NCBI GenBank assembly: GCA_900321715.1
Contig: ONXC01000014.1
Location: forward strand, 1 to 64,000
Length of the DNA: 64,000 bases
Direction: 5' to 3'
Source: an uncultured Bacteroidales bacterium
GTDB taxonomy: Bacteria > Bacteroidota > Bacteroidia > Bacteroidales > UBA932
Part shown: piece by piece, positions 1 through 64,000 of the stretch
Numbering within the stretch: position 1 is the stretch's first letter
Layout of the letters: every line of letters starts with the position of its first letter
The notes under the pieces: model-generated
Databases searched by the model: none
Told to the model about the DNA's origin: nothing
Seen by the model: only the letters and a program-made list of their open reading frames with translations
Position numbers and translations under genes: made by a program

Positions 1-196
1 GATTTAATGGATTTAATTGTTTGATAATCGGCATTAGATGCCCGATCGGGTCGGGCATGACACGCAACAGAACGCACTTCACCCGCCCTTAGTATGTGGA
101 TAAGGGGAAATATCGGCCTTATAACTCCCCTAACCTATGAGTCAGAGGCAGTTACGTATCGGCCCTATTTTTCTTTCAGAAAGAGGCTGTTTTTCC
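1..196. other. Intergenic leader region, no gene seen
   Basis: No credible reading frame is visible. There is one compact hairpin (arms ATGCCCGA and TCGGGCAT, 38-58) and two copies of the genome-wide motif ATCGGCC at 112 and 158. A short minus-strand frame over 176-412 crosses the promoter and the small gene below and is not believed. Confidence 0.5.
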
Positions 197-228
197 CTTG
201 CTTTTGTAGTGCAAAAAAGGTATCTTTG
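197..228 (+). promoter_or_regulatory. Bacteroidota-type promoter for the small peptide/lipoprotein pair
   Basis: TATCTTTG at 221-228 fits the Bacteroidota -7 consensus TAnnTTTG. CTTG at 197-200, 20 bases upstream, is an acceptable -33 element. It would give a leader of about 125 bases before the small gene at 359. Confidence 0.55.
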
Positions 229-281
229 TACTTCGGTTAGTAAAGACGGTAGCAATGACATTGTTTAACACTCCATATGTA

Positions 282-306
282 TGCCCCCAGAAGTCATTCT
301 GGGGCA
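282..306 (+). promoter_or_regulatory. Leader hairpin, possible attenuator
   Basis: TGCCCCCAGAA at 282-292 pairs with TTCTGGGGCA at 297-306 around a four-base loop. A T-rich stretch follows (TTGTCTTTATT). It lies between the promoter and the first start codon of the operon, so it could act as a weak terminator or attenuator. Function is inferred. Confidence 0.4.
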
Positions 307-358
307 TTGTCTTTATTAACTCCGAGCATAGGGCAACAACACAAAAGTCCAATACAAA

Positions 359-529
359 ATGAAAGAAAAACAACTTTACGAGGCCCCCTGGGCCCAAGCC
401 TTCGTAGTACAACCCGAAGGTATGATTTGCACCAGCGATCCGCTGGAAATCCTGGCTACAACCGACCCCTTGCAGGGATTTGAGGAACAGGCTATTATTG
501 ATGACGCATCAAGCGCCCTGTGGTGGTAA
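359..529 (+). CDS. Small protein (56 aa) preceding a fimbrillin-type lipoprotein
   Basis: A complete frame begins with ATG at 359 and ends with TAA at 527. The protein starts MKEKQLYEAPWAQAF and ends in two tryptophans (SSALWW). It has no signal peptide, membrane segment or cysteine motif. Its shape is that of short Bacteroidales proteins often seen beside surface lipoprotein genes: a charged start, a Y-x-x-P motif, hydrophobic residues, a short 'CTS' segment and an acidic tail. The lipoprotein gene starts 20 bases downstream, so the two are probably one transcript from the promoter at 197-228. A second such gene sits at 4840-5001 in the same relation to another fimbrillin lipoprotein. Function unknown. 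The recurrence makes it likely to be real although it is short. Confidence 0.7.
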   Translation: MKEKQLYEAPWAQAFVVQPEGMICTSDPLEILATTDPLQGFEEQAIIDDASSALWW

Positions 530-549
530 TCTTAAAAACTGAATGCCTT

Positions 550-2565
550 ATGAAAAAGTCTTTATATGCCATCGCAGCCCTCGCTCTTGTTCTTCTCGGC
601 TGCTCCAAGAAAGAATTCAATGAGACCTTCGCTCCCGGAGACGTTGTAACCGTCCGCGCTCAGGTCAATGACACTTACACCAAAGTCGCCGCAGACAATG
701 CAGGTACTTTCTCCTGGCAGGACGGTGACAAGATCACTATCCTCAACAACGAGAATGCTCCATTCGAGTTCGCTACGGTAAAGGGCGGCACTGACGCTGC
801 TTTTACAAGCACTTCATTCAGCGGAGAACTTGGCACTATCGCCTACTATCCTGCAAGCGCTAGCCACACCAATACTGTGTTCAACCTCGCTTCCGAGTTT
901 GAATGGGTAGAGAATGCCAGCAATATGCCTATGATCGGCACGGTCAACACTTCTGAAAAGAAGGTTTCCTTCAAGACCGCCGGCGCCGCAATCAAACTCG
1001 TTTGCTTCAATGTCCCCGCCGATGCCCGCAAACTTGTTGTGAGTTCAGACAGCAAGAACCTTTCCGGTGCTATGACCATCTCAACTGGTTCAATCCAGAC
1101 CGCTGATGGATCAAATGCCGTTTCCATTACTTTTGCAGCTGGCCACCCTACAAATATGGTCTTCTACATCCCCGTTCCCACCGGTGAACTTGGAAAACTC
1201 ACCTTCGTTATGAAGGACGACTCCGATGTAGCCGTTTCCCATGCACAGACCACCAAGGGTCCAATCACTATGACCCGTCAGCACATTGTTGCCGCCCCGG
1301 CACTGAACTGCAGTCCTTATGATCTTCTTCTTCTTGAAACGTTCGATGCCCCTGGCGATAAGACTGAGACAGTCTCAGCATATAACAGCGCTAAGGCCGG
1401 TCAGACAGTCTATTCAGGTGCTATCATTAACTATTCTATTGGTTCAAACACTAATACGAAAGTATATCAGAATGAAAATGAAGAAGGCGGGACCAATCAA
1501 TCAAATTTTGCTGGTGGCGCCGAACCTGGAGAATTATTCCTCGCAAAAAAGGCTAGCTCAAATAATGGAGAGTTTATCATTTCTGGTATTCCCGCAAAGG
1601 TTTCCAGTTCATTGAAATTAACCTTCAAGAGCAATAAGAACTCAACAACCTACGTAGATGTTACTTCTGACACTGGTATTACATTATCTGCGCAACAAGC
1701 GAGTGAGACTTCACCTTATACCATTTCCTATGATATTACAGTTTCAGGTAGTTACGCATCAGAAACATTCTCTCTAACATTCTCTAACGGTAGCTCATCT
1801 AATACTAGAATTGATGATATTATTATTACCACTACCCAAGAATCATTTACAGCACCTACTCTCACACCTGATGAAGTTGAATTGGTAATTGATAAGGATG
1901 GAGGTGATGACAGTACAAGTTTCACCTACTCAAATCGCATAGATGAAACACCCGTAGTAGCTATTGTTGAAGCTGGGGCCAGCTGGCTTACCGCTGTCAT
2001 CACCGGCACATACCCCTCATATACTCTGACAGTATCAGCCGCAAAGAACACTGGTGAAGCCCGTTCTGCAAAAGTAACGTTACGTGCTACAGGAGTATCA
2101 AAAGAAATCAATGTATCCCAAGCATCAAGCATAGTTTCTACTCCTGATCCTATTGTAATCGACTATAACCTTGCAGGTTTCCCCTCTTCATATGGGACGG
2201 CAAATAAGTTCACTGCTTATACTTTTGGCGGATACAAATATATGATACAACAGGTCTACAAGAATGGAGAGAAGATGCAATGGCGCGCTGCTGGCAATTC
2301 CAACGGAACAGGTATTATCTACAATTCAACTGCTATGCCTGCCGGCATCACCTCAATAGTTATTGTATTTGACGCCAGCGATAGTAATAAGAATCATACC
2401 GTCCAGATTGGAGATGCGGAGAATCCTTCTTCTGCGACTTCCATCACTCCTTCCAAATCAGGTACTACCTATACTTTTGCAGGTGATGGTACATCAAAAT
2501 ATTTCGTAATTACAAATGGAAGCGGAGCAGGCTATGTATCATCCATAACCATTAACTTCGAGTAA
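550..2565 (+). CDS. Surface lipoprotein with fimbrillin-like and BACON domains
   Basis: 671 aa. The start at 550 is chosen because it gives a clean lipoprotein signal (MKKSLYAIAALALVLLGC, cysteine 18); an upstream in-frame ATG at 520 would overlap the small gene. Residues about 20-255 resemble the N-terminal part of Bacteroidales fimbrillin/Mfa-type proteins, with a typical 'FSWQDGDKI' segment. Residues about 256-425 form a beta-rich region. A BACON domain covers about 434-530 (ASWL core, ending in 'INVSQASS'). The last 135 residues are another beta-rich, possibly ligand-binding, domain. Such proteins are exported, lipidated and displayed on the outer membrane. From about 1320 onward base composition turns AT-richer than upstream, which suggests a mosaic gene. 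The exact ligand is unknown. Confidence 0.85.
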   Translation: MKKSLYAIAALALVLLGCSKKEFNETFAPGDVVTVRAQVNDTYTKVAADNAGTFSWQDGDKITILNNENAPFEFATVKGGTDAAFTSTSFSGELGTIAYYPASASHTNTVFNLASEFEWVENASNMPMIGTVNTSEKKVSFKTAGAAIKLVCFNVPADARKLVVSSDSKNLSGAMTISTGSIQTADGSNAVSITFAAGHPTNMVFYIPVPTGELGKLTFVMKDDSDVAVSHAQTTKGPITMTRQHIVAAPALNCSPYDLLLLETFDAPGDKTETVSAYNSAKAGQTVYSGAIINYSIGSNTNTKVYQNENEEGGTNQSNFAGGAEPGELFLAKKASSNNGEFIISGIPAKVSSSLKLTFKSNKNSTTYVDVTSDTGITLSAQQASETSPYTISYDITVSGSYASETFSLTFSNGSSSNTRIDDIIITTTQESFTAPTLTPDEVELVIDKDGGDDSTSFTYSNRIDETPVVAIVEAGASWLTAVITGTYPSYTLTVSAAKNTGEARSAKVTLRATGVSKEINVSQASSIVSTPDPIVIDYNLAGFPSSYGTANKFTAYTFGGYKYMIQQVYKNGEKMQWRAAGNSNGTGIIYNSTAMPAGITSIVIVFDASDSNKNHTVQIGDAENPSSATSITPSKSGTTYTFAGDGTSKYFVITNGSGAGYVSSITINFE

Positions 2566-2586
2566 TCGTTTAAAACTCTATTCTTA

Positions 2587-2615
2587 AGCGGGCAGAGAAA
2601 TCTGTCCGCTTTTTT
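2587..2615 (+). terminator. Intrinsic terminator after the lipoprotein gene
   Basis: AGCGGGCAGA and TCTGTCCGCT pair around GAAA and are followed by a run of T at 2611-2615. It lies about 20 bases after the stop codon. Confidence 0.85.
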
Positions 2616-2714
2616 GTGCTTCGTGTGGCCGTGGGCGCTTTCGGGTTACAAGCCACCCTTGGTATACCAGCGGCACGAAAATTCCCCCGCTCTTTGATTG
2701 AATAGTTCTAAATG

Positions 2715-2753
2715 GAAAAAGAGCATACCTCCAGAATGAAGGTCTGCTCTTTT
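2715..2753. terminator. Hairpin with A and T flanks, possible bidirectional terminator
   Basis: GAAAAAGAGCA at 2715-2725 pairs with TGCTCTTTT at 2745-2753, with an inner ACCT/AGGT pairing. The A-rich left and T-rich right flanks allow termination in either direction. Confidence 0.55.
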
Positions 2754-3194
2754 ATGCATAACAGAACCCTTAGGCTCTAACAATCTTGATGCAAATGTAA
2801 GAATACTTTCTGAAATAACAAGTATTTAAGATTCATTATTTGTAATTAACCTTGGTTTCCAGAAAGCATCCATCCTGATTATTGGCCATTTTTCAGGATG
2901 GGAAGGTGAAAAACTGGTTTCCATCCTGGAAAAGGGGGTGTTTTCATGGACGGTAAGGCCGTTTTCTGGTTACCGGCCCCCTGGAGGACAGCCAGGGACA
3001 CAAAAATGGCGTTTTTCGTGTTACACGCTGCCTTCGGGGACAGCCACGGACACAAAAATGGCGTTTTTTGTGTCGCCAGCCGGCCCCTGGCGGCTAAAAT
3101 CCTCAGCAACAGCACATTACAAAATTCTGATTGAGCGAAATGCACAACCAGAATTGTATAAGGAGTTGATAATCAGCCCGAAAGCCACCAGGCG
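2754..3194. repeat. Intergenic region with tandem CACAAAAATGGCG hairpin repeats
   Basis: No gene is believed here; short frames on both strands are by-products of the repeats. Two copies of a palindromic unit start at 2997 and 3049, a 52-base period. Each has the core GACACAAAAATGGCG followed by a T-rich arm that mirrors it (TTTTTTGTGTC in the second copy). GC-rich flanks of the type CCAGCCGGCCCCTGG surround them. A third copy is at about 9415-9470 behind the M13 peptidase gene. This looks like a REP/BIME-style extragenic palindrome family. Confidence 0.7.
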
Positions 3195-4853
3195 TTATTC
3201 TTTTACGCAGCGGAGAGGGAGGCCCTGGTCACGGACAAAGCCCTCAAAGTCTACATCATCAGGTTCCCCTTCATTATAGTTGATAACCAAACCTGAGGCA
3301 TTTTCCCCATAAACATGTCTAGTCCAATATGAACGATGGTTATAGTCAAAAACAACACTTAAATCATCACCATCACTTTCATTTCTAGCAAGTAAGCCCA
3401 GTTCCGGGAATCCGTTTGCAGAAGTATAAAAAGAAACAGGTTCACTTGTTATTTCCGCCTCTGAAGGTACCCTGTATCCTTGAGGGCAGGGATCCCATAC
3501 CGTCTTTCGGCCACTGTCGCCACCCCAGAGCGTTGGATCCTGATTGATGGTACTGCCCGTACAAAACCAATCCCACGCACTTGCTGCGCCTTTGATGAAA
3601 TGACTGGGATACTGAATTGAGTTTTCAAGGCCATGAAAGCCATTACCAAGCTGCATAGCATCTGAAAGCAGGGGATCTTTCCTTCCCCACTGGAAGTAGC
3701 AGTTGTCTCCAAGAGGCGGAAGAAACTTATTTCCGTTAATGGTTGTTTCTGACATCTCATTTTTCACCCAGATGAGAAAAGACCACAGGATGGTTCCTTT
3801 AGAATCTTTTATGGCAATAAGGGAACTGCCTTCAGAACTGCTACTTACCGTGAGGGTTGTTCCGGAAAGAGTACACGTTGCACTTCCCCATAATTTCTTA
3901 GCACTCTTTGGAGTGCCATACGGAGCACGCGTAAGAGTCCGCTGCCAGTTTTCGCCAATCATTTTTGGAGTCACATCAATCTCTACCTCTTTACCAACTG
4001 TCGTACAGAATGTATTTTGTGATCCATAATAGATAGCTGTTTTCCATGTCATTGCGTTGGCAAGAGATGCTACCTCCCTTATAATGCCCCTGGAAAAGGA
4101 CTTCGTGGATGAAACAGTTCCAATCTGGCTTCCGGCATAAGATGTCAACGTAACGCCATCTGTAAAAGTGCAGGGTAGTGAAAGAATATAATACCAGGAA
4201 TCAGGATTGAAAGTGCTGCCATCAGGCGCCGTAAGTGTTATTTCCTCTTCTGTTCCTTCTCCAGCTACCTCCGGGATACCTGCTGAAAAAGAGAAGCTGA
4301 ACGTTCCGGCTATCTTTTCTCCATTATTACCCTTAAGAGTGACTGCGGTAACGCCCCGGCGGCCGGTTTTGAAGCGTATTCCTGAATAAAGGTGCTTGCA
4401 GGTAACGGTTGCCCCGGTCCCGCGGCCGGCGACAATAGCGGCAGCAGGGTCAAAACCACCGGCTACGGCAGTCTGGACCGCTGGAAGTGTAGCCGTAATT
4501 ACATTACCGCTTTTCCCTGTGCTGGCACCTTGTGGATACACCAGCACCCAGGTTCCAAGATTTGCGGGAGCGGTGCCTTCAAACGTGGTGGATAGAGCCG
4601 CAGAAGCGTTCTGGCCAGTGAATTCATAGGCTGTCTCCCCTACCCATACGTCCACAACCTCACCTGCCGACCACAGAACCTTTGCCTTATTCTCGTGCGC
4701 TGGATCTGCAACGATTTGCACCTTGGTAGCGCCCTCGATTCCCGCAGTTATGGTATGCTTCACCAACCCGCCCGCTTCACGGGATTCCTCCTTGGTGCAG
4801 GCAACAAGGCAGAGTGCCAGAACGGGAAGGAAAATGTGCCTAGAACGGATCAT
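3195..4853 (-). CDS. Lipoprotein with fimbrillin-like N-terminus and FISUMP-type C-terminus
   Basis: 552 aa. The start is the ATG at 4853 (MIRSRHIFLPVLALCLVAC, lipobox cysteine 19). The longer frame from 4868 would need a TTG start. The N-terminal half has the 'LWSAGEVVDVW' pattern of Bacteroidales fimbrillin-family proteins. The C-terminal part (about 373-552) matches the Fibrobacter-succinogenes-major-paralogous type domain: 'CYFQWGRKDP', 'TVWDPCPQGYRVPS' and a closing 'LRCVKE'. It is probably exported and lipidated at the cell surface. It is last in an operon with the genes at 5003-7453 and 4840-5001, and its start overlaps the end of the small gene by 14 bases, which implies translational coupling. 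Ligand unknown. Confidence 0.85.
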   Translation of the reverse strand: MIRSRHIFLPVLALCLVACTKEESREAGGLVKHTITAGIEGATKVQIVADPAHENKAKVLWSAGEVVDVWVGETAYEFTGQNASAALSTTFEGTAPANLGTWVLVYPQGASTGKSGNVITATLPAVQTAVAGGFDPAAAIVAGRGTGATVTCKHLYSGIRFKTGRRGVTAVTLKGNNGEKIAGTFSFSFSAGIPEVAGEGTEEEITLTAPDGSTFNPDSWYYILSLPCTFTDGVTLTSYAGSQIGTVSSTKSFSRGIIREVASLANAMTWKTAIYYGSQNTFCTTVGKEVEIDVTPKMIGENWQRTLTRAPYGTPKSAKKLWGSATCTLSGTTLTVSSSSEGSSLIAIKDSKGTILWSFLIWVKNEMSETTINGNKFLPPLGDNCYFQWGRKDPLLSDAMQLGNGFHGLENSIQYPSHFIKGAASAWDWFCTGSTINQDPTLWGGDSGRKTVWDPCPQGYRVPSEAEITSEPVSFYTSANGFPELGLLARNESDGDDLSVVFDYNHRSYWTRHVYGENASGLVINYNEGEPDDVDFEGFVRDQGLPLRCVKE

Positions 4854-5001
4854 AAGTGATATCTTCAATTACTACGTCAGTACCGGAAGGAGCTTCCAAG
4901 GTATAAAGGACAAACAGCGATGTAGCAATAAGTTCCCTGTGCTGCAACTGGATTGTTGCGCACAGGGGTGACTCATAGGGAATCTTTCCGGCGAGAACCA
5001 T
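4840..5001 (-). CDS. Small protein (53 aa) coupled to the downstream fimbrillin lipoprotein
   Basis: ATG at 5001, TAG at 4840. The protein begins MVLAGKIPYESPLCATIQL and ends ITYDPF. It contains a 'RELIATS' segment and an acidic C-terminal part. It lacks a signal peptide or membrane segment. It begins one base after the stop codon of the upstream lipoprotein gene and ends 14 bases inside the next one, so all three genes form one operon. Its plan (Y-x-x-P near the start, a short 'ATS' segment, acidic tail) resembles the small protein at 359-529, also placed directly before a fimbrillin lipoprotein. Function unknown; a chaperone, regulator or secreted peptide are all possible. Confidence 0.75.
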   Translation of the reverse strand: MVLAGKIPYESPLCATIQLQHRELIATSLFVLYTLEAPSGTDVVIEDITYDPF

Positions 5002-5002
5002 G

Positions 5003-7453
5003 CTACTTTGCAAGTTGAGTACTGATTTCCTTGGAGAAATTCTGTATGATGTTGTTGTGATCCTGGAAGGTCAGATACTGCACTGAGGCAGGCTGACCGC
5101 CGTTTGCTGCGCCATTGACGCGGCTGGCAATATCCTTTACCTGGCTTGCGTTGATAAATTCTATGCGGGGAATATAGCGCAAAGTGAACGTTTTCCAGGT
5201 GGCTTCGCTCTCTTCGGGGCCCTGGCTCTTGAAAGAAATCCTTACAGAAACAACCATATCAGGGATATCAGGATCAGTGATCACGCGCCTTTCATCGTCG
5301 AAGGGCAGGAAAATCTGGGGATCGGCCACATACTGAACCTCGTCCACCGTGGCATAGTTTGCCTCAGGATTGCTGTAGAAAAGGGAACTTCCGTAAAAAC
5401 GGCGCCAATAAGTATGTGAAGTGGTTTCTCTTTTGACGGTCTGGGATCCTTTGATCTCCTGCTCACTGAGCCTGCTGCCGATGGTCTCAGGATAGGTATT
5501 CTCATACTTGATTTTGAACAAGGAATTGTTGTATGGCATCTTGAAGATTCTGAAAGGCGCCTTGGCGGCTCCGGGGACAGAGCCGGTGGATACTTTCTGG
5601 TCTTTGGAAGAAGTAGAGAGGGTGATGGTATTGTATTTCAGGGATGTAGCGTCGCGGAACCAGTCCGTGTATCCGGACTTGGAGCCCGGGTAAACACCGT
5701 AACTTACGCCAACGCTGCATTCCTCGGGATGGCCGAAGAGGTCTTCATTGATGACAATCTGGCCGATAGATGTGGGGTCGAAGAAGGAGATCAGGCGCAT
5801 ACCCAGCTGGTGAGGCGACTGGGAGATGTCGTATTCCGCTGCTTTCTGGCCATTATGATTCCACGCCATTTCAGTCCTGGAGTAGTATGTAACAACCGCT
5901 TTGTTAGCCCAGAAAGCATCTTTCACAATATACACTACAGGGTCTTGGGATATGTTCCAAAGGCCACGCCCGATCTGACCGGCATCGCCGTCAGCCTTGG
6001 TAAGAGCGTCAAACTTGAAATATTCCCTGGGAATGGTCACTTCAGGGACAGAGTGGGAGCGCTGGGACTTGATGAGGCCTTGCGTTGAGATAGTGGCGTC
6101 CAGGCCCAAATCCAGCTTGGCGTTTAATTCTCCCAGTTTTGACGCATCCGATGTGCCGTTCTTACCATATTCCTTAGCAAGATTGCCGGCAAGACTGGCT
6201 GCACATCCAACACCCAGGGATACCCACCCCCAGCCGGGGGCTTCAGCCGGGTTTCCCGTAATCTGCTCAAGGAAAAATTTATTCATCAAAAAACCGCTGG
6301 CACTGCCGCCGAGACTGGAGACAATTTTTCCCCCTTCAGTGGCCGAGGCTGCCTTCAGAGCATTCAAATTCATACTCCCCTTGAGATCTCCGCTGATGGT
6401 ACCGCCAAGAACGGAATTCAGGATGACATTCTGAGAGTCAAACAGGTGCAGGCCGATAGTAATTGGTTTGTAATCGTCAAAGAACGACCTTCCGCGCATT
6501 GCCGAAAGATCCACGTCAAAGGCCCACCAGCCTTGTTCCGGAACAACACCAAGGTTTTCTCCAACTTTCTCGGTGAAAGCGGTGGTCCGGTACATGCCCG
6601 CCTTCTGAAGAAACACCGCATTGGCGGGGTCTTCCGGGTTCAGGTTGTGATTCAGCGGAACTGCAAACTGCGTGGAGTTGTGCTGAGCCTGACTGCCCTG
6701 GAAACGCACGTACCAAAGGTGGTCGTTGGCACCAGAAGGAGGGAGAAGTTCCTCAGGCCAGTAATAGAACACACGCATAACGCCAAGCTGGGTATTGTAC
6801 AGGCCGAAATAGTTCAGATGCACACATTCCGGAGTCTTGATGCCGGTAGTGTTGAATACCAGGACCCATTCGTCCTTGTGCCGCAACATATTATCCATCT
6901 CTCCCTCAGGAAGATTGTTATGAGTTCCGGGGGTTGTGGTATTCCAAGGCAGCGGAAATTCCTTGACCGTGCAATTGTACTTACCGTTTGCGTTCTCGTA
7001 TTTGGTTACCAGCGTGACCGTCTGGGCCGACCACCACTCCTTTTCCAAAGCCGTGTTCAATGACGGTGATTGACCGTCATTGAGACCTGTGGGAAGGCCG
7101 GAACGCTGGGTCAGGGTAAGGTTGGCAGTGGCGCCGCTTTTCATCTTGATCTGCAGTTGGGCGGTTCTTATTCCGCTTAGGGATGGATCGGCCTTTACAG
7201 GGACGGAAAGCGCCATGCTGCCGCCGACGAGCCCCTCTTCCCGCGTTATTTCGCCCACCCAGGACGGAAGGTTCTGGACCTCTGCAATCTGGGTGTCTCC
7301 TATGCCGTCAAGCACAGTGGTAGCCACATAGTTGTCGTTGGTAACGTTAAGGCTGTATTCCAGAGTGCGGAAATCTACCCCCTCCCGCTCCTTATTGCAG
7401 GAAAACGGTATAAGGATAAGCGAAAGCGCAAATACGGAGATGATTCTTTTCAT
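5003..7453 (-). CDS. Large lipoprotein with N-terminal BACON-like domain
   Basis: 816 aa. The ATG at 7453 gives MKRIISVFALSLILIPFSC, a lipoprotein signal with cysteine 19; an in-frame ATG 12 codons upstream only adds a polar tail. Residues about 25-115 look like a BACON-type beta-sandwich ('LPSWVGEI', closing 'ANLTLTQRSG'). The remaining 700 residues are not recognised. They include a Gly/Ala-rich stretch around residues 370-440 ('GGTISGDLKGSMNLNALK', 'LGGSASGFLMNKFF') that could insert in or cross a membrane, then beta-rich sequence. It is the first gene of the operon that continues into 4840-5001 and 3195-4853. Probably a surface protein with a binding or pore-like role; the role is not established. 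Confidence 0.75.
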   Translation of the reverse strand: MKRIISVFALSLILIPFSCNKEREGVDFRTLEYSLNVTNDNYVATTVLDGIGDTQIAEVQNLPSWVGEITREEGLVGGSMALSVPVKADPSLSGIRTAQLQIKMKSGATANLTLTQRSGLPTGLNDGQSPSLNTALEKEWWSAQTVTLVTKYENANGKYNCTVKEFPLPWNTTTPGTHNNLPEGEMDNMLRHKDEWVLVFNTTGIKTPECVHLNYFGLYNTQLGVMRVFYYWPEELLPPSGANDHLWYVRFQGSQAQHNSTQFAVPLNHNLNPEDPANAVFLQKAGMYRTTAFTEKVGENLGVVPEQGWWAFDVDLSAMRGRSFFDDYKPITIGLHLFDSQNVILNSVLGGTISGDLKGSMNLNALKAASATEGGKIVSSLGGSASGFLMNKFFLEQITGNPAEAPGWGWVSLGVGCAASLAGNLAKEYGKNGTSDASKLGELNAKLDLGLDATISTQGLIKSQRSHSVPEVTIPREYFKFDALTKADGDAGQIGRGLWNISQDPVVYIVKDAFWANKAVVTYYSRTEMAWNHNGQKAAEYDISQSPHQLGMRLISFFDPTSIGQIVINEDLFGHPEECSVGVSYGVYPGSKSGYTDWFRDATSLKYNTITLSTSSKDQKVSTGSVPGAAKAPFRIFKMPYNNSLFKIKYENTYPETIGSRLSEQEIKGSQTVKRETTSHTYWRRFYGSSLFYSNPEANYATVDEVQYVADPQIFLPFDDERRVITDPDIPDMVVSVRISFKSQGPEESEATWKTFTLRYIPRIEFINASQVKDIASRVNGAANGGQPASVQYLTFQDHNNIIQNFSKEISTQLAK

Positions 7454-7542
7454 AACTGTAGTATTATGATTAATTGCGTTTATTCTCAATAAGTTTGCAA
7501 TTTAGCGTTTTTGAGATTAAAATGCAAGAAAACGTGGCCGAA

Positions 7543-9360
7543 TTACCATATATAGGCCCTTCTTTCCTTAGGAAGGTACAGCTTGCAGTTGCGGTCAACC
7601 CCAAAGAGATCGTACCATAGGTCACAGTTCATCACCACGCCGTTAACCCTAAGGCGGGCGTGTGAGTGAACGTCCTTTTCCGGGAACTGGGCAAGTTTAG
7701 TATCGCTGTACTGAACCCTCCATACATAGGCATAAGACTCGAAGAACTTCCTCAGTTGCTCCTTATAGGCTTCGCCGGTATAGCCATCGGCCTGAAGACG
7801 GGCCTTGTAGGCATCAAGGGCGGCGTGGAAACCTCCAAGGTCCGCTATATCCTCCGTCTGAGTGACATCTCCCTTGGAAAAGAGTCCGGGTTTACGCACG
7901 GGATCTATCTCAAGGTGGTTGTAGCAGGCCACAAGGTTATCACGGCGGTCCTCGAAGGCCATTTTATCGGCCACCGTCCACCAGTTGTCCTTGTTGCCGT
8001 ACTTGTCATACTCAGAGCCGTTGGTGTCAAATCCGTGGGTAAGTTCGTGGCCGATAATCACGAACATCGCGTACTCATATGCCGCCGTGACGTTTTCCGG
8101 AAGGGTGGGCGGAAGCATCAACGCCGGATAGATGAACACGGCGTTACACGTAGGATCGTACATTGCGTTCATAAGGGTAAGGTCCGCGGGAATAAATTCA
8201 TTGGTGGACGGTACCGCACAAGTAAGCATAAAACTGAACATATCCTTGCTGCCCAGAAGCTTGCCCTTCATTGCGGCAATGCCGCGGTTTCCGCGGTAAA
8301 CGGCCTCGGCAAGGGTTTCGCAGTCGGTATACTTTGCCACGGCATCCATATACCACTGGTCCGGGTATGCCACGTTGAGGGCGCAGTAATCCAGTTTGTC
8401 AATGGCGTTACTCTTTGTGGTCTCGCTCATCCAGTCAACATTCTGGATGCGTTTCCTGAGGGACTCCTTGATTTCCCTGGTAATACCAAGATACTTGTCC
8501 TTGAATTCCTGGGAGAGGAAGGTATTGGCAAAGTGATATGACAGGGTATAGGCATTGGCAAAGGCAGCAGTATTCCGGGCATCTTCCTTAAGCTGCTCCT
8601 CAGAGAACTGGTCATAGTATTTCCAGCATTTGTCAATGATAGAGAGGAGTTCCTCCAGTGACTTCTGACCCATTAAGTCCCAGAAGACAGCCATACCCGG
8701 GTCTATCACAAAGAGCGAGGGATCAAACCCCATACCCTTTATGACAAGACTCAGGGCCGATCCTTCCTCCCCTGCCTTGGTCTGGGCAATGGGAACAAGC
8801 TTAGCTGGATCTATCTCTCCCGGAGGCAGGGGGACACTGGAAGACTCCAAAAGCGGCAAAAGATTACCCATAAGTTTGCCGTCCTTCCATACCAGACGCC
8901 ATGCCTGGAAAAGCGTACTTCCCCACGCGGGGTTACCCTCGGCAATCAACTTTCCGATGGTGATGAAGGCTTCCTCCTTTGTCTGAGGCTGGGGGAAGCG
9001 AGCCTTCAGGACGTCAACAAACGCCTTGGATGCCTCAGGCTGCCCAGAAGCCGCCTCCTTGAGGCTGTAGAATTTTTCTATATCCGGGACCTTGGTCCGG
9101 AGCTCCTTCACGCGCTCCGCCATAGCCTCAGTCTGCGCATACATCCCGCCCACGGCACTCTTTTCAGGAATGGGCGTACTGCGGAGCCATGTGCCGTTGC
9201 AGTAGTCGTAGAAATTGTCTCCGGGCTTTATGGAGAGGTCCTTGCCGGCTTCAGCGCCGGTTGGCAGCGGAAGCGAATCCGTTGCAGACTGTGGTTCCTT
9301 TGCGCAGGAAACAATTACGATGGCAGCAAGGCCGGCAGTGAGGAGAGAGCGTAACTTCAT
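7543..9360 (-). CDS. M13-family zinc metallopeptidase, lipoprotein
   Basis: 605 aa, close to the usual M13 (neprilysin/PepO) length of about 670. The start at 9360 gives MKLRSLLTAGLAAIVIVSC (cysteine 19), so the enzyme is exported and lipid-anchored, most likely facing the periplasm or surface. Catalytic zinc motif HELTH has histidines 438 and 442. The third-ligand region reads 'TEDIADLGGFHAALDAYK', and the protein ends 'PKERRAYIW' as M13 enzymes typically do. It would cleave peptides on the amino side of hydrophobic residues. It appears monocistronic: its own TATATTTG box (CAAATATA at 9384-9391) lies upstream, and the gene downstream has separate start signals. Confidence 0.93.
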   Translation of the reverse strand: MKLRSLLTAGLAAIVIVSCAKEPQSATDSLPLPTGAEAGKDLSIKPGDNFYDYCNGTWLRSTPIPEKSAVGGMYAQTEAMAERVKELRTKVPDIEKFYSLKEAASGQPEASKAFVDVLKARFPQPQTKEEAFITIGKLIAEGNPAWGSTLFQAWRLVWKDGKLMGNLLPLLESSSVPLPPGEIDPAKLVPIAQTKAGEEGSALSLVIKGMGFDPSLFVIDPGMAVFWDLMGQKSLEELLSIIDKCWKYYDQFSEEQLKEDARNTAAFANAYTLSYHFANTFLSQEFKDKYLGITREIKESLRKRIQNVDWMSETTKSNAIDKLDYCALNVAYPDQWYMDAVAKYTDCETLAEAVYRGNRGIAAMKGKLLGSKDMFSFMLTCAVPSTNEFIPADLTLMNAMYDPTCNAVFIYPALMLPPTLPENVTAAYEYAMFVIIGHELTHGFDTNGSEYDKYGNKDNWWTVADKMAFEDRRDNLVACYNHLEIDPVRKPGLFSKGDVTQTEDIADLGGFHAALDAYKARLQADGYTGEAYKEQLRKFFESYAYVWRVQYSDTKLAQFPEKDVHSHARLRVNGVVMNCDLWYDLFGVDRNCKLYLPKERRAYIW

Positions 9361-9383
9361 ATCTATCAATTTATTTCAATCGA

Positions 9384-9391
9384 CAAATATA
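9384..9391 (-). promoter_or_regulatory. -7 box for the M13 peptidase gene
   Basis: TATATTTG on the minus strand, 23 bases before the ATG, fits TAnnTTTG. No good -33 TTTG is seen at the usual distance. Confidence 0.45.
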
Positions 9392-9410
9392 ATAAAAATT
9401 CGCCCGTTCC

Positions 9411-9470
9411 CGGGCAACCAACCGCACAAAAATGGCGTTATCTGTGTCACCAGCCGGCCCGGGGGCACAC
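9411..9470. repeat. Third copy of the CACAAAAATGGCG palindromic repeat
   Basis: The sequence repeats the core CACAAAAATGGCG, the mirrored TGTGTC arm and the CCAGCCGGCCCGGGGG flank seen in the copies at 2997 and 3049. It lies between the tRNA terminator and the M13 peptidase gene. Confidence 0.7.
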
Positions 9471-9471
9471 A

Positions 9472-9505
9472 AAAAAGCCTCCCAGTTACCTGAGAGGCTT
9501 TTTTG
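9472..9505 (-). terminator. Terminator after rplS and tRNA-Arg
   Basis: Read on the minus strand, AAGCCTCTCAGGTAACTGGGAGGCTT forms a strong stem followed by a T run. In the plus strand the stem arms are AAGCCTCCCAG and CTGAGAGGCTT. It begins right after the tRNA 3' end. Confidence 0.88.
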
Positions 9506-9579
9506 TGACTCCAACAGGACTCAAACCTGTAACCTTTTGATCCGTAGTCAAATGCTCTATTCAATTGAGCTATGGAGCC
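9506..9579 (-). tRNA. tRNA-Arg (anticodon ACG)
   Basis: On the minus strand the acceptor arm GGCTCCA pairs with TGGAGTC (one G-U). The anticodon stem TTTGA/TCAAA encloses the loop CTACGGA, giving anticodon ACG. The T arm is ACAGG-TTTGAGT-CCTGT. ACG would be edited to ICG to read CGU, CGC and CGA. CCA is not encoded. It lies 16 bases after rplS in the same direction and shares its terminator, so it is probably co-transcribed with rplS. Confidence 0.95.
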
Positions 9580-9595
9580 GTTAGTTGGCCTTTAA

Positions 9596-9973
9596 TTAGG
9601 CCTCCTTATTTTCAGCAGTGTAGACTTTCTCCCTGATGCGGGCCTTCTTACCGGTGAGGTCACGGAGGTAGAAGATACGTGCGCGACGCACTTTACCGAA
9701 CTTGTTAACCTCAATGCTGTCAATGAACGGGCTCTGGTAAGGGAAAATTCTCTCTACGCCAACGCCGCTGGCAATTTTGCGGACGGTGAAAGTCTTTGTG
9801 AAAGCATCCTGACCGCTGATCTGGATAACCACTCCGCGGAACTTCTGGAGTCTCTCTTTATCACCTTCCTTGATTCTGTAGGTAACGGTGATTGTGTCAC
9901 CGGCCTTGAATTCCGGGTAGGAAGCGGCTTTATCATTCTGGAAAGCCTGCTCTGCAATTTTTATCAAATCCAT
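9596..9973 (-). CDS. rplS: 50S ribosomal protein L19
   Basis: 125 aa, the normal length. It carries the L19 signature region 'RVRIK'-like '[24 protein letters not shown]' and the conserved N-terminal '[18 protein letters not shown]'. L19 sits at the 30S-50S interface. The gene has a near-ideal Bacteroidota promoter at 10043-10073 and is followed by tRNA-Arg and a terminator. It contains no copy of the ATCGGCC motif, like other highly expressed genes here (gapA, rpmE, pckA). Confidence 0.98.
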
Positions 9974-10042
9974 AATTTCTAAATCTCTTTATGCAACATT
10001 GCGGTTTGGCTCCTGACAAGAGGTTGCGTTGTTTTGGGACTG

Positions 10043-10073
10043 CAAAGGTAGTAATTTTTCTAAAAGTACCAAA
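10043..10073 (-). promoter_or_regulatory. Promoter of rplS
   Basis: On the minus strand TTTG (10070-10073) is followed after 19 bases by TACCTTTG (10043-10050). This is the canonical TTTG-N19-TAnnTTTG arrangement of Bacteroidota sigma-ABfr promoters. Confidence 0.85.
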
Positions 10074-10090
10074 ACTTTTTTAAAGATTTT

Positions 10091-11281
10091 TTAGAAAATA
10101 TTTTTCACCTTGTCAAAAGTGTTCTTGTCTTCCCTGGTAAGATCCGGCTGGAAACTGGAACTGCCCTTCATCTTTTCAAGCGCCTCCTTCTCTTCACGGG
10201 ACAGTTTGTGGGGCACCCATACCTGGAATTTCACATAAAGGTCACCGTTGCCGCGGCCATAGCCCTGCACGCTGGGAAGGCCCTTCCCGCGCAGTTTTAC
10301 AACGGTTCCGGACTGGGTACCGGGCTCTACCTTTACTTTATAACTGCCGTCCAGGCACGGGATGCTTACCTCGCAGCCAAGCATAGCGTCCAGAACGGAA
10401 ATTATGCGGGTATGGAAGAGGTTGTTGCCGTCTCTCTGAAGTTGCGGATGAGGGACCTCGCTGATCACCACCAGAAGGTCTCCGTTCACGCCGCCGCGGG
10501 GAGCCGCATGGCCTTCTCCGCGTATTGTGAGTTGCATTCCGTCCTCTACGCCGGCGGGGATGGTCACCTTCACAAGTTCACGTTTTCTCTCAAGGCCGGT
10601 GCCGTTACAGCGCCTGCAGGGGTTGGAAATTATCTTTCCCTCTCCCTGGCACTGGGGGCACGTGCCGATAGTATATCCCACGCCGAAAAGGCTGCGGGTC
10701 TGCTGCCTTACGCGGCCCTGACCTCCGCAGGTGGGACAGGTTTTTATATCGGCCTCACTCTTGGCGCCGCGGCCGCCGCAATCCGGGCAGGGACGGGCCC
10801 TTTCAAGTGAGATTTCCTTCACGCAGCCGCTGGCAATCTCTTCAAGTGTGAGTTTCACGGACGTGCGGATATCACGGCCCCTGAGTACCCTGGTGCCGGA
10901 TTCCTGCTGGCCGAAGCCGCCGAAACCGCTGCCGCCGAAGCCTCCGAAATCAAAGCCGAAACCGCCGCCGAAGATATTGCGGAGGAAGTCGTTGATATCC
11001 ATTCCGCCGAAGTCGAAGCCGCCGGCGCCGCCGCCCATCTGCTCTGCGGCAAAGCCGAACTGGTCATATTTGGCCCTCTTGTCAGGGTCACTAAGGATGG
11101 AATATGCCTCTGCGGCCTCCTTGAAGTTGTCCTCTGCGGTCTTTTTCTCAGCGTCCGTGCCGTTTACCCAGCGGTCTGGATGCCATTTGAGCGCCAACTT
11201 GCGGTAGGCGCTCTTTATTTCATCGGCCGAGGCTTTCTTGTCTACGCCAAGGACCTCGTAGTAATCTCTTTTCTGTGCCAT
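10091..11281 (-). CDS. dnaJ: Chaperone DnaJ
   Basis: 396 aa. J domain at residues 1-75 with the HPD motif ('KWHPDRW'), a Gly/Phe-rich linker of about 75-130, and four zinc-finger repeats ([32 protein letters not shown]), then the substrate-binding C-terminal domains. It stimulates DnaK ATP hydrolysis and delivers unfolded clients. It starts 3 bases after the grpE stop, so grpE-dnaJ is one operon; dnaK is not in the window. Confidence 0.98.
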
Positions 11282-11284
11282 AAC

Positions 11285-11842
11285 TTATGCTCCAACAACT
11301 ACTTTGGCATAACGGAGGACCTTTCCGCCAAGGGTATAGCCGGTTTGGACCACGTCTATCACCTTGCCCTTCAGGGACTCTTCCGGGGCCGGGAACATGG
11401 TTACCGCCTCATGGAGCTCAGTGTTGAACTCCTCCCCTTTTGCCTCAATCTTCTCCAGGCCCTTGCCCTTGAGGTAGGACATGAGCTTAGTGAAGATCAT
11501 CTGGGTGCCTTCCTTGGCGGCGTCACTGTCCGTGCTCTTCTGAAGGGCGTCAAGGGCAATTTCGCAGTCGTCCAGGATGGGCAGGAGCCCCTTTATGGTA
11601 TCTGATGCGGCCGATTCCGTAAGCGCAAGCCTTTCCTCCGCGGTGCGGCGGCGGAAGGTGTCGAACTCTGCCATAAGGCGGATATAATCCGCTTTGGAAT
11701 CAGAGGCCTTCTTCTCTGCCTCCTCTTTGGCGGCCTTCACCTCCTCAAGTTCTTCCTTCAATCCTTCTACACGCGCCTCCAGTGCGGCAAGCTTCTTGCC
11801 GTCTGCGGGCGCTTCCGTATTCTTGTTTTTCTTTTCTGCCAT
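11285..11842 (-). CDS. grpE: Nucleotide exchange factor GrpE
   Basis: 185 aa. A long charged coiled-coil at residues about 18-75 is followed by the GrpE core ('YIRLMAEFDTFRRRTAEER' and a C-terminal 'GYTLGGKVLRYAKVVV' that matches the family's 'GY.l.gRvlRpA.V.V'). It releases ADP from DnaK. First gene of the grpE-dnaJ operon. The upstream region has repeated TGACA/TGTCA elements (11901-11922) and a GTACTGA/TCAGTAC hairpin (11849-11869), possible heat-shock control sites. Confidence 0.97.
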   Translation of the reverse strand: MAEKKNKNTEAPADGKKLAALEARVEGLKEELEEVKAAKEEAEKKASDSKADYIRLMAEFDTFRRRTAEERLALTESAASDTIKGLLPILDDCEIALDALQKSTDSDAAKEGTQMIFTKLMSYLKGKGLEKIEAKGEEFNTELHEAVTMFPAPEESLKGKVIDVVQTGYTLGGKVLRYAKVVVGA

Positions 11843-11848
11843 AGTTTA

Positions 11849-11922
11849 GTACTGATTGTGCCTCAGTACATATCAAATTGCCTGCCAAGCCCCCGCGTTA
11901 TGACAATATGTCAGTTATGACA
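11849..11922 (-). promoter_or_regulatory. Repeats upstream of grpE, candidate stress operator
   Basis: Two structures are visible. GTACTGA (11849) pairs with TCAGTAC (11863) in what would be the 5' leader. Further upstream GTTATGACA occurs twice, at 11898 and 11914, with TGTCA between them, making overlapping palindromes TGACA-ATA-TGTCA and TGTCA-GTTA-TGACA. No TAnnTTTG box is clear, so a non-housekeeping promoter is possible. Role inferred from position only. Confidence 0.4.
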
Positions 11923-12235
11923 TAAAGGGAGAATGGAAGTAAGGGATGCCATTTTCGGAGAACAGCCTGGCCGATACGTCCATTGGAAGGAAAAAGCCCT
12001 CTTCCCCCGTCTGTACCCATATATCGAAGGCCGCTACCTGAAGGATTCCCCCTGTATAGCCTATGCCGCTGATGCAGATGCACTCTGCATCATGCGCCAT
12101 TGCCTCCACAAGGGCCCAGATCATATTGAAGCCCCTTACTATACCGTCCGGGAGCTTTGCTGAATCCGGCCCGCCCGGAAGGCCGTCGATGTGAACGGAC
12201 TGCCCGTCACAGATGATGTGAATGTGATACTCCAT
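11915..12235 (-). CDS. Uncharacterised protein (106 aa)
   Basis: Not recognised. The start is placed at the ATG at 12235 (MEYHIHIICDGQSVHI); a longer frame to 12304 would run through a large palindrome and is not favoured. The protein is soluble with no signal peptide. It shows 'GIVRGFNMIWALVEAMAHDA', which looks like an amphipathic helix, then a compact alternating beta/turn pattern ending 'IPYFHSPFMS'. Codon choice resembles the neighbours and the frame is intact. It is expressed toward grpE, and its stop codon overlaps the repeat region upstream of grpE. The 31-bp palindrome at 12281-12311 lies just upstream and may control it. Confidence 0.6.
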   Translation of the reverse strand: MEYHIHIICDGQSVHIDGLPGGPDSAKLPDGIVRGFNMIWALVEAMAHDAECICISGIGYTGGILQVAAFDIWVQTGEEGFFLPMDVSARLFSENGIPYFHSPFMS

Positions 12236-12311
12236 AACTTCAAAGTTTTCCGTGAAGTTACGGCCGATGTCCCCGGCTCTCCAAATTTTGGCAAGGCTTG
12301 CCAAGATTTGG
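12236..12311 (-). promoter_or_regulatory. 31-bp near-perfect palindrome upstream of the 106-aa gene
   Basis: At 12281-12311 CCAAAT-TTTGGCAAG and CTTGCCAAG-ATTTGG mirror each other around one central base, with one mismatched pair. The nested arms TTGGCAAG/CTTGCCAA resemble a dimeric repressor operator. It lies 46-76 bases before the start codon. An alternative is an extragenic palindrome without regulatory role. Confidence 0.5.
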
Positions 12312-12344
12312 CAGATTCAAAAAAAATGCTAAGGGGCCGATAAC

Positions 12345-12376
12345 AAAAAACGGCCGCCTGAACTGTCAGGCTGCCG
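12345..12376 (-). terminator. Terminator of rpmE
   Basis: On the minus strand CGGCAGCCTGA pairs with TCAGGCGGCCG around a short loop and is followed by TTTTTT. It begins about 25 bases after the rpmE stop. Confidence 0.88.
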
Positions 12377-12400
12377 TTTTGAACCTTTGGGCTGCAATGA

Positions 12401-12652
12401 TTATTTCTTGCGGCTCTTGTATCTCTGATAGAACATATCCACACGACCGGCGGTATCCACAAGCTTCACCTTTCCAGTGTAGAAAGGGTGAGAAGTGTTG
12501 GAAATTTCCAGCTTCACCAGCGGGTATTCAACGCCTTCCACGGTAAGGGTTTCCTTAGAGGGAGCGCAGCTGCGGGTTACGAAGACTGTGTCATTGGACA
12601 TATCCTTGAAAGCTACAAGACGGTAGGTTTCGGGATGAATTCCTTTCTTCAT
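12401..12652 (-). CDS. rpmE2: 50S ribosomal protein L31 type B
   Basis: 83 aa from the ATG at 12652 (MKKGIHPETYRLVAFKDMSN); upstream in-frame codons would overlap the promoter spacing and are not conserved. It matches the type B (zinc-free) L31 family: no CxxC pairs, and the typical 'TSHPFYTGKVKLVDTAGRVDMF' C-terminal half. A canonical promoter lies at 12693-12723 and a terminator at 12345-12376, so it is a single-gene unit. Confidence 0.96.
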   Translation of the reverse strand: MKKGIHPETYRLVAFKDMSNDTVFVTRSCAPSKETLTVEGVEYPLVKLEISNTSHPFYTGKVKLVDTAGRVDMFYQRYKSRKK

Positions 12653-12692
12653 TTTACGTAAAAAAAATATAATTGTTAACAATTTTGGGCTG

Positions 12693-12723
12693 CAAAGATA
12701 GCAATAATCTTTGTAATTCCAAA
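12693..12723 (-). promoter_or_regulatory. Promoter of rpmE2
   Basis: TTTG (12720-12723) then 19 bases then TATCTTTG (12693-12700) on the minus strand, an exact match to the Bacteroidota consensus spacing. Confidence 0.85.
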
Positions 12724-12724
12724 A

Positions 12725-13792
12725 TTATTTCATCCTGTACGGCTGGTCATCGTACAGAAGATATCTCTTTGCCTTGCGGATCCACTTCTGCTCCTCCAGT
12801 TTCACATGCTCCTGGATAACGTCAAACGGGATATTCTCCTTGAGGTACTGCTCCAGCACGGGATCGGCCAGTTTGGTCCAGAACCCGGCCTCGAACTCGA
12901 AGGCGGAATAGTGCTCCCGGAACCACCGCATGAGGTGAAGGGTGTGAAGGAGGCTGTGATACGGCTCCCCGGGCACCAGCATAATCTGGAAGCCCTGGCA
13001 GCGCTCCCCAGCGTATCGGCCTGCAGCCGGCGTGAAGGAGCATGGCCTGAGGAGAGCCCCGTGCGCCTGCGGAAGTTCCTCCGGGTGCAGAGGCTTCACA
13101 AACGGCGCCCCAATGTACTCGTACGGCCTTGCCGTGCCTATTCCCGGCGTTATTGTGGTGTTGTTCCAGAGCCCGCCGCCGCTGTAGAGGTAGGAGCTGA
13201 ACAGCCCGGGGATGTCAGATGCCGGAGCAATGGTCCAGGGCATGAGCTGCCTGTTGGTATCCGTTGCCATGGCCGATATAACATGTATGGGAAACTTTGC
13301 CCCAATCTCCGAGGCATACAGGTTCACAACCTCTCCAAGGGTTAATCCGTGCCGATGCGCCAGTTTGGGCACATACATCTCCCCCGCCACGGCAGGGATG
13401 GTGCCTTCCACCACCCTGCCGGAGGGGTTGATATGGTCTACGATATAGAGGGACGGCGCCTCTTCACCAAGCAGCCGCAGCATTTCCATAAGCTGCATCA
13501 CGTCCTTGGTGTAGTTGAAGTACCGCACCCCCACGTCCTGGATTTCCACCACTACGGCGTCCAGCCGCGCAAGGGCATCTGCTTCAAACACTATGTGATT
13601 GGTCCCTGGCGTGAGCTCAGCGTCCCTGGGGGTGAAAACCGCTTCAAGGTTTCCCCTCTCCCGGAACAGCTCCCACATCCATCGGCCCTTAGCCGTATCC
13701 CAGCAGTTCTGGGTGCAGAAACACCCAACCTTGCCGTACAGCAGCGCCTTGTCCAGCTGGTCCTCCAGCGGTGTTGTCCTGAATGAAAACAT
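12725..13792 (-). CDS. NamZ-like (DUF1343/GH171) protein, apparently cytoplasmic
   Basis: 355 aa. The central segments match the DUF1343 family, whose characterised member NamZ is an exo-beta-N-acetylmuramidase: 'DAVVVEIQDVGVRYFNY', 'IVDHINPSGRVVEGT', 'HRHGLTLGEVVNLYA', 'GGGLWNNTTITPGIGTARPYE' and 'YIGAPFV'. Most secreted members have an N-terminal signal peptide. This one starts MFSFRTTPLEDQLDKALL and has none. It is also shorter than typical secreted members, and the usual first motif is diverged ('YGKVGCFCTQNCWD'). It would release MurNAc from peptidoglycan fragments if active. It lies downstream of glmM, which makes the UDP-GlcNAc precursor, with a palindromic element in between. Substrate in the cytoplasm is uncertain. 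Confidence 0.8.
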   Translation of the reverse strand: MFSFRTTPLEDQLDKALLYGKVGCFCTQNCWDTAKGRWMWELFRERGNLEAVFTPRDAELTPGTNHIVFEADALARLDAVVVEIQDVGVRYFNYTKDVMQLMEMLRLLGEEAPSLYIVDHINPSGRVVEGTIPAVAGEMYVPKLAHRHGLTLGEVVNLYASEIGAKFPIHVISAMATDTNRQLMPWTIAPASDIPGLFSSYLYSGGGLWNNTTITPGIGTARPYEYIGAPFVKPLHPEELPQAHGALLRPCSFTPAAGRYAGERCQGFQIMLVPGEPYHSLLHTLHLMRWFREHYSAFEFEAGFWTKLADPVLEQYLKENIPFDVIQEHVKLEEQKWIRKAKRYLLYDDQPYRMK

Positions 13793-13803
13793 ATCCGTCT
13801 ATA

Positions 13804-13919
13804 CGAAGGAGTGTTTGTGTCTCAAACCCATAGCCACCCTCGGCTTTGTAAGAGGGAGGGGCCCAAACTTGTTTGGGAGGGGTCGCGAAGCGACGGTTTG
13901 AGACACAAACACTCCTTCG
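13804..13919. repeat. 116-bp palindromic element with perfect 25-bp inverted ends
   Basis: The 25 bases at 13804-13828 recur exactly as reverse complement at 13895-13919. Inside are nested hairpins: CCCAAAC/GTTTGGG, GTCGC/GCGAC, and CCCTC/GAGGG. The interior reads GTCG..CGACCCCTCCC..GGGCCCCTCCCTC on the minus strand. The same outline occurs within mtaB at 39816-39912. It fills the glmM-namZ spacer. It may act as terminator or RNA-stability element; the exact long ends and second copy suggest a mobile miniature element. Confidence 0.8.
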
Positions 13920-13923
13920 GCAT

Positions 13924-15336
13924 TTAACCTATTATCTTGTTAGCAACGGCAATCACCTCATTGCCAAGGGCCTCTGCGGCCTCCATGGTGGAAGCTTCTG
14001 AGTAGATGCGGATGATGGGCTCCGTGTTGGACTTACGGAGATGCACCCAAGTCTTGTTCTTCTCAAAGTTGATCTTCACGCCGTCAATGTCGTTGATGTT
14101 CTCGTTGGCGTAGATCTTCTTGAGTTCATTAAGGATCTTGTCAATGAGGGCATTGTCAGAGAGCTGGATCTTATTCTTTGCAATGAAGTACTGAGGGTAA
14201 GTCTTCTTAAGTTCACTCACCTTCATCTTCTTATGCGCAAGATTACTCAGGAACAGGGCAACGCCTACCATGGCGTCACGGCCGGCGTGGATGGCGGGAT
14301 AGATGACGCCTCCGTTGCCTTCTCCGCCGATAAGGGCGCCAACCTTGTGCATGAGGGTGGTCACATTGACCTCACCTACGGCCGATGCATAGTACTTGCC
14401 GCCGTGCTTTTCAGTGACGTCCCTGAGGGCGCGGGTGGAAGAGAGGTTGGAAACGGTTGCGATGGGCTTCCCTTCCTTTTCGGCAAGCTCGCAGAGGTAA
14501 TCGGCCACGGAAACAAGCGTATATTCCTCCACAAAAGGCTTTCCGTCTTCCTGGATGAAAGCCAGGCGGTCTACGTCAGGGTCTACTGAAACGCCAAGAT
14601 CGGCCTTCTCCTTGACAACGGTCTCACTGAGCTCAACAAGGTTTGCGGGCAGCGGCTCCGGATTATGCGCAAAGTCTCCGGTAGGATTGCAGTTAAGGCC
14701 GATACATTTGACTCCCAGGCGCTTAAGGAGCCTGGGCATTATGATGCCGCCGACTGAGTTTACGGCGTCTACCACAACCGTGAACTTTGCGGCCTTGATG
14801 GCCTCAACGTCCACTGCGGGAAGGGCAAGGACTGCATCCAGGTGCTTATCCGTGAAGTCCTCTTCCTCTATCTGGCCAAGATTATCCACCTCTGCAAAGT
14901 TGAAGTCCTCCTTCTCTGCAAGGTCAAGGACAGCCTGGCCCTCAATGGCGGTGAGGAATTCTCCTTTGTCGTTGAGAAGCTTCAGGGCATTCCACTGCTT
15001 GGGGTTGTGGCTGGCGGTGAGGATGATTCCGCCATCCGCTTTAGCAAAGAGCACTGCCATTTCCGTGGTGGGAGTGGATGCGAAACCGCACTTTACCACA
15101 TCTATTCCGCAGCCGATGAGCGTTCCCACAACAAGCTGCTCCACCATATCGCCAGACATACGGGCATCCTTACCAACAACAATCTTGTAGCGCTCACCGT
15201 TGGGCTGGGGCTTGCGCTGAGGCAGTGTGGCTGCATATGCGGCCGTGAATTTCACTACATCGATAGGAGTGAGAGAACCGCCGGGTTCTCCGCCAATTGT
15301 TCCGCGAATACCGGAAATGGATTTAATGAGTGTCAT
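13924..15336 (-). CDS. glmM: Phosphoglucosamine mutase
   Basis: 470 aa. A phosphohexomutase with the phosphoserine loop 'LTASHNPKQWN' (Ser109), the metal loop 'DPDVDR', the sugar-binding 'GGEGNGGV' and the phosphate-binding 'RKSNTEPIIRIY'. The start MTLIKSISGIRGTIGG is typical of GlmM. It converts glucosamine-6-P to glucosamine-1-P for UDP-GlcNAc used in peptidoglycan and lipid A. A related phosphomannomutase/phosphoglucomutase function cannot be fully excluded. A TATATTTG box lies upstream at 15368-15375, back to back with the promoter of the next gene. Confidence 0.9.
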   Translation of the reverse strand: MTLIKSISGIRGTIGGEPGGSLTPIDVVKFTAAYAATLPQRKPQPNGERYKIVVGKDARMSGDMVEQLVVGTLIGCGIDVVKCGFASTPTTEMAVLFAKADGGIILTASHNPKQWNALKLLNDKGEFLTAIEGQAVLDLAEKEDFNFAEVDNLGQIEEEDFTDKHLDAVLALPAVDVEAIKAAKFTVVVDAVNSVGGIIMPRLLKRLGVKCIGLNCNPTGDFAHNPEPLPANLVELSETVVKEKADLGVSVDPDVDRLAFIQEDGKPFVEEYTLVSVADYLCELAEKEGKPIATVSNLSSTRALRDVTEKHGGKYYASAVGEVNVTTLMHKVGALIGGEGNGGVIYPAIHAGRDAMVGVALFLSNLAHKKMKVSELKKTYPQYFIAKNKIQLSDNALIDKILNELKKIYANENINDIDGVKINFEKNKTWVHLRKSNTEPIIRIYSEASTMEAAEALGNEVIAVANKIIG

Positions 15337-15367
15337 ATTTTTTGGTTTTTAGGTTCAATTTATCATA

Positions 15368-15384
15368 CAAATATATTAATTTTG
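15368..15384. promoter_or_regulatory. Back-to-back -7 boxes for glmM and the DUF486 gene
   Basis: CAAATATA (15368-15375) is TATATTTG on the minus strand for glmM. TAATTTTG (15377-15384) is the plus-strand box for the gene at 15410. Both fit TAnnTTTG and almost touch, so the two promoters share DNA. Confidence 0.6.
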
Positions 15385-15409
15385 CGCGCTTTAAACAATA
15401 GCTTCAATT

Positions 15410-15778
15410 ATGAAAGGGTTTTGGACTGTTTTGATGTTGGTGTTTTCAAACGTTTTCATGACGTTTGCATGGTACGGTCACCTCAAGCTCCAGGAAATGA
15501 AGATTTCCACCGGATGGCCTCTCATCCTCATCATCCTCTTCTCCTGGGGAATAGCCTTCTTTGAGTACTGCCTCACCGTTCCCGCAAACCGTATCGGCTT
15601 CATGGGGAACGGCGGTCCGTTCAATCTCCTTCAGCTGAAAGTGATCCAGGAGGTTATCTCCCTCACCATCTTCACCATCATCGTCACCTTCCTTTTCAAG
15701 GGCCAGCCCATCCAGTGGAACCACTTTGCAGCGTTCATCTGCCTGGTCCTTGCAGTTTTTTTCGTGTTTTTGAAATAA
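15410..15778 (+). CDS. DMT-family membrane protein (DUF486)
   Basis: 122 aa with four predicted membrane helices (about 4-22, 37-55, 70-94, 100-121). It matches the small DUF486 proteins of the drug/metabolite transporter superfamily, with the conserved 'FMTFAWYGHLK', 'WGIAFFEYCLTVPANRIG' and 'QEVISLTIFTIIV'. Located in the inner membrane, transported compound unknown. It stands alone between the divergent glmM promoter and tRNA-Glu. Confidence 0.9.
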   Translation: MKGFWTVLMLVFSNVFMTFAWYGHLKLQEMKISTGWPLILIILFSWGIAFFEYCLTVPANRIGFMGNGGPFNLLQLKVIQEVISLTIFTIIVTFLFKGQPIQWNHFAAFICLVLAVFFVFLK

Positions 15779-15782
15779 AAAA

Positions 15783-15813
15783 TTTGGAGAATCAGAATTT
15801 TTACGTACCTTTG
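15783..15813 (+). promoter_or_regulatory. Promoter of tRNA-Glu
   Basis: TTTG (15783-15786), 19 bases, TACCTTTG (15806-15813): an exact consensus. The mature tRNA begins 14 bases after the box. Confidence 0.88.
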
Positions 15814-15827
15814 CACTCCCAACGCAT

Positions 15828-15899
15828 GCTGGGTTCGTATAACGGTTAGTACTCGAGATTCTCAATCTCGCAATAGGAGTTCGATTCTCCTACCCAGTA
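15828..15899 (+). tRNA. tRNA-Glu (anticodon CTC)
   Basis: Acceptor GCTGGGT pairs with ACCCAGT (one G-U). The D arm is GTA-loop-TAC. The anticodon stem CGAGA/TCTCG encloses TTCTCAA, giving anticodon CTC for GAG codons. The T arm is AGGAG-TTCGATT-CTCCT. The D loop (TAACGGTTAG) resembles tRNA-Glu. CCA is not encoded. Confidence 0.93.
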
Positions 15900-15900
15900 C

Positions 15901-15932
15901 AAAAAGAGGTGACGCAAGTCTCCTCTTTTTTT
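15901..15932 (+). terminator. Terminator of tRNA-Glu
   Basis: AAAAAGAGGTGAC pairs with GTCTCCTCTTTTT around GCAA with one mismatch, ending in a T run. Confidence 0.88.
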
Positions 15933-15941
15933 GTTGTATAC

Positions 15942-16172
15942 GTCGCAGGTGGGGTGGCTAAATGTCGCAGGTCAGACGCCGAACCGTCGCAGGTCTGCAA
16001 AATCGGCCGGACCTGCGACGGTTTTTTGCCCCTGAGGCCGATTTGCGTCGCAGGTGACAGCAAAAATGCAGACCTGCGACACTTTGGCCCGGGACCTGCG
16101 ACACTTTACTCCGGGACCTGTGACACTTTACTCCGGGACCTGCGACACTTTACTCCGGGACCTGCGACACTT
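15942..16172. repeat. Array of ten GTCGCAGGT boxes at about 22-bp spacing
   Basis: GTCGCAGGT occurs forward at 15942, 15964, 15986 and 16047. Its reverse complement ACCTGCGAC occurs at 16011, 16072, 16093, 16137 and 16159, with a one-base variant at 16115. Most steps are 21, 22 or 25 bases, near two helical turns. The right part is a 22-base tandem repeat (CCGGGACCTGCGACACTTTA plus CT, four units from 16091). Two forward/reverse pairs (15986/16011 and 16047/16072) can form hairpins. The spacing suggests a row of protein-binding sites, or a simple expanded repeat. Confidence 0.8.
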
Positions 16173-16177
16173 CGCAT

Positions 16178-16897
16178 ATTATTTCCTCTGCGGCGCGGAG
16201 GGAGGCGCCGGACCAGCCAGGGACATGGCACAATTCTTGAATCCTGGAAGGCCCGGAATGAATTGTAAATGGCTCTATATGCTTGTGCTGCTGATGGCAA
16301 GTGCCATCGGCCTGAATGCTCAGGAAAAGGTGGACACATCGGCCATAAAGCCAAAGCCTGTTCCGGTGACGGTCTCTCCCATCTTCCAAAACAGTATGGT
16401 CCCTTTCTTTCCGGTCCTTTCAACGGAGCATCCGGAAAGCAAAGAAGAACGTGCGGCCAGAATAAACCTGGAGACATATTGGCGTGTAATGAAATCCGTC
16501 AACCAGTCCCTCGCTCCTTTCACTCCTCCGCATCTTTCAAATACCCAAAAGGCCTTGCTGTTTGCCGGCAGGCTATTCCTCAACAGTCCCTACAAGTTCC
16601 CCCCGGGCACCGTTCCCGTGATGAACGGCTCCAATCCGTTTATGTATGTGGTTACGCCGGGGATGGCGCCTTACGAGAATCCCTATTCTCCTGAAGCAAT
16701 CCCTCAATGCATCAGGACGGAACTGGATTTCAGCACCGGGACATACAGACAGGTGATGGTAAAGTGGGACGAATTTGAGAAAAACGCCGCCAGAAGTTTC
16801 GGCGGACCGTACAGGCTGGACCCTGTTCCAAAGTTCCGCTACAACAATTCAATGGACAATATTATCCCCTGATCCAATTATTTCCTCTGCGGCGCGG
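16178..16897. repeat. 21-bp direct repeats flanking the exported-protein gene
   Basis: The 21 bases at 16178-16198, with core TTTCCTCTGCGGCGCGG, recur exactly at 16877-16897, bracketing the gene at 16258-16872 at a 699-base pitch. Nothing resembling a transposase is inside. It could be the trace of a duplication-type insertion, a recombination cassette, or a dispersed repeat. Confidence 0.75.
16258..16872 (+). CDS. Uncharacterised exported protein (204 aa)
   Basis: Not recognised. The ATG at 16258 gives MNCKWLYMLVLLMASAIGLNAQ, a signal peptide with likely cleavage after 'LNA'. A longer frame back to 16054 runs through the tandem repeats and is rejected. The mature part is rich in Pro, Phe and Asn ('PVTVSPIFQNSMVPFFPVLS', 'FTPPHLSNTQKALLFAGRLF') and ends 'FRYNNSMDNIIP'. 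It has no cysteine pair and no further membrane segment, so it is probably periplasmic or secreted. It sits between the GTCGCAGGT array and surE, and is flanked by 21-bp direct repeats, which hints at insertion of this unit next to the tRNA gene. Confidence 0.65.
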   Translation: MNCKWLYMLVLLMASAIGLNAQEKVDTSAIKPKPVPVTVSPIFQNSMVPFFPVLSTEHPESKEERAARINLETYWRVMKSVNQSLAPFTPPHLSNTQKALLFAGRLFLNSPYKFPPGTVPVMNGSNPFMYVVTPGMAPYENPYSPEAIPQCIRTELDFSTGTYRQVMVKWDEFEKNAARSFGGPYRLDPVPKFRYNNSMDNIIP

Positions 16898-16925
16898 GCG
16901 ACCTGCTTTTTTGGTTCTTTTTTGC

Positions 16926-16933
16926 TATCTTTG
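16926..16933 (+). promoter_or_regulatory. -7 box of surE, leaderless start likely
   Basis: TATCTTTG ends four bases before the surE ATG at 16938, so transcription should begin at or beside the start codon. No TTTG lies at the ideal distance (nearest is 16910-16913). Confidence 0.55.
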
Positions 16934-16937
16934 CCGT

Positions 16938-17756
16938 ATGAAAATACTCCTATGCAACGATGACGGCTACAAGGCGCGCGGCCTGCACGTCCTGGCCCAG
17001 ATAATGTCCGGTTTCGGGGATGTCCAGGTTGTGGCTCCCAAGTTCCATCAGAGCGCAATGTCCTGCGCCGTTTCCCTTGGCGTGAAGCAGCTCGCCTACA
17101 AGGACCTCCCTGAGGAGGGCCCTGGAAAGTGGACCTATCTTGACGCCACGCCGGCATCGTGCGTGAAATTCGGCCTGGAATTCAAGTATGATCACCGTGA
17201 CCCGGACCTTGTGGTAACCGGCATCAACCACGGCACAAACGCCTCTACGGCTGCAAATTACAGCGCAACCCTTGGCGCCGCGGAGGAAGCCGCCATCAAC
17301 GGCATCAAGGCAATAGGCGTATCCCTCTGCGATTTCCGCCCGGACGCAGATTTCAGCGCCGTGCAGGCCATGCTCCCGGAGATTATGAGAAAGGTGCTTG
17401 ATGACTGGCCGGAGAACCGTCCCGGACTTGTCTACAACATCAACTTCCCGGCCGTTCCGCTTGAGGACATCAAGGGCGTGAAGTATGCCCGTCAGGGCTT
17501 CGGTCACTGGGAAAAGGAGTTCGAGGCCTGGGACGAAGGCAGCCTCGGCGCCCTCAACGACTCCTTTCTCTGGCAGCACTACCGCGTGAACCTTGAGGAC
17601 GGAGAAAAGGCCGTGTTCATGAGAGGCACCTTCATCAACGATGACAATGATGCCGATACAGCAGACCACCTCCTCCTGGAGCAGGGCTGGGTAACCATTG
17701 CCCCCATCAACATCTTCATGACTGATATGGAGGAGTATCGCAGGCGTACTAAATGA
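16938..17756 (+). CDS. surE: 5'/3'-nucleotidase SurE
   Basis: 272 aa. The ATG at 16938 gives 'MKILLCNDDGYKARGL', the SurE N-terminal metal motif with the Asp-Asp pair; the longer frame from 16911 would include the promoter. Further motifs are 'VTGINHGTNAS' and 'YSATLGAAEEA'. It dephosphorylates nucleoside monophosphates and acts in stationary-phase survival in other bacteria. lpxB follows with an ATGA overlap, so both are one operon. Confidence 0.95.
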   Translation: MKILLCNDDGYKARGLHVLAQIMSGFGDVQVVAPKFHQSAMSCAVSLGVKQLAYKDLPEEGPGKWTYLDATPASCVKFGLEFKYDHRDPDLVVTGINHGTNASTAANYSATLGAAEEAAINGIKAIGVSLCDFRPDADFSAVQAMLPEIMRKVLDDWPENRPGLVYNINFPAVPLEDIKGVKYARQGFGHWEKEFEAWDEGSLGALNDSFLWQHYRVNLEDGEKAVFMRGTFINDDNDADTADHLLLEQGWVTIAPINIFMTDMEEYRRRTK

Positions 17757-18898
17757 AATACTACATCATAGCGGGAGAGGCTTCAGGGGACCTTCACGGG
17801 TCCAACCTCATGAAGGGTCTTTATGCAAAGGACCCTGATGCCCGTATCCGCTTCTGGGGAGGCGGCCTAATGAATGCCGTCCACAAGGAGCATGAGAGCG
17901 GTGAAGGCCTTGTGAAAGACTACCGAGAAGGCGCCGTCCTTGGCTTTGTGGAGATCCTTCTCAGCGCCCGCTCCCTGATGAAAAAGATACGGTTCTGTGA
18001 GGATGATATATCGGCCTGGAAACCGGACGCCGTAATCCTCATTGACTATCCCGGCTTCAACCTCCGGATTGCAGAATTTGCCCACAAGGCAGGCTTCAAG
18101 GTATATTATTATATAGTGCCAAAGGTGTGGGCCTCCCGCGAAGGCCGCATCAGGAAGCTCAAGGAGTACGTAGACAAGCTCCTCATAGTCTTTCCCTTTG
18201 AAATACCCTATTTTGAAGGGAAAGGCGTACCCGTCACATACGTTGGAAATCCGCTCATAGACGCCATAGAGGAAAGCCCCGCAATGAAGGAGTCAAGGGC
18301 CTCATTCCTTGAGCGCACCGGCCTCCCTGACGCCCCCTGGATCACCCTTCTTGCCGGCTCCCGCGGCCATGAGATCAAGGCCATGATGCCAGTGTTCATG
18401 GAACTGGCCGATAAATGGCACGCTGCCCACCCCGAAATGCATTTTGTGATAGCCGGGGCGCCTTCCCGCTCTGAGGCCGATTACGACCTTGGCGGCAGGG
18501 ACTTCGTCCATCTTGTGTTCGGGGAAACCTACGGGGCGCTCCGGCATGCATCGGCCGCAGTCATCAATTCCGGCACTGCGTCACTGGAAGCAGCGCTTAT
18601 CGGCACCCCTCAGGTTGTTGGTTACCGTATGGCCTACGGCACCTATGTTATGCTCAAAGACATGATCAAGGTGAAGTTCATCTCCCTTGCAAACCTCATC
18701 ATAGACCGCGCCGCCTTCCGGGAACTCCTGCAGGACTACTTCACCGCCGACAACCTCTACGCGGAACTTGACCGCATCCTCACGGACTCTTCCTACAGCG
18801 CCCGCATGAAGGCCGATTACTCTCAAATCCGCCGCCTCCTTGGCGGTCCCGGTGCCTCCCTCCGCGCCGCGGGGGAAATTCTGATGGAAGGTAAGTAA
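17753..18898 (+). CDS. lpxB: Lipid-A-disaccharide synthase
   Basis: 381 aa, normal length. GT19 family glycosyltransferase: N-terminal 'YYIIAGEASGDLHGSNLMKGL', 'PDAVILIDYPGFNLRIAEFA', 'VPKVWASREGRIRKLKEYVD' and the nucleotide-sugar loop 'INSGTASLEAALIGTPQVVGY'. It joins UDP-2,3-diacylglucosamine and lipid X into lipid A disaccharide at the inner membrane. Its start overlaps the surE stop by four bases. The last codons (MEGK) and stop lie within the left end of a MITE-like element. Confidence 0.97.
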   Translation: MKYYIIAGEASGDLHGSNLMKGLYAKDPDARIRFWGGGLMNAVHKEHESGEGLVKDYREGAVLGFVEILLSARSLMKKIRFCEDDISAWKPDAVILIDYPGFNLRIAEFAHKAGFKVYYYIVPKVWASREGRIRKLKEYVDKLLIVFPFEIPYFEGKGVPVTYVGNPLIDAIEESPAMKESRASFLERTGLPDAPWITLLAGSRGHEIKAMMPVFMELADKWHAAHPEMHFVIAGAPSRSEADYDLGGRDFVHLVFGETYGALRHASAAVINSGTASLEAALIGTPQVVGYRMAYGTYVMLKDMIKVKFISLANLIIDRAAFRELLQDYFTADNLYAELDRILTDSSYSARMKADYSQIRRLLGGPGASLRAAGEILMEGK

Positions 18899-19003
18899 TT
18901 GATTATCAGAGCGTTGCGGGATCTTCTGGTAGAACTTTTTCTACTAGAAACCTCTATAAGTAACTGAGTATAAGCAAGTTAAGCTCCACTGCTAGGGGAG
19001 AAA
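18883..19003 (+). repeat. MITE-like element, copy A
   Basis: A diverged copy of the roughly 120-bp family also found at 24833-24954 and 27126-27247. The left end GATGGAAGGTAAGT overlaps the 3' end of lpxB. The centre carries GGGATCTTCTGG and AGAACTTTTTCT. The right end is TTAAGCTCCACTGCTAGGGG then AGAAAC. It fills the lpxB-gapA spacer with no other gene. Confidence 0.6.
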
Positions 19004-19020
19004 CAGAAAGGGAATTGCAC

Positions 19021-19055
19021 AAAAAAAGAGGTGACCACAAAGGCCACCTCTTAGC
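19021..19055 (-). terminator. Terminator of gapA
   Basis: Minus strand AAGAGGTGGCC pairs with GGTCACCTCTT and is followed by seven T residues. It is about 20 bases past the gapA stop. Confidence 0.88.
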
Positions 19056-19077
19056 GTTACACAAGGTAGAGCAAAAC

Positions 19078-20091
<1,014 letters not shown>

Positions 20092-20129
20092 TTATTTGTT
20101 TGTTAAACGATATTTCATTTTTATCGGGG

Positions 20130-20161
20130 CAAATTTACTAATTTTTTTAGAGACCGCCAAG
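20130..20161 (-). promoter_or_regulatory. Promoter of gapA
   Basis: TAAATTTG on the minus strand (20130-20137) with CTTG about 20 bases upstream (20158-20161). It overlaps the rnhA promoter on the other strand. Confidence 0.65.
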
Positions 20162-20177
20162 ATTTTTCGTATCTTTG
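20147..20177 (+). promoter_or_regulatory. Promoter of rnhA, leaderless start likely
   Basis: TATCTTTG at 20170-20177 ends five bases before the ATG at 20183. TTAG at 20147-20150, 19 bases upstream, is a weak -33 element. Confidence 0.55.
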
Positions 20178-20182
20178 CATAT

Positions 20183-20668
20183 ATGAACCAGTCAAAGCCT
20201 CCCATATACCTTTTCACGGACGGTGCGGCCAGCGGGAACCCCGGTCCCGGAGGCTACGGGATAGTGCTCCGCTGCGGCTCCCTCCAGAAGGAAATCTCCG
20301 GAGGTTTCCGCCTCACCACCAACAACCGGATGGAGCTCCTGGCGGTGATAATCGGCCTTGAACAGATAAAGTGGGAAAACGCAGAGGTCCATGTGGTAAG
20401 TGACTCATCCTACGTGGTCAAGGCCCTCAACGAAGGCTGGCTGGAGCAGTGGAAGAGAACCGGCTTCAAGAAGAAAAAGAACGTGGACCTTTGGCTTCGC
20501 TTCGACGCAGTCTGCCAGAAACACCGCGTGGCTTTCCACTGGATAAAGGGCCACGCCGGCCACCCGGAAAACGAGCGCTGCGACGCCCTTGCCGTGGCCG
20601 CCTACCATCAGGAAAACCTCCCGGAGGATACCGGCTATTTGGAAGAACAATCTACACAACTACTATAA
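20183..20668 (+). CDS. rnhA: Ribonuclease HI
   Basis: 161 aa from the ATG at 20183; the longer frame from 20096 would cover its own promoter. The DEDD catalytic set is present: Asp13 ('YLFTDGAASGNPGPGGYG'), Glu51 ('NNRMELLA'), Asp74 ('VVSDSSYV') and Asp134 ('ERCDALA'). It cleaves the RNA strand of RNA-DNA hybrids. pdxA begins one base after the stop codon, so the two are co-transcribed. Confidence 0.97.
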   Translation: MNQSKPPIYLFTDGAASGNPGPGGYGIVLRCGSLQKEISGGFRLTTNNRMELLAVIIGLEQIKWENAEVHVVSDSSYVVKALNEGWLEQWKRTGFKKKKNVDLWLRFDAVCQKHRVAFHWIKGHAGHPENERCDALAVAAYHQENLPEDTGYLEEQSTQLL

Positions 20669-20669
20669 T

Positions 20670-21710
20670 ATGGCATTACCAAAACTTGTCGTCGGAATTA
20701 CGCAGGGCGACAGCAACGGAATAGGATACGAAGTAATCATAAAATCCCTGGCCGATGAACGCAGCCTTGACTCCTTCACCCCCGTGGTGTACGGCTCGTC
20801 AAAGCTCATGGGCTTCTACCGCAAGACCCTCCACAACATTGAGTCCATGGATATCAATGTCATCTCATCGGCCAAAGATGCAAAGCAGCGCAAGATAAAC
20901 CTTGTGAACTGCCTCCCTGACAGCATCTACGCAGAGCCCGGCCAAAGCACCCCGGAAAGCGCCAAAAACGCCATCACGGCGCTTCAGGCTGCGGTTAAGG
21001 ACCTCAAGGACGGCCTCATAGACGTGCTTGTCACCGCCCCCATCAACAAGAGGGCCATGAACGCGGAGGGCTTTGCCAATACCGGCCACACGGAGTATCT
21101 CCAGAAGGAATTCGGGGCCGATGACGTAACCATGATCATGGTCTCGGACCAGCTCAAGGTTGGCGTTGTGACGGGCCATATCCCCCTCAGGGACGTCCCC
21201 AAGGCCATCTCCAAGGACAGCATCGTAGGAAAGCTCAAGATAATGAAGGCTTCCCTTGAAAGGGACTTCGGCATTAATGATCCCAAGATTGCGGTCCTTG
21301 GCCTCAACCCCCACTGCGGAGACGGAGGCCTCCTTGGCGACGAAGAGCAGAACATCATCCTCCCCGCCGTGAAGGAAGCGCAGGCCCAGGGCATCCAGGC
21401 CTTTGGTCCGTACTCCCCTGACGGCTTTTTCGGCCTTGGAAACTACTCCCGCTTTGACGCCACCCTTGCCATGTACCATGACCAGGGCCTGGCTCCGTTC
21501 AAGGCCATCGCCTTTGCAGAGGGCGTGAATTTCACCGCCGGCCTTCCGGTTGTGCGCACGTCCCCGGACCACGGCACCGCCTACGAGATGGCCGGCCGCG
21601 ACGAAGCAGACCCGCGCTCCATGATGAGCGCCATCTACACGGCAATTGACATCTTCCGCCGTCGCCTCCAGTACGACACCCTCATGGAAGGCCGCCTGAA
21701 GGAGGAATAG
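20670..21710 (+). CDS. pdxA: 4-hydroxythreonine-4-phosphate dehydrogenase
   Basis: 346 aa from the ATG at 20670 (MALPKLVVGITQGDSNGIGYE). Family motifs: 'TAPINKRAMNAEGFANTGHTEYL', 'VVTGHIPLRDVP', 'LGLNPHCGDGGLLGDEE' and 'AMYHDQGLAPFKA', with His residues that bind the metal. It works in the deoxyxylulose-5-P dependent pathway of pyridoxal phosphate synthesis. Second in the rnhA-pdxA-WYL-S9 peptidase run. Confidence 0.96.
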   Translation: MALPKLVVGITQGDSNGIGYEVIIKSLADERSLDSFTPVVYGSSKLMGFYRKTLHNIESMDINVISSAKDAKQRKINLVNCLPDSIYAEPGQSTPESAKNAITALQAAVKDLKDGLIDVLVTAPINKRAMNAEGFANTGHTEYLQKEFGADDVTMIMVSDQLKVGVVTGHIPLRDVPKAISKDSIVGKLKIMKASLERDFGINDPKIAVLGLNPHCGDGGLLGDEEQNIILPAVKEAQAQGIQAFGPYSPDGFFGLGNYSRFDATLAMYHDQGLAPFKAIAFAEGVNFTAGLPVVRTSPDHGTAYEMAGRDEADPRSMMSAIYTAIDIFRRRLQYDTLMEGRLKEE

Positions 21711-21713
21711 GCC

Positions 21714-22619
21714 ATGGTTCCGGAGCTCATAGACAAGTATGTCTTCCTGGTCCAGACTTTCATTGAGGCCGGAAGTGCGGGCTTGTCCCTTCAGGAGCTC
21801 CAGGACAGATGGGAGGGCCGATACGGAGAGCCATACCCCCGCCGCACCTTTGTGAATCACAGGGCTGCCGTGGCAGAGGTTTTCGGCGTTGAGATAGCCT
21901 GCGACAGAAGCACCAACCGGTACTACATAGACTCCGGGGAAAGCGCCGTGGACAGGCGTGCAGCAACGGAATACCTCATAGACACTTTCACGGTAAGGAG
22001 CCTCCTCACCCTTGGGCAGGAGCGCCTCAGCGGCCGCGTGAGCGTGGAAGAAATCCCCTCCGGCCACAAATACCTCACATCCATCATGGAAGCCATGCTG
22101 GATAACGCCGTGCTCTCAATAGAATACCGCAAATACCTGAGTCCGGAAACGGACCTCAGGACCATACGCCCCTACGCCCTGAAGGAGTTTGAGAAGCGCT
22201 GGTACGTAGTTGCCTACAGTGAAAGCGCCGGGGATCTCCGCACCTTCGCCCTGGACCGCATTGCCGGCCTAAGGCGCACTGGAGACCATTTCAGGATGCC
22301 CGCCGGATTCAACGTGGACACGCTCTTCCAGCAGAGTTTCGGCATCTATCTCCCGGAAGGAGAGAAGCCCGTTCTGGTGAAGATCCGCACAACTCTCCGT
22401 GAGGCCGCATACCTTGAAGACCTCCCTCTCCACCCCAGCCAGATGCTTGTATCCAGGGATTCCAAATCATGCGTCTATGCCATGAGACTCATCCCCAACC
22501 CGGGCTTCATCATGGAGCTGTGCAAACGCGGAGACCGCCTGGAAGTACTTGAGCCGGAGAGCCTTAGGGACTCCGTTAAGGAAGAATTGAAAAAAGCTTT
22601 GAAGCAATATGAGAATTAA
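21714..22619 (+). CDS. WYL-domain transcriptional regulator
   Basis: 301 aa. An N-terminal winged-helix-like region (about 5-75, 'GLSLQELQDRW', 'YPRRTFVNHRAAVAEVFG') is followed by a WYL domain at about 120-210 ('LSIEYRKY', 'IRPYALKEFEKRWYVVAYSE', 'FALDRIAGL') and a C-terminal extension. WYL domains sense nucleic acid or nucleotide ligands and regulate stress or defence genes. No defence genes are visible nearby. It starts three bases after pdxA and its end overlaps the start of the peptidase gene. Confidence 0.88.
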   Translation: MVPELIDKYVFLVQTFIEAGSAGLSLQELQDRWEGRYGEPYPRRTFVNHRAAVAEVFGVEIACDRSTNRYYIDSGESAVDRRAATEYLIDTFTVRSLLTLGQERLSGRVSVEEIPSGHKYLTSIMEAMLDNAVLSIEYRKYLSPETDLRTIRPYALKEFEKRWYVVAYSESAGDLRTFALDRIAGLRRTGDHFRMPAGFNVDTLFQQSFGIYLPEGEKPVLVKIRTTLREAAYLEDLPLHPSQMLVSRDSKSCVYAMRLIPNPGFIMELCKRGDRLEVLEPESLRDSVKEELKKALKQYEN

Positions 22620-24819
22620 GTTCACCATTGCGATGGCCGCTGCCGTGTGCGCCGCCCTCGCCTGCAAACAAACACAGATGAAACCACAGCAAGGTTATAT
22701 CGGCCCTTCTTCAATTGAAATTACGGACGGGCATATGACTCCGGAGGTGCTCCTATCTCTTGGCCGCCTCTCGGATCCCCAGCTTTCCCCTGACGGAAAA
22801 ACCATCCTCTATGGCGTCAGCTACACTTCCATAGCGGAAAACCGCAGCGTCCGTAACCTTTTCACCATCCCCGTGGAAGGCGGTGACCCCACTCCTCTCA
22901 CAATGGACGGAAAGAGCATTTCCGGCGCCCGCTGGAGCCTTGACGGAAAATCCGTCTTCTTCCTTCAGGGAGGGAAGCTCTGGGAGGCCCCGTATAAGAA
23001 CGGAAAGCTTGGGAAGCGCACACTAAGGGCCGATGTCCCCGGCGGACTTGACGATTACCTCCTTTCCCCGGACCAGTCCCAGATGATATACGTAAAAGGT
23101 GTCCACAGCCATGTGGAGGTGCCTTCAGACACTGATCCCGCCCTTGACAAGGCCAAGGCCTATGCCACGGAAGACCTAATGTACCGCCACTGGGACCATT
23201 GGCGCACGGAGATTGCCCACAGCTTTGTGGCTCCCCTTGTGAACGGGGTTGTGACTGAGGGCATGGATATCCTTGGGGAAGAAGAGCAGCTGTTTGAGCT
23301 TCCCAACGGCCCGTTCAGTGACATCGCAGACCTTTGCTGGAGCCCCGACGGCCGCTATATCGCATACTCCTGCAAGAAGCTTTCCGGCAAAGAGTACGCC
23401 TTCTCCACCAACACCTGCATCTTCATCTACTGCCCCCTCACCGGAGAAACCTCGGAGGTTACCTTCGATGGCGGCTACGACACTCACCCTGTCTGGAGCC
23501 CTGACGGCACCCGCCTTGCATGGCTCTCCATGGAAAGGGACGGCTATGAGGCCGATAAAGTGCGCCTCATGCTTGCCGACGTAATCTACGGGGAAGACTC
23601 TGAAGGCCAGAGCGCAAACCCTGCCGTAGAGAACATCCGTGACATATCGGCCTCATTCAAATATAATGTAGACTCTCCCGTCTGGGCCGATGACAGCAAG
23701 TCCATCTACTTCAGCGCCCTTGCAGAAGGCCTTGGCGCCGTGTACAACGTGGTGCCGGACGCAGGTGAAATCTTCCGCCTCACCGCAGACAACCTGTGGT
23801 TTGACTTCGGGTCTCCTTTCGGCATCCAGCAGGACGGCACCCTCCTTACCACATTCATGTCCATGGACTTCCCCACGGAGCTTGTGGCAGTGAACGACAA
23901 CGCCGTACGCCAGATTACCTTCGAGAACGAGCACATCCTCTCCCAGCTTGATAAGCACGAGACCGAGGCCAGGATGGTGAAGACCGTGGACGGGCAGGAC
24001 ATGCTCACCTGGGTCCTCTATCCCCCGCAGTTTGACCCCGCAAAGACTTACCCTGCCATTGAGATTACCCTCGGAGGCCCTCAGGGCACGCTTTCCCAGG
24101 ACTGGAGCTACCGCTGGAACTACCTCCTCATGTGCCATCAGGGCTATGTGGTGGTGCTTCCCAACAGGCGCGGAACAACGGCCTTCGGGCAGCCCTGGTG
24201 CGAGCAGATTTCCGGAGACTATATCGGCCTTAATATGCAGGATTACCTCTCTGCTGCAAAGGCCATCAAGGCAGAACCCTATATCTCCGGCGTTGCGGCC
24301 TGCGGCGCTTCCTACGGCGGTTACAGCGTGTATTACCTTGCAGGTATCCACGGTGATGTCTATGACTGCTTCATAGCCCATGCGGGTATCTTCAATGAGG
24401 AGCACATGTACATGACCACTGAGGAGATGTGGTTCCCCAACTGGGACAACGGCGGAACTCCCCTTGAGTATGCATACGCTCCCGGTCAGGTGGGCGCAGC
24501 AGGAGACGGCGTAACCTTTGGCGGCATCCAGCAGGGCGGTTCCCCCTGGAGCTCACTTCCCAAGGCCAGAAGGCACTACGACAACTCCCCTCATAAGCTG
24601 GTCCAGAACTGGCACACGCCCATTCTCTGCATCCACGGCGGCTCAGACTTCCGCGTTCCAGTGGATGAGGGCATGGCAGCCTTCAACGCCGCCCAGATGA
24701 TGGGTGTTCCCTCAAAGCTCATAGTGTTCCCTGAGGAAAACCACTGGATCCTCCAGCCCCAGAACGCCCTCTACTGGCACCGCAGCTACTTCGGCTGGCT
24801 TGACCGCTGGATGAAATAG
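22609..24819 (+). CDS. S9-family peptidase (dipeptidyl-peptidase type), lipoprotein
   Basis: 736 aa. MRIKFTIAMAAAVCAALAC is a lipoprotein signal (cysteine 19). A WD40-like beta-propeller covers about 50-400 with repeated 'LSPDGK', 'WSPDGRYIAYS' and 'WSPDGTRLAW'. The alpha/beta-hydrolase domain follows, with Ser568 in 'CGASYGGYS', Asp680 in 'HGGSDFRVP' and His712 in 'EENHW'. It likely removes dipeptides or cleaves small peptides outside the cytoplasm. Its start overlaps the WYL gene by 11 bases. Confidence 0.95.
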   Translation: MRIKFTIAMAAAVCAALACKQTQMKPQQGYIGPSSIEITDGHMTPEVLLSLGRLSDPQLSPDGKTILYGVSYTSIAENRSVRNLFTIPVEGGDPTPLTMDGKSISGARWSLDGKSVFFLQGGKLWEAPYKNGKLGKRTLRADVPGGLDDYLLSPDQSQMIYVKGVHSHVEVPSDTDPALDKAKAYATEDLMYRHWDHWRTEIAHSFVAPLVNGVVTEGMDILGEEEQLFELPNGPFSDIADLCWSPDGRYIAYSCKKLSGKEYAFSTNTCIFIYCPLTGETSEVTFDGGYDTHPVWSPDGTRLAWLSMERDGYEADKVRLMLADVIYGEDSEGQSANPAVENIRDISASFKYNVDSPVWADDSKSIYFSALAEGLGAVYNVVPDAGEIFRLTADNLWFDFGSPFGIQQDGTLLTTFMSMDFPTELVAVNDNAVRQITFENEHILSQLDKHETEARMVKTVDGQDMLTWVLYPPQFDPAKTYPAIEITLGGPQGTLSQDWSYRWNYLLMCHQGYVVVLPNRRGTTAFGQPWCEQISGDYIGLNMQDYLSAAKAIKAEPYISGVAACGASYGGYSVYYLAGIHGDVYDCFIAHAGIFNEEHMYMTTEEMWFPNWDNGGTPLEYAYAPGQVGAAGDGVTFGGIQQGGSPWSSLPKARRHYDNSPHKLVQNWHTPILCIHGGSDFRVPVDEGMAAFNAAQMMGVPSKLIVFPEENHWILQPQNALYWHRSYFGWLDRWMK

Positions 24820-24832
24820 CCCGCGCTTTATG

Positions 24833-24954
24833 GTTCTCCCCTTGCGGTGGAGACCAACTATCTGATTATTAGCAACTTACGGGATTCTCTACCAGAAAAA
24901 GTTCTCCCAGAGAATCCCGTAACTTATTATGTCTCAATGGTTTAGCCTCCACCC
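24833..24954 (-). repeat. MITE-like element, copy B
   Basis: Inverted relative to copies A and C. Ends GCGGTGGA (24844-24851) and TCCACC (24948-24953) face each other. The interior has an exact 12-bp stem ACGGGATTCTCT / AGAGAATCCCGT around ACCAGAAAAAGTTCTCCC. The element fills the gap between the peptidase stop and the recG stop and could serve as a bidirectional terminator. Confidence 0.7.
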
Positions 24955-24959
24955 AAAAT

Positions 24960-27089
24960 CTATGATATCTGGGAGTAATCCTTGGTGACGTACTTATCTT
25001 TCCGTAGTTCCGCCGCCAGTGGAGCATTCTGCGGCTGCGATAGCGTAGGATCCTGGTCCAGGATGTGCTGGGCATAGCCCCTGGCATCAGAGAGAATGAT
25101 GCCGTCCTTTGCAAGGGATGCAATATTTAGTGAGATGGGAAGACCGCTCTGCTGGGTACCCTCAAGGTCCCCGGGGCCGCGGAGTTTCATGTCTTCTTCG
25201 GCCAGTTCAAAACCGTTTTCAGTGGCGCAGAGAAGGTCCAGGCGCTTCTGTGACTCCTTTGAAACCTTGGTGCCCTTCATCAGGATGCAGTAGGAACGCT
25301 CTGCGCCGCGGCCCACCCTGCCCCTTAACTGGTGCAACTGGCTGAGGCCGAACCTTTCTGCGCTTTCAATCACCATCACTGAAGCGTTGGGAACGTCCAC
25401 GCCCACCTCGATCACGGTGGTGGAAACCAGAATATTTGCCCTTCCGGCGGCAAAGGCGCTCATGTTGAAATCCTTCTCCTGATTGCTCTGCTGCCCGTGC
25501 ACTATTGCCACCTTGTACTGGGGCAGCGGGAACGCTTTCACTATCTCTTCATAACCCAGTTCAAGGTTCTTGTAATCCAGTTTCTCGCTCTCAAAGATGA
25601 GCGGGTAAACAATGAACGCCTGGCGTCCCTTTGCTATCTCATCCCTGATGAAATTGTGCATGGCGTGCCGCTTCCCTTCCCCCACACAGATGGTTGTGAT
25701 GGGTTTTCTCCCGGGAGGCATCTCATCTATGACGGACACGTCAAGGTCTCCGTACAGGGTCATTGCCAGGGTGCGTGGAATGGGCGTTGCGGTCATAACC
25801 AGAACGTGCGGAGGAATGCCGTTGTAGCCCTTGCTCCAGAGGCGGGCGCGCTGGTCCACGCCAAAGCGGTGCTGCTCGTCAATGACGGCAAGCCCAAGGG
25901 CCTTGAACTGAACAGTATCTTCAATGAGGGCGTGCGTGCCGATAAGCACTCCTACGCTTCCGTCCTCCAACCCCGCGTGGATGCTCCGTCGCGCCGCAGT
26001 ACCGGTAGAACCGGTGAGGAGTTCCACCCTCACGCCGGTGGGCCTGAGGTACTTTGATACATTTGCAAAGTGCTGCTGTGCAAGCACTTCCGTAGGAGCC
26101 ATAATGCAGGCCTGGTAGCCGTTTCCAACAGCGATGAGGGAGCTGAGCACGGCCACCATAGTCTTTCCGGAACCAACGTCTCCCTGCAGGAGGCGGTTCA
26201 TCTGATGGCCGCTTTTCATATCCTCACGGATCTCACGGATGACCCTTTTCTGGGCGCCGGTGAGTTCATACGGAAGAGCCCTGAAGCATGCGTTGAAGGC
26301 TTCCCCCACGGCCGGCATCTTAAGGCCCACGGCGCTGCTGCTCCGGATGTATTTTTGCTTGAGAAGACTCAGCTGAAGTAGGAAAAGTTCCTCGAATTTG
26401 AGCCTGTATGTAGCTTTGGCCAGAGCGTCCTGGCTTACCGGAAAATGTATTTGACGCAGTGCGTAAGTTAAAGGCACTAAACCCTTTTCTTTCAATACGT
26501 AATCCGGAAGGGTATCCTGCAGTACCGGAAGTATTCCTTCAAGTGCAGTGCCTATGATTTTTGTCATGAACCGGCCCGTTATTCCGCCGTTTTTCAGGCG
26601 CTCCGTGGAGGTGTAGATTCCGGTAAGGGTTCCGGTGGCCGATGTATCCGGCGCATCCACTTCCGGATGCACCATATTGAGGTGATTATTGAATACGGCA
26701 GGCTTCCCGAAGAATATAAATGTGGAGCCAGGAACAAGGCGGGTGTGCATCCATTTCACGCCCTTGAAAAACACCACCTCCATCTCACCGGATTCATCGG
26801 CCACAATGGCGCTTAGACGGGCTACAAGATTGTACTTGAGTTTGTCCGGAGGCAGTTCCGCACCGTTTTTGGCGTAGAGACGCACCTTAGTAACCGTGGC
26901 GCGAACCTGGACCTGGGCAAGATCCGGATGGATATCGGCAATGCGAACAATGCTGCTGCGGTCTATGTAGCGGAAAGGATACAGGCGCACAAGGTCCCCG
27001 ACGGTAGCTATTCCAAGCTCCTTCTCAAGTAGTTCCGCCCTTTTGGGCCCGACGCCCGGGAGGTACTGTATGGCAGTGTCCAAGTTCAT
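24960..27089 (-). CDS. recG: ATP-dependent DNA helicase RecG
   Basis: 709 aa. N-terminal wedge (OB) domain ('QVRATVTKVRLY', 'EMEVVFFKGVKWM'), Walker A 'LLQGDVGSGKTMVAV', Walker B-like 'LAVIDEQHRFGVDQR', 'LVMTATPIPRTLAMT' and 'RGRVGRGAERSYCIL'. It rewinds stalled forks and branch-migrates recombination intermediates. It is read toward copy B and has a TATCTTTG box (27096-27103) seven bases before its ATG. Confidence 0.98.
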   Translation of the reverse strand: MNLDTAIQYLPGVGPKRAELLEKELGIATVGDLVRLYPFRYIDRSSIVRIADIHPDLAQVQVRATVTKVRLYAKNGAELPPDKLKYNLVARLSAIVADESGEMEVVFFKGVKWMHTRLVPGSTFIFFGKPAVFNNHLNMVHPEVDAPDTSATGTLTGIYTSTERLKNGGITGRFMTKIIGTALEGILPVLQDTLPDYVLKEKGLVPLTYALRQIHFPVSQDALAKATYRLKFEELFLLQLSLLKQKYIRSSSAVGLKMPAVGEAFNACFRALPYELTGAQKRVIREIREDMKSGHQMNRLLQGDVGSGKTMVAVLSSLIAVGNGYQACIMAPTEVLAQQHFANVSKYLRPTGVRVELLTGSTGTAARRSIHAGLEDGSVGVLIGTHALIEDTVQFKALGLAVIDEQHRFGVDQRARLWSKGYNGIPPHVLVMTATPIPRTLAMTLYGDLDVSVIDEMPPGRKPITTICVGEGKRHAMHNFIRDEIAKGRQAFIVYPLIFESEKLDYKNLELGYEEIVKAFPLPQYKVAIVHGQQSNQEKDFNMSAFAAGRANILVSTTVIEVGVDVPNASVMVIESAERFGLSQLHQLRGRVGRGAERSYCILMKGTKVSKESQKRLDLLCATENGFELAEEDMKLRGPGDLEGTQQSGLPISLNIASLAKDGIILSDARGYAQHILDQDPTLSQPQNAPLAAELRKDKYVTKDYSQIS

Positions 27090-27095
27090 CAGCTA

Positions 27096-27103
27096 CAAAG
27101 ATA
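27096..27103 (-). promoter_or_regulatory. -7 box of recG
   Basis: TATCTTTG on the minus strand, six bases upstream of the ATG at 27089, so the transcript is near-leaderless. No clear -33. Confidence 0.5.
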
Positions 27104-27125
27104 GTAAAAAAGGGGGAAAAGGTAA

Positions 27126-27247
27126 GCGGTGGAGGTTAAGTTGTTGACATACAATTATTTACAAGATTATCTGGGAGAAGATATTCTGGTAGAAGATTCT
27201 ATAACGCTCTGAAAAACAGCCATTTAAGGTCCACCGCAAGGGGAGAA
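27126..27247 (+). repeat. MITE-like element, copy C
   Basis: Perfect 8-bp terminal inverted repeats GCGGTGGA (27126-27133) and TCCACCGC (27230-27237), extended imperfectly by GGTTAAG / TTTAAGG. The interior shares CTGGGAGAAG and TTCTGGTAGAAGATTCT with copies A and B, and the right flank AAGGGGAGAAC is shared too. No coding capacity. Confidence 0.7.
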
Positions 27248-27318
27248 CTGTTGTGGAGGGGCAAAGCAAAAAGGGAAAGTGAAGGGCTCGTATATGCGCG
27301 CACGTGAGAAATTTTTGT

Positions 27319-27326
27319 TATATTTG
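27319..27326 (+). promoter_or_regulatory. -7 box of gdhA
   Basis: TATATTTG, 64 bases before the ATG. No TTTG is found at the ideal -33 spacing, so activation by another factor is possible. Confidence 0.5.
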
Positions 27327-27389
27327 TGAGATTATACACTTAAAGCGCAAATAGATAAACAAAATACGGTTAGTTAATAGTACTTTTTT

Positions 27390-28745
27390 ATGGACAAATT
27401 CATCAACAATTACATCGAGGGCTTCATGGGCTCCGTTGTATCCAGGAATCCCGGTGAGAAAGAGTTCCACCAGGCAGTGAGGGAAGTTGTGGAAAGCGTA
27501 GCCCCCTTCATGATGGACTACCCCCACCTCATGGACCAGAAGATCCTGGAAAGGATTGTGGAGCCTGAGCGCATCATCATCTTCCGCGTCCCCTGGATGG
27601 ACGACCGAGGAGAGATCCAGATCAACCGCGGCTTCCGTGTCCAGTGCAATAGCGCTATCGGCCCATATAAGGGCGGTATCCGCTTCCATCCCAGCGTAAA
27701 CCTCTCAATCATGAAGTTCCTCGCCTTTGAGCAGACCTTCAAAAACGCCCTCACAACCCTCCCTATGGGCGGTGCAAAGGGCGGCAGTGACTTCAATCCC
27801 CGCGGAAAGTCAGACGCAGAGGTGATGCGTTTCTGCCAGAGCTTCATGACTGAACTTTTCCGTCATATCGGCCCTAATACCGATGTCCCTGCTGGTGACA
27901 TTGGCGTAGGCGGCCGTGAGATTGGCTTCCTCTTTGGCCAGTACAAGCGCCTGAGAGACGAATTCTCCGGCACCCTTACCGGCAAGGGCATTGCCTGGGG
28001 CGGCTCTCTGCTTCGTCCGGAGGCCACCGGTTACGGCCTCTGCTACTTTGCAGAGCAGATGCTTGCAACCCGCGGAGAAACCTTCGAGGGCAAGAAAGTG
28101 AACATTTCCGGCGCCGGCAACGTGGCCCAGTACGCAGCCCAGAAGGCAATGAGGCTTGGCGCCAAGGTCCAGACACTCTCCGACAGCGACGGCTTCATCT
28201 ATGACCCCGAAGGCCTCAACGAGGAAAAGATGGCATTTGTCCTCCAGCTTAAGAACATCCGCCGCGGCCGAATCAAGGAATACGTCCAGAAATACCCTCA
28301 GGCCCAGTATTTCCCCGGAGAACGCCCCTGGCGCATCCCCTGCGACATAGCCCTCCCCTGCGCAACTCAGAATGAGGTGGAGGTGGCCGATGCCGAGAAT
28401 ATCGTGAAGGGCGGAGCCATCTGCCTTGCAGAGGGCGCCAACATGCCCACCACCCCCGAGGCAATCAAGATAATCCAGGGCGCAGGCCTGCTGTACTCCC
28501 CCGGTAAGGCATCCAACGCCGGCGGCGTAGCAACTTCCGGCCTGGAGATGAGCCAGAACTCCATGCGCACAAGCTGGACCGCAGAGGAAGTGGACCAGTA
28601 CCTCCGCCGCATCATGAGCGACATCCACGCCGCCTGCGTAAAATACGGCACCCGTGAAGACGGCACCGTGAATTACGTCAAGGGCGCAAACATAGCCGGT
28701 TTCATAAAGGTTGCCGGCGCCATGGCCGATCAAGGACTTGTATAG
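27390..28745 (+). CDS. gdhA: NADP-type glutamate dehydrogenase
   Basis: 451 aa, the usual length for hexameric GDH. Motifs: 'NSAIGPYKGGIRFHPSVN', 'LPMGGAKGGSDFNPRGKS' with the catalytic lysine, 'DIGVGGREIGFLFGQYKRL' and 'NVAQYAAQKAMRLGAKV'. It aminates 2-oxoglutarate to glutamate, the main ammonium-assimilation route in Bacteroidales. The following gene starts 6 bases downstream, so the two are co-transcribed. Confidence 0.96.
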   Translation: MDKFINNYIEGFMGSVVSRNPGEKEFHQAVREVVESVAPFMMDYPHLMDQKILERIVEPERIIIFRVPWMDDRGEIQINRGFRVQCNSAIGPYKGGIRFHPSVNLSIMKFLAFEQTFKNALTTLPMGGAKGGSDFNPRGKSDAEVMRFCQSFMTELFRHIGPNTDVPAGDIGVGGREIGFLFGQYKRLRDEFSGTLTGKGIAWGGSLLRPEATGYGLCYFAEQMLATRGETFEGKKVNISGAGNVAQYAAQKAMRLGAKVQTLSDSDGFIYDPEGLNEEKMAFVLQLKNIRRGRIKEYVQKYPQAQYFPGERPWRIPCDIALPCATQNEVEVADAENIVKGGAICLAEGANMPTTPEAIKIIQGAGLLYSPGKASNAGGVATSGLEMSQNSMRTSWTAEEVDQYLRRIMSDIHAACVKYGTREDGTVNYVKGANIAGFIKVAGAMADQGLV

Positions 28746-28751
28746 AAAAGT

Positions 28752-31658
28752 ATGACTGAAACCCTTATGGCAAGAAGGATCCGCCGGATCCTGCTGGTTT
28801 GCAACAACTACGACAACTTCTCCCTGGAGGAGGACGGCCGTCTGGATATGCGTGTCTCACGCGAGTACAGTGAGCTGAACCTCTCCGGACCACCTGTCTT
28901 CGAGCGCGTCTCAACCACCCGTGAGGCCCTTCAGAGGGCCGAATCCGGAGACCGCTGGGACCTTGTGATAACCATGTACAACGTGGGAGAGGTGGACGTA
29001 TTTGACTTTGCCTCCCGCATGAAGGTGCTTTCCCCGGAAACCCCGGTGGTGCTCCTCACCTCCTTCTCAAGGGAAGTGTGGCGCCAGCTGGAAAGCCGTG
29101 ACCGCTCCTGCATGGACTACATCTTCAACTGGAACGGCTCCACGGACCTCATCATTGCCATAATCAAACTTCTTGAGGACAGCATGAACGCCCCCGTGGA
29201 TATCCTGGAAGGGGGCGTCCAGGCCATTCTCCTGGTGGAAGACTCGGTACGCTACTATTCAACCTACCTTCCGCTCCTTTACAAGCTAGTCCTTCAGCAG
29301 AATGCCGATGCTATCCTGGATGCTGTGAACGAAGACCAGCAGATCTTCCGTAAGAGGGCAAGGCCAAAGATCCTGATGGCCACAAACTACGACGACGCAG
29401 TGGCTCTGTACGGGAAATACAAGGAGAACCTCCTTGGAGTCATCTCCGACATAGGTTTCGTGCTTCACAGGTATGACAAGCCGGCCGATGAAAAACTGGA
29501 TGCCGGCGTAGACCTCTGCCGCCTCATCCGCAAGGAAATCCCCAAGATGCCCATCCTCATGCAGAGCTCCCAGGAGAGCATGCGCACGGTTGCCGAAAGC
29601 ATAGGCGCAGGCTTCCTCATGAAGCGCTCCAAGACCCTCACCCATGACCTTGGAGAGTATATAGGCCGTGAATTCGGATTTGGAGACTTTGTGGTCACAA
29701 ATGCCCGCGGAAGGGAATCGGCCCGTGCACGGAACCTCCAGGGCGCGGAAGAGATAATAGCCACCATCCCTGAGCCCCAGCTTGAGAAACTCCGCAGCAA
29801 GAACTACGTCTCCCGATGGCTCCTTGCAAGGGGTATCTTCAAGGAGGGAAACGCCCTGAAGAACACTACTTTTGAGACAACGGAGAAATTCCGCGAGGCC
29901 GCCGTGAAGAGCATCCACTCCTACAGGATTTCCCAGAACCTTGGCGTTGTGGCGCGCTTTGACCCCGCAACCTACAACGACACAGTGTGGTTCTCCCGCT
30001 TTGGAGAGGGCTCCATGGGCGGTAAGGCCCGCGGCCTGGCATTCCTGAACCAGATTCTAGACAAGCACAAACTCTACCACAAGTGGGAAGACGTCCATGT
30101 GATGGTGCCCCGCACCCTTGTGATAGCAACGGAATACTTTGACCGCTTCATCCTTGAGAACGGTCTCCAGTATGTGATAAACAGCGATATCCAGGACTCT
30201 GAGATACTGTCGGAATTCGTTTCCTCCAACCTTCCCATGGAACTTACGGAGGCCCTCCGCAGTTTCATCAGGGTGGTCCGCACTCCCCTTGCGGTACGCT
30301 CTTCCTCCAAACTGGAAGATTCCTACTATCAGCCGTTTGCGGGTGTCTACTCCACCTACATGATTCCGGCCGTGGAGAACGAGGACCAGCAGCTGCGCCT
30401 TCTTTCAAAGGCCATAAAGAGCGTGTACGCATCCGTGTACTTTGCCCCTTCAAGGGGTTATATCACAGCCACCGGAAACGTGATTTCAGAGGAGAAGATG
30501 GCAATCATCATCCAGGAAATCTGCGGTTCAGAGCAGGACGGCTGCTTCTTCCCCACCCTTTCAGGAGTGGCCAGGAGCGTGAATTTCTATCCTATCGGCC
30601 ATGAAAGGGCAGAGGAAGGAATTGCCAAGATTGCCTATGGCCTGGGGAAGGCCGTGGTGGACGGAGAGCAGGTTCTGCGCTTCTCCCCGGAATACCCCAA
30701 ACACGTCCTCCAGACTTCCACCCCTGACCTTGCAATGCGTGACACCCAGCAGGTGATGTACGCACTGGATCTCCAGCCGGAGCGCTTCAAGACTTCCCTT
30801 GACGACGCAGTTAACCTTTCCCGCATCCCCATCACGGAGTGCGGCAGGTTCCCCTCCTTCTCAAAGGTTGTCTCCACATATGACTTTGAGAACCAGCGCA
30901 TGGTGGACTCCCCCATCCCGGAGGGTCCCAAGGTGGTGAGCTTTGCCCACATCCTCCGCTACAACACCTTCCCGCTGGCCCCGATAGTGAAGGAACTGCT
31001 GGAGGTGTGCACCGCTGAGATGAAGTCCAGCGTGGAGATAGAATTTGCCGCAGAGCCTTCCACGGGCATTTTCAACGCCCTCCAGATACGTCCAATCTCC
31101 TCCGACAGCCTGAAGGCCGACGTAGACTGGCGCAGCATTGACACCGAAGGAGCCTTTGTGAACTCCTCCAGCGCCCTTGGAACCGGCTGGGTAGAAGGCA
31201 TCCAGGATATCATCTACCTCAAGGCCGATGTTTTTGACAAGATGAAGACCCGCGAGATGGCGGCAGAGCTCCGCGATCTCAACGCCCGCATGAGGGCCGA
31301 AGGCCGTCAGTACATCCTCATAGGATATGGAAGGTGGGGCTCCAGCATCCCCACACTGGGCGTACCGGTTGTGTGGAGCGACATCTCGGAGACAAAGGTC
31401 CTGGTGGAGTGCTCCCTGCCGGATTTCCGCGTAGATCCAAGCCAGGGCACTCACTTCTTCCAGAATCTCACCTCCTTCAATGCCGGCTACGTGAACGTAG
31501 ACCCTTACACAAGGCAGGGAGACTCCCTGGACCTGAGTGTCCTTGACGCCCTTCCCGCCCAGGAAGAGACCCCCTGGATGAGGCTTGTACACCTTGAAAA
31601 GCCAATATCGGCCTGTGTTGACGGCCGCAGCGGCAGGGCATTTTTGAAACTGGATTAA
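28752..31658 (+). CDS. Double receiver-like / PEP-pyruvate-binding (PPDK N-terminal) fusion protein
   Basis: 968 aa. Residues about 13-135 look like a degenerate response-regulator receiver: the phosphoacceptor position reads 'LVITMYN' without Asp, though 'VVLLTS' is kept. Residues about 163-320 form a second receiver with 'LLVEDS' and Asp233 in 'GVISDIGF'. From about 410 to 790 there is a PPDK/PEP-synthase N-terminal (ATP-grasp) domain ('GEGSMGGKARGLAFLN', 'TPLAVRSSSKLEDS', 'NALQIRPIS'). The phosphohistidine and PEP-binding domains of true PEP synthase are not visible, so it is unlikely to make PEP. A regulatory phosphotransfer role tied to GdhA is plausible because the genes adjoin. An internal ATG at 28767 is an alternative start. 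Confidence 0.8.
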   Translation: MTETLMARRIRRILLVCNNYDNFSLEEDGRLDMRVSREYSELNLSGPPVFERVSTTREALQRAESGDRWDLVITMYNVGEVDVFDFASRMKVLSPETPVVLLTSFSREVWRQLESRDRSCMDYIFNWNGSTDLIIAIIKLLEDSMNAPVDILEGGVQAILLVEDSVRYYSTYLPLLYKLVLQQNADAILDAVNEDQQIFRKRARPKILMATNYDDAVALYGKYKENLLGVISDIGFVLHRYDKPADEKLDAGVDLCRLIRKEIPKMPILMQSSQESMRTVAESIGAGFLMKRSKTLTHDLGEYIGREFGFGDFVVTNARGRESARARNLQGAEEIIATIPEPQLEKLRSKNYVSRWLLARGIFKEGNALKNTTFETTEKFREAAVKSIHSYRISQNLGVVARFDPATYNDTVWFSRFGEGSMGGKARGLAFLNQILDKHKLYHKWEDVHVMVPRTLVIATEYFDRFILENGLQYVINSDIQDSEILSEFVSSNLPMELTEALRSFIRVVRTPLAVRSSSKLEDSYYQPFAGVYSTYMIPAVENEDQQLRLLSKAIKSVYASVYFAPSRGYITATGNVISEEKMAIIIQEICGSEQDGCFFPTLSGVARSVNFYPIGHERAEEGIAKIAYGLGKAVVDGEQVLRFSPEYPKHVLQTSTPDLAMRDTQQVMYALDLQPERFKTSLDDAVNLSRIPITECGRFPSFSKVVSTYDFENQRMVDSPIPEGPKVVSFAHILRYNTFPLAPIVKELLEVCTAEMKSSVEIEFAAEPSTGIFNALQIRPISSDSLKADVDWRSIDTEGAFVNSSSALGTGWVEGIQDIIYLKADVFDKMKTREMAAELRDLNARMRAEGRQYILIGYGRWGSSIPTLGVPVVWSDISETKVLVECSLPDFRVDPSQGTHFFQNLTSFNAGYVNVDPYTRQGDSLDLSVLDALPAQEETPWMRLVHLEKPISACVDGRSGRAFLKLD

Positions 31659-31661
31659 AAG

Positions 31662-33188
31662 ATGAAAGAGTTTGAGATAGCCATAAAGATTGGACGCCCC
31701 ATCCCGGAGGAAGACCTCAGGGCTGCGGCGGCCAAGGCTCTTGGCGTAAAGCCGGATAAGGTTGCACGGACCGTCATTGTGAAAAGAAGCATAGACGCCC
31801 GCCAGGACCCCCTTTACCGCTATAGGGTGCAGGCTTTCAGGGAGGGAGAGGAATATGTTCCGTACAAGGTTGCGCCATATCATGACGTGCATAACGCCAC
31901 TCCCGTGATAGTTATTGGCGCCGGCCCCGCCGGAATGTTCGCTGCCCTGAAACTCCTCCAGAGAGGTCTCAAGCCCATAATCCTGGAACGCGGCAAGGAC
32001 GTAGAGAGAAGGAAGGCCGATATGGCCAGACTCTCCACAAAAGGCATCCTGAACCCGGATTCCAACTACTGCTACGGGGAAGGCGGAGCCGGGGCATTCA
32101 GTGACGGAAAACTCTACACCCGCTCATCAAAGCGCGGAGATATCAGGGAGGTTCTTTACCAACTTGTGGCATTTGGAGCATCTGAGGACATCCTCATAGA
32201 CGCCCACCCGCATATCGGCACAGACCGTCTCCCGGAAATAGTCAAAAACATCCGCAGGTGCATTGAGGAGCACGGAGGTGAATACCACTTTGACAGCCGT
32301 GTCACGGACATAGAGCCAGGTTTCACTGTGAAATGCGGAGAAAAGGAGTACAAGGCCTCCAAGGTTATCCTAGCAACCGGGCATTCTGCAAGGGATATCT
32401 ATGAGATATTTGAGGCAAAGGGATGGGCGCTTGAAGCCAAAGGCTTTGCCCTGGGCGTACGCGTAGAGCATCCCCAGTGGATGATTAACCAGATCCGCTA
32501 CCACGGGAAATACCAGCCGGAGATGCCCACGGCAGAGTATTCATTTGTGCAGCAGGTGGAGGAACGCGGCGTGTTCTCCTTCTGCATGTGCCCGGGAGGC
32601 ATCCTGGTGCCGTCCTCCACGGAGGAAGGCACGGTGGTCCTCAACGGGATGTCCAACGCCGCGCGTAACTCAAAATGGGCAAATGCCGGGGTTGTGGTTC
32701 AGATTGAACCAGGAGACCAGCCTTCAGGATACACCGGACCGTTTGCCCTTATGGATTATCAGAGAGATATAGAAAGGGCTATGTATAACTGGTGCCGTGA
32801 GCACGGTGCAAAGCACCCCTTCACAGCCCCCGCCCAAAGGATGAAAGACTTCTGCCGCGGCATAGTGTCAAAGGACCTCCCCAAGACATCCTATCACCCC
32901 GGCACCCTCAGCGCACCCCTTCACGAGCTTCTTCCGGAGCACGTCTCAATGAGGCTCAGAAGGGCCCTGCCGCAGGTAGACCACCAGATGAAGGGCTACT
33001 ACACCAACGACGCCCTTCTCCTTGGAACGGAATCCCGCACATCCTCCCCCGTGAGGCTGCCAAGGGATCCCGAAACCCTTGAGCACGTGGACGTACCTGG
33101 CCTCTACCCCTGCGGGGAAGGCGCTGGATACGCCGGTGGCATTGTTTCATCGGCCCTTGACGGAATTAACTGCGCTGAAAAGATTTAG
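31662..33188 (+). CDS. FAD-dependent oxidoreductase (COG2509-type)
   Basis: 508 aa. An N-terminal 80-residue ferredoxin-fold-like extension is followed by the FAD-binding 'VIVIGAGPAGMFAALKLL' and 'PIILERGKDVERRKADM', then 'YGEGGAGAFSDGKLYTR', 'VILATGHSARDIYE' and a closing 'YPCGEGAGYAGGIVSSALDG'. It belongs to the widespread, biochemically poorly defined COG2509 flavoprotein family. Cytoplasmic. It starts three bases after the fusion gene and ends 6 bases before tsaD. Confidence 0.9.
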   Translation: MKEFEIAIKIGRPIPEEDLRAAAAKALGVKPDKVARTVIVKRSIDARQDPLYRYRVQAFREGEEYVPYKVAPYHDVHNATPVIVIGAGPAGMFAALKLLQRGLKPIILERGKDVERRKADMARLSTKGILNPDSNYCYGEGGAGAFSDGKLYTRSSKRGDIREVLYQLVAFGASEDILIDAHPHIGTDRLPEIVKNIRRCIEEHGGEYHFDSRVTDIEPGFTVKCGEKEYKASKVILATGHSARDIYEIFEAKGWALEAKGFALGVRVEHPQWMINQIRYHGKYQPEMPTAEYSFVQQVEERGVFSFCMCPGGILVPSSTEEGTVVLNGMSNAARNSKWANAGVVVQIEPGDQPSGYTGPFALMDYQRDIERAMYNWCREHGAKHPFTAPAQRMKDFCRGIVSKDLPKTSYHPGTLSAPLHELLPEHVSMRLRRALPQVDHQMKGYYTNDALLLGTESRTSSPVRLPRDPETLEHVDVPGLYPCGEGAGYAGGIVSSALDGINCAEKI

Positions 33189-33194
33189 AAAGAA

Positions 33195-34217
33195 ATGGCA
33201 GACATCATACTTGGAATAGAATCGTCCTGTGACGACACATCGGCGGCAGTCCTCAGAGACGGGGTCCTGCTCTCAAACGTCATTGCGTCGCAGCAGGTTC
33301 ACAAGGACTTCGGAGGAGTTGTACCGGAGCTTGCCTCCCGCGCCCATGAGCAGAACATAGTGCCCGTGGTGAGCGAAGCCCTCCGCAAGGCCGGAATATC
33401 GGCAAAGGACCTTACGGCAATTGCCTTCACAAGGGGCCCGGGCCTTCTTGGCTCCCTCCTTGTGGGCACTTCATTCGCCAAGGCCCTGAGCCTCTCCCTG
33501 GACATTCCCATGATTATGGTAAACCACCTCCAGGGGCATATCCTGGCCAATTTCGTGCGCCAGGAAGGCGTCCCGGTAAGGGAGCCGGCATTCCCCTACC
33601 TCTGCCTTCTTGTATCAGGCGGCAACTCCCAGATAGTGAAGGTGACAAGTCCCACGGAGTATGAGATCCTTGGCCAGACCATAGATGACGCCGTAGGTGA
33701 AGCCTTTGACAAATGCTCCAAGATGCTGGGCCTTGGTTACCCCGGCGGCCCGGTCATAGACCGCCTTGCAAAGCAGGGTGATCCAAACCGTTTCAAGTTT
33801 GCAATGCCCAATATCCCCGGCCTGGACTACAGTTTCAGCGGCGTCAAGACTTCCCTCCTCTATTTTGTGAGGGACCAGCTTGCCCTGGACCCGGATTTCA
33901 TGGAGAAGAACAAGGAGGACATCTGCGCCAGTTTCCAGAAAACCCTCATAGACATCCTCATGAAAAAGCTCATCCGCGCCTCCAAGGAAACCCGCATCAG
34001 GGAAATCACAATAGGCGGCGGCGTTAGCGCCAACAGCGGCCTCAGGGAGCGCATCACCCTGGAAGGAGAAAAGCGCCACTGGAATGTCTATCTGCCGGAA
34101 TTCAAATTCACCACGGACAACGCCGCCATGATAGCCGTGTCCGGATGGTTCCAGTACAAGGCCGGCGTGCGTACGCCCCTTGATGTAGCACCCGTTTCCA
34201 GGATGGCCGATTTTTAG
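33195..34217 (+). CDS. tsaD: tRNA N6-adenosine threonylcarbamoyltransferase
   Basis: 340 aa. 'ILGIESSCDDTSAAVL' at the N-terminus, 'FTRGPGLLGSLLVGTSFAKA', metal-binding histidines in 'MVNHLQGHI', 'LVSGGNSQIV' and 'IGGGVSANSGLRERI'. It transfers threonylcarbamoyl to A37 of ANN-reading tRNAs (t6A), with TsaB and TsaE. mtaB at 39480 encodes the enzyme that further methylthiolates this base. tamB starts 6 bases downstream. Confidence 0.98.
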   Translation: MADIILGIESSCDDTSAAVLRDGVLLSNVIASQQVHKDFGGVVPELASRAHEQNIVPVVSEALRKAGISAKDLTAIAFTRGPGLLGSLLVGTSFAKALSLSLDIPMIMVNHLQGHILANFVRQEGVPVREPAFPYLCLLVSGGNSQIVKVTSPTEYEILGQTIDDAVGEAFDKCSKMLGLGYPGGPVIDRLAKQGDPNRFKFAMPNIPGLDYSFSGVKTSLLYFVRDQLALDPDFMEKNKEDICASFQKTLIDILMKKLIRASKETRIREITIGGGVSANSGLRERITLEGEKRHWNVYLPEFKFTTDNAAMIAVSGWFQYKAGVRTPLDVAPVSRMADF

Positions 34218-34223
34218 AGAAAG

Positions 34224-37200
34224 ATGGCAAAAGGTCTCCGCATACCGCTGAAAGTCCTTGCCGGGATTCTTCTTGTACTCCTGGCGGCACTTGCGGCCAT
34301 GCAGTCCCCCAGGGTCCAGTCCTGGGTGGGCGGCAAGGTTGTGGAGAAACTCCGTGACAGCATGGATGCCGATATCTCCTTCAAGATGGTATCCTTCCGC
34401 CCCTTCGAGGCCATCACCCTTGACGATGTAACCGTCATAGACCGTAAACCGGCTGTTCCCGGTGCCGATACAATTGCCACAGTAGGATCCCTTGGAGCCA
34501 AGTTCTCCCTTCTGGGCCTTATAAGCGGCTCCGGGGCATACCTCAGCCACGCCCGCCTGGACAACGCCAGCTTCTTCCTGGTCATGGAGCCGGATTCCCT
34601 TGGAGAAGCCACAACCAACCTCCAGCGGGTATTCCGTATGCCGTCCTCCAAGAATGACACACCCCCCACCTGGGGCAATCTCCTCACCGCCCGTGACCTT
34701 GTAATCAGTAATTTCAGGTTCCGGATGAAGAGCCTCACCATGGCAGACTACACCCCCGGGAAGATGGATTTCTCCAACCTGGATGTCCTTGTGCACCACC
34801 TCCACGCCAGGAACTTAAGGGTGGCCGACAGCCATGTCACAGGTGCAGTGGACAGCCTCTCCGCAGTTGAGAAGAGCGGCTTTGAGATACTTGGGGCATC
34901 GGCCCGTAAAGTGAAGGTGGGAATGGGCCGCGTCAGGGTTGATGACATTGACCTCATGGAGAAGGACTCTGAAATTCATCTTAAAACCCTTGAACTAGAC
35001 GGTCCACTTGACGATTACTCAGATTTTGTGGAGCGCATACGCATCAGCGGAAACATAAAGCCCGGGACCCTTGTCTCAATGAAGACGGTATCTTTCTTCG
35101 GCCCGCTGGAAGAGAGCATGAACTTCCGCGGCCGCGTCCAGGGCAAGGTAAGCGGATATGTGAACGACCTATCAGTAAAAGACATCATCGCAAATGATGA
35201 AGACCACCGCTTCTCCGTGAAGGCATCCGGGCGCATAATGAACTGCACGGATATCCAGAACTCATCCCTGGATTTCAAGGTAAAGGAGGCAAAATTCACC
35301 CTGAAGGGCCTGGAAGGCTTCCTCAGGACCTGGGCCAGTGACTTAGACCTTGGCCTTGACGGCTTTGTACCCGGAGAACTCTTCACCTTTGAAGGCAGTG
35401 CCAAGGGCCCTCTCAACAGGCTCGGCGTGAACGGAGGCCTCTCTTCCCGCCTTGGCACCGCCAGGGCCGATATTACAGTGCGGAATACCGTTGACCCCAA
35501 GCGTCCAATCAAAATTGACGGCGGCCTCCGCACCCGGGACCTCAACGTTGGAAAGATTGCGGGAATAGATGCAATCGGCCCTGTTACCCTTGCTTCCGGA
35601 CTGGAGGCTTCCCTCCCCAAGGGAGGCGGCATCAACGTGAGGATAGATTCCCTGAGGATTGACCGCCTGAACGCCCTGGGATACGACTACACCAACATTT
35701 CTGCGGCGGGAAACTACGCGGAAGACGCCTTTGACGGCCGAATAATCGCTGCCGATCCAAACCTGAACTTCCTGTTCCAGGGTAAGTTCAACCTCTCAAA
35801 GAAAACCAAGAACCAGGTGTACCGCTTCTACGCCTCCCTTGGCTACGCGGATCTCCATGCCCTCAAGATTGACAAGAGGCCACAGTCCAAGATAAGTTTC
35901 CAGGCCACGTCAAACTTCCTGAGGACCGAGAGTCACGACATCCTTGGAGACGTGAACATCTCCAACCTCACCCTTGTGAGCGCCACCGGCACCCATAACC
36001 TTGGCGCCCTCACTGTCAAGGCTCACGCCAACGAGAACGTCCACAGGATAAACCTCAGTTCCAGCTATCTGGAAGGCACATACCTTGGAGACAAGGCCCT
36101 GTTCGACTTCCTGAACCACCTTCAGAATATCACCCTTGACCGTGAGCTGAGCGCCCTGGATCCCACCCCCGCCCCGGAGTGGGACGGATCCACCTACAAC
36201 CTTAACCTCAAAGTCAAGGGAGCCCATGACCTTCTTGACTTCCTTGCCCCTGGCACATACGTAGCAAATCCCACGGAATTTAAGCTGAGCATAGACCGTG
36301 AAGGCATACTGAAGGGAAGCCTGAAAAGCGACAGAATAGCCCTCAATGAGAAATTCATCAGAAATCTGGATCTTTCCATAAGCAATGAAAGCGAGGTCCT
36401 GAAGGCCGATCTTTCCAGCTCCTCCATCCAGCTTTCAAACGGCGTGAAACTACTTGGGAGCCGCATCGCCCTGTTTGCCAACGACAACCACGTGGGTCTT
36501 GGTTACAGCTTTGACAACTCAGAAGAAGACGCCAGCAAGGCAGAGCTTTACTTAAGCGCAGACTTTGACAGGGACGACAGAGACGGCCTCTCGGTGATAG
36601 CCCGCGCCCTGCCTTCAAACCTCTACTACAATGGCGCCGGCTGGGGCATTTCCTCCGGCGATATCTGCTACAAGGGCGGAGACATCAGCGTGGACAGGCT
36701 TCGCGCCATCCACGACGACGAGCTTCTTGAGGTAGACGGCGGTTATTCCCCCTCCAGGGCCGATACCCTGAAAGTGAGGATGGATAAGTTTGACGTAGGT
36801 ATTGTCTCCAATTTTATCGGCAACCTCCTTCCCATCAAGGGATACGCCAGCGGCAACGCCGTGGTGATCTCTCCCGCCAGTCCGTTCCCCGGCATCGAGG
36901 CAGGCATTGTGTGCGATTCCACCATGGTCTCCGGCCAGAGAATGGGCACACTGGCACTGAACAGTAACTGGGACGCTCCCGCCAAACGCTTCAACATTGG
37001 AGCCAGAAGCACCCTGGATGGCCGCTCTCCGCTGGATATAACAGGCTACTTTGTCCCGGAAAACCAGACAATATCGGCCCAGGCAAACCTGCAGAGATTC
37101 AACATTGCCGTGGCTTCCCCCATCCTCTCAACCGTATTCTCAACGTTTGACGGATTTGTGGACGGAGCCCTCACGGTTAACGGTCCCATCTCAAAGATAG

Positions 37201-38789
37201 ACCTTTCAAGCCGTGACCTAAAGCTCTATGACGGCCATGTAGCACTGGATTTCACCCGCGCCCTATATGACGTGGAGGGTGAGCTTGAGGTTACTCATGA
37301 TGTTATAGGCCTTAAGGAACTCCGGCTCCGTGACAATGCCGGCGGCAAGGGCACTGTGACCGGTAACGTTATCCTGAACCGCCTTCAGGATATCGGCACT
37401 GATCTCACCGTAAAACTTGACAGGATTAAGGCCCTGGACCTGAGGCGCGGGGAGAATTCCACGCTCTACGGCTCCCTGCCCGTTTCCGGCGGCCTTACGG
37501 TGAAAGGCCCTCTCAGCCGCATTGTGGTTAATATTGATGCCACCACAAGCGGCCCCGGAGACCTCCATCTCCCCATAGGCGGGGCCAGCGGAGAGATCCA
37601 GCGCAAGATGCTGGTGTTCACGGAACCGCCTGATGAGCTCCAGCAGGATCCCTATGAACTCATGATGGCGGCGTCCACAAAGCAGAAGCAGGAGGAGACA
37701 AACCTTGTGATAAACCTCAACGCCAGGGCTACGCCAGATGCCACCGTATACATAGACCTTGGAGAGAATACCCTCCACGCAAGAGGAGCCGGCAATATCG
37801 GCCTCAATATGGAAACGGCCCAGCATACGTTCGGGCTCAGCGGAGACTACACCCTCCAGGAGGGCAGCTTCCGCTTCAGCGCCATGAATCTGGTAAGCCG
37901 TGATTTCACCATCCAGGACGGCAGTTCCGTGCGCTTCAACGGCCCGGTCAATGACACGGACCTCAACGTCAAGGGACTCTACATCACAAAGGCCAGCCTT
38001 GACAACCTCCTTACCGCAGAAAATGCTCAAGGAGGCTCCGGAGGCGGCGGCCGCCGTACCGTTAACTGCGGAATTGACATCACCGGCAAGCTCAGTAACC
38101 CCGAGGTCCAGTTCTCCATAGACGTTCCGGACCTTAACCCCAGCACCAGGATGGCCCTTGACAATGCACTCAGCACTGAAGACAAGATCCAGAAGCAGTT
38201 CCTCTACCTCCTCATAGCCGGCAGTTTCCTCCCGGACGAAGACAGCGGTATCACAAGTACCGGATCCGACATGCTGTTCTCCAATGTCTCCAGTATCATG
38301 AGCGGCCAGATAAACAACATATTCGACAAGCTGAACATCCCTCTGGACCTTGGTCTCAACTACAAGGCCCATGAGGGCAGGAACATGTTTGACGTTGCCG
38401 TGAGTACGCAGCTGTTCAACAACCGCGTCATCGTGAACGGCGCCGTGGGCAACAAGCAGATGATAGGCAGTTCCACAAGTGAGATTACCGGAGACATAGA
38501 CGTTGAAATCAAGCTGAGCAAGAACGGAAACCTCCGTACCACCATATTCTCCCATTCCGCCGACCAATTCTCTTCCTATCTTGACAACAGCCAGAGAAAC
38601 GGCGCAGGTATAACCTACCAGATGGAGTTCAATTCCTTCACCCAGCTGTTCCATGAACTATTCATGACAAGGCAGCAGCGTGAAGAGCAGGCTGCAAGGC
38701 GCCTCTCCGGAACCGGAGTGCCTCAGTCCCTGATTCAGATAGACTCCACGGGTAAACCCAAAGTAATTGAAGATGGCTTTGACAGGTAA
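34224..38789 (+). CDS. tamB: Translocation/assembly module protein TamB (DUF490)
   Basis: 1521 aa. A single N-terminal membrane helix ('VLAGILLVLLAALAAM', about 11-27) anchors a very long beta-rich periplasmic region of AsmA-like repeats. The C-terminal DUF490/TamB domain lies at about 1190-1450 ('RGAGNIGLNMETAQHTFGLS', 'YTLQEGSFRFSAMNLVSRDF', 'IQKQFLYLLIAGSFLPDE'). TamB bridges inner and outer membranes and is implicated in outer-membrane protein assembly and phospholipid transport. It overlaps the next gene by 17 bases. It carries eight or more ATCGGCC/GGCCGAT sites. Confidence 0.95.
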   Translation: MAKGLRIPLKVLAGILLVLLAALAAMQSPRVQSWVGGKVVEKLRDSMDADISFKMVSFRPFEAITLDDVTVIDRKPAVPGADTIATVGSLGAKFSLLGLISGSGAYLSHARLDNASFFLVMEPDSLGEATTNLQRVFRMPSSKNDTPPTWGNLLTARDLVISNFRFRMKSLTMADYTPGKMDFSNLDVLVHHLHARNLRVADSHVTGAVDSLSAVEKSGFEILGASARKVKVGMGRVRVDDIDLMEKDSEIHLKTLELDGPLDDYSDFVERIRISGNIKPGTLVSMKTVSFFGPLEESMNFRGRVQGKVSGYVNDLSVKDIIANDEDHRFSVKASGRIMNCTDIQNSSLDFKVKEAKFTLKGLEGFLRTWASDLDLGLDGFVPGELFTFEGSAKGPLNRLGVNGGLSSRLGTARADITVRNTVDPKRPIKIDGGLRTRDLNVGKIAGIDAIGPVTLASGLEASLPKGGGINVRIDSLRIDRLNALGYDYTNISAAGNYAEDAFDGRIIAADPNLNFLFQGKFNLSKKTKNQVYRFYASLGYADLHALKIDKRPQSKISFQATSNFLRTESHDILGDVNISNLTLVSATGTHNLGALTVKAHANENVHRINLSSSYLEGTYLGDKALFDFLNHLQNITLDRELSALDPTPAPEWDGSTYNLNLKVKGAHDLLDFLAPGTYVANPTEFKLSIDREGILKGSLKSDRIALNEKFIRNLDLSISNESEVLKADLSSSSIQLSNGVKLLGSRIALFANDNHVGLGYSFDNSEEDASKAELYLSADFDRDDRDGLSVIARALPSNLYYNGAGWGISSGDICYKGGDISVDRLRAIHDDELLEVDGGYSPSRADTLKVRMDKFDVGIVSNFIGNLLPIKGYASGNAVVISPASPFPGIEAGIVCDSTMVSGQRMGTLALNSNWDAPAKRFNIGARSTLDGRSPLDITGYFVPENQTISAQANLQRFNIAVASPILSTVFSTFDGFVDGALTVNGPISKIDLSSRDLKLYDGHVALDFTRALYDVEGELEVTHDVIGLKELRLRDNAGGKGTVTGNVILNRLQDIGTDLTVKLDRIKALDLRRGENSTLYGSLPVSGGLTVKGPLSRIVVNIDATTSGPGDLHLPIGGASGEIQRKMLVFTEPPDELQQDPYELMMAASTKQKQEETNLVINLNARATPDATVYIDLGENTLHARGAGNIGLNMETAQHTFGLSGDYTLQEGSFRFSAMNLVSRDFTIQDGSSVRFNGPVNDTDLNVKGLYITKASLDNLLTAENAQGGSGGGGRRTVNCGIDITGKLSNPEVQFSIDVPDLNPSTRMALDNALSTEDKIQKQFLYLLIAGSFLPDEDSGITSTGSDMLFSNVSSIMSGQINNIFDKLNIPLDLGLNYKAHEGRNMFDVAVSTQLFNNRVIVNGAVGNKQMIGSSTSEITGDIDVEIKLSKNGNLRTTIFSHSADQFSSYLDNSQRNGAGITYQMEFNSFTQLFHELFMTRQQREEQAARRLSGTGVPQSLIQIDSTGKPKVIEDGFDR

Positions 38790-39483
38790 ACTATATCTCA
38801 TACCCTCCCCTCTTGGAGACGGGGCACCGGAGGATGTTCTCCCGGCGCCGGTATTCCAGATTCTGCCTCAGATTAGGCGCTATGTGGTGGAAGAGGTGCG
38901 TACGGCGCGCCGTTTCCTCTCATCGGCCGGTCTCAGGGGTCATATTGAAGAGCTGGAATTCCATACGCTGAATGAGCACACTTCCCCGCAGGAAGTGGAG
39001 GCGCTGCTTCCCCTGTTTGAGGACGGCGCCGCCGTGGGGCTCATCTCCGAGGCCGGACTTCCCGCCGTGGCCGATCCCGGCGCCCGCTTGGTTGCCCTCT
39101 GCCACAGGCACGGCATTGAGGTAGTACCCTTCGTGGGGCCCTCATCCCTTATGATGGCGCTCATGTCTTCCGGACTGGACGGCCAGAGCTTTGCCTTCAA
39201 CGGGTACATCCCAGTTAAGCCGGATGAGAGGAAATCGGCCCTGAAAGCCCTTGAGAAGAGGTCTTTCCACCAGACACAGATCCTCATTGAAACCCCTTAC
39301 CGCAACGATTCCCTGCTGAAGGACATGCTTTCTGCCCTGAGCCCTTCCACAAGGCTGTGCATTGCGGCAAACATAACCTGCCCGGACCAGTTTATCCGTA
39401 CGCTCACAGTGGCGCAGTGGAAAAAGCTGCAGGGCTTTACAATTGGCAAACGTCCTTGTGTATTTCTTATCCAGGCACAATGA
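38773..39483 (+). CDS. SAM-dependent tetrapyrrole-methylase-type methyltransferase (RsmI-like)
   Basis: 236 aa. The ATG at 38773 (MALTGKLYLIPSPLGDG) is used; the frame's earlier start at 38767 is a TTG. Motifs of the RsmI/tetrapyrrole methylase fold are 'VGLISEAGLPAVADPGARLV' and 'VVPFVGPSSLMMALMSSGLDGQSFAFNGYIP' (shown in part). Likely target is the 2'-O of C1402 in 16S rRNA, as for RsmI. The N-terminus is more diverged than in classic RsmI, so another methyl acceptor remains possible. mtaB starts in its stop codon (ATGA). Confidence 0.82.
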   Translation: MALTGKLYLIPSPLGDGAPEDVLPAPVFQILPQIRRYVVEEVRTARRFLSSAGLRGHIEELEFHTLNEHTSPQEVEALLPLFEDGAAVGLISEAGLPAVADPGARLVALCHRHGIEVVPFVGPSSLMMALMSSGLDGQSFAFNGYIPVKPDERKSALKALEKRSFHQTQILIETPYRNDSLLKDMLSALSPSTRLCIAANITCPDQFIRTLTVAQWKKLQGFTIGKRPCVFLIQAQ

Positions 39484-40766
39484 AGATAGCATTCACAACA
39501 CTTGGATGTAAACTCAATTACGCAGAGACATCCACCTATGAACGCGGTTTTGTGGCCGCGGGCTGGGAGGTTGTGCCCTGGAGCAGCGTGGCCGATGTCT
39601 ACCTTGTGAACACCTGCGCCGTTACGGAAACCGCAGAGAAAAAGTCACGTAACTTTATCCGCCGCGCCCATAAGACCAATCCGGATGCCCGTATAGTTGT
39701 CACCGGCTGCTACGCAGAGCTTCGTCGGGAACAGATTGAGGCCATTGAAGGCGTCTGGCGTGTGTTTGGCGCTTCTGAAAAGAATATGATTCTGGAGGTG
39801 GTACTGTCTCCTGAATCGTCGGCTACGCCGACCCCTCCCACTGTCATAGGTGCCGGAGGCCAAGCAAGCTTGCCCTCCGCCCCCTCTGCCAGCGGGCCCC
39901 TCCCTTCTACCGGCGAGCGTACGCGTAGTTTCCTGAAGGTGCAGGACGGGTGCAATAACTTCTGTGCATACTGCACTGTGCCGTATGCAAGGGGCCGGAG
40001 CAGGAACATTCCAATCTGCGAGTGCGTGAAGATGGCGCGGGAGATTGCGGCTGCAGGAGTGAAGGAAGTGGTTCTGACGGGCGTGAACACAGGAGACTTT
40101 GGCCGCACCACCGGGGAATCCTTCCTGGATCTGCTGAAGGCCCTGAATGAAGTGGAAGGGATTGAGAGGTTCAGGATATCGTCCATTGAGCCCAACCTCA
40201 TAACTCCGGAGATTGTAGACTGGATTGCTTCCGGGACCAAGTTCCAGCCGCACTTCCACATACCGCTGCAAAGCGGCTCCGACACCCTTTTAAGGCGTGT
40301 TGGGCGCCGATATGATACGGCTCTCTTCGCCTCCAGGATAGACTATATCCGTGAGGCTATGGAAAGACCGGGCGGGCCAAAGGTGTTCTTTGGGATAGAC
40401 GTGATTGTGGGGCTTCCCGGTGAGACGGATGAGCTGTTCCAGGAAACTTATACTTTCCTTAAGGAGCGCATCAAACCCGCGTTCATCCACGTTTTCCCCT
40501 ACTCCAGAAGGCCTGGCACAAAGGCCGCGGAGTGGAAGGACCAGGTAAAAGACAGCGTGAAGGCCCAGCGTGTGGCTGCCCTGGAGGAGCTTTGTGATCA
40601 GCTCCACGCAGAGTTTGTATCGGCCAATAAAGGCGTCCGTGAGAAGGTCCTGTGGGAGTCTTCCGTGAAGGGAGGCCTCATGGGCGGCTACACCGGCAAT
40701 TATATAAGGCTTGAGAAGCCGTTTGACGCGGCTCTTGTTAACACTCTGGAGGAGGTTGAGATATGA
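39480..40766 (+). CDS. mtaB: tRNA-t6A37 methylthiotransferase MtaB with in-frame repeat insertion
   Basis: 428 aa from the ATG at 39480. N-terminal UPF0004 domain with cysteines in 'TTLGCKLNYAE', 'VNTCAVTETA' and 'VTGCYAE'. The radical-SAM cluster is Cys158, Cys162 and Cys165 ('CNNFCAYC'), then 'PYARGRSRNIP' and a short TRAM-like end. It converts t6A37 to ms2t6A37, downstream of TsaD. Residues about 113-144 (Ser/Ala/Pro/Gly-rich) are encoded by a palindromic repeat at 39816-39912 that resembles the intergenic element at 13804-13919. The reading frame and all catalytic cysteines are preserved, so the insert probably sits in a tolerant linker. Confidence 0.95.
   Translation: MKIAFTTLGCKLNYAETSTYERGFVAAGWEVVPWSSVADVYLVNTCAVTETAEKKSRNFIRRAHKTNPDARIVVTGCYAELRREQIEAIEGVWRVFGASEKNMILEVVLSPESSATPTPPTVIGAGGQASLPSAPSASGPLPSTGERTRSFLKVQDGCNNFCAYCTVPYARGRSRNIPICECVKMAREIAAAGVKEVVLTGVNTGDFGRTTGESFLDLLKALNEVEGIERFRISSIEPNLITPEIVDWIASGTKFQPHFHIPLQSGSDTLLRRVGRRYDTALFASRIDYIREAMERPGGPKVFFGIDVIVGLPGETDELFQETYTFLKERIKPAFIHVFPYSRRPGTKAAEWKDQVKDSVKAQRVAALEELCDQLHAEFVSANKGVREKVLWESSVKGGLMGGYTGNYIRLEKPFDAALVNTLEEVEI
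39816..39912 (+). repeat. Palindromic element lying in frame within mtaB
   Basis: The outline GTCGGC-TAC-GCCGACCCCTCCC, a hairpin (CGGAGGCCAAGC / GCTTGCCCTCCG, one mismatch, 39854-39879) and GGGCCCCTCCCTTC matches the interior of the 13804-13919 element read on its minus strand. The central hairpin differs between the two. The 25-bp outer ends are not seen here. Confidence 0.75.
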
Positions 40767-41647
40767 CTAGGCTGAGGTTTTTGGGAACTGGAACATCGCA
40801 GGGCGTGCCCATCATAGCATGCCAGTGCCCGGTGTGTAAAAGCCAGGATCCCCGGGACAAGAGGTTCCGGTCATCGGCCTTTGTGGAGTATGAGGGGATG
40901 AATATCCTCATTGACGCCGGGCCGGATTTCCGCAGCCAGATGCTCCAGGCCGATATCCGTCACCTTGACGCCATCCTCCTCACCCACAACCACAAGGACC
41001 ACACCGGCGGCCTTGACGACGTCCGCTCCTTTAACTATATAGACCGCAAGGCGGCAGAGATCTACTGCGAAGAAAGGGTCCTGAGGAGTCTTAAGAACGA
41101 CTACGCCTACGCCTTTGAGGAGGAGAAATATCCCGGTGCGCCGGAGTGGCACGTCCATCTCATAGATGAGAGGCCTTTCCGCGTGGATTCCCTGGAGCAT
41201 TCCGGAGAACTGGTGTGGGTTCATGACAAGGGATATTTCTACAGGCAGCCTGACGGCAGCCTGGCTCATACCGGAGAGATAGTCTCAGAGGCCTCCCACA
41301 TGAACCCCAACGTGATTCCAATCCGCGGCCTTCACGGCCAGATGCCGGTGCTGGGATTCCGTTTTGGGAACATAGCCTACATAACGGACATGAGCCACAT
41401 AGAGGACTCCGAACTTGAAAAGCTCCGCGGGCTTAAGCACCTCACCCTGAATACGGTGAGTTATCATCCGCACCACTCCCACTTCTCCCTTCAGGAGGCC
41501 GTGGAACTGGCGCAGAGGATTGGCGCAGAGCACACCTGGCTTACGCACCTGAGCCACACCTTCCCCACCCACGGGGAGTTTGTGAGAGAGCTCAGACAAT
41601 ATGGAAACATTGAGCCTGCTTACGACGGGCTTGTGATAGAAGACTGA
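40763..41647 (+). CDS. Metallo-beta-lactamase-fold hydrolase (PhnP-like)
   Basis: 294 aa. 'LRFLGTGTSQGVPIIACQCPVC' at the start is typical of the PhnP/lipoate-associated group, followed by the metal-binding 'LTHNHKDHTGGLDDVR' and further histidines in 'YITDMSHIED' and 'LTHLSHTFPTHGEF'. Such enzymes hydrolyse cyclic phosphodiesters or related esters. The exact substrate is not predictable. It overlaps mtaB by 4 bases and the next gene by 1 base. Confidence 0.9.
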   Translation: MTRLRFLGTGTSQGVPIIACQCPVCKSQDPRDKRFRSSAFVEYEGMNILIDAGPDFRSQMLQADIRHLDAILLTHNHKDHTGGLDDVRSFNYIDRKAAEIYCEERVLRSLKNDYAYAFEEEKYPGAPEWHVHLIDERPFRVDSLEHSGELVWVHDKGYFYRQPDGSLAHTGEIVSEASHMNPNVIPIRGLHGQMPVLGFRFGNIAYITDMSHIEDSELEKLRGLKHLTLNTVSYHPHHSHFSLQEAVELAQRIGAEHTWLTHLSHTFPTHGEFVRELRQYGNIEPAYDGLVIED

Positions 41648-43071
41648 TGAAAGAGAAAGTAATAATAGTTGGCGGCGGCATTTCCGGCCTTACTGCGGGT
41701 ATCTATGCGCAGAGGTCCGGATTTGACGTCCTGATACTTGAAAAATGCGCCACGCCCGGCGGGGTTTCCACCTGCTGGAAGCGCAAGGGATACCTGTTTG
41801 AAGGCGGTGTCCACTGGCTCAACGGCTCTGGAAGCCACCTGGACCTCCACAAGGTATGGAAGGAGGTTGGCGCGCTGCAGGAGAACAACCCCATCTATTT
41901 CAAGGACCCCGTGTATGTCCTCAAGAACGGGAAGGCCGATCTTGCGATTTACAGGGATGCGGAGCGCACTCTCAAGGAATTATCGGCCTATTCCCCCCGT
42001 GACAGGAAGGTCCTGAGGAGCATTTTCCGCGATGTCAGGATGTTCCGCTACTTCCAGTCACCCGTGGAAGGAGAGACCTCTATCCTTGACTATATCCGCA
42101 TGTTCCCGGCCATACTCATCACCCCGCGCCTTTGGATGCAGTCCATTTCCTTCTACCTTTCACGCATCAAGGATGATGACGTCCGCACCCTCCTTGAGGC
42201 CATTGTGGCGCCGGTGAACAACGCCATGACGTTTGCATATACCCTCAGCGGCTTTTTCACCGGAGACAGCGGCTACCCCAGCGGAGGTTCCCTCAGGATG
42301 GCCCTCAATATGGCCGATTCTTTTGTGAAGGCAGGTGGTGAGATCCGCTACAATACGGCCGTGGAGAAGGTTGTGGACGGAGGCGTCTATGTAAATGGAG
42401 AGCTTATGAAGGCCGATGCCGTGATTGTCACGGTTGATGCCCGTACAGCCATTGACAAACTCTTTGAAAAGCCCATCCAGGACAGCTGGGCACGCAGGAT
42501 GAGGAAACTTCTTGTCACCACCCAGACCGTGTTTGTGGGCGTTGGCGTAGAGGCCGACCTTAATAATTATCCCAAGTCCATGGTATTCAAGGTCCCGTTC
42601 AAGGACGGCGGAGTGGACCTCCCCTTCTTTGTGGTGAGCAATTACGCCCGTGACCATTATTCTCCGGAGGGTTGCACCACCCTTACTGGCCTATTCCCCG
42701 GCTATTCATACGATTGGTGGAAGGCTGCAAAGGAAGACGGCACCTATGATGCACAAAAGGAAGCCGTGGCCAGGAGGTTTATCGGCATTCTTGAAGAGCA
42801 GATCCCTGAGACTAAAGGCAAGATTGCCGTTGTAGATGTGGCTACGCCCCTCACATATCAGCGCTACTGCGACACCTATGAGGGAAGTTACATGAGCGAA
42901 TGGATGCCTTTCACCCTCACCACAAACGCCCCCAACCGCTACCGCCGCGGCCTGTACTTTGCCGGCCAGCGCACGGCGTATTCCGGAGGCCTTCCCCCGG
43001 CAGTGATAAGCGGCCGGCTTGCGGTACGCCTCCTCTGCAAGGACTTCGGACATAGTTTCACCAAAGAATAA
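41647..43071 (+). CDS. Phytoene-desaturase/carotene-isomerase-like FAD oxidoreductase
   Basis: 474 aa. N-terminal dinucleotide fold 'VIIVGGGISGLTAGIYAQRSG' and 'LILEKCATPGGVSTCW', then 'FEGGVHWLNGSGSHLDLHKVW', and the C-terminal FAD motif 'GLYFAGQRTAYSGGLPPAVISGR'. This subgroup in gut Bacteroidales is often annotated as phytoene desaturase family. No phytoene synthase is nearby, so a carotenoid role is doubtful, and saturation or isomerisation of another polyprenoid or lipid is possible. Confidence 0.85.
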   Translation: MKEKVIIVGGGISGLTAGIYAQRSGFDVLILEKCATPGGVSTCWKRKGYLFEGGVHWLNGSGSHLDLHKVWKEVGALQENNPIYFKDPVYVLKNGKADLAIYRDAERTLKELSAYSPRDRKVLRSIFRDVRMFRYFQSPVEGETSILDYIRMFPAILITPRLWMQSISFYLSRIKDDDVRTLLEAIVAPVNNAMTFAYTLSGFFTGDSGYPSGGSLRMALNMADSFVKAGGEIRYNTAVEKVVDGGVYVNGELMKADAVIVTVDARTAIDKLFEKPIQDSWARRMRKLLVTTQTVFVGVGVEADLNNYPKSMVFKVPFKDGGVDLPFFVVSNYARDHYSPEGCTTLTGLFPGYSYDWWKAAKEDGTYDAQKEAVARRFIGILEEQIPETKGKIAVVDVATPLTYQRYCDTYEGSYMSEWMPFTLTTNAPNRYRRGLYFAGQRTAYSGGLPPAVISGRLAVRLLCKDFGHSFTKE

Positions 43072-43085
43072 TAAATCATTATCAT

Positions 43086-44033
43086 ATGGCACCTGACGTT
43101 ATTAAAACCATTGACAGCATCAACGTGACGCTGAATGCCGGCGGGATGAACACAATCAACATCATCCTTGCCTTTGTGATGTACGGCGTTGCGCTGGGCA
43201 TTAAACCAGGCATCTTCGTAGAAGTTTTCAAAAAGCCAAAGTCCGTGCTTCTTGGAATGCTGAGCCAGCTTGTGCTGCTGCCTGCATTCACCTGTGGCCT
43301 GGCAATCCTCATGACCGGATGGATCTCTCCCATGATGGCCATGGGTATGATCCTCGTGGCTGCCTGCCCGGGCGGAAACATCTCCAATTTCATGAGTTCC
43401 CTGGGAAAGGCCAATATTGAGCTTTCCGTGAGCCTCACGGCCATCTCTACGGCCCTGGCTGTGTTCATGACGCCCTTCAACTTCTGGTGCTGGGGCAGCA
43501 TCTACATGCACTTCGCAGGTGTCCACGGAGACATCCCCACCCTTGTGATTCCCCTCTGGGACGTCTTCAAGACCATCTTCATTCTCCTTGGAATTCCGCT
43601 TATCCTTGGCATACTCACAAGCCAGTTCCTTCCCAAGGTTGCAGCCTTCCTCAAAAAGCCCCTGCAGTGGCTATCAATCGTGATTTTTGTGGCAATGGTG
43701 GTGTTGTCCTTCTCCGGTAACATAGATGCGTTCCTCCTGAGCGTGAAGTACATCTTCCTGGTGGTGCTCATCCATAACCTCCTGGCACTTACCCTTGGCT
43801 TCAGCGTTGCAACTGTTGCAAAACTCCCCTACCGAGACCGCCGCACCCTTACCATTGAAACCGGTATCCAGAACAGCGGCCTGGGCCTTGCCCTTATGCT
43901 GGGAACAAGCCTCTTCGCAAACTTCCCCCCTCACGGAGGAATGCTTGTCATCACCGCCTGGTGGGGTATATGGCACATCATCTCCGGCCTTACCGTAGCA
44001 ACTATCTTCAACAGGACCAGGAAAGATGCGTGA
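43086..44033 (+). CDS. Bile acid:sodium symporter family (BASS) transporter
   Basis: 315 aa with eight to nine hydrophobic helices. Conserved 'ACPGGNISNFMSSLGKANIELSVSLTAIST' region (quoted in part: ACPGGNISNFMSSLGKANIE) contains the sodium-site crossing motif, and 'TIETGIQNSGLGLALMLGTS' is the second. Family members import bile acids, pantothenate or other organic anions with sodium. The substrate here is unknown. It starts 14 bases after the oxidoreductase gene and overlaps the acyltransferase gene by 8 bases. Confidence 0.92.
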   Translation: MAPDVIKTIDSINVTLNAGGMNTINIILAFVMYGVALGIKPGIFVEVFKKPKSVLLGMLSQLVLLPAFTCGLAILMTGWISPMMAMGMILVAACPGGNISNFMSSLGKANIELSVSLTAISTALAVFMTPFNFWCWGSIYMHFAGVHGDIPTLVIPLWDVFKTIFILLGIPLILGILTSQFLPKVAAFLKKPLQWLSIVIFVAMVVLSFSGNIDAFLLSVKYIFLVVLIHNLLALTLGFSVATVAKLPYRDRRTLTIETGIQNSGLGLALMLGTSLFANFPPHGGMLVITAWWGIWHIISGLTVATIFNRTRKDA

Positions 44034-45054
44034 ATTCTGGGATAAAGACTGGCTGTACAGCACTCTAAGGCGTTACGTGGATTTCACCACGCGCCGCAGT
44101 TACCGCCGCCTCACCGTGGAGGGGAAGCTCCCTCCGGATAATGACGGCATAGCCACAATCTATGCTCCAAACCACACCAACACGCTTATGGACGCGCTGG
44201 TGGTGCTGCAGCTAAGGCACGGCGGTACCCTCTTTGGCGCCAGGGCCGATGTCTTCCGTAAGCCCGCCATAGCCCGCATCCTTCGTTTCCTCAAGATGCT
44301 CCCGCTTGCGCGTCACAACCGTGACAGGGCTGAAGAAGTGGCCCATAACCGCATCGCATTCGATGAGATTGACCGTGCACTTGCCCACGGACTCCCCTTC
44401 TGCCTTTTCCCTGAAGGGCGCCACAGACCCATGCACTCCCTTCTGCCCATACGCCGCGGCATAGCCACAATGGCCTTCAGAAGCGCTACCCAGCGCCCCA
44501 CACGGATTGTTCCTATCGGCATAGATTATTCCGACTGGTTCCACTACAGGGGTGAAGCAGTTGTACGCATCGGTGAACCCTTCAACGTGAATGAGTTCGC
44601 CGCCGGAATCCCTCAGGGCATCCCCGACAGCGAGCGTGATGCTCTCCTCCAGGAAGAGATGTACCGCCGCCTTTCTTCCCTCATCTTCTTCATTCCGGAT
44701 GATGAGCATTATGAGGAGACCCTGGCCGATATCCGCGCTTCCCACCCCGCTCCCGCCAGGTGGCCCCGCATCCTCCTCGCAGCCGTCACCTTCCCCCTGT
44801 GGCTGGCGTTTGCGGTACTGTCGGCCCCGCTGTGGGTTCTTGCAGAGTTCCTCTGCCGCAGGATGGTCAAGGACCCTGCTTTCCAGAACACCACCCGCTT
44901 TGGCGTGAGGCTCATACTCTGGCCCATCTGGGCGCTGATCTGGCTCATTATCGGCCTATGTACAATGCCCTGGTGGGGTGCCCTTCTGCTTGTTGCAGCC
45001 TACCTCCCCTCCTACAGTCTCTTCTACGACTGGCTTAACCTGGCCCGTAACTAG
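44026..45054 (+). CDS. PlsC-type glycerol-phosphate acyltransferase
   Basis: 342 aa. Acyltransferase motifs 'IYAPNHTNTLMDALVV' (HX4D) and 'LPFCLFPEGRHRPM' (binding motif), with 'PTRIVPIGIDYSD'. The C-terminal third has two or three hydrophobic segments (about 245-275 and 295-335), longer than classic PlsC. It likely acylates lysophosphatidate or a related lipid at the inner membrane. Last gene of the plus-strand run; a strong hairpin follows. Confidence 0.88.
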   Translation: MREFWDKDWLYSTLRRYVDFTTRRSYRRLTVEGKLPPDNDGIATIYAPNHTNTLMDALVVLQLRHGGTLFGARADVFRKPAIARILRFLKMLPLARHNRDRAEEVAHNRIAFDEIDRALAHGLPFCLFPEGRHRPMHSLLPIRRGIATMAFRSATQRPTRIVPIGIDYSDWFHYRGEAVVRIGEPFNVNEFAAGIPQGIPDSERDALLQEEMYRRLSSLIFFIPDDEHYEETLADIRASHPAPARWPRILLAAVTFPLWLAFAVLSAPLWVLAEFLCRRMVKDPAFQNTTRFGVRLILWPIWALIWLIIGLCTMPWWGALLLVAAYLPSYSLFYDWLNLARN

Positions 45055-45076
45055 CTGACACTCACCCATATACACA

Positions 45077-45108
45077 AAGTCGGGTGCACCTGCAGGTGCA
45101 CCCGACTT
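45077..45108. terminator. 32-bp perfect palindrome between converging genes
   Basis: AAGTCGGGTGCACCTG is followed directly by its exact reverse complement. It lies 22 bases past the acyltransferase stop and before the pckA stop, in the place of a bidirectional terminator. The T run after it is weak. Confidence 0.7.
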
Positions 45109-45126
45109 GTTGTAAGTAATTGAAAG

Positions 45127-45144
45127 GCAGCTATTTAGCTGCCA
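45127..45144 (-). terminator. Hairpin after pckA
   Basis: GGCAGCT-ATTT-AGCTGCC, followed on the minus strand by CTTTCAATTA. A plausible but weak terminator for pckA. Confidence 0.5.
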
Positions 45145-45155
45145 ACTCAAAAAAA

Positions 45156-46772
45156 CTAGAGCTTAGGACCAGCCTTTACAAGGGCCTTACCTGCGCGGTT
45201 GCTTTCATACTTGTGGAAGTTCTTGATGAAGCGGCCGGCAAGATCCTTTGCCTTCTCTTCCCATTCTGCTGCGTTCTTGTAGGTGTCACGGGGATCAAGG
45301 ATACCGGTGTCCACGCCTTCAAGCTTGGTGGGAACGGTGAAGTTGAAGTAAGGGATGACCTTGGTGGGAGCCTTGTCGATGGCGCCGTTAAGGATGGCGT
45401 CGATGATACCGCGGGTGTCACGGATGGAGATACGCTTTCCGGTACCGTTCCAGCCGGTGTTCACGAGGTATGCCTTTGCTCCGCTCTTCTTCATCTTCTT
45501 CACAAGCTCCTCTGCGTACTTGGTGGGATGCAGCTCCAGGAAGGCCTGGCCGAAGCATGCGCTGAAGGTGGGAGTGGGCTCTGTGATGCCGCGCTCTGTA
45601 CCTGCAAGCTTTGCAGTGAAGCCGGAGAGGAAGTAGTACTTGGTCTGCTCAGGGGTGAGGATGGAAACGGGAGGAAGGACGCCGAATGCATCTGCGCTGA
45701 GGAAGATAACCTGCTTTGCTGCCGGTCCGTGGCTTTCAGGGCGCACGATCTTCTCAATGTGATAGATAGGATAGCTTACGCGGGTGTTCTCGGTGACACT
45801 CTTGTCGTTGAAGTCAATCTTACCGTTCTTGTCCACGGTTACGTTCTCAAGGAGAGCGTCACGGCGGATAGCGTTGTAGATGTCCGGTTCAGACTCCTTG
45901 TCAAGTTTGATGACCTTTGCATAGCAGCCGCCTTCGAAGTTGAACACGCCCTTGTTGTCCCAGCCGTGTTCGTCGTCACCGATAAGGAGACGCTTGGGGT
46001 CTGTGGAAAGGGTGGTTTTACCGGTGCCGGAGAGGCCGAAGAAGATGGCGGTGTTCTCACCGTTCATATCAGTGTTTGCAGAGCAGTGCATGGCGGCGAT
46101 GCCCTTCAGAGGGAGGTAGTAGTTCATCATTGAGAACATACCCTTCTTCATCTCACCGCCGTACCAGGTGTTGAGGATAACCTGCTCACGGGAAGTCACG
46201 TTGAATGCAACGCAGGTCTCTGAGCGGAGGCCGAGTTCCTCGTAGTTCTCCACCTTTGCCTTTGCTGCGCAGTACACTACGAAATCCGGCTCCTGATCAA
46301 ACTCCTTCTGGTTCTTGGGACGGATGAACATGTTGGTCACGAAGTGGGCCTGCCATGCAACCTCCATGATGAAGCGAACCTTCATGCGGGTATCGGCATG
46401 GGTACCGCAGAAGCCGTCTACCACAAAGAGGCGCTTGCCGCTGAGCTGCTGCTGGGCAAGTTTCTTGACTGCCTTCCATGTGCTTACGGACATCTTGTGG
46501 TTGTCGTTGGGATAACCCTCGGTGGTCCACCAGATTTCACCGGGCTTGCCTTCCTTGGTGGTGTTGTCGTAGACAATGTATTTGTCTTTAGGGGAACGGC
46601 CGGTATAGACGCCTGTCATGACGTTGATAGCGCCAAGCTCAGTTACCTGACCCTTGTCAAAACCCTCAAGGCCGGGCTTTGTCTCCTCATTGTAAAGAAC
46701 CTCGTACGTGGGGTTGTAAAGGATTTCCTTAACGCCCTTGATGCCGTACTTCTTGAGATCGATGTTTGCCAT
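45156..46772 (-). CDS. pckA: Phosphoenolpyruvate carboxykinase (ATP)
   Basis: 538 aa. ATP-type signature: '[27 protein letters not shown]' (P-loop and metal sites, quoted here as [11 protein letters not shown] and GDDEHGWD), '[12 protein letters not shown]' and 'YPIYHIEKI'. In Bacteroidales it fixes CO2 onto PEP in the succinate-forming route and runs gluconeogenesis. It has its own strong promoter (46808-46839) although it lies behind the rimO-DUF6340 genes. There is no ATCGGCC site in its 1.6 kb. Confidence 0.98.
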
Positions 46773-46807
46773 AATGACTATATGATTAAAGATTTAATTC
46801 CAGTCTA

Positions 46808-46839
46808 CAAATATACCTATTTTCCCTTACTTTTCCAAA
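46808..46839 (-). promoter_or_regulatory. Promoter of pckA
   Basis: TTTG (46836-46839), 20 bases, TATATTTG (46808-46815) on the minus strand. It overlaps the 3' end of the DUF6340 gene. Confidence 0.8.
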
Positions 46840-47648
46840 CGGGATTTAATCCTTTTTCTAAGCCCCGGAGAGAGTGAGAGATTCTCAAGGGAATCGGCCA
46901 TATCCAGCCATTTTGCGGCCATCTCGTAGTCTTCCAGGAGGTAGAACGCCATGGCAATGTTATAGGATGCCGAAGCCCTTTTGATGGCGCTTCCCTCCTT
47001 CACAAACTGAGTCCATACGTCTATGGCCTTCCCGAACTTATTCTCATAGGCAAGTTTGAGGGCCTTCTCCCAGGTGTAGGAATTAAAGTCGTCAAAATAA
47101 TACAGGCTGAAGCTCTCTGTCTTCCAGGTGGAGAGGAAGCGGGTGGCTACGCGGCTTCCCACTTTCTCGGCTTCGTCGGAAAGGTCCGAGGCTGCGTCCT
47201 TGGGCGTAAGGAAGGCGTTTCCCTTGAATCTATGGACCTTGTCCTCACCCATGCTGTCGTAGACGCTGAGATTGGTCCTGAGGGGCAGGCGGGCCTGATT
47301 GTCGGGCATGCCGATTACCGATGACATCAGGAACACTACATCGGCCTCGGTATCCATCACAAGGGAATGCATCAGGTCAAGGGTGACTGTATCGGCCGCA
47401 GGGACACGGAACATCTGCACCACTTCATCTCCGCCGAAGTAATCCTGCTCCAGCACGCGGGCCATGGCCGATGCCGAGTTCCGGTCGAAGGTAGAGTCGG
47501 GAGTTTCCATGGTCACGATGGCCATGGATTTACGGGCAAGGTCCAGTCCTGACGGCGACGGTTGCCTGACATCAAGGACAAGCGAATACACCTGGGGTGA
47601 GCAGGAGACCGCGAAGATCGCAAGAAGCGGGAAAAGGAGTTTTTTCAT
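46827..47648 (-). CDS. DUF6340 family lipoprotein
   Basis: 273 aa. MKKLLFPLLAIFAVSC is a lipoprotein signal (cysteine 16). It matches DUF6340 Bacteroidota proteins in its 'VLDVRQPSPSGL' start, the 'ADVVFLMSS' strand and a C-terminal TPR-like helical pair ('KRASASYNIAMAFYLLEDYE', 'AAKWLDMADSLE'). Role unknown, probably in the periplasm or at a membrane. It overlaps rimO by four bases. Confidence 0.85.
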   Translation of the reverse strand: MKKLLFPLLAIFAVSCSPQVYSLVLDVRQPSPSGLDLARKSMAIVTMETPDSTFDRNSASAMARVLEQDYFGGDEVVQMFRVPAADTVTLDLMHSLVMDTEADVVFLMSSVIGMPDNQARLPLRTNLSVYDSMGEDKVHRFKGNAFLTPKDAASDLSDEAEKVGSRVATRFLSTWKTESFSLYYFDDFNSYTWEKALKLAYENKFGKAIDVWTQFVKEGSAIKRASASYNIAMAFYLLEDYEMAAKWLDMADSLENLSLSPGLRKRIKSRLEK

Positions 47649-48946
47649 ATTATTTCCGCAATTAAATCGTACTCATCGGCACCGGTGATCCTCACATTGA
47701 AGAAGGTCCCCACAAGGGAGGCCGCATCAATGCCTGAAGGAGCCTTGACAAGGATTTCCCCGTCAACCTCCGGACTCTCAAACTCTGAACGGCACACAAG
47801 GACGCCGTCCTGAAGGGAGTCTGCGAGCACTTTTTCTTCCGTGCCGATTCTGGACTGATTATATGCAAGAGAAATGCCACGCTGGGCTTCCATAAGGGCG
47901 TCCAGGCGTTTTTTCTTTGTAGAAGGGCGCACGGAATCCCTGAGATTCTCTGCGCCGTAGGTTCCTTCCTCCTCCGAGTATGTGAAAGCCCCAAGCCTGG
48001 GGAAGCGGGCTTCCTTCACAAACTTAAGGAGTTCATTGAATTCACGGGTACCTTCTCCGGGGTGGCCCACTATCATGGTGGTGCGGAGCACAACGCCCGG
48101 GACGCGTTCCCTCATACGCCCAATGAGGGCCCTTGTCCAGGCGCCGTCCACTCCCCTGTGCATGGCGGCAAGAACGCCGTCTGAGATATGCTGGAGAGGG
48201 ATATCCATGTAGCGGCACACTTTTGGATTGGAGGCCATCTCATCCAGGACGTCCTCCGGGAAATCGGCCGGATAGGAGTAATGGATGCGGAGCCACTCTA
48301 TGCCTTCCACCTTGGAAAGCTCCCTCAGGAGCTGCGCCAGGCAGCGCTTTCCGTAAATATCCAGGCCGTAATAGGTGGTGTCCTGGGCAATGATCACAAG
48401 CTCCCTTATACCCTGAGCGGCAAGTTCACGGGCCTCTGCCACCAGGGTCTCAATGGGGACTGATTTGTGAGGGCCGCGGATGAAAGGGATGGCGCAGTAG
48501 GAGCAGCGCCTGTTGCAGCCTTCAGAGATCTTGAAGAAGGCGTAGGGCCTTCCAGGGCTTGTAAGGATACGTTTCTGGGCCGATTCCGGGGAGGGCCTGC
48601 AGCCAAGCGCCGTCACCAGTGAATCCAGTTCACGGGCGCCGAACCATCCGTCCACCTCCGGGATAAGGTCCGGAAGCTCAGTTGGATACCGCTGGGACAG
48701 GCAGCCAAAGACAAGAAGGCGGCCCACAAGGCCATCCTTCTTCTTCTGGGCGGCCTCCAGGATAACCTGGATGGACTGCTCCTTGGCATCTCCTATGAAG
48801 CCGCAGGTGTTGATGGCCTCAACGTCTACAGGGCAGGGATCATCCTCCGGGACTATCTCATAGGAATCCCGTACCTGATACAGAAGGTGCTCAGTGTCTA
48901 CGGTGTTCTTTGAACAGCCAAGCGTTATGACCCTGAGGGTCTTCAT
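47645..48946 (-). CDS. rimO: Ribosomal protein S12 methylthiotransferase
   Basis: 433 aa. 'VITLGCSKNTVDTEHL' at the N-terminus, radical-SAM 'SEGCNRRCSYCAIPFIRG', 'IAQDTTYYGLDIYG' and a C-terminal TRAM domain ('DGEILVKAP'). RimO methylthiolates Asp in ribosomal protein S12. With MtaB at 39480 this is the second radical-SAM methylthiotransferase in the window. It starts on the last base of the DUF5606 stop codon. Confidence 0.97.
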   Translation of the reverse strand: MKTLRVITLGCSKNTVDTEHLLYQVRDSYEIVPEDDPCPVDVEAINTCGFIGDAKEQSIQVILEAAQKKKDGLVGRLLVFGCLSQRYPTELPDLIPEVDGWFGARELDSLVTALGCRPSPESAQKRILTSPGRPYAFFKISEGCNRRCSYCAIPFIRGPHKSVPIETLVAEARELAAQGIRELVIIAQDTTYYGLDIYGKRCLAQLLRELSKVEGIEWLRIHYSYPADFPEDVLDEMASNPKVCRYMDIPLQHISDGVLAAMHRGVDGAWTRALIGRMRERVPGVVLRTTMIVGHPGEGTREFNELLKFVKEARFPRLGAFTYSEEEGTYGAENLRDSVRPSTKKKRLDALMEAQRGISLAYNQSRIGTEEKVLADSLQDGVLVCRSEFESPEVDGEILVKAPSGIDAASLVGTFFNVRITGADEYDLIAEII

Positions 48947-49383
48947 TAAGCCTCCTCGTTCTTTGCAGCCTCTGCCTCACGCTCCTCATCTGTGAGGAAA
49001 TCAAGTGAAGCGTACTTTGAAAGGATGTTGTACCATTCTGCCACTTTCTTCATGTGGGACACATAGAAGCGGTCCGGGTCATAATCCGGCAGGGCCTTGG
49101 CAAAAAGGTCCAGGAACTCCTTATCGGCAGCTTTGGGGGCGGGAGCCGATGCAGCGCCAAGCACTTCCTTAATCTTCAGGAGCACTTCCTGGAGCTTGAT
49201 CTCCTCCTCTGTGGTGTAGATGGAGATGTCGGCAAGGGAAGTGATGCCGGCCGATGCACTTACGTTAAGGCGCTTCTTTGTGTCAAGAGCCTCTACGATA
49301 GCGCCCTGGCGGGACTGTGCGATATAATTGAAAAGGCCGTGCTGACCACGGACGGAAAGGATTTTTGCAAGATCTGTTTTCAT
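48946..49383 (-). CDS. DUF5606 family protein
   Basis: 145 aa. 'KILSVRGQHGLFNYIAQSRQGAIVEAL' (quoted in part: KILSVRGQHGLFNYIAQSR) and 'DISIYTTEEEIKLQEVLLKI' match the Bacteroidota DUF5606 family. It is small, cytoplasmic and acidic at the C-terminus, with an Ala/Pro-rich hinge at about 84-92. Role unknown. It is conserved beside coaE and ybbR in Bacteroidales. A TATATTTG box at 49411-49418 within the end of coaE may give it a separate transcript. Confidence 0.88.
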   Translation of the reverse strand: MKTDLAKILSVRGQHGLFNYIAQSRQGAIVEALDTKKRLNVSASAGITSLADISIYTTEEEIKLQEVLLKIKEVLGAASAPAPKAADKEFLDLFAKALPDYDPDRFYVSHMKKVAEWYNILSKYASLDFLTDEEREAEAAKNEEA

Positions 49384-49391
49384 ATTTTGAA

Positions 49392-49964
49392 TTATTTTCT
49401 TTCTAACCTACAAATATAACTATTTTTGCCGAAAAAGACACGTCCTACCCGGCGGGAAAGGTTCTGGAGGGTGCCGTCGTTGTGAATGAGTGCATCGGCC
49501 TTTGAAAGGTCTATGCACTGGGAGGCCATTCGGCGGCGGGCGTCTTCTTCCGTTAGGCCGCGGCCGATAAGGCGCTTAAGGCGAACATCTTCGGAGGCGG
49601 TGACGGCAACTACGGCATCGGCCAGCCCGTCAAAAATGGGTTTGGAAAGGATTATGGCCGATTCCAGCACCACGAATGGAGCGTCCTGCGCGTCCCGCCA
49701 GGCCTCGAAATCGGCCCTGACAAGCGGATATACTATGGCCTCAAGTTTTTCCCTTGCTTCAGAATTGGAGAATATGATTTTTGCAAGGCTTGAAAACGGC
49801 ACACCCAATTCGGCCTCTATCCTCTCTTTCAGCCCCGGGACGCTGTCATACAGCGCCTTTGTGCGGGAGTCCGAGTCATATACAGGAATGCCCCTCTTTG
49901 AAAGAAGGGCGCATACAGCGGATTTTCCGCTGCCTATTCCTCCTGTGACAATTACGGTGAGCAT
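49392..49964 (-). CDS. coaE: Dephospho-CoA kinase
   Basis: 190 aa. P-loop 'VTGGIGSGKSAVCALL', 'YDSDSRTKALYDS' and the lid region 'RLKRLIGRGLTEEDARRRMASQ'. It phosphorylates dephospho-CoA in the last step of coenzyme A synthesis. It starts 2 bases after the YbbR gene. It holds five copies of the ATCGGCC motif in under 600 bases, the densest cluster in the window. Confidence 0.96.
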   Translation of the reverse strand: MLTVIVTGGIGSGKSAVCALLSKRGIPVYDSDSRTKALYDSVPGLKERIEAELGVPFSSLAKIIFSNSEAREKLEAIVYPLVRADFEAWRDAQDAPFVVLESAIILSKPIFDGLADAVVAVTASEDVRLKRLIGRGLTEEDARRRMASQCIDLSKADALIHNDGTLQNLSRRVGRVFFGKNSYICRLERK

Positions 49965-49966
49965 CC

Positions 49967-50935
49967 CTACTTCACCTCCACGCAGTCAAAGACCTCAGGA
50001 TCCACCTGGTACTCCAGCACCCCGGAAGGGAGGCGGAGCGTGCGGGGGGCGCATCGGCCAGAAAGGGAAGCGCTGAAATCACGGTAGTCTATGTACAGCT
50101 TGAATGAGGCCACAGGGTCCTTCTTAAGAGGGAAGGCGCAGCGCATCACAACGGATGCCGTAGGAGGGAAAACCTGCAGCTGGTGGCCTGCAGGCAAGTT
50201 CCACACCTCAATTGGAACCGTGGTCCTGAGTTCCACATACCTTGAAACCGGAACTTCATAGCTCACCTCCGTCTTTGACATCCTCACGCCAGGAATCTCC
50301 TCAAGCCTCAGGATACCATGCTGGGAGGTGTGGAGATCCGTCATTACAAGGCGGGCCGATGTAACCTTCTCTATACCCTCCAGAACGTCACTCTGGGCAT
50401 ACACAGTAACGGAATCCGGGGAATAGCTGAAAGGAGCCTCAAGCATGTACTGGGAGCGGCAATGAAGGGAGCGGGGCACCTCTACGGGCACTTTCTTATG
50501 CATTTCCGTAGGGAAGATGAAACGGAGGGTGTCCGTAATGAAGGCCTCAACGGCCGTGCCTTCACCGAAGAACTGACTGACGTAGTTGTTCTTTGCGCCG
50601 CCTATCACACAGAATGTCTCGGGGCCGGTACGGCGAAGGTCTCCGCGGTCGAAGGCCACGGTTACCACCCTCTTCTCCTTGCGGCTGTGCTCCCTCACAA
50701 GGCGGAAGCCGTCCGTGCGGCAGCGGGCGCTCACCACAACGGTATTGGCCGATGTTCCCCTGTGGCCGTCAATATTGCACTGAGCCACAACGGGGACACT
50801 GATTGTGCCCGTATAGACATTGGAGAGCTGGGACAGGAACCAGATGAGGCCCGCAATGAGAACGGAGGCGGCCAGGATGACCCACTCCCTTCCAAGGGCT
50901 TTCTTATGCCTGCCTATTCTCTCCCTGAGGGACAT
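49967..50935 (-). CDS. YbbR-like domain protein
   Basis: 322 aa. One N-terminal membrane helix (about 19-37, 'VILAASVLIAGLIWFLSQL') and a periplasmic part made of YbbR-like beta repeats ('HKKVPVEVPRSLHC', 'TTVPIEVWNLPAGHQLQVFP'). In other phyla YbbR (CdaR) controls diadenylate cyclase, but here the context is coaE and yajC and the role is unknown. Confidence 0.88.
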   Translation of the reverse strand: MSLRERIGRHKKALGREWVILAASVLIAGLIWFLSQLSNVYTGTISVPVVAQCNIDGHRGTSANTVVVSARCRTDGFRLVREHSRKEKRVVTVAFDRGDLRRTGPETFCVIGGAKNNYVSQFFGEGTAVEAFITDTLRFIFPTEMHKKVPVEVPRSLHCRSQYMLEAPFSYSPDSVTVYAQSDVLEGIEKVTSARLVMTDLHTSQHGILRLEEIPGVRMSKTEVSYEVPVSRYVELRTTVPIEVWNLPAGHQLQVFPPTASVVMRCAFPLKKDPVASFKLYIDYRDFSASLSGRCAPRTLRLPSGVLEYQVDPEVFDCVEVK

Positions 50936-50955
50936 GGCTTACTCTCTCTCTGATA

Positions 50956-51273
50956 CTACTTCTGGACCTCTGAGTAGTCCTTCTGGAGGCCCTGCTTGTC
51001 TACGCGGAGCTTGACGTCTCCGTCCACTTTGAGGAGGGCGGTTTTCTCATTTACCTCCACAATCTCTCCGTAGATACCACCGACGGTAACAACCTTATCA
51101 CCCTTCTTGAGGGAGTTACGGAACTCCTGGAGTTCCTTCTGCTGCTTGCGCTGGGGACGGATCATAAAGAGCCACATCACAAGGATAATGGCTGCGAACA
51201 TGATGATTGTGGGGAGGGCGCTGCCCTGCGGCTGGCCCTGAGCTGCCTGAAGTGCAAAGAAAAGTGTGTTCAT
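50956..51273 (-). CDS. yajC: Preprotein translocase subunit YajC
   Basis: 105 aa. A single membrane helix ('PTIIMFAAIILVMWLFMI', about 22-39) then 'RPQRKQQKELQEFRNSLKKG' and 'DKVVTVGGIYGEIVEV', the YajC signature. It associates with SecDF-YidC and the Sec translocon. In the nusB-yajC-ybbR-coaE run. Confidence 0.97.
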   Translation of the reverse strand: MNTLFFALQAAQGQPQGSALPTIIMFAAIILVMWLFMIRPQRKQQKELQEFRNSLKKGDKVVTVGGIYGEIVEVNEKTALLKVDGDVKLRVDKQGLQKDYSEVQK

Positions 51274-51279
51274 TATTAA

Positions 51280-52236
51280 TTAGATATTGTTTTTTACTAT
51301 GATTCCCTCTGCCTCACGCTGCTTTATGAGACGGTCAAGGATGCCGTTCACGAAGCCGCGGCTCTTGGGGGTGGAATAATACTTGGAGATTTCCACGTAT
51401 TCGTTGATGGTCACCTTTACGGGGATGTCCGGGAAGGCCTCTGCTTCTGCAAGGCCCATTGCTATGAGAACTATGTCCGTGGTGTACAGGCGGTCCTGGT
51501 CCCATTTGGAGACGGAGCCGGCGATAAGACTGTTATACTCCGAAAAACGGCCGTAGGCGGTTGTGAGAAGCTTTTTCACAAACTCCGAGTCACTGCTTGC
51601 ATCCCGGCCCTGGGCAATGAGGATGTCGCTTTGATACAGAGGAGGGAAACTCCACCTTCCAAGGCGGCCTATCTCATCCAGGGAGCGTATGCATGTTCCA
51701 AGGGCATAGGCAAGGTCATCGGCCCAATGGATGGAAGTATCCTCAAGGATGGCTGCAAGGGAAGGATCGTCCTCGAACTCTTCCTCGAAGATGCACTTCC
51801 AGAGGGCGGCGTCTTCCTTTATGGAAGAAGTCTCCGATGCCATATAATCAATGAAGTACTGACGGGACCTCAAACGGGTGTAAAGATCGGACAGGAATGC
51901 GTCCTGCTGGGCCCATGAGAGCTTTTTCTTCTCTATAAGCCTCTGGAAATCAGGATCTCCTTCAAGAAGGGCCGATACACCGTTACGGACGAACTTCATA
52001 TTGGGATTGAGGTCCTCCTGAGTGGGATTGAACTTTCCGCGGGCAGCCTCTATACGGCGTGCTGCCACCCCGGTAAGGGCGGGGATGACGGACAACATAA
52101 AAAGATACAGGTCCCTGGTGGCTTCCTCAGATGTTTCAAGGCTGGCAAGCGCTTCTTTCAACGTAAGGTCCGGATTCTCTGCATAAGAATACAACACCTT
52201 GAAAGCCTTGATACGTAAGATTCGTCTGTTAAGCAT
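51280..52236 (-). CDS. nusB: Transcription antitermination factor NusB (long Bacteroidota form)
   Basis: 318 aa, about twice the usual NusB. The N-terminus 'MLNRRILRIKAFKVLYSYAE' and the C-terminal 'INEYVEISKYYSTPKSRGFVNGILDRL' (quoted as INEYVEISKYYSTP) match NusB. The extra 150 residues between them are helical and found in Bacteroidota homologues. It binds boxA in rRNA leader transcripts with NusE. First gene of the minus-strand operon; TATCTTTG lies at 52254-52261. Confidence 0.93.
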   Translation of the reverse strand: MLNRRILRIKAFKVLYSYAENPDLTLKEALASLETSEEATRDLYLFMLSVIPALTGVAARRIEAARGKFNPTQEDLNPNMKFVRNGVSALLEGDPDFQRLIEKKKLSWAQQDAFLSDLYTRLRSRQYFIDYMASETSSIKEDAALWKCIFEEEFEDDPSLAAILEDTSIHWADDLAYALGTCIRSLDEIGRLGRWSFPPLYQSDILIAQGRDASSDSEFVKKLLTTAYGRFSEYNSLIAGSVSKWDQDRLYTTDIVLIAMGLAEAEAFPDIPVKVTINEYVEISKYYSTPKSRGFVNGILDRLIKQREAEGIIVKNNI

Positions 52237-52253
52237 ATGTCAAATAATTTGTA

Positions 52254-52292
52254 CAAAGATAGCTTTTTTTTAAATAATAATAGTTATATTTG
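52254..52292. promoter_or_regulatory. Divergent -7 boxes for nusB and the PUR-type gene
   Basis: CAAAGATA (52254-52261) is TATCTTTG for nusB on the minus strand. TATATTTG (52285-52292) serves the gene at 52325 on the plus strand. An AT-rich stretch lies between them. Confidence 0.6.
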
Positions 52293-52324
52293 TGTTCACA
52301 ATAGTTTAAAATCAGACAAGAGAG

Positions 52325-52675
52325 ATGTACAGTGAAGATTTTGAAAGGTCACATGACCGTGAGCGGGGCTCGGAAGACGTTTACTCAAAGCCTGTGAGGG
52401 CCGGTAAGCGCACTTATTTCTTTGATGTCAAAAGCACCAAAGGAAACAATGACTTCTATCTTACCATAACGGAGAGCAAGCGCCGCACAGAGCGTGACGG
52501 CTCATTCGTATATGACAAGCATAAGATATTCCTTTATAAGGAAGATTTTGAAAAGTTCTCCGAGGGCCTTCAGGAAGCGGTGCAGTATATCATGCACAAC
52601 CTCCTCCATGACCAACCCATCCGCCAGTACCCCTCCCGGGAGGAGCAGGACGGTGGTGAGGAGACTGAGTTTTAA
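52325..52675 (+). CDS. PUR-alpha-like nucleic-acid-binding protein (DUF3276)
   Basis: 116 aa. A PUR domain ('KRTYFFDVKSTKGNNDFYLT', 'ITESKRR', 'FLYKEDFEKFSEGLQEAV') is flanked by acidic ends. Such bacterial proteins bind single-stranded DNA or RNA as dimers and in Bacteroidota are small abundant regulators. Single-gene unit with promoter and terminator. Confidence 0.92.
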   Translation: MYSEDFERSHDRERGSEDVYSKPVRAGKRTYFFDVKSTKGNNDFYLTITESKRRTERDGSFVYDKHKIFLYKEDFEKFSEGLQEAVQYIMHNLLHDQPIRQYPSREEQDGGEETEF

Positions 52676-52682
52676 ACCTTGA

Positions 52683-52709
52683 CCCGGCACATATTGCGCC
52701 GGGTTTTTT
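52683..52709 (+). terminator. Terminator of the PUR-type gene
   Basis: CCCGGC-loop-GCCGGG with six following T residues (52704-52709). Confidence 0.9.
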
Positions 52710-52726
52710 GAATCCACATTACCGCC

Positions 52727-53974
52727 ATGCTGCTCAAAAATGTTCTCTGGGAAGATTCCCGGGCCGACATCCTCATTCAGGGCAACCTCATCGCAAAGGT
52801 GAGCAGGGAGCCCCTGGACATCCCCTCTTCAGAAGTAATCATTGACTGCAGCGGCAAGGCTGTAATCCCCGGATTCGTAAACTCCCACACCCACGCGGCA
52901 ATGATTATGCTGCGCGGCATCAACGAGGACCTCACCCTTTACCAGTGGCTGGATAAAGTGTGGGCATCTGAGGCCAAGATGGACGGAGAGTTCATCTACT
53001 GGGGCACCAAGGCTGCCTGCCTTGAGATGATAAAGAGCGGCACCACCACTTTCAATGACCAGTACTGGTTCCCGTCCCACGCCCGCAAGGCCGCCGTGGA
53101 AATGGGCCTGAGGCCGGCGGTATCTTTCATCTTCCTGGACTCCCAGGACCCCAAGATGGCCGCAATGCAGCGCATCGCCTGCCAGAAACTCTATGAAAAG
53201 TCCCTGGACTGGGGCCAGAAGTCCATTTTCACAATCTCCATCCACTCCGTCTACACGGTAACTGAGGAGAACATCCTGTGGGCGGCGGATTTCGCCCGTG
53301 ACCGCGGCCTCAGGATCCACATGCACCTTGCAGAGACAGCCCAGGAAGACCAGGACTGCCGCAGGCTCCACAAGGGCCTCTCCCCCACTGAGTATTTTGA
53401 TGCCCTGGGCATCTTCGGCCCTGATGTAATTGCAGCTCACTGCCTGTTCCTCTCCGATAAAGACATCCAGATCCTTGGAGACCACAAGGTGAGCTGTGTC
53501 CACAACATAAACTCAAACCTCAAGCTCGCTTCCGGTTATCAGTTCCGCTTCAAGGAGCTGCAGGAGGCCGGCGCCAACGTATGCCTTGGCACGGACGGCG
53601 CCGCTTCTTCCAACACCGTAGACATGCTTGAGCACATGAAAAACAGCGCCATGGTCCAGAAGGCCTGGAGAAAGGATCCCGCCGCTCTCCCGCTCAATGA
53701 CCTCCTTTCAAGCGCCACCGTAAACGGTGCCAGGGCCCTTGGCATCAACACCGGTGAGATAAAGGAGGGGAAGCTGGCCGACCTATCTCTCATAGACCTT
53801 GGCGGCACTGCTTTCATCTCCCCCGCCCCCACCCTTGCAAACCTTGTGTACGCCGCTCACAGTGATGTGATTACGGATGTGATGGCAGGCGGAAAATGGA
53901 TCATGAGAGACCGCACCGTTCCCAACGAGGCAGAGATTCTCCATGAGGCCAGGAAAGTTCTGAAGCAAATCTAA
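52727..53974 (+). CDS. Amidohydrolase (MTA/SAH/adenosine deaminase-like)
   Basis: 415 aa. TRZ/ATZ-type amidohydrolase: 'VNSHTHAAMIMLRGINEDL', 'MHLAETAQEDQDC', 'AHCLFLSDKDI' and 'LGTDGAASSNTVDMLEHMK' hold the metal ligands. The closest described activities are deamination of 5'-methylthioadenosine, S-adenosylhomocysteine or related purines. Two purine nucleoside phosphorylase genes follow within 10 bases, so purine salvage is the likely setting. Confidence 0.88.
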   Translation: MLLKNVLWEDSRADILIQGNLIAKVSREPLDIPSSEVIIDCSGKAVIPGFVNSHTHAAMIMLRGINEDLTLYQWLDKVWASEAKMDGEFIYWGTKAACLEMIKSGTTTFNDQYWFPSHARKAAVEMGLRPAVSFIFLDSQDPKMAAMQRIACQKLYEKSLDWGQKSIFTISIHSVYTVTEENILWAADFARDRGLRIHMHLAETAQEDQDCRRLHKGLSPTEYFDALGIFGPDVIAAHCLFLSDKDIQILGDHKVSCVHNINSNLKLASGYQFRFKELQEAGANVCLGTDGAASSNTVDMLEHMKNSAMVQKAWRKDPAALPLNDLLSSATVNGARALGINTGEIKEGKLADLSLIDLGGTAFISPAPTLANLVYAAHSDVITDVMAGGKWIMRDRTVPNEAEILHEARKVLKQI

Positions 53975-53983
53975 CCACAAAAT

Positions 53984-54811
53984 ATGAACCCCAAAATTCA
54001 AAAGATAAAGGATATTGTCTCCGTACTGCAGGAGAGGCTTGGAGGTTTTACTCCGGAAATAGGAATTGTCCTTGGAAGCGGCCTTGGTTCTCTTGCCAAT
54101 GCCATTGAAAACCCCATCACTGTACCCTACAAGGAACTCCCCGGCTTCCCTGTGTCCACCGCAACGGGGCACAAAGGCAATTACATCGCCGGCACCCTTT
54201 CCGGAAAGAAGGTCCTTGCAATGCAGGGACGTATCCACTACTACGAGGGCTACGGCATGGACATGGTGGTTCTCCCCATCCGCGTGATGCTGATGATGGG
54301 AATCAAGTACCTGTTCGTATCCAACGCTGCCGGAGGCACAAACCTTGGTTTTCACGTGGGTGACCTGATGATCATCAAGGACCATATCAACCTTCTTCCC
54401 AACCCCCTTATCGGCCCTAATTTCGACGAAATAGGCCCGCGTTTCCCAGACATGACGCGTCCCTATGACCCCTCGCTCATAAGGCTGGCGGAAAGCCTGG
54501 CACTGGAACTTGGAATAAAGCTCCAGAAAGGCGTCTATGTTGGCGGCACCGGCCCGTCTTATGAGACTCCCGCGGAGTACAAGTACTTCCGTATCATCGG
54601 CGGTGATGCAGTGGGCATGAGCACCATTCCGGAGGTGATTGTGGCACGCCACGCCGGAATTCCCGTCTTCGGAATCTCCGTAATCACCAACGAGGCCCAC
54701 GACGATTATGCCGACGACTATGTCAACGACGGCCAGGACGTAGTTGACGCCGCAAATGCCGCTGCTGCAAAGATGACGCAGCTAATTGGCAAAATGATTG
54801 AAAAGCTCTGA
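53984..54811 (+). CDS. Purine nucleoside phosphorylase, copy 1
   Basis: 275 aa, trimeric PNP family. '[15 protein letters not shown]' and '[14 protein letters not shown]' bind phosphate, '[20 protein letters not shown]' is typical, and the base site shows Glu194 ('[10 protein letters not shown]') and Asn236 ('[10 protein letters not shown]'), equivalent to human Glu201 and Asn243. This pair predicts guanosine and inosine as substrates. It is followed by a close paralogue. Confidence 0.94.
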
Positions 54812-54827
54812 AACCAAACACCTTGAT

Positions 54828-55652
54828 ATGACTTACGTTGAGACTATATACGCCGCAACTGATTTTGTGCGGGAAAAACTTGGCGGGCTCAAGCCCACAA
54901 ACGGCATTATCCTTGGCAGCGGCCTTGGAAAGCTGGCCGATGAAATAGAAAACCCCATTGAGATACCCTACGGCACCATTCCGGGATTCCCCGTTTCCAC
55001 GGCTATCGGCCATAAGGGCTGCTTCATTGTTGGCACCCTTTCCGGGAAAACGGTCATTGCAATGCAGGGCCGCATCCACTATTATGAGGGCTACGGCACC
55101 GCCATGGCAACCCTTCCCGTGCGCGTGATGATACTCCTCGGCATCCGGAGGCTCTTCGTTTCCAACGCCGCCGGAGGTACCAACCTTGGATACCATGTGG
55201 GAGACCTCATGATAATCAAGGACCATATCAACCTTATCCCCAATCCGCTTATCGGCCCCAACCTTTCAGAATTCGGCCCGCGTTTCCCGGATATGACGCG
55301 TCCCTATGATCCCGGTCTTATCAGGATGGCAGAGGAAATTGCCGCAGAGAAAGGCATCAAGCTCCAGAAGGGCGTGTACGTTGCCTGCTCAGGCCCGTCC
55401 TATGAGACGCCTGCGGAATACCGCTATTTCCGCTCAATAGGGGCCGATGCAGTTGGCATGAGTACCACCCCGGAGGTGATTGTGGCACGTCACAGCAGCA
55501 TTCCCGTGTTTGGAATGTCCGTCATAACGGATGTTGCTCATGACACGGAAAACGACGATTACGTGACTGACGGAGAGGCCATAGTGAAGGCCGCAGACGC
55601 CGCAGCAGACAAAATGACTGCACTGATAAAAGAAATGTTAGCGCAGCTTTAA
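54828..55652 (+). CDS. Purine nucleoside phosphorylase, copy 2, with altered base-site residue
   Basis: 274 aa. The ATG at 54828 (MTYVETIYAATDFV) is used because the frame's earlier start at 54798 is TTG and overlaps copy 1. It shares long identical stretches with copy 1 ('[13 protein letters not shown]', 'IKLQKGVYV', '[10 protein letters not shown]'). At the position of Asn236 it has Asp235 ('SVITDVAHDT'). In human PNP the Asn243Asp change is known to open the site to adenine nucleosides. This copy may thus prefer 6-aminopurines. Tandem duplication followed by specialisation is inferred. Confidence 0.92.
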   Translation: MTYVETIYAATDFVREKLGGLKPTNGIILGSGLGKLADEIENPIEIPYGTIPGFPVSTAIGHKGCFIVGTLSGKTVIAMQGRIHYYEGYGTAMATLPVRVMILLGIRRLFVSNAAGGTNLGYHVGDLMIIKDHINLIPNPLIGPNLSEFGPRFPDMTRPYDPGLIRMAEEIAAEKGIKLQKGVYVACSGPSYETPAEYRYFRSIGADAVGMSTTPEVIVARHSSIPVFGMSVITDVAHDTENDDYVTDGEAIVKAADAAADKMTALIKEMLAQL

Positions 55653-55662
55653 AAATTTTTTG

Positions 55663-55670
55663 TATTTTTG
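55663..55670 (+). promoter_or_regulatory. -7 box of the zapB-like/zapA genes
   Basis: TATTTTTG 16 bases before the ATG at 55687, matching TAnnTTTG; no clear -33. Confidence 0.5.
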
Positions 55671-55686
55671 CATAATGTAACCGGTT

Positions 55687-55956
55687 ATGCTGGAAAGTAT
55701 TAGGAATAATATAGAACAGCTGATTGCGCGCTATGAGGCTGTGAAGGCGGAAAATGAGAAACTCCGCCTGGAGTTACAAGCGTGCAAGGATACCGGTTCT
55801 GCCCAAAAGGCAAAGATAATGGAACTGGAGGAAGAGGTATCGTCCCTCCTTCTGTCACAAGCTTTTAACGCCGCTCCCGGCTCAGATGCCAAGGCCCGGC
55901 TGGATTCACTTATAAAGGAGATAGACAAGTGCATCTCCGCTCTGGAGGAATCGTAA
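55687..55956 (+). CDS. Coiled-coil protein upstream of zapA (ZapB-like)
   Basis: 89 aa. Residues about 1-55 form a coiled-coil ('IRNNIEQLIARYEAVKAENE', 'KLRLELQACKD') and 70-89 another helix. It has no membrane segment. Its stop overlaps the zapA start by one base. Location and shape suggest a ZapB-type partner that bundles with ZapA at the division ring. Sequence homology to E. coli ZapB is not evident. Confidence 0.75.
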   Translation: MLESIRNNIEQLIARYEAVKAENEKLRLELQACKDTGSAQKAKIMELEEEVSSLLLSQAFNAAPGSDAKARLDSLIKEIDKCISALEES

Positions 55957-56240
55957 TGGGTCAGAAGATAACACTGAAAATAGCCGGTCGTGATTATAGC
56001 CTCACTGCTCAGTCCGAAGAGCAGGAAGCAACCCTCCGCCGTGCAGCGGATGCAATAAACAACCGCCTGGATGCTTATACACTCAGTCATCCCGGCAAAA
56101 CTGCACTGGAACTGATGTCCCTTGTGGCGCTCAACGAAACCCTGTTCCGTATGAACGTCCAGAAGGAGATAGAGCAGTATAAATCATCGGAAGAGCAGCT
56201 TGGACAAGACCTGGACCGCTACCTCAAAGACACGCAATAA
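55956..56240 (+). CDS. zapA: Cell division protein ZapA
   Basis: 94 aa from the ATG at 55956 (MGQKITLKIAGRDYSLTAQS). 'EEQEATLRRAADAINNRLDA' and a C-terminal coiled-coil match ZapA. It crosslinks FtsZ filaments at mid-cell. A structured RNA gene starts right after its stop. Confidence 0.9.
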   Translation: MGQKITLKIAGRDYSLTAQSEEQEATLRRAADAINNRLDAYTLSHPGKTALELMSLVALNETLFRMNVQKEIEQYKSSEEQLGQDLDRYLKDTQ

Positions 56241-56394
56241 GCCGCCGGAATCGATGGCTGAAATCAACACGTTCGATTGAACCGGGCGCATCTCAGGCCG
56301 TGGATGGCGGGCCCTCCTTGAAGGGATACCTGAATCGGCCGGACCCCAAATCTTATCCAATAAGATTTTCTGACTGGATACGGCGGCTTTTTTT
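56241..56394 (+). ncRNA. ssrS: Probable 6S RNA
   Basis: A 150-base non-coding stretch starts at the zapA stop. It is closed by GCCGCCG (56241-56247) pairing with CGGCGGC (56381-56387), followed by seven T residues that end transcription. Inside, further helices are possible (ATCGATGG region, GGGCCCTCC-TTGAAGGG, TCTTATC/GATAAG-type pairing at 56351-56366). Length, a closing stem with terminator, and location next to zapA agree with 6S RNA, which sequesters housekeeping RNA polymerase. Rfam confirmation was not possible. Confidence 0.6.
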
Positions 56395-56437
56395 CCATAT
56401 CTGTTGCCTGTTAGCAAGCACATAACACACAATATAT

Positions 56438-57958
56438 ATGGACATCATATCTTTAATAATCGGATTTGTAGCCGGAGCAGCAATTGCCCTGGCGGCTTAC
56501 ATAGTGATAAGGCGCTCTATCCTCAAGGGGAAGCGCGACGAAATCATTGAGAAGGCAGAGGTAGAAGCAGAAAAGATCAAGAACGATCGAATACTCCAGG
56601 CAAAGGAGAAGTACCTCTCCCTCAAGAGCGAGCACGAGAAAATGGTCAACGAGTCAAATGCCCGCATCCATGACGCAGAGAACCGCGTGAGGCAGAAAGA
56701 GAATACCCTTAACCAGAAGATGGGTGAAGCAGACCGCAAAAACCGTGACCTGGATGCACAGAAAGCTGCCCTTAAGGCACGCGAGGATGAGTATGACCGC
56801 CTCCGTGACCAGGCAATCCGCCAGATAGAGGAGGTTGCCGGCATGACTGCCCAGGATGCCAAGACCCAGCTCATGGAGCAGATGAAGGCCGAGGCCCGCA
56901 CTGAGGCCCAGGCATACATCAACGACTGCATAGACGAGGCCCGCCTCAACGCCGCCAAGGAAGCAAAGCGCATTGTGATCAACACCATCCAGCGCACCGC
57001 AACGGAAACTGCTATCGAGAATGCCGTTACCACATTCCCTATTGAAAACGACGAAATAAAGGGACGTATAATCGGCCGTGAAGGACGTAATATACGTGCT
57101 CTGGAGGCCGCTACGGGCGTAGAGATTGTGGTAGACGACACCCCTGACGCCATCCTTCTCAGCGCATTTGACCCCGTGCGCAGGGAGGTGGCCCGCCTTG
57201 CCCTCCACCAGCTTGTGGTAGACGGCCGCATCCACCCCGCACGCATCGAGGAAGTGGTCACAAAGGTGTCCAAACAGCTTGAGGAAGAGATCCTTGAAAC
57301 CGGTAAGCGCACCTGCATAGACCTTGGAATCCACGGTCTCTCCATGGAGCTTGTCCGTCTTATCGGCCGAATGAAATACCGTTCATCCTACGGCCAGAAC
57401 CTCCTCCAGCACTCCCGTGAGGTAGCAAACATCTGCGCCATCATGGCCAGTGAGCTTGGCCTCAACCCCAAGATTGCAAAGAGGGCCGGCCTCCTGCACG
57501 ATATAGGAAAGGTATCGGAAGAGGATCCGGATCTTCCTCACGCCCTTCTGGGTATGAAGCTGGCCGAGCAGTACAAGGAGAAACCGGAAATCTGCAATGC
57601 TATCGGCGCCCACCACGAGGAAACCGAAATGACTTCCCTCTACGCTCCCCTGGTGCTGGTTGGAGACGCCATCTCAGGAGCCCGTCCCGGTGCACGCCGT
57701 GAGGTGATTGAGAGCTACATCAAGAGACTCCGCGGCATGGAGAACCTTGCAGGCGCATATCCCGGAGTAACCAAGGCCTATGCCATCCAGGCCGGCCGTG
57801 AGCTCCGCGTGATCGTAGGAGCAGAACAGGTCTCTGACCACGACGCAGAGGTCCTTTCTGGAGAGATTGCAAAGAAGATCCAGGACGAGATGACCTATCC
57901 CGGCCAGGTTAAAATCACGGTTATCCGTGAAACCAGGTCCGTTGCTTACGCAAAGTAG
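56438..57958 (+). CDS. rny: Ribonuclease Y
   Basis: 506 aa. N-terminal membrane anchor (about 3-24, '[19 protein letters not shown]'), a long coiled-coil to about 195, a KH domain ('[20 protein letters not shown]', '[20 protein letters not shown]') and an HD domain ('[14 protein letters not shown]', 'AIGAHHEE'). It initiates mRNA decay at the membrane. It ends 2 bases before the stop of the converging 5'-nucleotidase gene. Confidence 0.98.
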
Positions 57959-57960
57959 TT

Positions 57961-59706
57961 TTACTTCCCAAACATCAGTTCCATATCGGAAGCGATTGCA
58001 GGGCCGGCAAGTGACTCCGGAATAAACTTCCAGGAGCCTATCACGGAAGGATTGCCTATTACCTCAGGATCAATGGAGCCATTCTCCATAAGGTAATCGT
58101 AAAGGATATTACGGATCTCAGGATAGCGCGCCACAACACGGTCTCCTATGCGGTCTGTGTCTATCCCCACTTCCTGCAGGAGGTTGCCGCCGCCGCTTGC
58201 GCGGTAGGAGGTCATGGCAACGTTGTAGATGCGGGAAGGATCGAATGCGCTGCCGTCTGCCATGGAACTTACAGAAATGCGTGAACCCCGGGGCTTTGTA
58301 ACATCCACGGTGTAATTGATGCCGGCGGCAGAGTCAAAGTTGTAGGAATGCCCCACAAACGACCATCCTTTCTGCATTGTGCGTGGATTGTCCCTCTGGA
58401 CTATGTTGAGGACGTGGTCACCTGGCTTTGACGCGGTGACGATCCAGCGGTCATAGGATGCTTCCAGATACCTTACAATCTCATCTCCCGACATCTTGAC
58501 CACGTAAAGCTGATTTTCAAACGGGTAGATGGTGAAAAGGTCGTTGAACAGGAGGACGCCAGCCTTCACGGTGCCGTTGTAAGTGAGGGGTGCCGCAATG
58601 GAAATCTCTGCGGGCTCCTGGGTGATGCAGAGCGTATGGATGAGGTTTATGTAGGGGTTCATGCCGGTGTAGGCATCCCTGGTGCGGAGATCCACGTTCA
58701 GGACACCCACTTCCTGGAGGGTGAACGCCTTCACTGCCTCATATTCCTTGCGGAAGTGATCACGCATCTGAGGGTCTGCATCTTTGGCCTTGACGGGGAT
58801 AAGGCCGGCCTCATAGGATTTACTGACAATCTTACGGTCTTTGACACTGAGATGGATCTTACCGCAGGCAAGGAAGCGAGTGTGGCTGCCGGAGTTCATA
58901 AGGACTATCGAGTCACGTTTTTCCACAAAAGGACGGTGGTCGTGGCTGCAGATGACAAAATCGGCCCCTCTCACGCTATTAAGTACGTCCAATGCCTCAG
59001 CTTCAGGGTTATTGCCGTCTCCTGTGCCTGTGGCTGAATGAACGCCCAGTATAACCACGTCAGGATGCTCTTTTGCACGGACATAGTCCACATCCTTCTG
59101 CACGCGGGGAGCAATACGTTCAAAGTGCATTCCGCTCCAGAGCTCCTCTCCCAGCCAGGCGTTGATGTTGGCGTTCTGATAGCCAAGCACGGCAACCTTA
59201 AGACCACCTTTCTTTACTATTGTATAGAGGGGGAAGTAGGGTTTTCCGTTGTCGTTGCGGATTGCATTGCCGGCAAGAAGCGGTATGCCGTAGGCCTGCA
59301 TCTCACGGTTTACGCGGTCGTAGACCTTATGGCCAGTCTCTACGTCATGGTTCCCCCACACCACTGCATCGTAGTCCATATAGTGAAGGATGCGCGGGAA
59401 AAGATGGGGAGAGAGGGTGTCTATATAATTGTAGTAGTATGCGGCGTTGTCACCCTGCAGGCAGTCTCCGGCATCAATGAGAAGGACATTATCCTTGCCA
59501 TCGGCCTTACGTACACTGTCTACGTACGTGTTGACGGAGCAAAGGGAATTCTTGATACGGCCGCCTACGTAGGTGGAATCAAACCAGGAGCCGTGGACGT
59601 CGTTGGTGGATAGCACCGTGAGGGTGTAGTCTCCGTCCTTGGGACCACGTGCACAGGAGAAAAGCGTAAGGCAGAGAGCCGGAATGATGAGTGCGCGGAT
59701 TTTCAT
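57961..59706 (-). CDS. 5'-nucleotidase/UshA-type metallophosphatase, lipoprotein
   Basis: 581 aa. MKIRALIIPALCLTLFSC lipoprotein signal (cysteine 18). Calcineurin-like phosphatase domain at about 27-270 ('VLSTNDVHGSW', 'LLIDAGDCLQGDN', 'AVVWGNHDVETG', 'VICSHDHRPF') and 5'-nucleotidase C-terminal domain at about 335-530 ('LVFDLFTIYPFENQLYVV'-like 'LLFNDLFTIYPFENQLYVVK'). It hydrolyses nucleotides or UDP-sugars outside the cytoplasm. It starts 6 bases after ffh, so they form one transcript. Confidence 0.93.
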   Translation of the reverse strand: MKIRALIIPALCLTLFSCARGPKDGDYTLTVLSTNDVHGSWFDSTYVGGRIKNSLCSVNTYVDSVRKADGKDNVLLIDAGDCLQGDNAAYYYNYIDTLSPHLFPRILHYMDYDAVVWGNHDVETGHKVYDRVNREMQAYGIPLLAGNAIRNDNGKPYFPLYTIVKKGGLKVAVLGYQNANINAWLGEELWSGMHFERIAPRVQKDVDYVRAKEHPDVVILGVHSATGTGDGNNPEAEALDVLNSVRGADFVICSHDHRPFVEKRDSIVLMNSGSHTRFLACGKIHLSVKDRKIVSKSYEAGLIPVKAKDADPQMRDHFRKEYEAVKAFTLQEVGVLNVDLRTRDAYTGMNPYINLIHTLCITQEPAEISIAAPLTYNGTVKAGVLLFNDLFTIYPFENQLYVVKMSGDEIVRYLEASYDRWIVTASKPGDHVLNIVQRDNPRTMQKGWSFVGHSYNFDSAAGINYTVDVTKPRGSRISVSSMADGSAFDPSRIYNVAMTSYRASGGGNLLQEVGIDTDRIGDRVVARYPEIRNILYDYLMENGSIDPEVIGNPSVIGSWKFIPESLAGPAIASDMELMFGK

Positions 59707-59712
59707 ATGCTG

Positions 59713-61035
59713 CTATCTTCTGAATCTTGACATCTGCTGCATGAGGGAGCCGGTGACGGCGCCCTTCATGAGTTTTCGGGTGCCCTCGAACTGCTTCAGG
59801 AGCTTGTTCACATCTGGGAGGGTGGTACCGGAGCCATCGGCAATCCTCTTGCGGCGGGAGCCGTTGATTGCCTCAGGGTGCTCCCTCTCATAGGGAGTCA
59901 TGGAAAGGATTATGGCTTCTGTAGACTTGAAGGCGTCGTCCGGGATATCCACATCCTTCATGGCCTTGTCCATACCTGGAATCATGCCTGCAAGGTCCTT
60001 GATGTTACCCATCTTCTTGACCTGCTGGATCTGCTGATAGAAATCCCAGAGGGTGAACTGGTCCTTGGCAAGTTTTTTCTTGAGGGCACGGGCCTCTTTT
60101 TCGTCGTACTGCTCCTGGGCCTTCTCAACAAGGGAAACAACGTCTCCCATGCCAAGGATACGGTCTGCCACACGCTCAGGGTGGAAGACGTCAAGAGCTT
60201 CAAGTTTTTCTCCGGAAGAGACAAACTTGATGGGCTTTCCTACCACGGCCTTGATGGAAAGGGCTGCACCGCCGCGGGTGTCACCGTCCATCTTGGTGAG
60301 GACAACGCCGTCAAAGTCCAGGCGGTCGTTGAACACCCTTGCGGTTTCCACGGCATCCTGACCTGTCATTGCATCCACCACAAAGAGGGTTTCAGTAGGG
60401 TTCAGGGCCTTATGTAGGGCCGATATCTCATTCATCAGCTCATCATCCACGGCAAGGCGGCCGGCGGTATCCACAATCACTACGGGGAAGCCTTCTGCCT
60501 TGGCTTTCTTCACAGCCTCCTGGGCAATCCTGATGGGATCCTTCTCCCCTTCAATTGTGAAAACTGGAACCTCAATGCTATCTCCCAGCACTTTCAACTG
60601 CTCGATGGCGGCTGGACGGAAGGTGTCGCAGGCTGCAAGAAGGACTTTCATTCCCTTCTTGGACTTGAGGTGAAGGGCAAGCTTTGCGCTGAAGGTAGTC
60701 TTACCGGAACCGTTGAGACCCGCAACCAGAACAATGCCGGGATTTCCCTTAATGTTGATCTCCTGGGCCGATGAACCCATGAAATCGGCCAGCTCATCCC
60801 TCATGATCTTGACCATCATCTGCTGGGGCTTCACGGCGGTAAGCACACCGGTGCCTATGGCTTTGTCCTTCACGCGGTTACAGAAATCTTTTGCAACCTT
60901 ATAGCTTACATCGGCATCCAGAAGGGCCTTGCGGATGTCCTTGACGGTTTCCGCTATGTTGATCTCAGTTATTTTTCCTTCTCCCTTGAGGATCTTGAAA
61001 GACCTCTCAAGTCTCTCTTGCAGGTTCTCGAACAT
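59713..61035 (-). CDS. ffh: Signal recognition particle protein Ffh
   Basis: 440 aa. NG domain with 'VLVAGLNGSGKTTFSAKLAL', 'AACDTFRPAAIEQL', 'VIVDTAGRLAVDDEL' and 'LTKMDGDTRGGAALS', then a Met-rich M domain from about 300 ('GSGTTLPDVNKLLKQFEGT', 'MQQMSRFRR'). It binds SRP RNA and signal sequences and docks with FtsY. TATATTTG upstream at 61054-61061. Confidence 0.98.
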   Translation of the reverse strand: MFENLQERLERSFKILKGEGKITEINIAETVKDIRKALLDADVSYKVAKDFCNRVKDKAIGTGVLTAVKPQQMMVKIMRDELADFMGSSAQEINIKGNPGIVLVAGLNGSGKTTFSAKLALHLKSKKGMKVLLAACDTFRPAAIEQLKVLGDSIEVPVFTIEGEKDPIRIAQEAVKKAKAEGFPVVIVDTAGRLAVDDELMNEISALHKALNPTETLFVVDAMTGQDAVETARVFNDRLDFDGVVLTKMDGDTRGGAALSIKAVVGKPIKFVSSGEKLEALDVFHPERVADRILGMGDVVSLVEKAQEQYDEKEARALKKKLAKDQFTLWDFYQQIQQVKKMGNIKDLAGMIPGMDKAMKDVDIPDDAFKSTEAIILSMTPYEREHPEAINGSRRKRIADGSGTTLPDVNKLLKQFEGTRKLMKGAVTGSLMQQMSRFRR

Positions 61036-61053
61036 ACGTACATTTTTAGTTTA

Positions 61054-61061
61054 CAAATATA
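61054..61061 (-). promoter_or_regulatory. -7 box of ffh
   Basis: TATATTTG on the minus strand, 18 bases before the ATG. No clear -33. Confidence 0.5.
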
Positions 61062-61176
61062 GCAATTTCTGCGTTTATAAGAAAGAAGAAACGTTTCCCG
61101 CGTTGTTTCACGTGAATCCCAAAAAACATCTCGGAAAGTTTTTACGTTTCAAGGGCTCTGTTCCAATAAAGGGCTT

Positions 61177-61184
61177 TACCTTTG
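61177..61184 (+). promoter_or_regulatory. -7 box of the DUF4493 lipoprotein gene
   Basis: TACCTTTG 16 bases before the ATG at 61201. No clear -33. Confidence 0.5.
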
Positions 61185-61200
61185 GCAAAACGCTTGAGAT

Positions 61201-62292
61201 ATGGAAAAACTATTGAAATGGATGGCTATGATCCCGCTGGTGGCGGGGATCGCCGCATGCGATGATTTTGGAAAATTCCCATCGGCCGACACCCACGGGG
61301 AGCTTCAATGGGAGATTGACAGGGAGTCCGTTGCAAAAGCCGGGGCTCAGCTTCCGGATATCAACGACTTCCTCCTTACCATTACTGACAGTAAGGGTGT
61401 AACCCTGTATGACGGTCCTTATGGAGACTCCCCTGCCTCTCTCACGGTTCCGGCCGGGAGCTATACAATAAGCGTAGTCTCCGGGCAGTTCACTTCCCCC
61501 GCCTTTGCGCACCCCGTATACGGAGATGAGGAGGTGGTGATAATAAAGGCCGGGGAAAGCGCCACCGTGAACCTGAACTGCACCCTCCTCAACTGCGGCA
61601 TAAGGCTGAGGATCGCCTCTGATTTCCTCACCAGCTTCCCGGGCGGAGTGATGTATGTGAAACAGGGAGCGGCCAAACTGATGTATGCCTACATGGAGGA
61701 CAGGATAGCATATTTCAAACCGGGAGAGATTGCAGTTGTCCTCTATGACGAAGGCAAGGAGGAGACCCTTTTCACCCGCACACTGGAGCCACGTCAAATC
61801 CTTACTGTGAGCATATCGGCCCCCGGAAAGGCCGATGGCGGAGCTTCGTCCGTGAGGGTGTCTCTTGACACCAGCAAGACCTGGCTTTCGGAGAACTGGG
61901 TAATAGGCGGGGAGAATTCCGGCGGCGGCCAGGGCGGAGGATCGGTTCCGGAAGCCTGCTCGGTGGCCGAGGCCCGTGAAAAGACCGGTCAGAAAGACGT
62001 CTGGGTGTATGGATATATAGTCGGAGGAGACCTCACCACATCTGCAACGGGAGAGGTAAAGACATCCGGAATCACAAAGGCAACACACCTTGCCATGGCC
62101 GACCGCTCAACTATCAGGGACAAATCGGCCTGCATTGCCGTGGAACTTCCGGCAGGTAAGGTGCGTGACGCCCTGAACCTTGTGGCTCACCCGGACCTTA
62201 TAGGGACAAGGGTGTACGTGAAAGGAGAGATCGCAGAGAAATACTTTGGCACCGTAGGGCTCAAAGGGACCAGTGACTATGTGATGAAATAG
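61201..62292 (+). CDS. DUF4493/DUF6359-type lipoprotein
   Basis: 363 aa. The signal MEKLLKWMAMIPLVAGIAAC has the lipobox cysteine at 20. Residues about 30-225 match DUF4493 ('DFLLTITDSKGVTLYDG', 'SLTVPAGSYTISVVSG'). After a Gly-rich linker ('GGENSGGGQGGGS', about 238-250), residues about 252-363 match DUF6359, an OB-fold-like domain ('TGQKDVWVYGYIVGG', 'GTRVYVKGEIAEKYFG'). It is likely a surface-exposed binding protein; ligand unknown. Confidence 0.85.
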   Translation: MEKLLKWMAMIPLVAGIAACDDFGKFPSADTHGELQWEIDRESVAKAGAQLPDINDFLLTITDSKGVTLYDGPYGDSPASLTVPAGSYTISVVSGQFTSPAFAHPVYGDEEVVIIKAGESATVNLNCTLLNCGIRLRIASDFLTSFPGGVMYVKQGAAKLMYAYMEDRIAYFKPGEIAVVLYDEGKEETLFTRTLEPRQILTVSISAPGKADGGASSVRVSLDTSKTWLSENWVIGGENSGGGQGGGSVPEACSVAEAREKTGQKDVWVYGYIVGGDLTTSATGEVKTSGITKATHLAMADRSTIRDKSACIAVELPAGKVRDALNLVAHPDLIGTRVYVKGEIAEKYFGTVGLKGTSDYVMK

Positions 62293-63741
62293 CTAGAACT
62301 CCCTGTAGAACAGGCGCACAAAGGATGAAACTATGATTTCCTTCAGGGTTCTTGAGCCGAGCCATGACTCCAGGGTCCACTCCGTTGCGCCGTCCATAAG
62401 GTCCTCGAAGGCCTTCCTGAAACCAACGGCGGTTTCACGGTCATAGATGAAACTGTTAACCTCGTTGTTGATGGTGAAACTCCTCACGTCCAGATTTGTG
62501 GCGCCCACAACGGAGAGGTAGTCATCGGCCACCATTGTCTTGGAATGGTTGAACTCCCCTTCACTCTCAATGATCCTGACGCCGGCTTCAAGGCATTCCG
62601 TGTAATAACCGCGGTTGAAAGGGCCCAGGATGGGGGTATCCACATTTCTTGGAAGCATTACCCTTACGTCTACACCCCTGAGGGCAGCGGTCTTGAGGGC
62701 AAGGAGGAATGATGCAGGTGGGACAAAGTAGGGAGTCTGGAAATAGACGTATTTACGGGCATTTCCAAGCATCCATTCATATGCCATCTGGGTGGTGGGC
62801 CAGGGAAAATCTGCTTCGTCCGTAACTATTTGGATGGTTTTACCACCCTCAAGAGGCCTTACTGGCTGGAAATAATCCCCGAGAGGCTTCTCCACACTGC
62901 CTTTGCAACTGATCCAGGTGTCAAGGAAAGACGCCTGAAGCCGGGCAACGGCAGGGCCTTCTATCCTAAGATGGGTATCATGCCAAACATTAAAGTAATT
63001 GTCACTGACGTTCATCCCGCCGGTATAGGCTATGCGGCCGTCTATGACCACTATCTTCCGGTGCTGCTGACAGTTGAGCCTCATGATGAAAAGCGGCAGG
63101 CCCTGACTAATGGATGTGTAGCGGACAACCTCAATTCTGGCTTCCTCCATGGGCTTCCAGAATTTGCGTGGAATACGCCTTGCCACAAAACTGTTGAGGA
63201 GGAAACGGACCTCTACTCCCTGACGGGCTTTCTCTATGAGAAGGTCCCGGACCTCCCTTCCAGAGGCGTCATTTCCAAAGCGGAAATACTCCAGATGAAC
63301 GGAATGACGGGCATTCCTTATATCCTCCATAAGGAGTTCCTTCTTGCGTGCGCCTGAGGAAATGACTTCCATTTTATTTCCCACGTAGAGCCGGTTCCCG
63401 TCTCCGCATGCACGGTTGAGACTGGCAAGGGGGCGGAAGGACTCTTCCAGGCCGTCCTCAGGGATACCATCGGGAAAAAGGAGGCCGGCGGCTTCCGGGG
63501 TGATTTCCTCATTCAACCTTCTCCGGGCCTCTCCGTGGATGTAATTCCTGGCCTTCACGGTACGATAATCCTTGCCGAAGATAAGGTACAGGACAAAACC
63601 GACGAGAGGGACAAATAACATGAGAAGCACCCAGGCCATGGCGGTTTCCTGCACCCTCTTGTCCCTCAGGACCATGTAGCATAGTGCCAGACGAAGAATG
63701 GCCGGCAGAAGTACAACAATTATGTTCAGGATACTGCTCAT
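62293..63741 (-). CDS. cls: Cardiolipin synthase
   Basis: 482 aa. The ATG at 63741 (MSSILNIIVVLLPAILRL) is used, as a start at 63762 would lie upstream of the promoter box. Two N-terminal membrane helices (about 5-25 and 36-56) and two phospholipase D motifs, 'HRKIVVIDGRIAYTGGMN' and 'HSKTMVADDYLSVVGATNLD', are present. It condenses two phosphatidylglycerols into cardiolipin at the inner membrane. It ends directly after the stop of the DUF4493 gene, converging. Confidence 0.95.
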   Translation of the reverse strand: MSSILNIIVVLLPAILRLALCYMVLRDKRVQETAMAWVLLMLFVPLVGFVLYLIFGKDYRTVKARNYIHGEARRRLNEEITPEAAGLLFPDGIPEDGLEESFRPLASLNRACGDGNRLYVGNKMEVISSGARKKELLMEDIRNARHSVHLEYFRFGNDASGREVRDLLIEKARQGVEVRFLLNSFVARRIPRKFWKPMEEARIEVVRYTSISQGLPLFIMRLNCQQHRKIVVIDGRIAYTGGMNVSDNYFNVWHDTHLRIEGPAVARLQASFLDTWISCKGSVEKPLGDYFQPVRPLEGGKTIQIVTDEADFPWPTTQMAYEWMLGNARKYVYFQTPYFVPPASFLLALKTAALRGVDVRVMLPRNVDTPILGPFNRGYYTECLEAGVRIIESEGEFNHSKTMVADDYLSVVGATNLDVRSFTINNEVNSFIYDRETAVGFRKAFEDLMDGATEWTLESWLGSRTLKEIIVSSFVRLFYREF

Positions 63742-63750
63742 GTAGTTACA

Positions 63751-63780
63751 CAAAGATAACAAAAAATATTCGTATATTTG
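63751..63780. promoter_or_regulatory. Divergent -7 boxes for cls and the acyl-CoA synthetase gene
   Basis: CAAAGATA (63751-63758) is TATCTTTG for cls, nine bases from its ATG. TATATTTG (63773-63780) faces the gene starting at 63802. Confidence 0.55.
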
Positions 63781-63801
63781 TAGTCCTTATACTTACTGCA
63801 A

Positions 63802-64000
63802 GTGAAGAACTACCTGAAGAAACTTGAAGACCAGATTCATCAGAATCCTGAGAAACCCGCTCTATGTGACTACGAAGGAGCAGTTTACACATATGCCCAG
63901 TTTGCTCAGATCATAGAGCGCTACCATATCTTTTTCCAGACGGCCGGCATCAAGCCCGGAGACAAGATAGCCATCTGCGCCAAAAACTCGGCCCGTTGGG
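63802..64000 (+). CDS. Long-chain acyl-CoA synthetase/AMP-binding enzyme, 5' part only
   Basis: The first 66 codons are present and the gene runs off the window. GTG at 63802 starts (M)KNYLKKLEDQIHQNPEK, followed by 'PALCDYEGAVYTYAQFAQII' and 'GIKPGDKIAICAKNSARW', the N-terminal pattern of AMP-dependent synthetases. The catalytic motifs lie beyond the window. A TATATTTG box is 21 bases upstream. Confidence 0.8.
   Translation, partial: MKNYLKKLEDQIHQNPEKPALCDYEGAVYTYAQFAQIIERYHIFFQTAGIKPGDKIAICAKNSARW

Follow-up and report, generated by a model that had tools for sequence, protein, structure and literature searches.

Why does a single seven-letter word, ATCGGCC (GGCCGAT on the other strand), recur so densely in the DNA of an uncultured rumen Bacteroidales bacterium? 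In the window, by which we mean the whole 64,000-nucleotide stretch analysed here, exact counting found 114 dispersed copies across 112..62530 (the first at 112-118, the last at 62524-62530), 62 on the plus strand and 52 on the minus strand. The expectation is 10.8 +/- 3.3 copies with a maximum of 20 from 100 dinucleotide shuffles and 15.5 from a third-order Markov model, so the excess remains under both, and ATCGGCC tops the z-score ranking of over-represented 7-mers with at least 12 copies in the window. The first-pass annotation had claimed about 113 copies against about 8-10 expected, and our recount bears this out. Nor is the excess confined to the window, as the 2.04-Mb genome contains 3,279 copies (1,617 + 1,662) against 226 (126 + 100) of the reversed word. 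At 1.6 copies per kb, the density is also at or above that of the uptake sequences USS and DUS, as had been proposed, these being reported at about one per kb (PMC1626085). The reversed word is a rough control only: genome G067 shows a 3.2-fold excess over it, yet no third-order Markov excess in 20 kb (8 vs 8.2), and G266 shows a 4.2-fold excess, but 25 copies against only 13.4 under synonymous shuffling.

Codon use, orientation and spacing of the copies

Within genes, we counted 341 copies against 52.4 after synonymous shuffling (6.5-fold), and intergenic DNA holds 25 against about 2 expected (~13-fold). The enrichment extends to four reading-frame classes, namely Ser-Ala (95 vs 3.3, 29-fold), Gly-Arg (19 vs 0.7), Ala-Asp (151 vs 22.9) and Ile-Gly (73 vs 22.9); the last two match common codons, which is where the bulk of the shuffled expectation of 52 arises. 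Neither of the outcomes named beforehand as refuting the excess came about. Together with the Markov result, these counts lead us to reject codon usage and composition as the cause, in agreement with the earlier argument that Ser-Ala, Ile-Gly and Ala-Asp readings plus spacer copies go beyond codon bias. The accompanying suggestion that TCG codons are used mainly inside the motif did not hold, as only 95 of 287 TCG and 19 of 63 CGA codons lie in it. The consensus is strong, with perfect copies in excess and singly mismatched forms overall at chance (472 vs 479 expected, with motif codons masked and ATCGGCA left out). A general depletion of one-mismatch forms vanished once motif codons were masked, the stronger signal being partly a codon-pool artefact. 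The exception among these forms is ATCGGCA, a neighbouring dialect (93 vs 30.6).

The two orientations are balanced throughout. Over 20 bins of 10 kb they split 182/172 (heterogeneity chi2 20.0 on 20 df), relative to the coding strand 170/171, and across 603 kb 507/491; the polarity test is based on these bins and on GC skew in place of a mapped replication origin. The 17.7-kb plus-strand gene block at 27390..45054 carries 16 plus and 17 minus copies, identical to the counts first claimed for it. This block, which falls inside the stretch that was aligned with relatives, includes genes for an ELFV dehydrogenase, a PPDK_N-domain protein of 968 aa (28752..31658, plus strand; our bait for orthologous loci and for the tree), an FAD protein, TsaD, TamB and others. 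Chi and KOPS sites are polar relative to replication, and polarity of that type, already argued against in the first-pass annotation, is disfavoured by the strand balance across the 20 bins.

Of 88 neighbours spaced by under 60 bp, 68 are opposed, or 48 of 68 once the overlapping palindrome ATCGGCCGAT is removed, against 206 of 400 for neighbours at 300-1000 bp; close pairs are not, in themselves, over-represented. One opposed pair, 34 bp apart, lies at 16002..16042 outside called genes and within a separate repeat array. Spacings of 4-30 bp between neighbours are under-represented (15 vs 42 expected), which is what a footprint would give. Overall, the even spacing that had been raised as a possibility was not found (CV 1.06, no more even than random), and the copies show no bias towards gene ends (KS p 0.10 and 0.73). 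Extended flanks, raised at the same time, are present in weak form: positions -3..-1 and +7..+12 lean towards A/T after codon-phase correction, the summed z being 31.4 where none of 52 control profiles exceeds 17.1. A peptide-matched flank control comprised 69 sites and was noisy, and in the dialect genome G293 the pattern is barely visible (summed z 3.7 and 8.1).

Some regions lack the word. As first described, there are 0 copies in gapA (19078-20076), in pckA (45156-46772) and in a 5.2-kb stretch at 165..5320, whose genes have atypical codon use. Two direct plus-strand copies (112-118 and 158-164) lie outside called genes just upstream of this stretch, within which a BACON domain was found at 550-2565 and no Pfam match at 3195-4853. 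The eight genes of lowest codon score hold 6 copies in 9.2 kb, compared with 363 over 197.7 kb (p 0.005). Seven gaps reach 3.5 kb or more, where 2.9 would be expected, and what they contain is varied.

Dialects and conservation among relatives

As had been proposed for checking, the word is present in relatives: the 11 clade genomes examined are rich in ATCGGC[C/A], with 3,744-5,432 copies each apart from a 1.8-Mb genome with 2,775, and the sister pair of genomes carries 1,214 and 1,364. In the PPDK_N tree the clade has support of 89/88 (not starred). The dialects ATCGGCC, CATCGGC[C/A] and ATCGGCA follow the species tree, and the bases flanking the core differ from subclade to subclade. Genomes without the word occur in the same genus, and at the sister-species loci L027 (7 vs 4.2) and L058 (6 vs 4.9), ~19 kb each, there is little or no excess. 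Among 14 other genera of the family, surveyed with one 15-20 kb sample per genus after leaving out 5 of 19 samples shorter than 10 kb, no 7-mer reached a z above 6.4 and no comparable word appeared; a weaker word could escape a survey of this size. In neighbouring lineages the words are unrelated: the L033 genome carries CATATG and the L048 genome ATATTCC.

Individual copies are also retained. In four relatives at 89-91% DNA identity, 81-88% of copies are kept compared with 49-57% of matched 7-mers (Fisher p 0.0018 to 2e-6). At ~77% identity, the retention advantage over controls does not reach significance in either L025 (p 0.18) or L026 (p 0.13). Where sites differ, L029 has at least two changes in 17 of 20 cases compared with 586 of 1,354, and this multi-base pattern is not significant in five other relatives.

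A candidate self-recognition word and its rivals

The thousands of copies of one short word that this rumen bacterium and its nearest kin carry look, by analogy, like the 'self' tag by which certain other bacteria tell their own DNA. The first-pass annotation had called the word a "DNA uptake or recognition sequence", and its two halves fared differently. Recognition is well supported by density, strand balance, genic and spacer copies, consensus, opposed close pairs, dialects and conservation; uptake is the part that we infer, along with a protein that reads the word and a receptor other than a type IV pilin. We regard the word as the probable genomic trace of sequence-specific self-recognition, with an uptake sequence the most likely form. 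Judging from sequence, we see about an even chance that ATCGGC[C/A] is a self-DNA uptake sequence of the DUS/USS kind, read by a putative non-pilus receptor. The recognised unit would span about 16 bp, made up of the core ATCGGCC and, in this clade, flanks that lean weakly to AT. A surface or periplasmic receptor would prefer DNA bearing the word, so that DNA of lysed kin would be preferentially imported via the ComEC channel and recombined; copies arisen by point mutation would spread through this biased import, and damaged copies would be replaced.

The first-pass annotation had proposed to look for competence and pilus genes. A competence-domain ComEC homologue is intact in this genome (357 aa) and present in 24 of 24 genomes of the genus, motif-rich and motif-poor alike, and is therefore not diagnostic of the motif. 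The pilus ATPase family PF00437 is over cut-off in just one of the 24, the motif-poor G041, so that a pilin-type receptor is not expected. Weak matches below cut-off occur in 22 further genomes, and the 12 motif-richer genomes comprise 11 such matches and none in the twelfth. With no motif-rich genome over cut-off, a pilus link is unsupported and, as ComEC is also found in motif-poor relatives, neither gene tested tracks the motif. Elsewhere in the Bacteroidota, transformation of Riemerella anatipestifer is reported to need ComEC, DprA, ComF and RecA, together with proteins described as lacking well-characterised homologues (PMC8459023), and R. columbina is reported to favour its own DNA (PMC7965970). 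Tentatively, rumen Bacteroidales may possess a pilus-independent, sequence-specific uptake system, with a word that drifted among species and neighbour lineages that carry unrelated words.

The strongest rival, which we consider unlikely, is that the word is bound across the genome by a chromosomal protein that is not a DNA receptor, with copies kept by selection; it could mark a Chi-like but non-polar hotspot of recombination, serve a protein of the nucleoid or of segregation, or be checked by a nuclease that tells self from non-self. Any site read by a protein would be expected to show conserved copies, a weak flank and few neighbours at 4-30 bp, and the overall dispersal is not in conflict with this rival. 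However, the strand balance differs from that of polar Chi or KOPS sites, and a site every 0.6 kb, whether in a gene or in a spacer, together with sister-group dialects, would be unusual for segregation sites.

Less probable still is a process like that in Elhai's model of the cyanobacterial HIPs, in which a word-recognising DNA methyltransferase and methyl-directed mismatch repair make and keep the copies. The density of HIPs rises to about one per kb, and all genomes in that study with highly over-represented sequences are reported to have a putative cognate methyltransferase, although HIP1-rich genomes without a CGATCG enzyme exist (PMC4390886). Another genome of the neighbourhood also bears a palindromic word, CATATG. 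However, ATCGGCC is not palindromic, and none of five methyltransferase families (PF00145, PF01555, PF02384, PF07669 and PF02086) is over cut-off in all five clade genomes searched, where other families and assembly gaps leave room for a clade-wide enzyme. Over cut-off are only PF02086 in G430 and G426 and only PF02384 and PF07669 in G000 and G425; G427 has a partial PF00145 match only. The sole over-cut-off methyltransferase gene of G000 sits among motif-poor stretches, and G421, which bears CATATG, has none of the five families over cut-off. The methylation-linked alternative in the first-pass annotation, taken as a methyltransferase shared by the clade, is disfavoured.

Neutral base-composition, codon-pair or context-dependent mutation bias is already disfavoured and very improbable: it could feed the Ala-Asp and Ile-Gly frames, but not readily the excess over synonymous shuffling, between genes and in the Ser-Ala frame, nor the lack of a marked excess in L027 and L058, the lack of a comparable word in samples from the 14 other genera, or the preferential retention of sites. 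We give an equally slim chance to a motif-specific, very-short-patch-like repair enzyme that turns near matches into the word; G000 is short of ATCGGTC (1 vs 9.4), ATCGACC (5 vs 18.9) and ATCGCCC (12 vs 30.1), a shortage that relatives lacking the motif do not share, but the one-mismatch total is at expectation and the rare forms span more than one mismatch type. A restriction site does not fit, since such sites are avoided or neutral in a host genome and this word is strongly enriched.

Significance and comparison with known systems

Bacteroidales are abundant in the rumen and gut. If ATCGGC[C/A] is an uptake word, DNA exchange selective for self would have arisen once more on different machinery (no clear pilus ATPase), and the dialects would give the phylum Bacteroidota its first uptake 'languages'. 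The uptake sequences that are well described come from Pasteurellaceae and Neisseriaceae (PMC7811141), where pilus proteins read them or are predicted to do so (PMC3868556, PMC12616744). In line with the first-pass annotation, we found no earlier report of a Bacteroidales uptake sequence in the literature searched, which left out most subscription journals. The 7-bp word and its dialects offer a handle for finding the receptor, word deserts could mark foreign islands, and the word could aid the introduction of DNA into uncultivated Bacteroidales.

Chi sites are likewise short, asymmetric, over-represented words that differ between species, but the strand polarity of Chi is absent here. The cyanobacterial HIP1 and alternate HIPs share with ATCGGCC the highly iterated short word, lineage alternates and a similar density, but they are palindromic and generally accompanied by a fitting methyltransferase (PMC4390886), whereas the word here is asymmetric and has none clade-wide among the five families. 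As in the DUS dialects of Neisseriaceae, a core is common to species, variation is lineage-specific along the tree, and copy number is very high (kingDUS has 5,918 in 2.4 Mb; PMC3630211), but no ComP-like receptor is known here and word-free genomes occur in the same genus. Compared with the Pasteurellaceae USS (AAGTGCGGT / ACAAGCGGT), the sequence and the phylum differ, the flank is much weaker, the pilus ATPase is below cut-off in motif-rich genomes, the word is known from sequence alone, and there is none of the gene-end bias reported for Pasteurellaceae (PMC2346458). USS and DUS spacing is said to be somewhat more regular than random, unlike that found here; both occur about once per kb and show no significant preference for either orientation, some opposed pairs lie close together, and perfect copies far outnumber singly mismatched ones (PMC1626085). 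Like the Pasteurellaceae USS, ATCGGCC has about 1-2 copies per kb without orientation bias, lies both in genes and between them, and combines a strong consensus with opposed close pairs, an AT-leaning flank and subclade-specific words (PMC1626085).

Abundance of the ATCGGCC word

The heptamer ATCGGCC, which the first-pass annotation had singled out as over-represented, occurs 114 times in the window when both strands are counted, against a mean of 10.8 and a maximum of 20 in 100 dinucleotide shuffles of the window and 15.5 expected from a third-order Markov model. The whole assembly (2.04 Mb in 29 contigs, 80.6% complete) holds 3,279 copies (1,617 + 1,662) and only 226 of the word read backwards, and none of the 299 family genomes counted, this one included, has more. 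With the ratio to the reversed word as a rough control, 11 of the 62 genomes of the genus in this draw exceed threefold. G266 reaches 4.2-fold, yet has 25 copies vs 13.4 under synonymous shuffling, and G067, from another genus, reaches 3.2-fold, yet has 8 vs 8.2 by Markov model.

Codon usage does not account for the excess: in a 203-kb genomic sample whose genes we called by script, there are 341 coding copies vs a mean of 52 (maximum 66) in 40 within-gene shuffles of synonymous codons. Several reading frames show the excess rather than one alone, namely Ser-Ala (95 vs 3.3 shuffled), Ala-Asp (151 vs 22.9), Ile-Gly (73 vs 22.9), and Gly-Arg (19 vs 0.7), and the word accounts for 95 of the 287 TCG codons, or one third. 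Between genes there are 25 copies in 15 kb where Markov models predict 1.7-2.0, and across 603 kb with 998 copies the density is 1.70/kb in coding and 1.14/kb in intergenic DNA. Separately, three tetramers are strongly under-represented in the 203 kb under a first-order model: CTAG (116 vs 1,183), TCGA (358 vs 1,383), and GATC (936 vs 1,767).

Orientation, spacing, and shape of the word

A polar motif is disfavoured by the balance of the strands, which carry 182 vs 172 copies over 20 bins of 10 kb (heterogeneity chi2 20.0, 20 df). The strand of the word is uncorrelated with GC skew (rho 0.17, p 0.48), copies are split 170 vs 171 relative to the coding strand, and we found no bias towards gene ends. 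Overall spacing is approximately random (CV 1.06). In the 603-kb sample, adjacent copies separated by under 60 bp are no commoner than random (88 vs 95) and those 4-30 bp apart are rarer (15 vs 42), by an expectation that leaves coding constraints out. Orientation is opposed in 68 of these 88 close neighbours; the overlapping palindrome ATCGGCCGAT supplies 20 of the 68 (6.7 expected), and without it 48 of 68 are opposed (p 0.0009). Opposed pairs make up 57 of 89 neighbours at 60-120 bp and 131 of 228 at 120-300 bp, and beyond 300 bp the sample shows no preference.

After correction for codon phase, the flanks lean to A/T at -3 to -1 and +7 to +12, and G is disfavoured at -1 and +7. The summed z over nine positions is 31.4, vs at most 17.1 in 52 control profiles from 26 other abundant 7-mers. 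The pattern recurs in three close relatives (z 18.7 over 99 sites, partly common by descent), and it is hardly visible in G293, a genome with another dialect of the word (z 3.7 and 8.1). A peptide-matched control of only 69 sites deviates in the same direction at -3 to -1, +7, and +9 to +12, not at +8, and strongly at some outer positions too. An apparent depletion of one-mismatch forms was overstated in the unmasked count and disappears from their total once motif codons are masked (472 vs 479 expected, excluding ATCGGCA); ATCGGCA itself is the outlier, at 93 vs 30.6.

Conservation and distribution among relatives

In relatives at 89-91% DNA identity, 81-88% of the window's copies are intact, vs 49-57% of composition-matched 7-mers: L021 keeps 22 of 26 (Fisher p 0.0018), L022 30 of 35 (p 0.0003), L023 26 of 32 (p 0.0004), and L024 30 of 34 (p 2e-6). 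At 94% identity L035 keeps 17 of 18 (p 0.013), and at 84% L029 keeps 19 of 33 vs 36% of controls (p 0.010). At about 77%, retention in L025 (9 of 26) and L026 (6 of 17) does not differ significantly from controls. These tests have window sites in common and are thus not independent, and they leave out seven more distant relatives with 11 sites or fewer each. Copies have been both gained and lost between the window and its relatives.

The relatives come from 80 loci fetched with the PPDK_N protein encoded at 28752-31658 (plus strand) as query, the nearest of which, judged by title, belong to rumen and other ruminant-gut Bacteroidales MAGs. In a 21-row tree, the motif-bearing species group into a single ten-member clade (support 89/88); its sisters, the pair L027 and L058, lack the excess. 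Counted genome-wide as ATCGGC[C/A] in eleven clade genomes (the ten tree rows plus L035), the word reaches 4,432 copies in the window's genome and 5,432, 5,182, 4,385, 4,985, 2,775 (in 1.8 Mb), 4,358, 4,177, 3,744, 4,380, and 3,856 in the others, while the sisters have 1,214 and 1,364 and nine other genomes counted alongside have 785-1,390. Its form changes inside the clade, from ATCGGCC near the window to CATCGGCC together with CATCGGCA in L025 and L026, and to CATCGGCA and TATCGGCA in L028 and L055; the genome of L028 (G426) and G293 look like one genome. Two more distant members of the genus also bear the word, G084 (ATCGGCC 33 vs 8.6, ATCGGCA 35 vs 10.6) and G275 (39 vs 7.8 and 11 vs 6.5). 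A small unrooted tree built from four concatenated proteins separates them from the window's genome. Among other members of that tree, G058, G139, and G149 show no excess of ATCGGCC, and in G072 it is slight (14 vs 8.6).

Other words are iterated elsewhere. The genome of L033 (G421; also L127-L131) holds 3,049 CATATGC and 35 of its reversed word; CATATG there is found 181 times where synonymous shuffling gives 36, a 5-fold excess, occurs 10 times between genes where 2-3 are expected, and is flanked mostly by G or C. The genome of L048 (G422; L132-L135) has a weaker excess of ATATTCC (78 vs 14.8 shuffled) and ATATTCCCG (13 vs 1.3). Highly iterated words thus seem to have had more than one origin in these bacteria. 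No comparable word came up in the samples taken from 14 other genera of the window's family. We also observed short-repeat arrays with ACCTGCGAC on both strands, often spaced about 22 bp, at window positions 15942-16170 (overlapping the start called for a gene at 16066), L003:7000-7120, and L014:17360-19690, and in G084.

Competence and methyltransferase genes, and comparison with known systems

A Competence-domain (ComEC-like) gene was found in all 24 genus genomes searched, 12 picked as motif-richer and 12 as motif-poor. The window's genome has an intact one of 357 aa (L181:7282-8352), flanked by acetate kinase and ApbE genes. In six relatives the homologues are about 350-384 aa long and adjoin acetate kinase, with ApbE too in five; here as there, the Competence domain is the sole Pfam match. 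Only motif-poor G041 has a type IV pilus/type II secretion ATPase (PF00437) match above the cut-off, and 22 of the 23 other genomes have weak matches beneath it.

The search for methyltransferases covered five families and 14 genomes, including G000 (the window's own), G425, G430, G426, and G427 of the clade. None of the five families is over the cut-off in all five clade genomes, and in the CATATG genome none of them is over it. The sole over-cut-off gene of G000 (inside L225:14809-17592) contains one copy of the word and sits among word gaps of 9.5, 3.6, and 4.7 kb. The surrounding word-poor stretch (L225; contig C20, about 102.8-122.8 kb) encodes a PDDEXK_2 transposase, an Ig-like-domain protein, an N6_Mtase/Eco57I-matching protein, and ordinary-looking genes. 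MethyltransfD12 and N6_N4_Mtase genes lie about 2 kb apart in G275 and G084 (L141, L142, L177, L178), a layout that we take to resemble the DpnII system; no searched genome of the clade has both over the cut-off.

We give roughly an even chance to ATCGGCC being a pilus-independent uptake sequence, the main rival being another kind of genomic site read by a protein. Our estimate for the uptake sequence draws on the following. Bacteroidota can be transformed: in Riemerella anatipestifer, transformation depends on ComEC, DprA, ComF, and RecA, together with proteins that lack well-characterised homologues (PMC8459023). R. columbina prefers its own DNA, and the k-mer table in that report lists A-rich words whose role its authors leave open (PMC7965970). 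ATCGGCC differs from the highly iterated palindromes of cyanobacteria (PMC4390886) in its asymmetry and in having no clade-wide methyltransferase among the families searched. The properties stated for the uptake sequences of Pasteurellaceae and Neisseriaceae (PMC1626085, PMC3630211) match, as a set, those of the ATCGGCC word.
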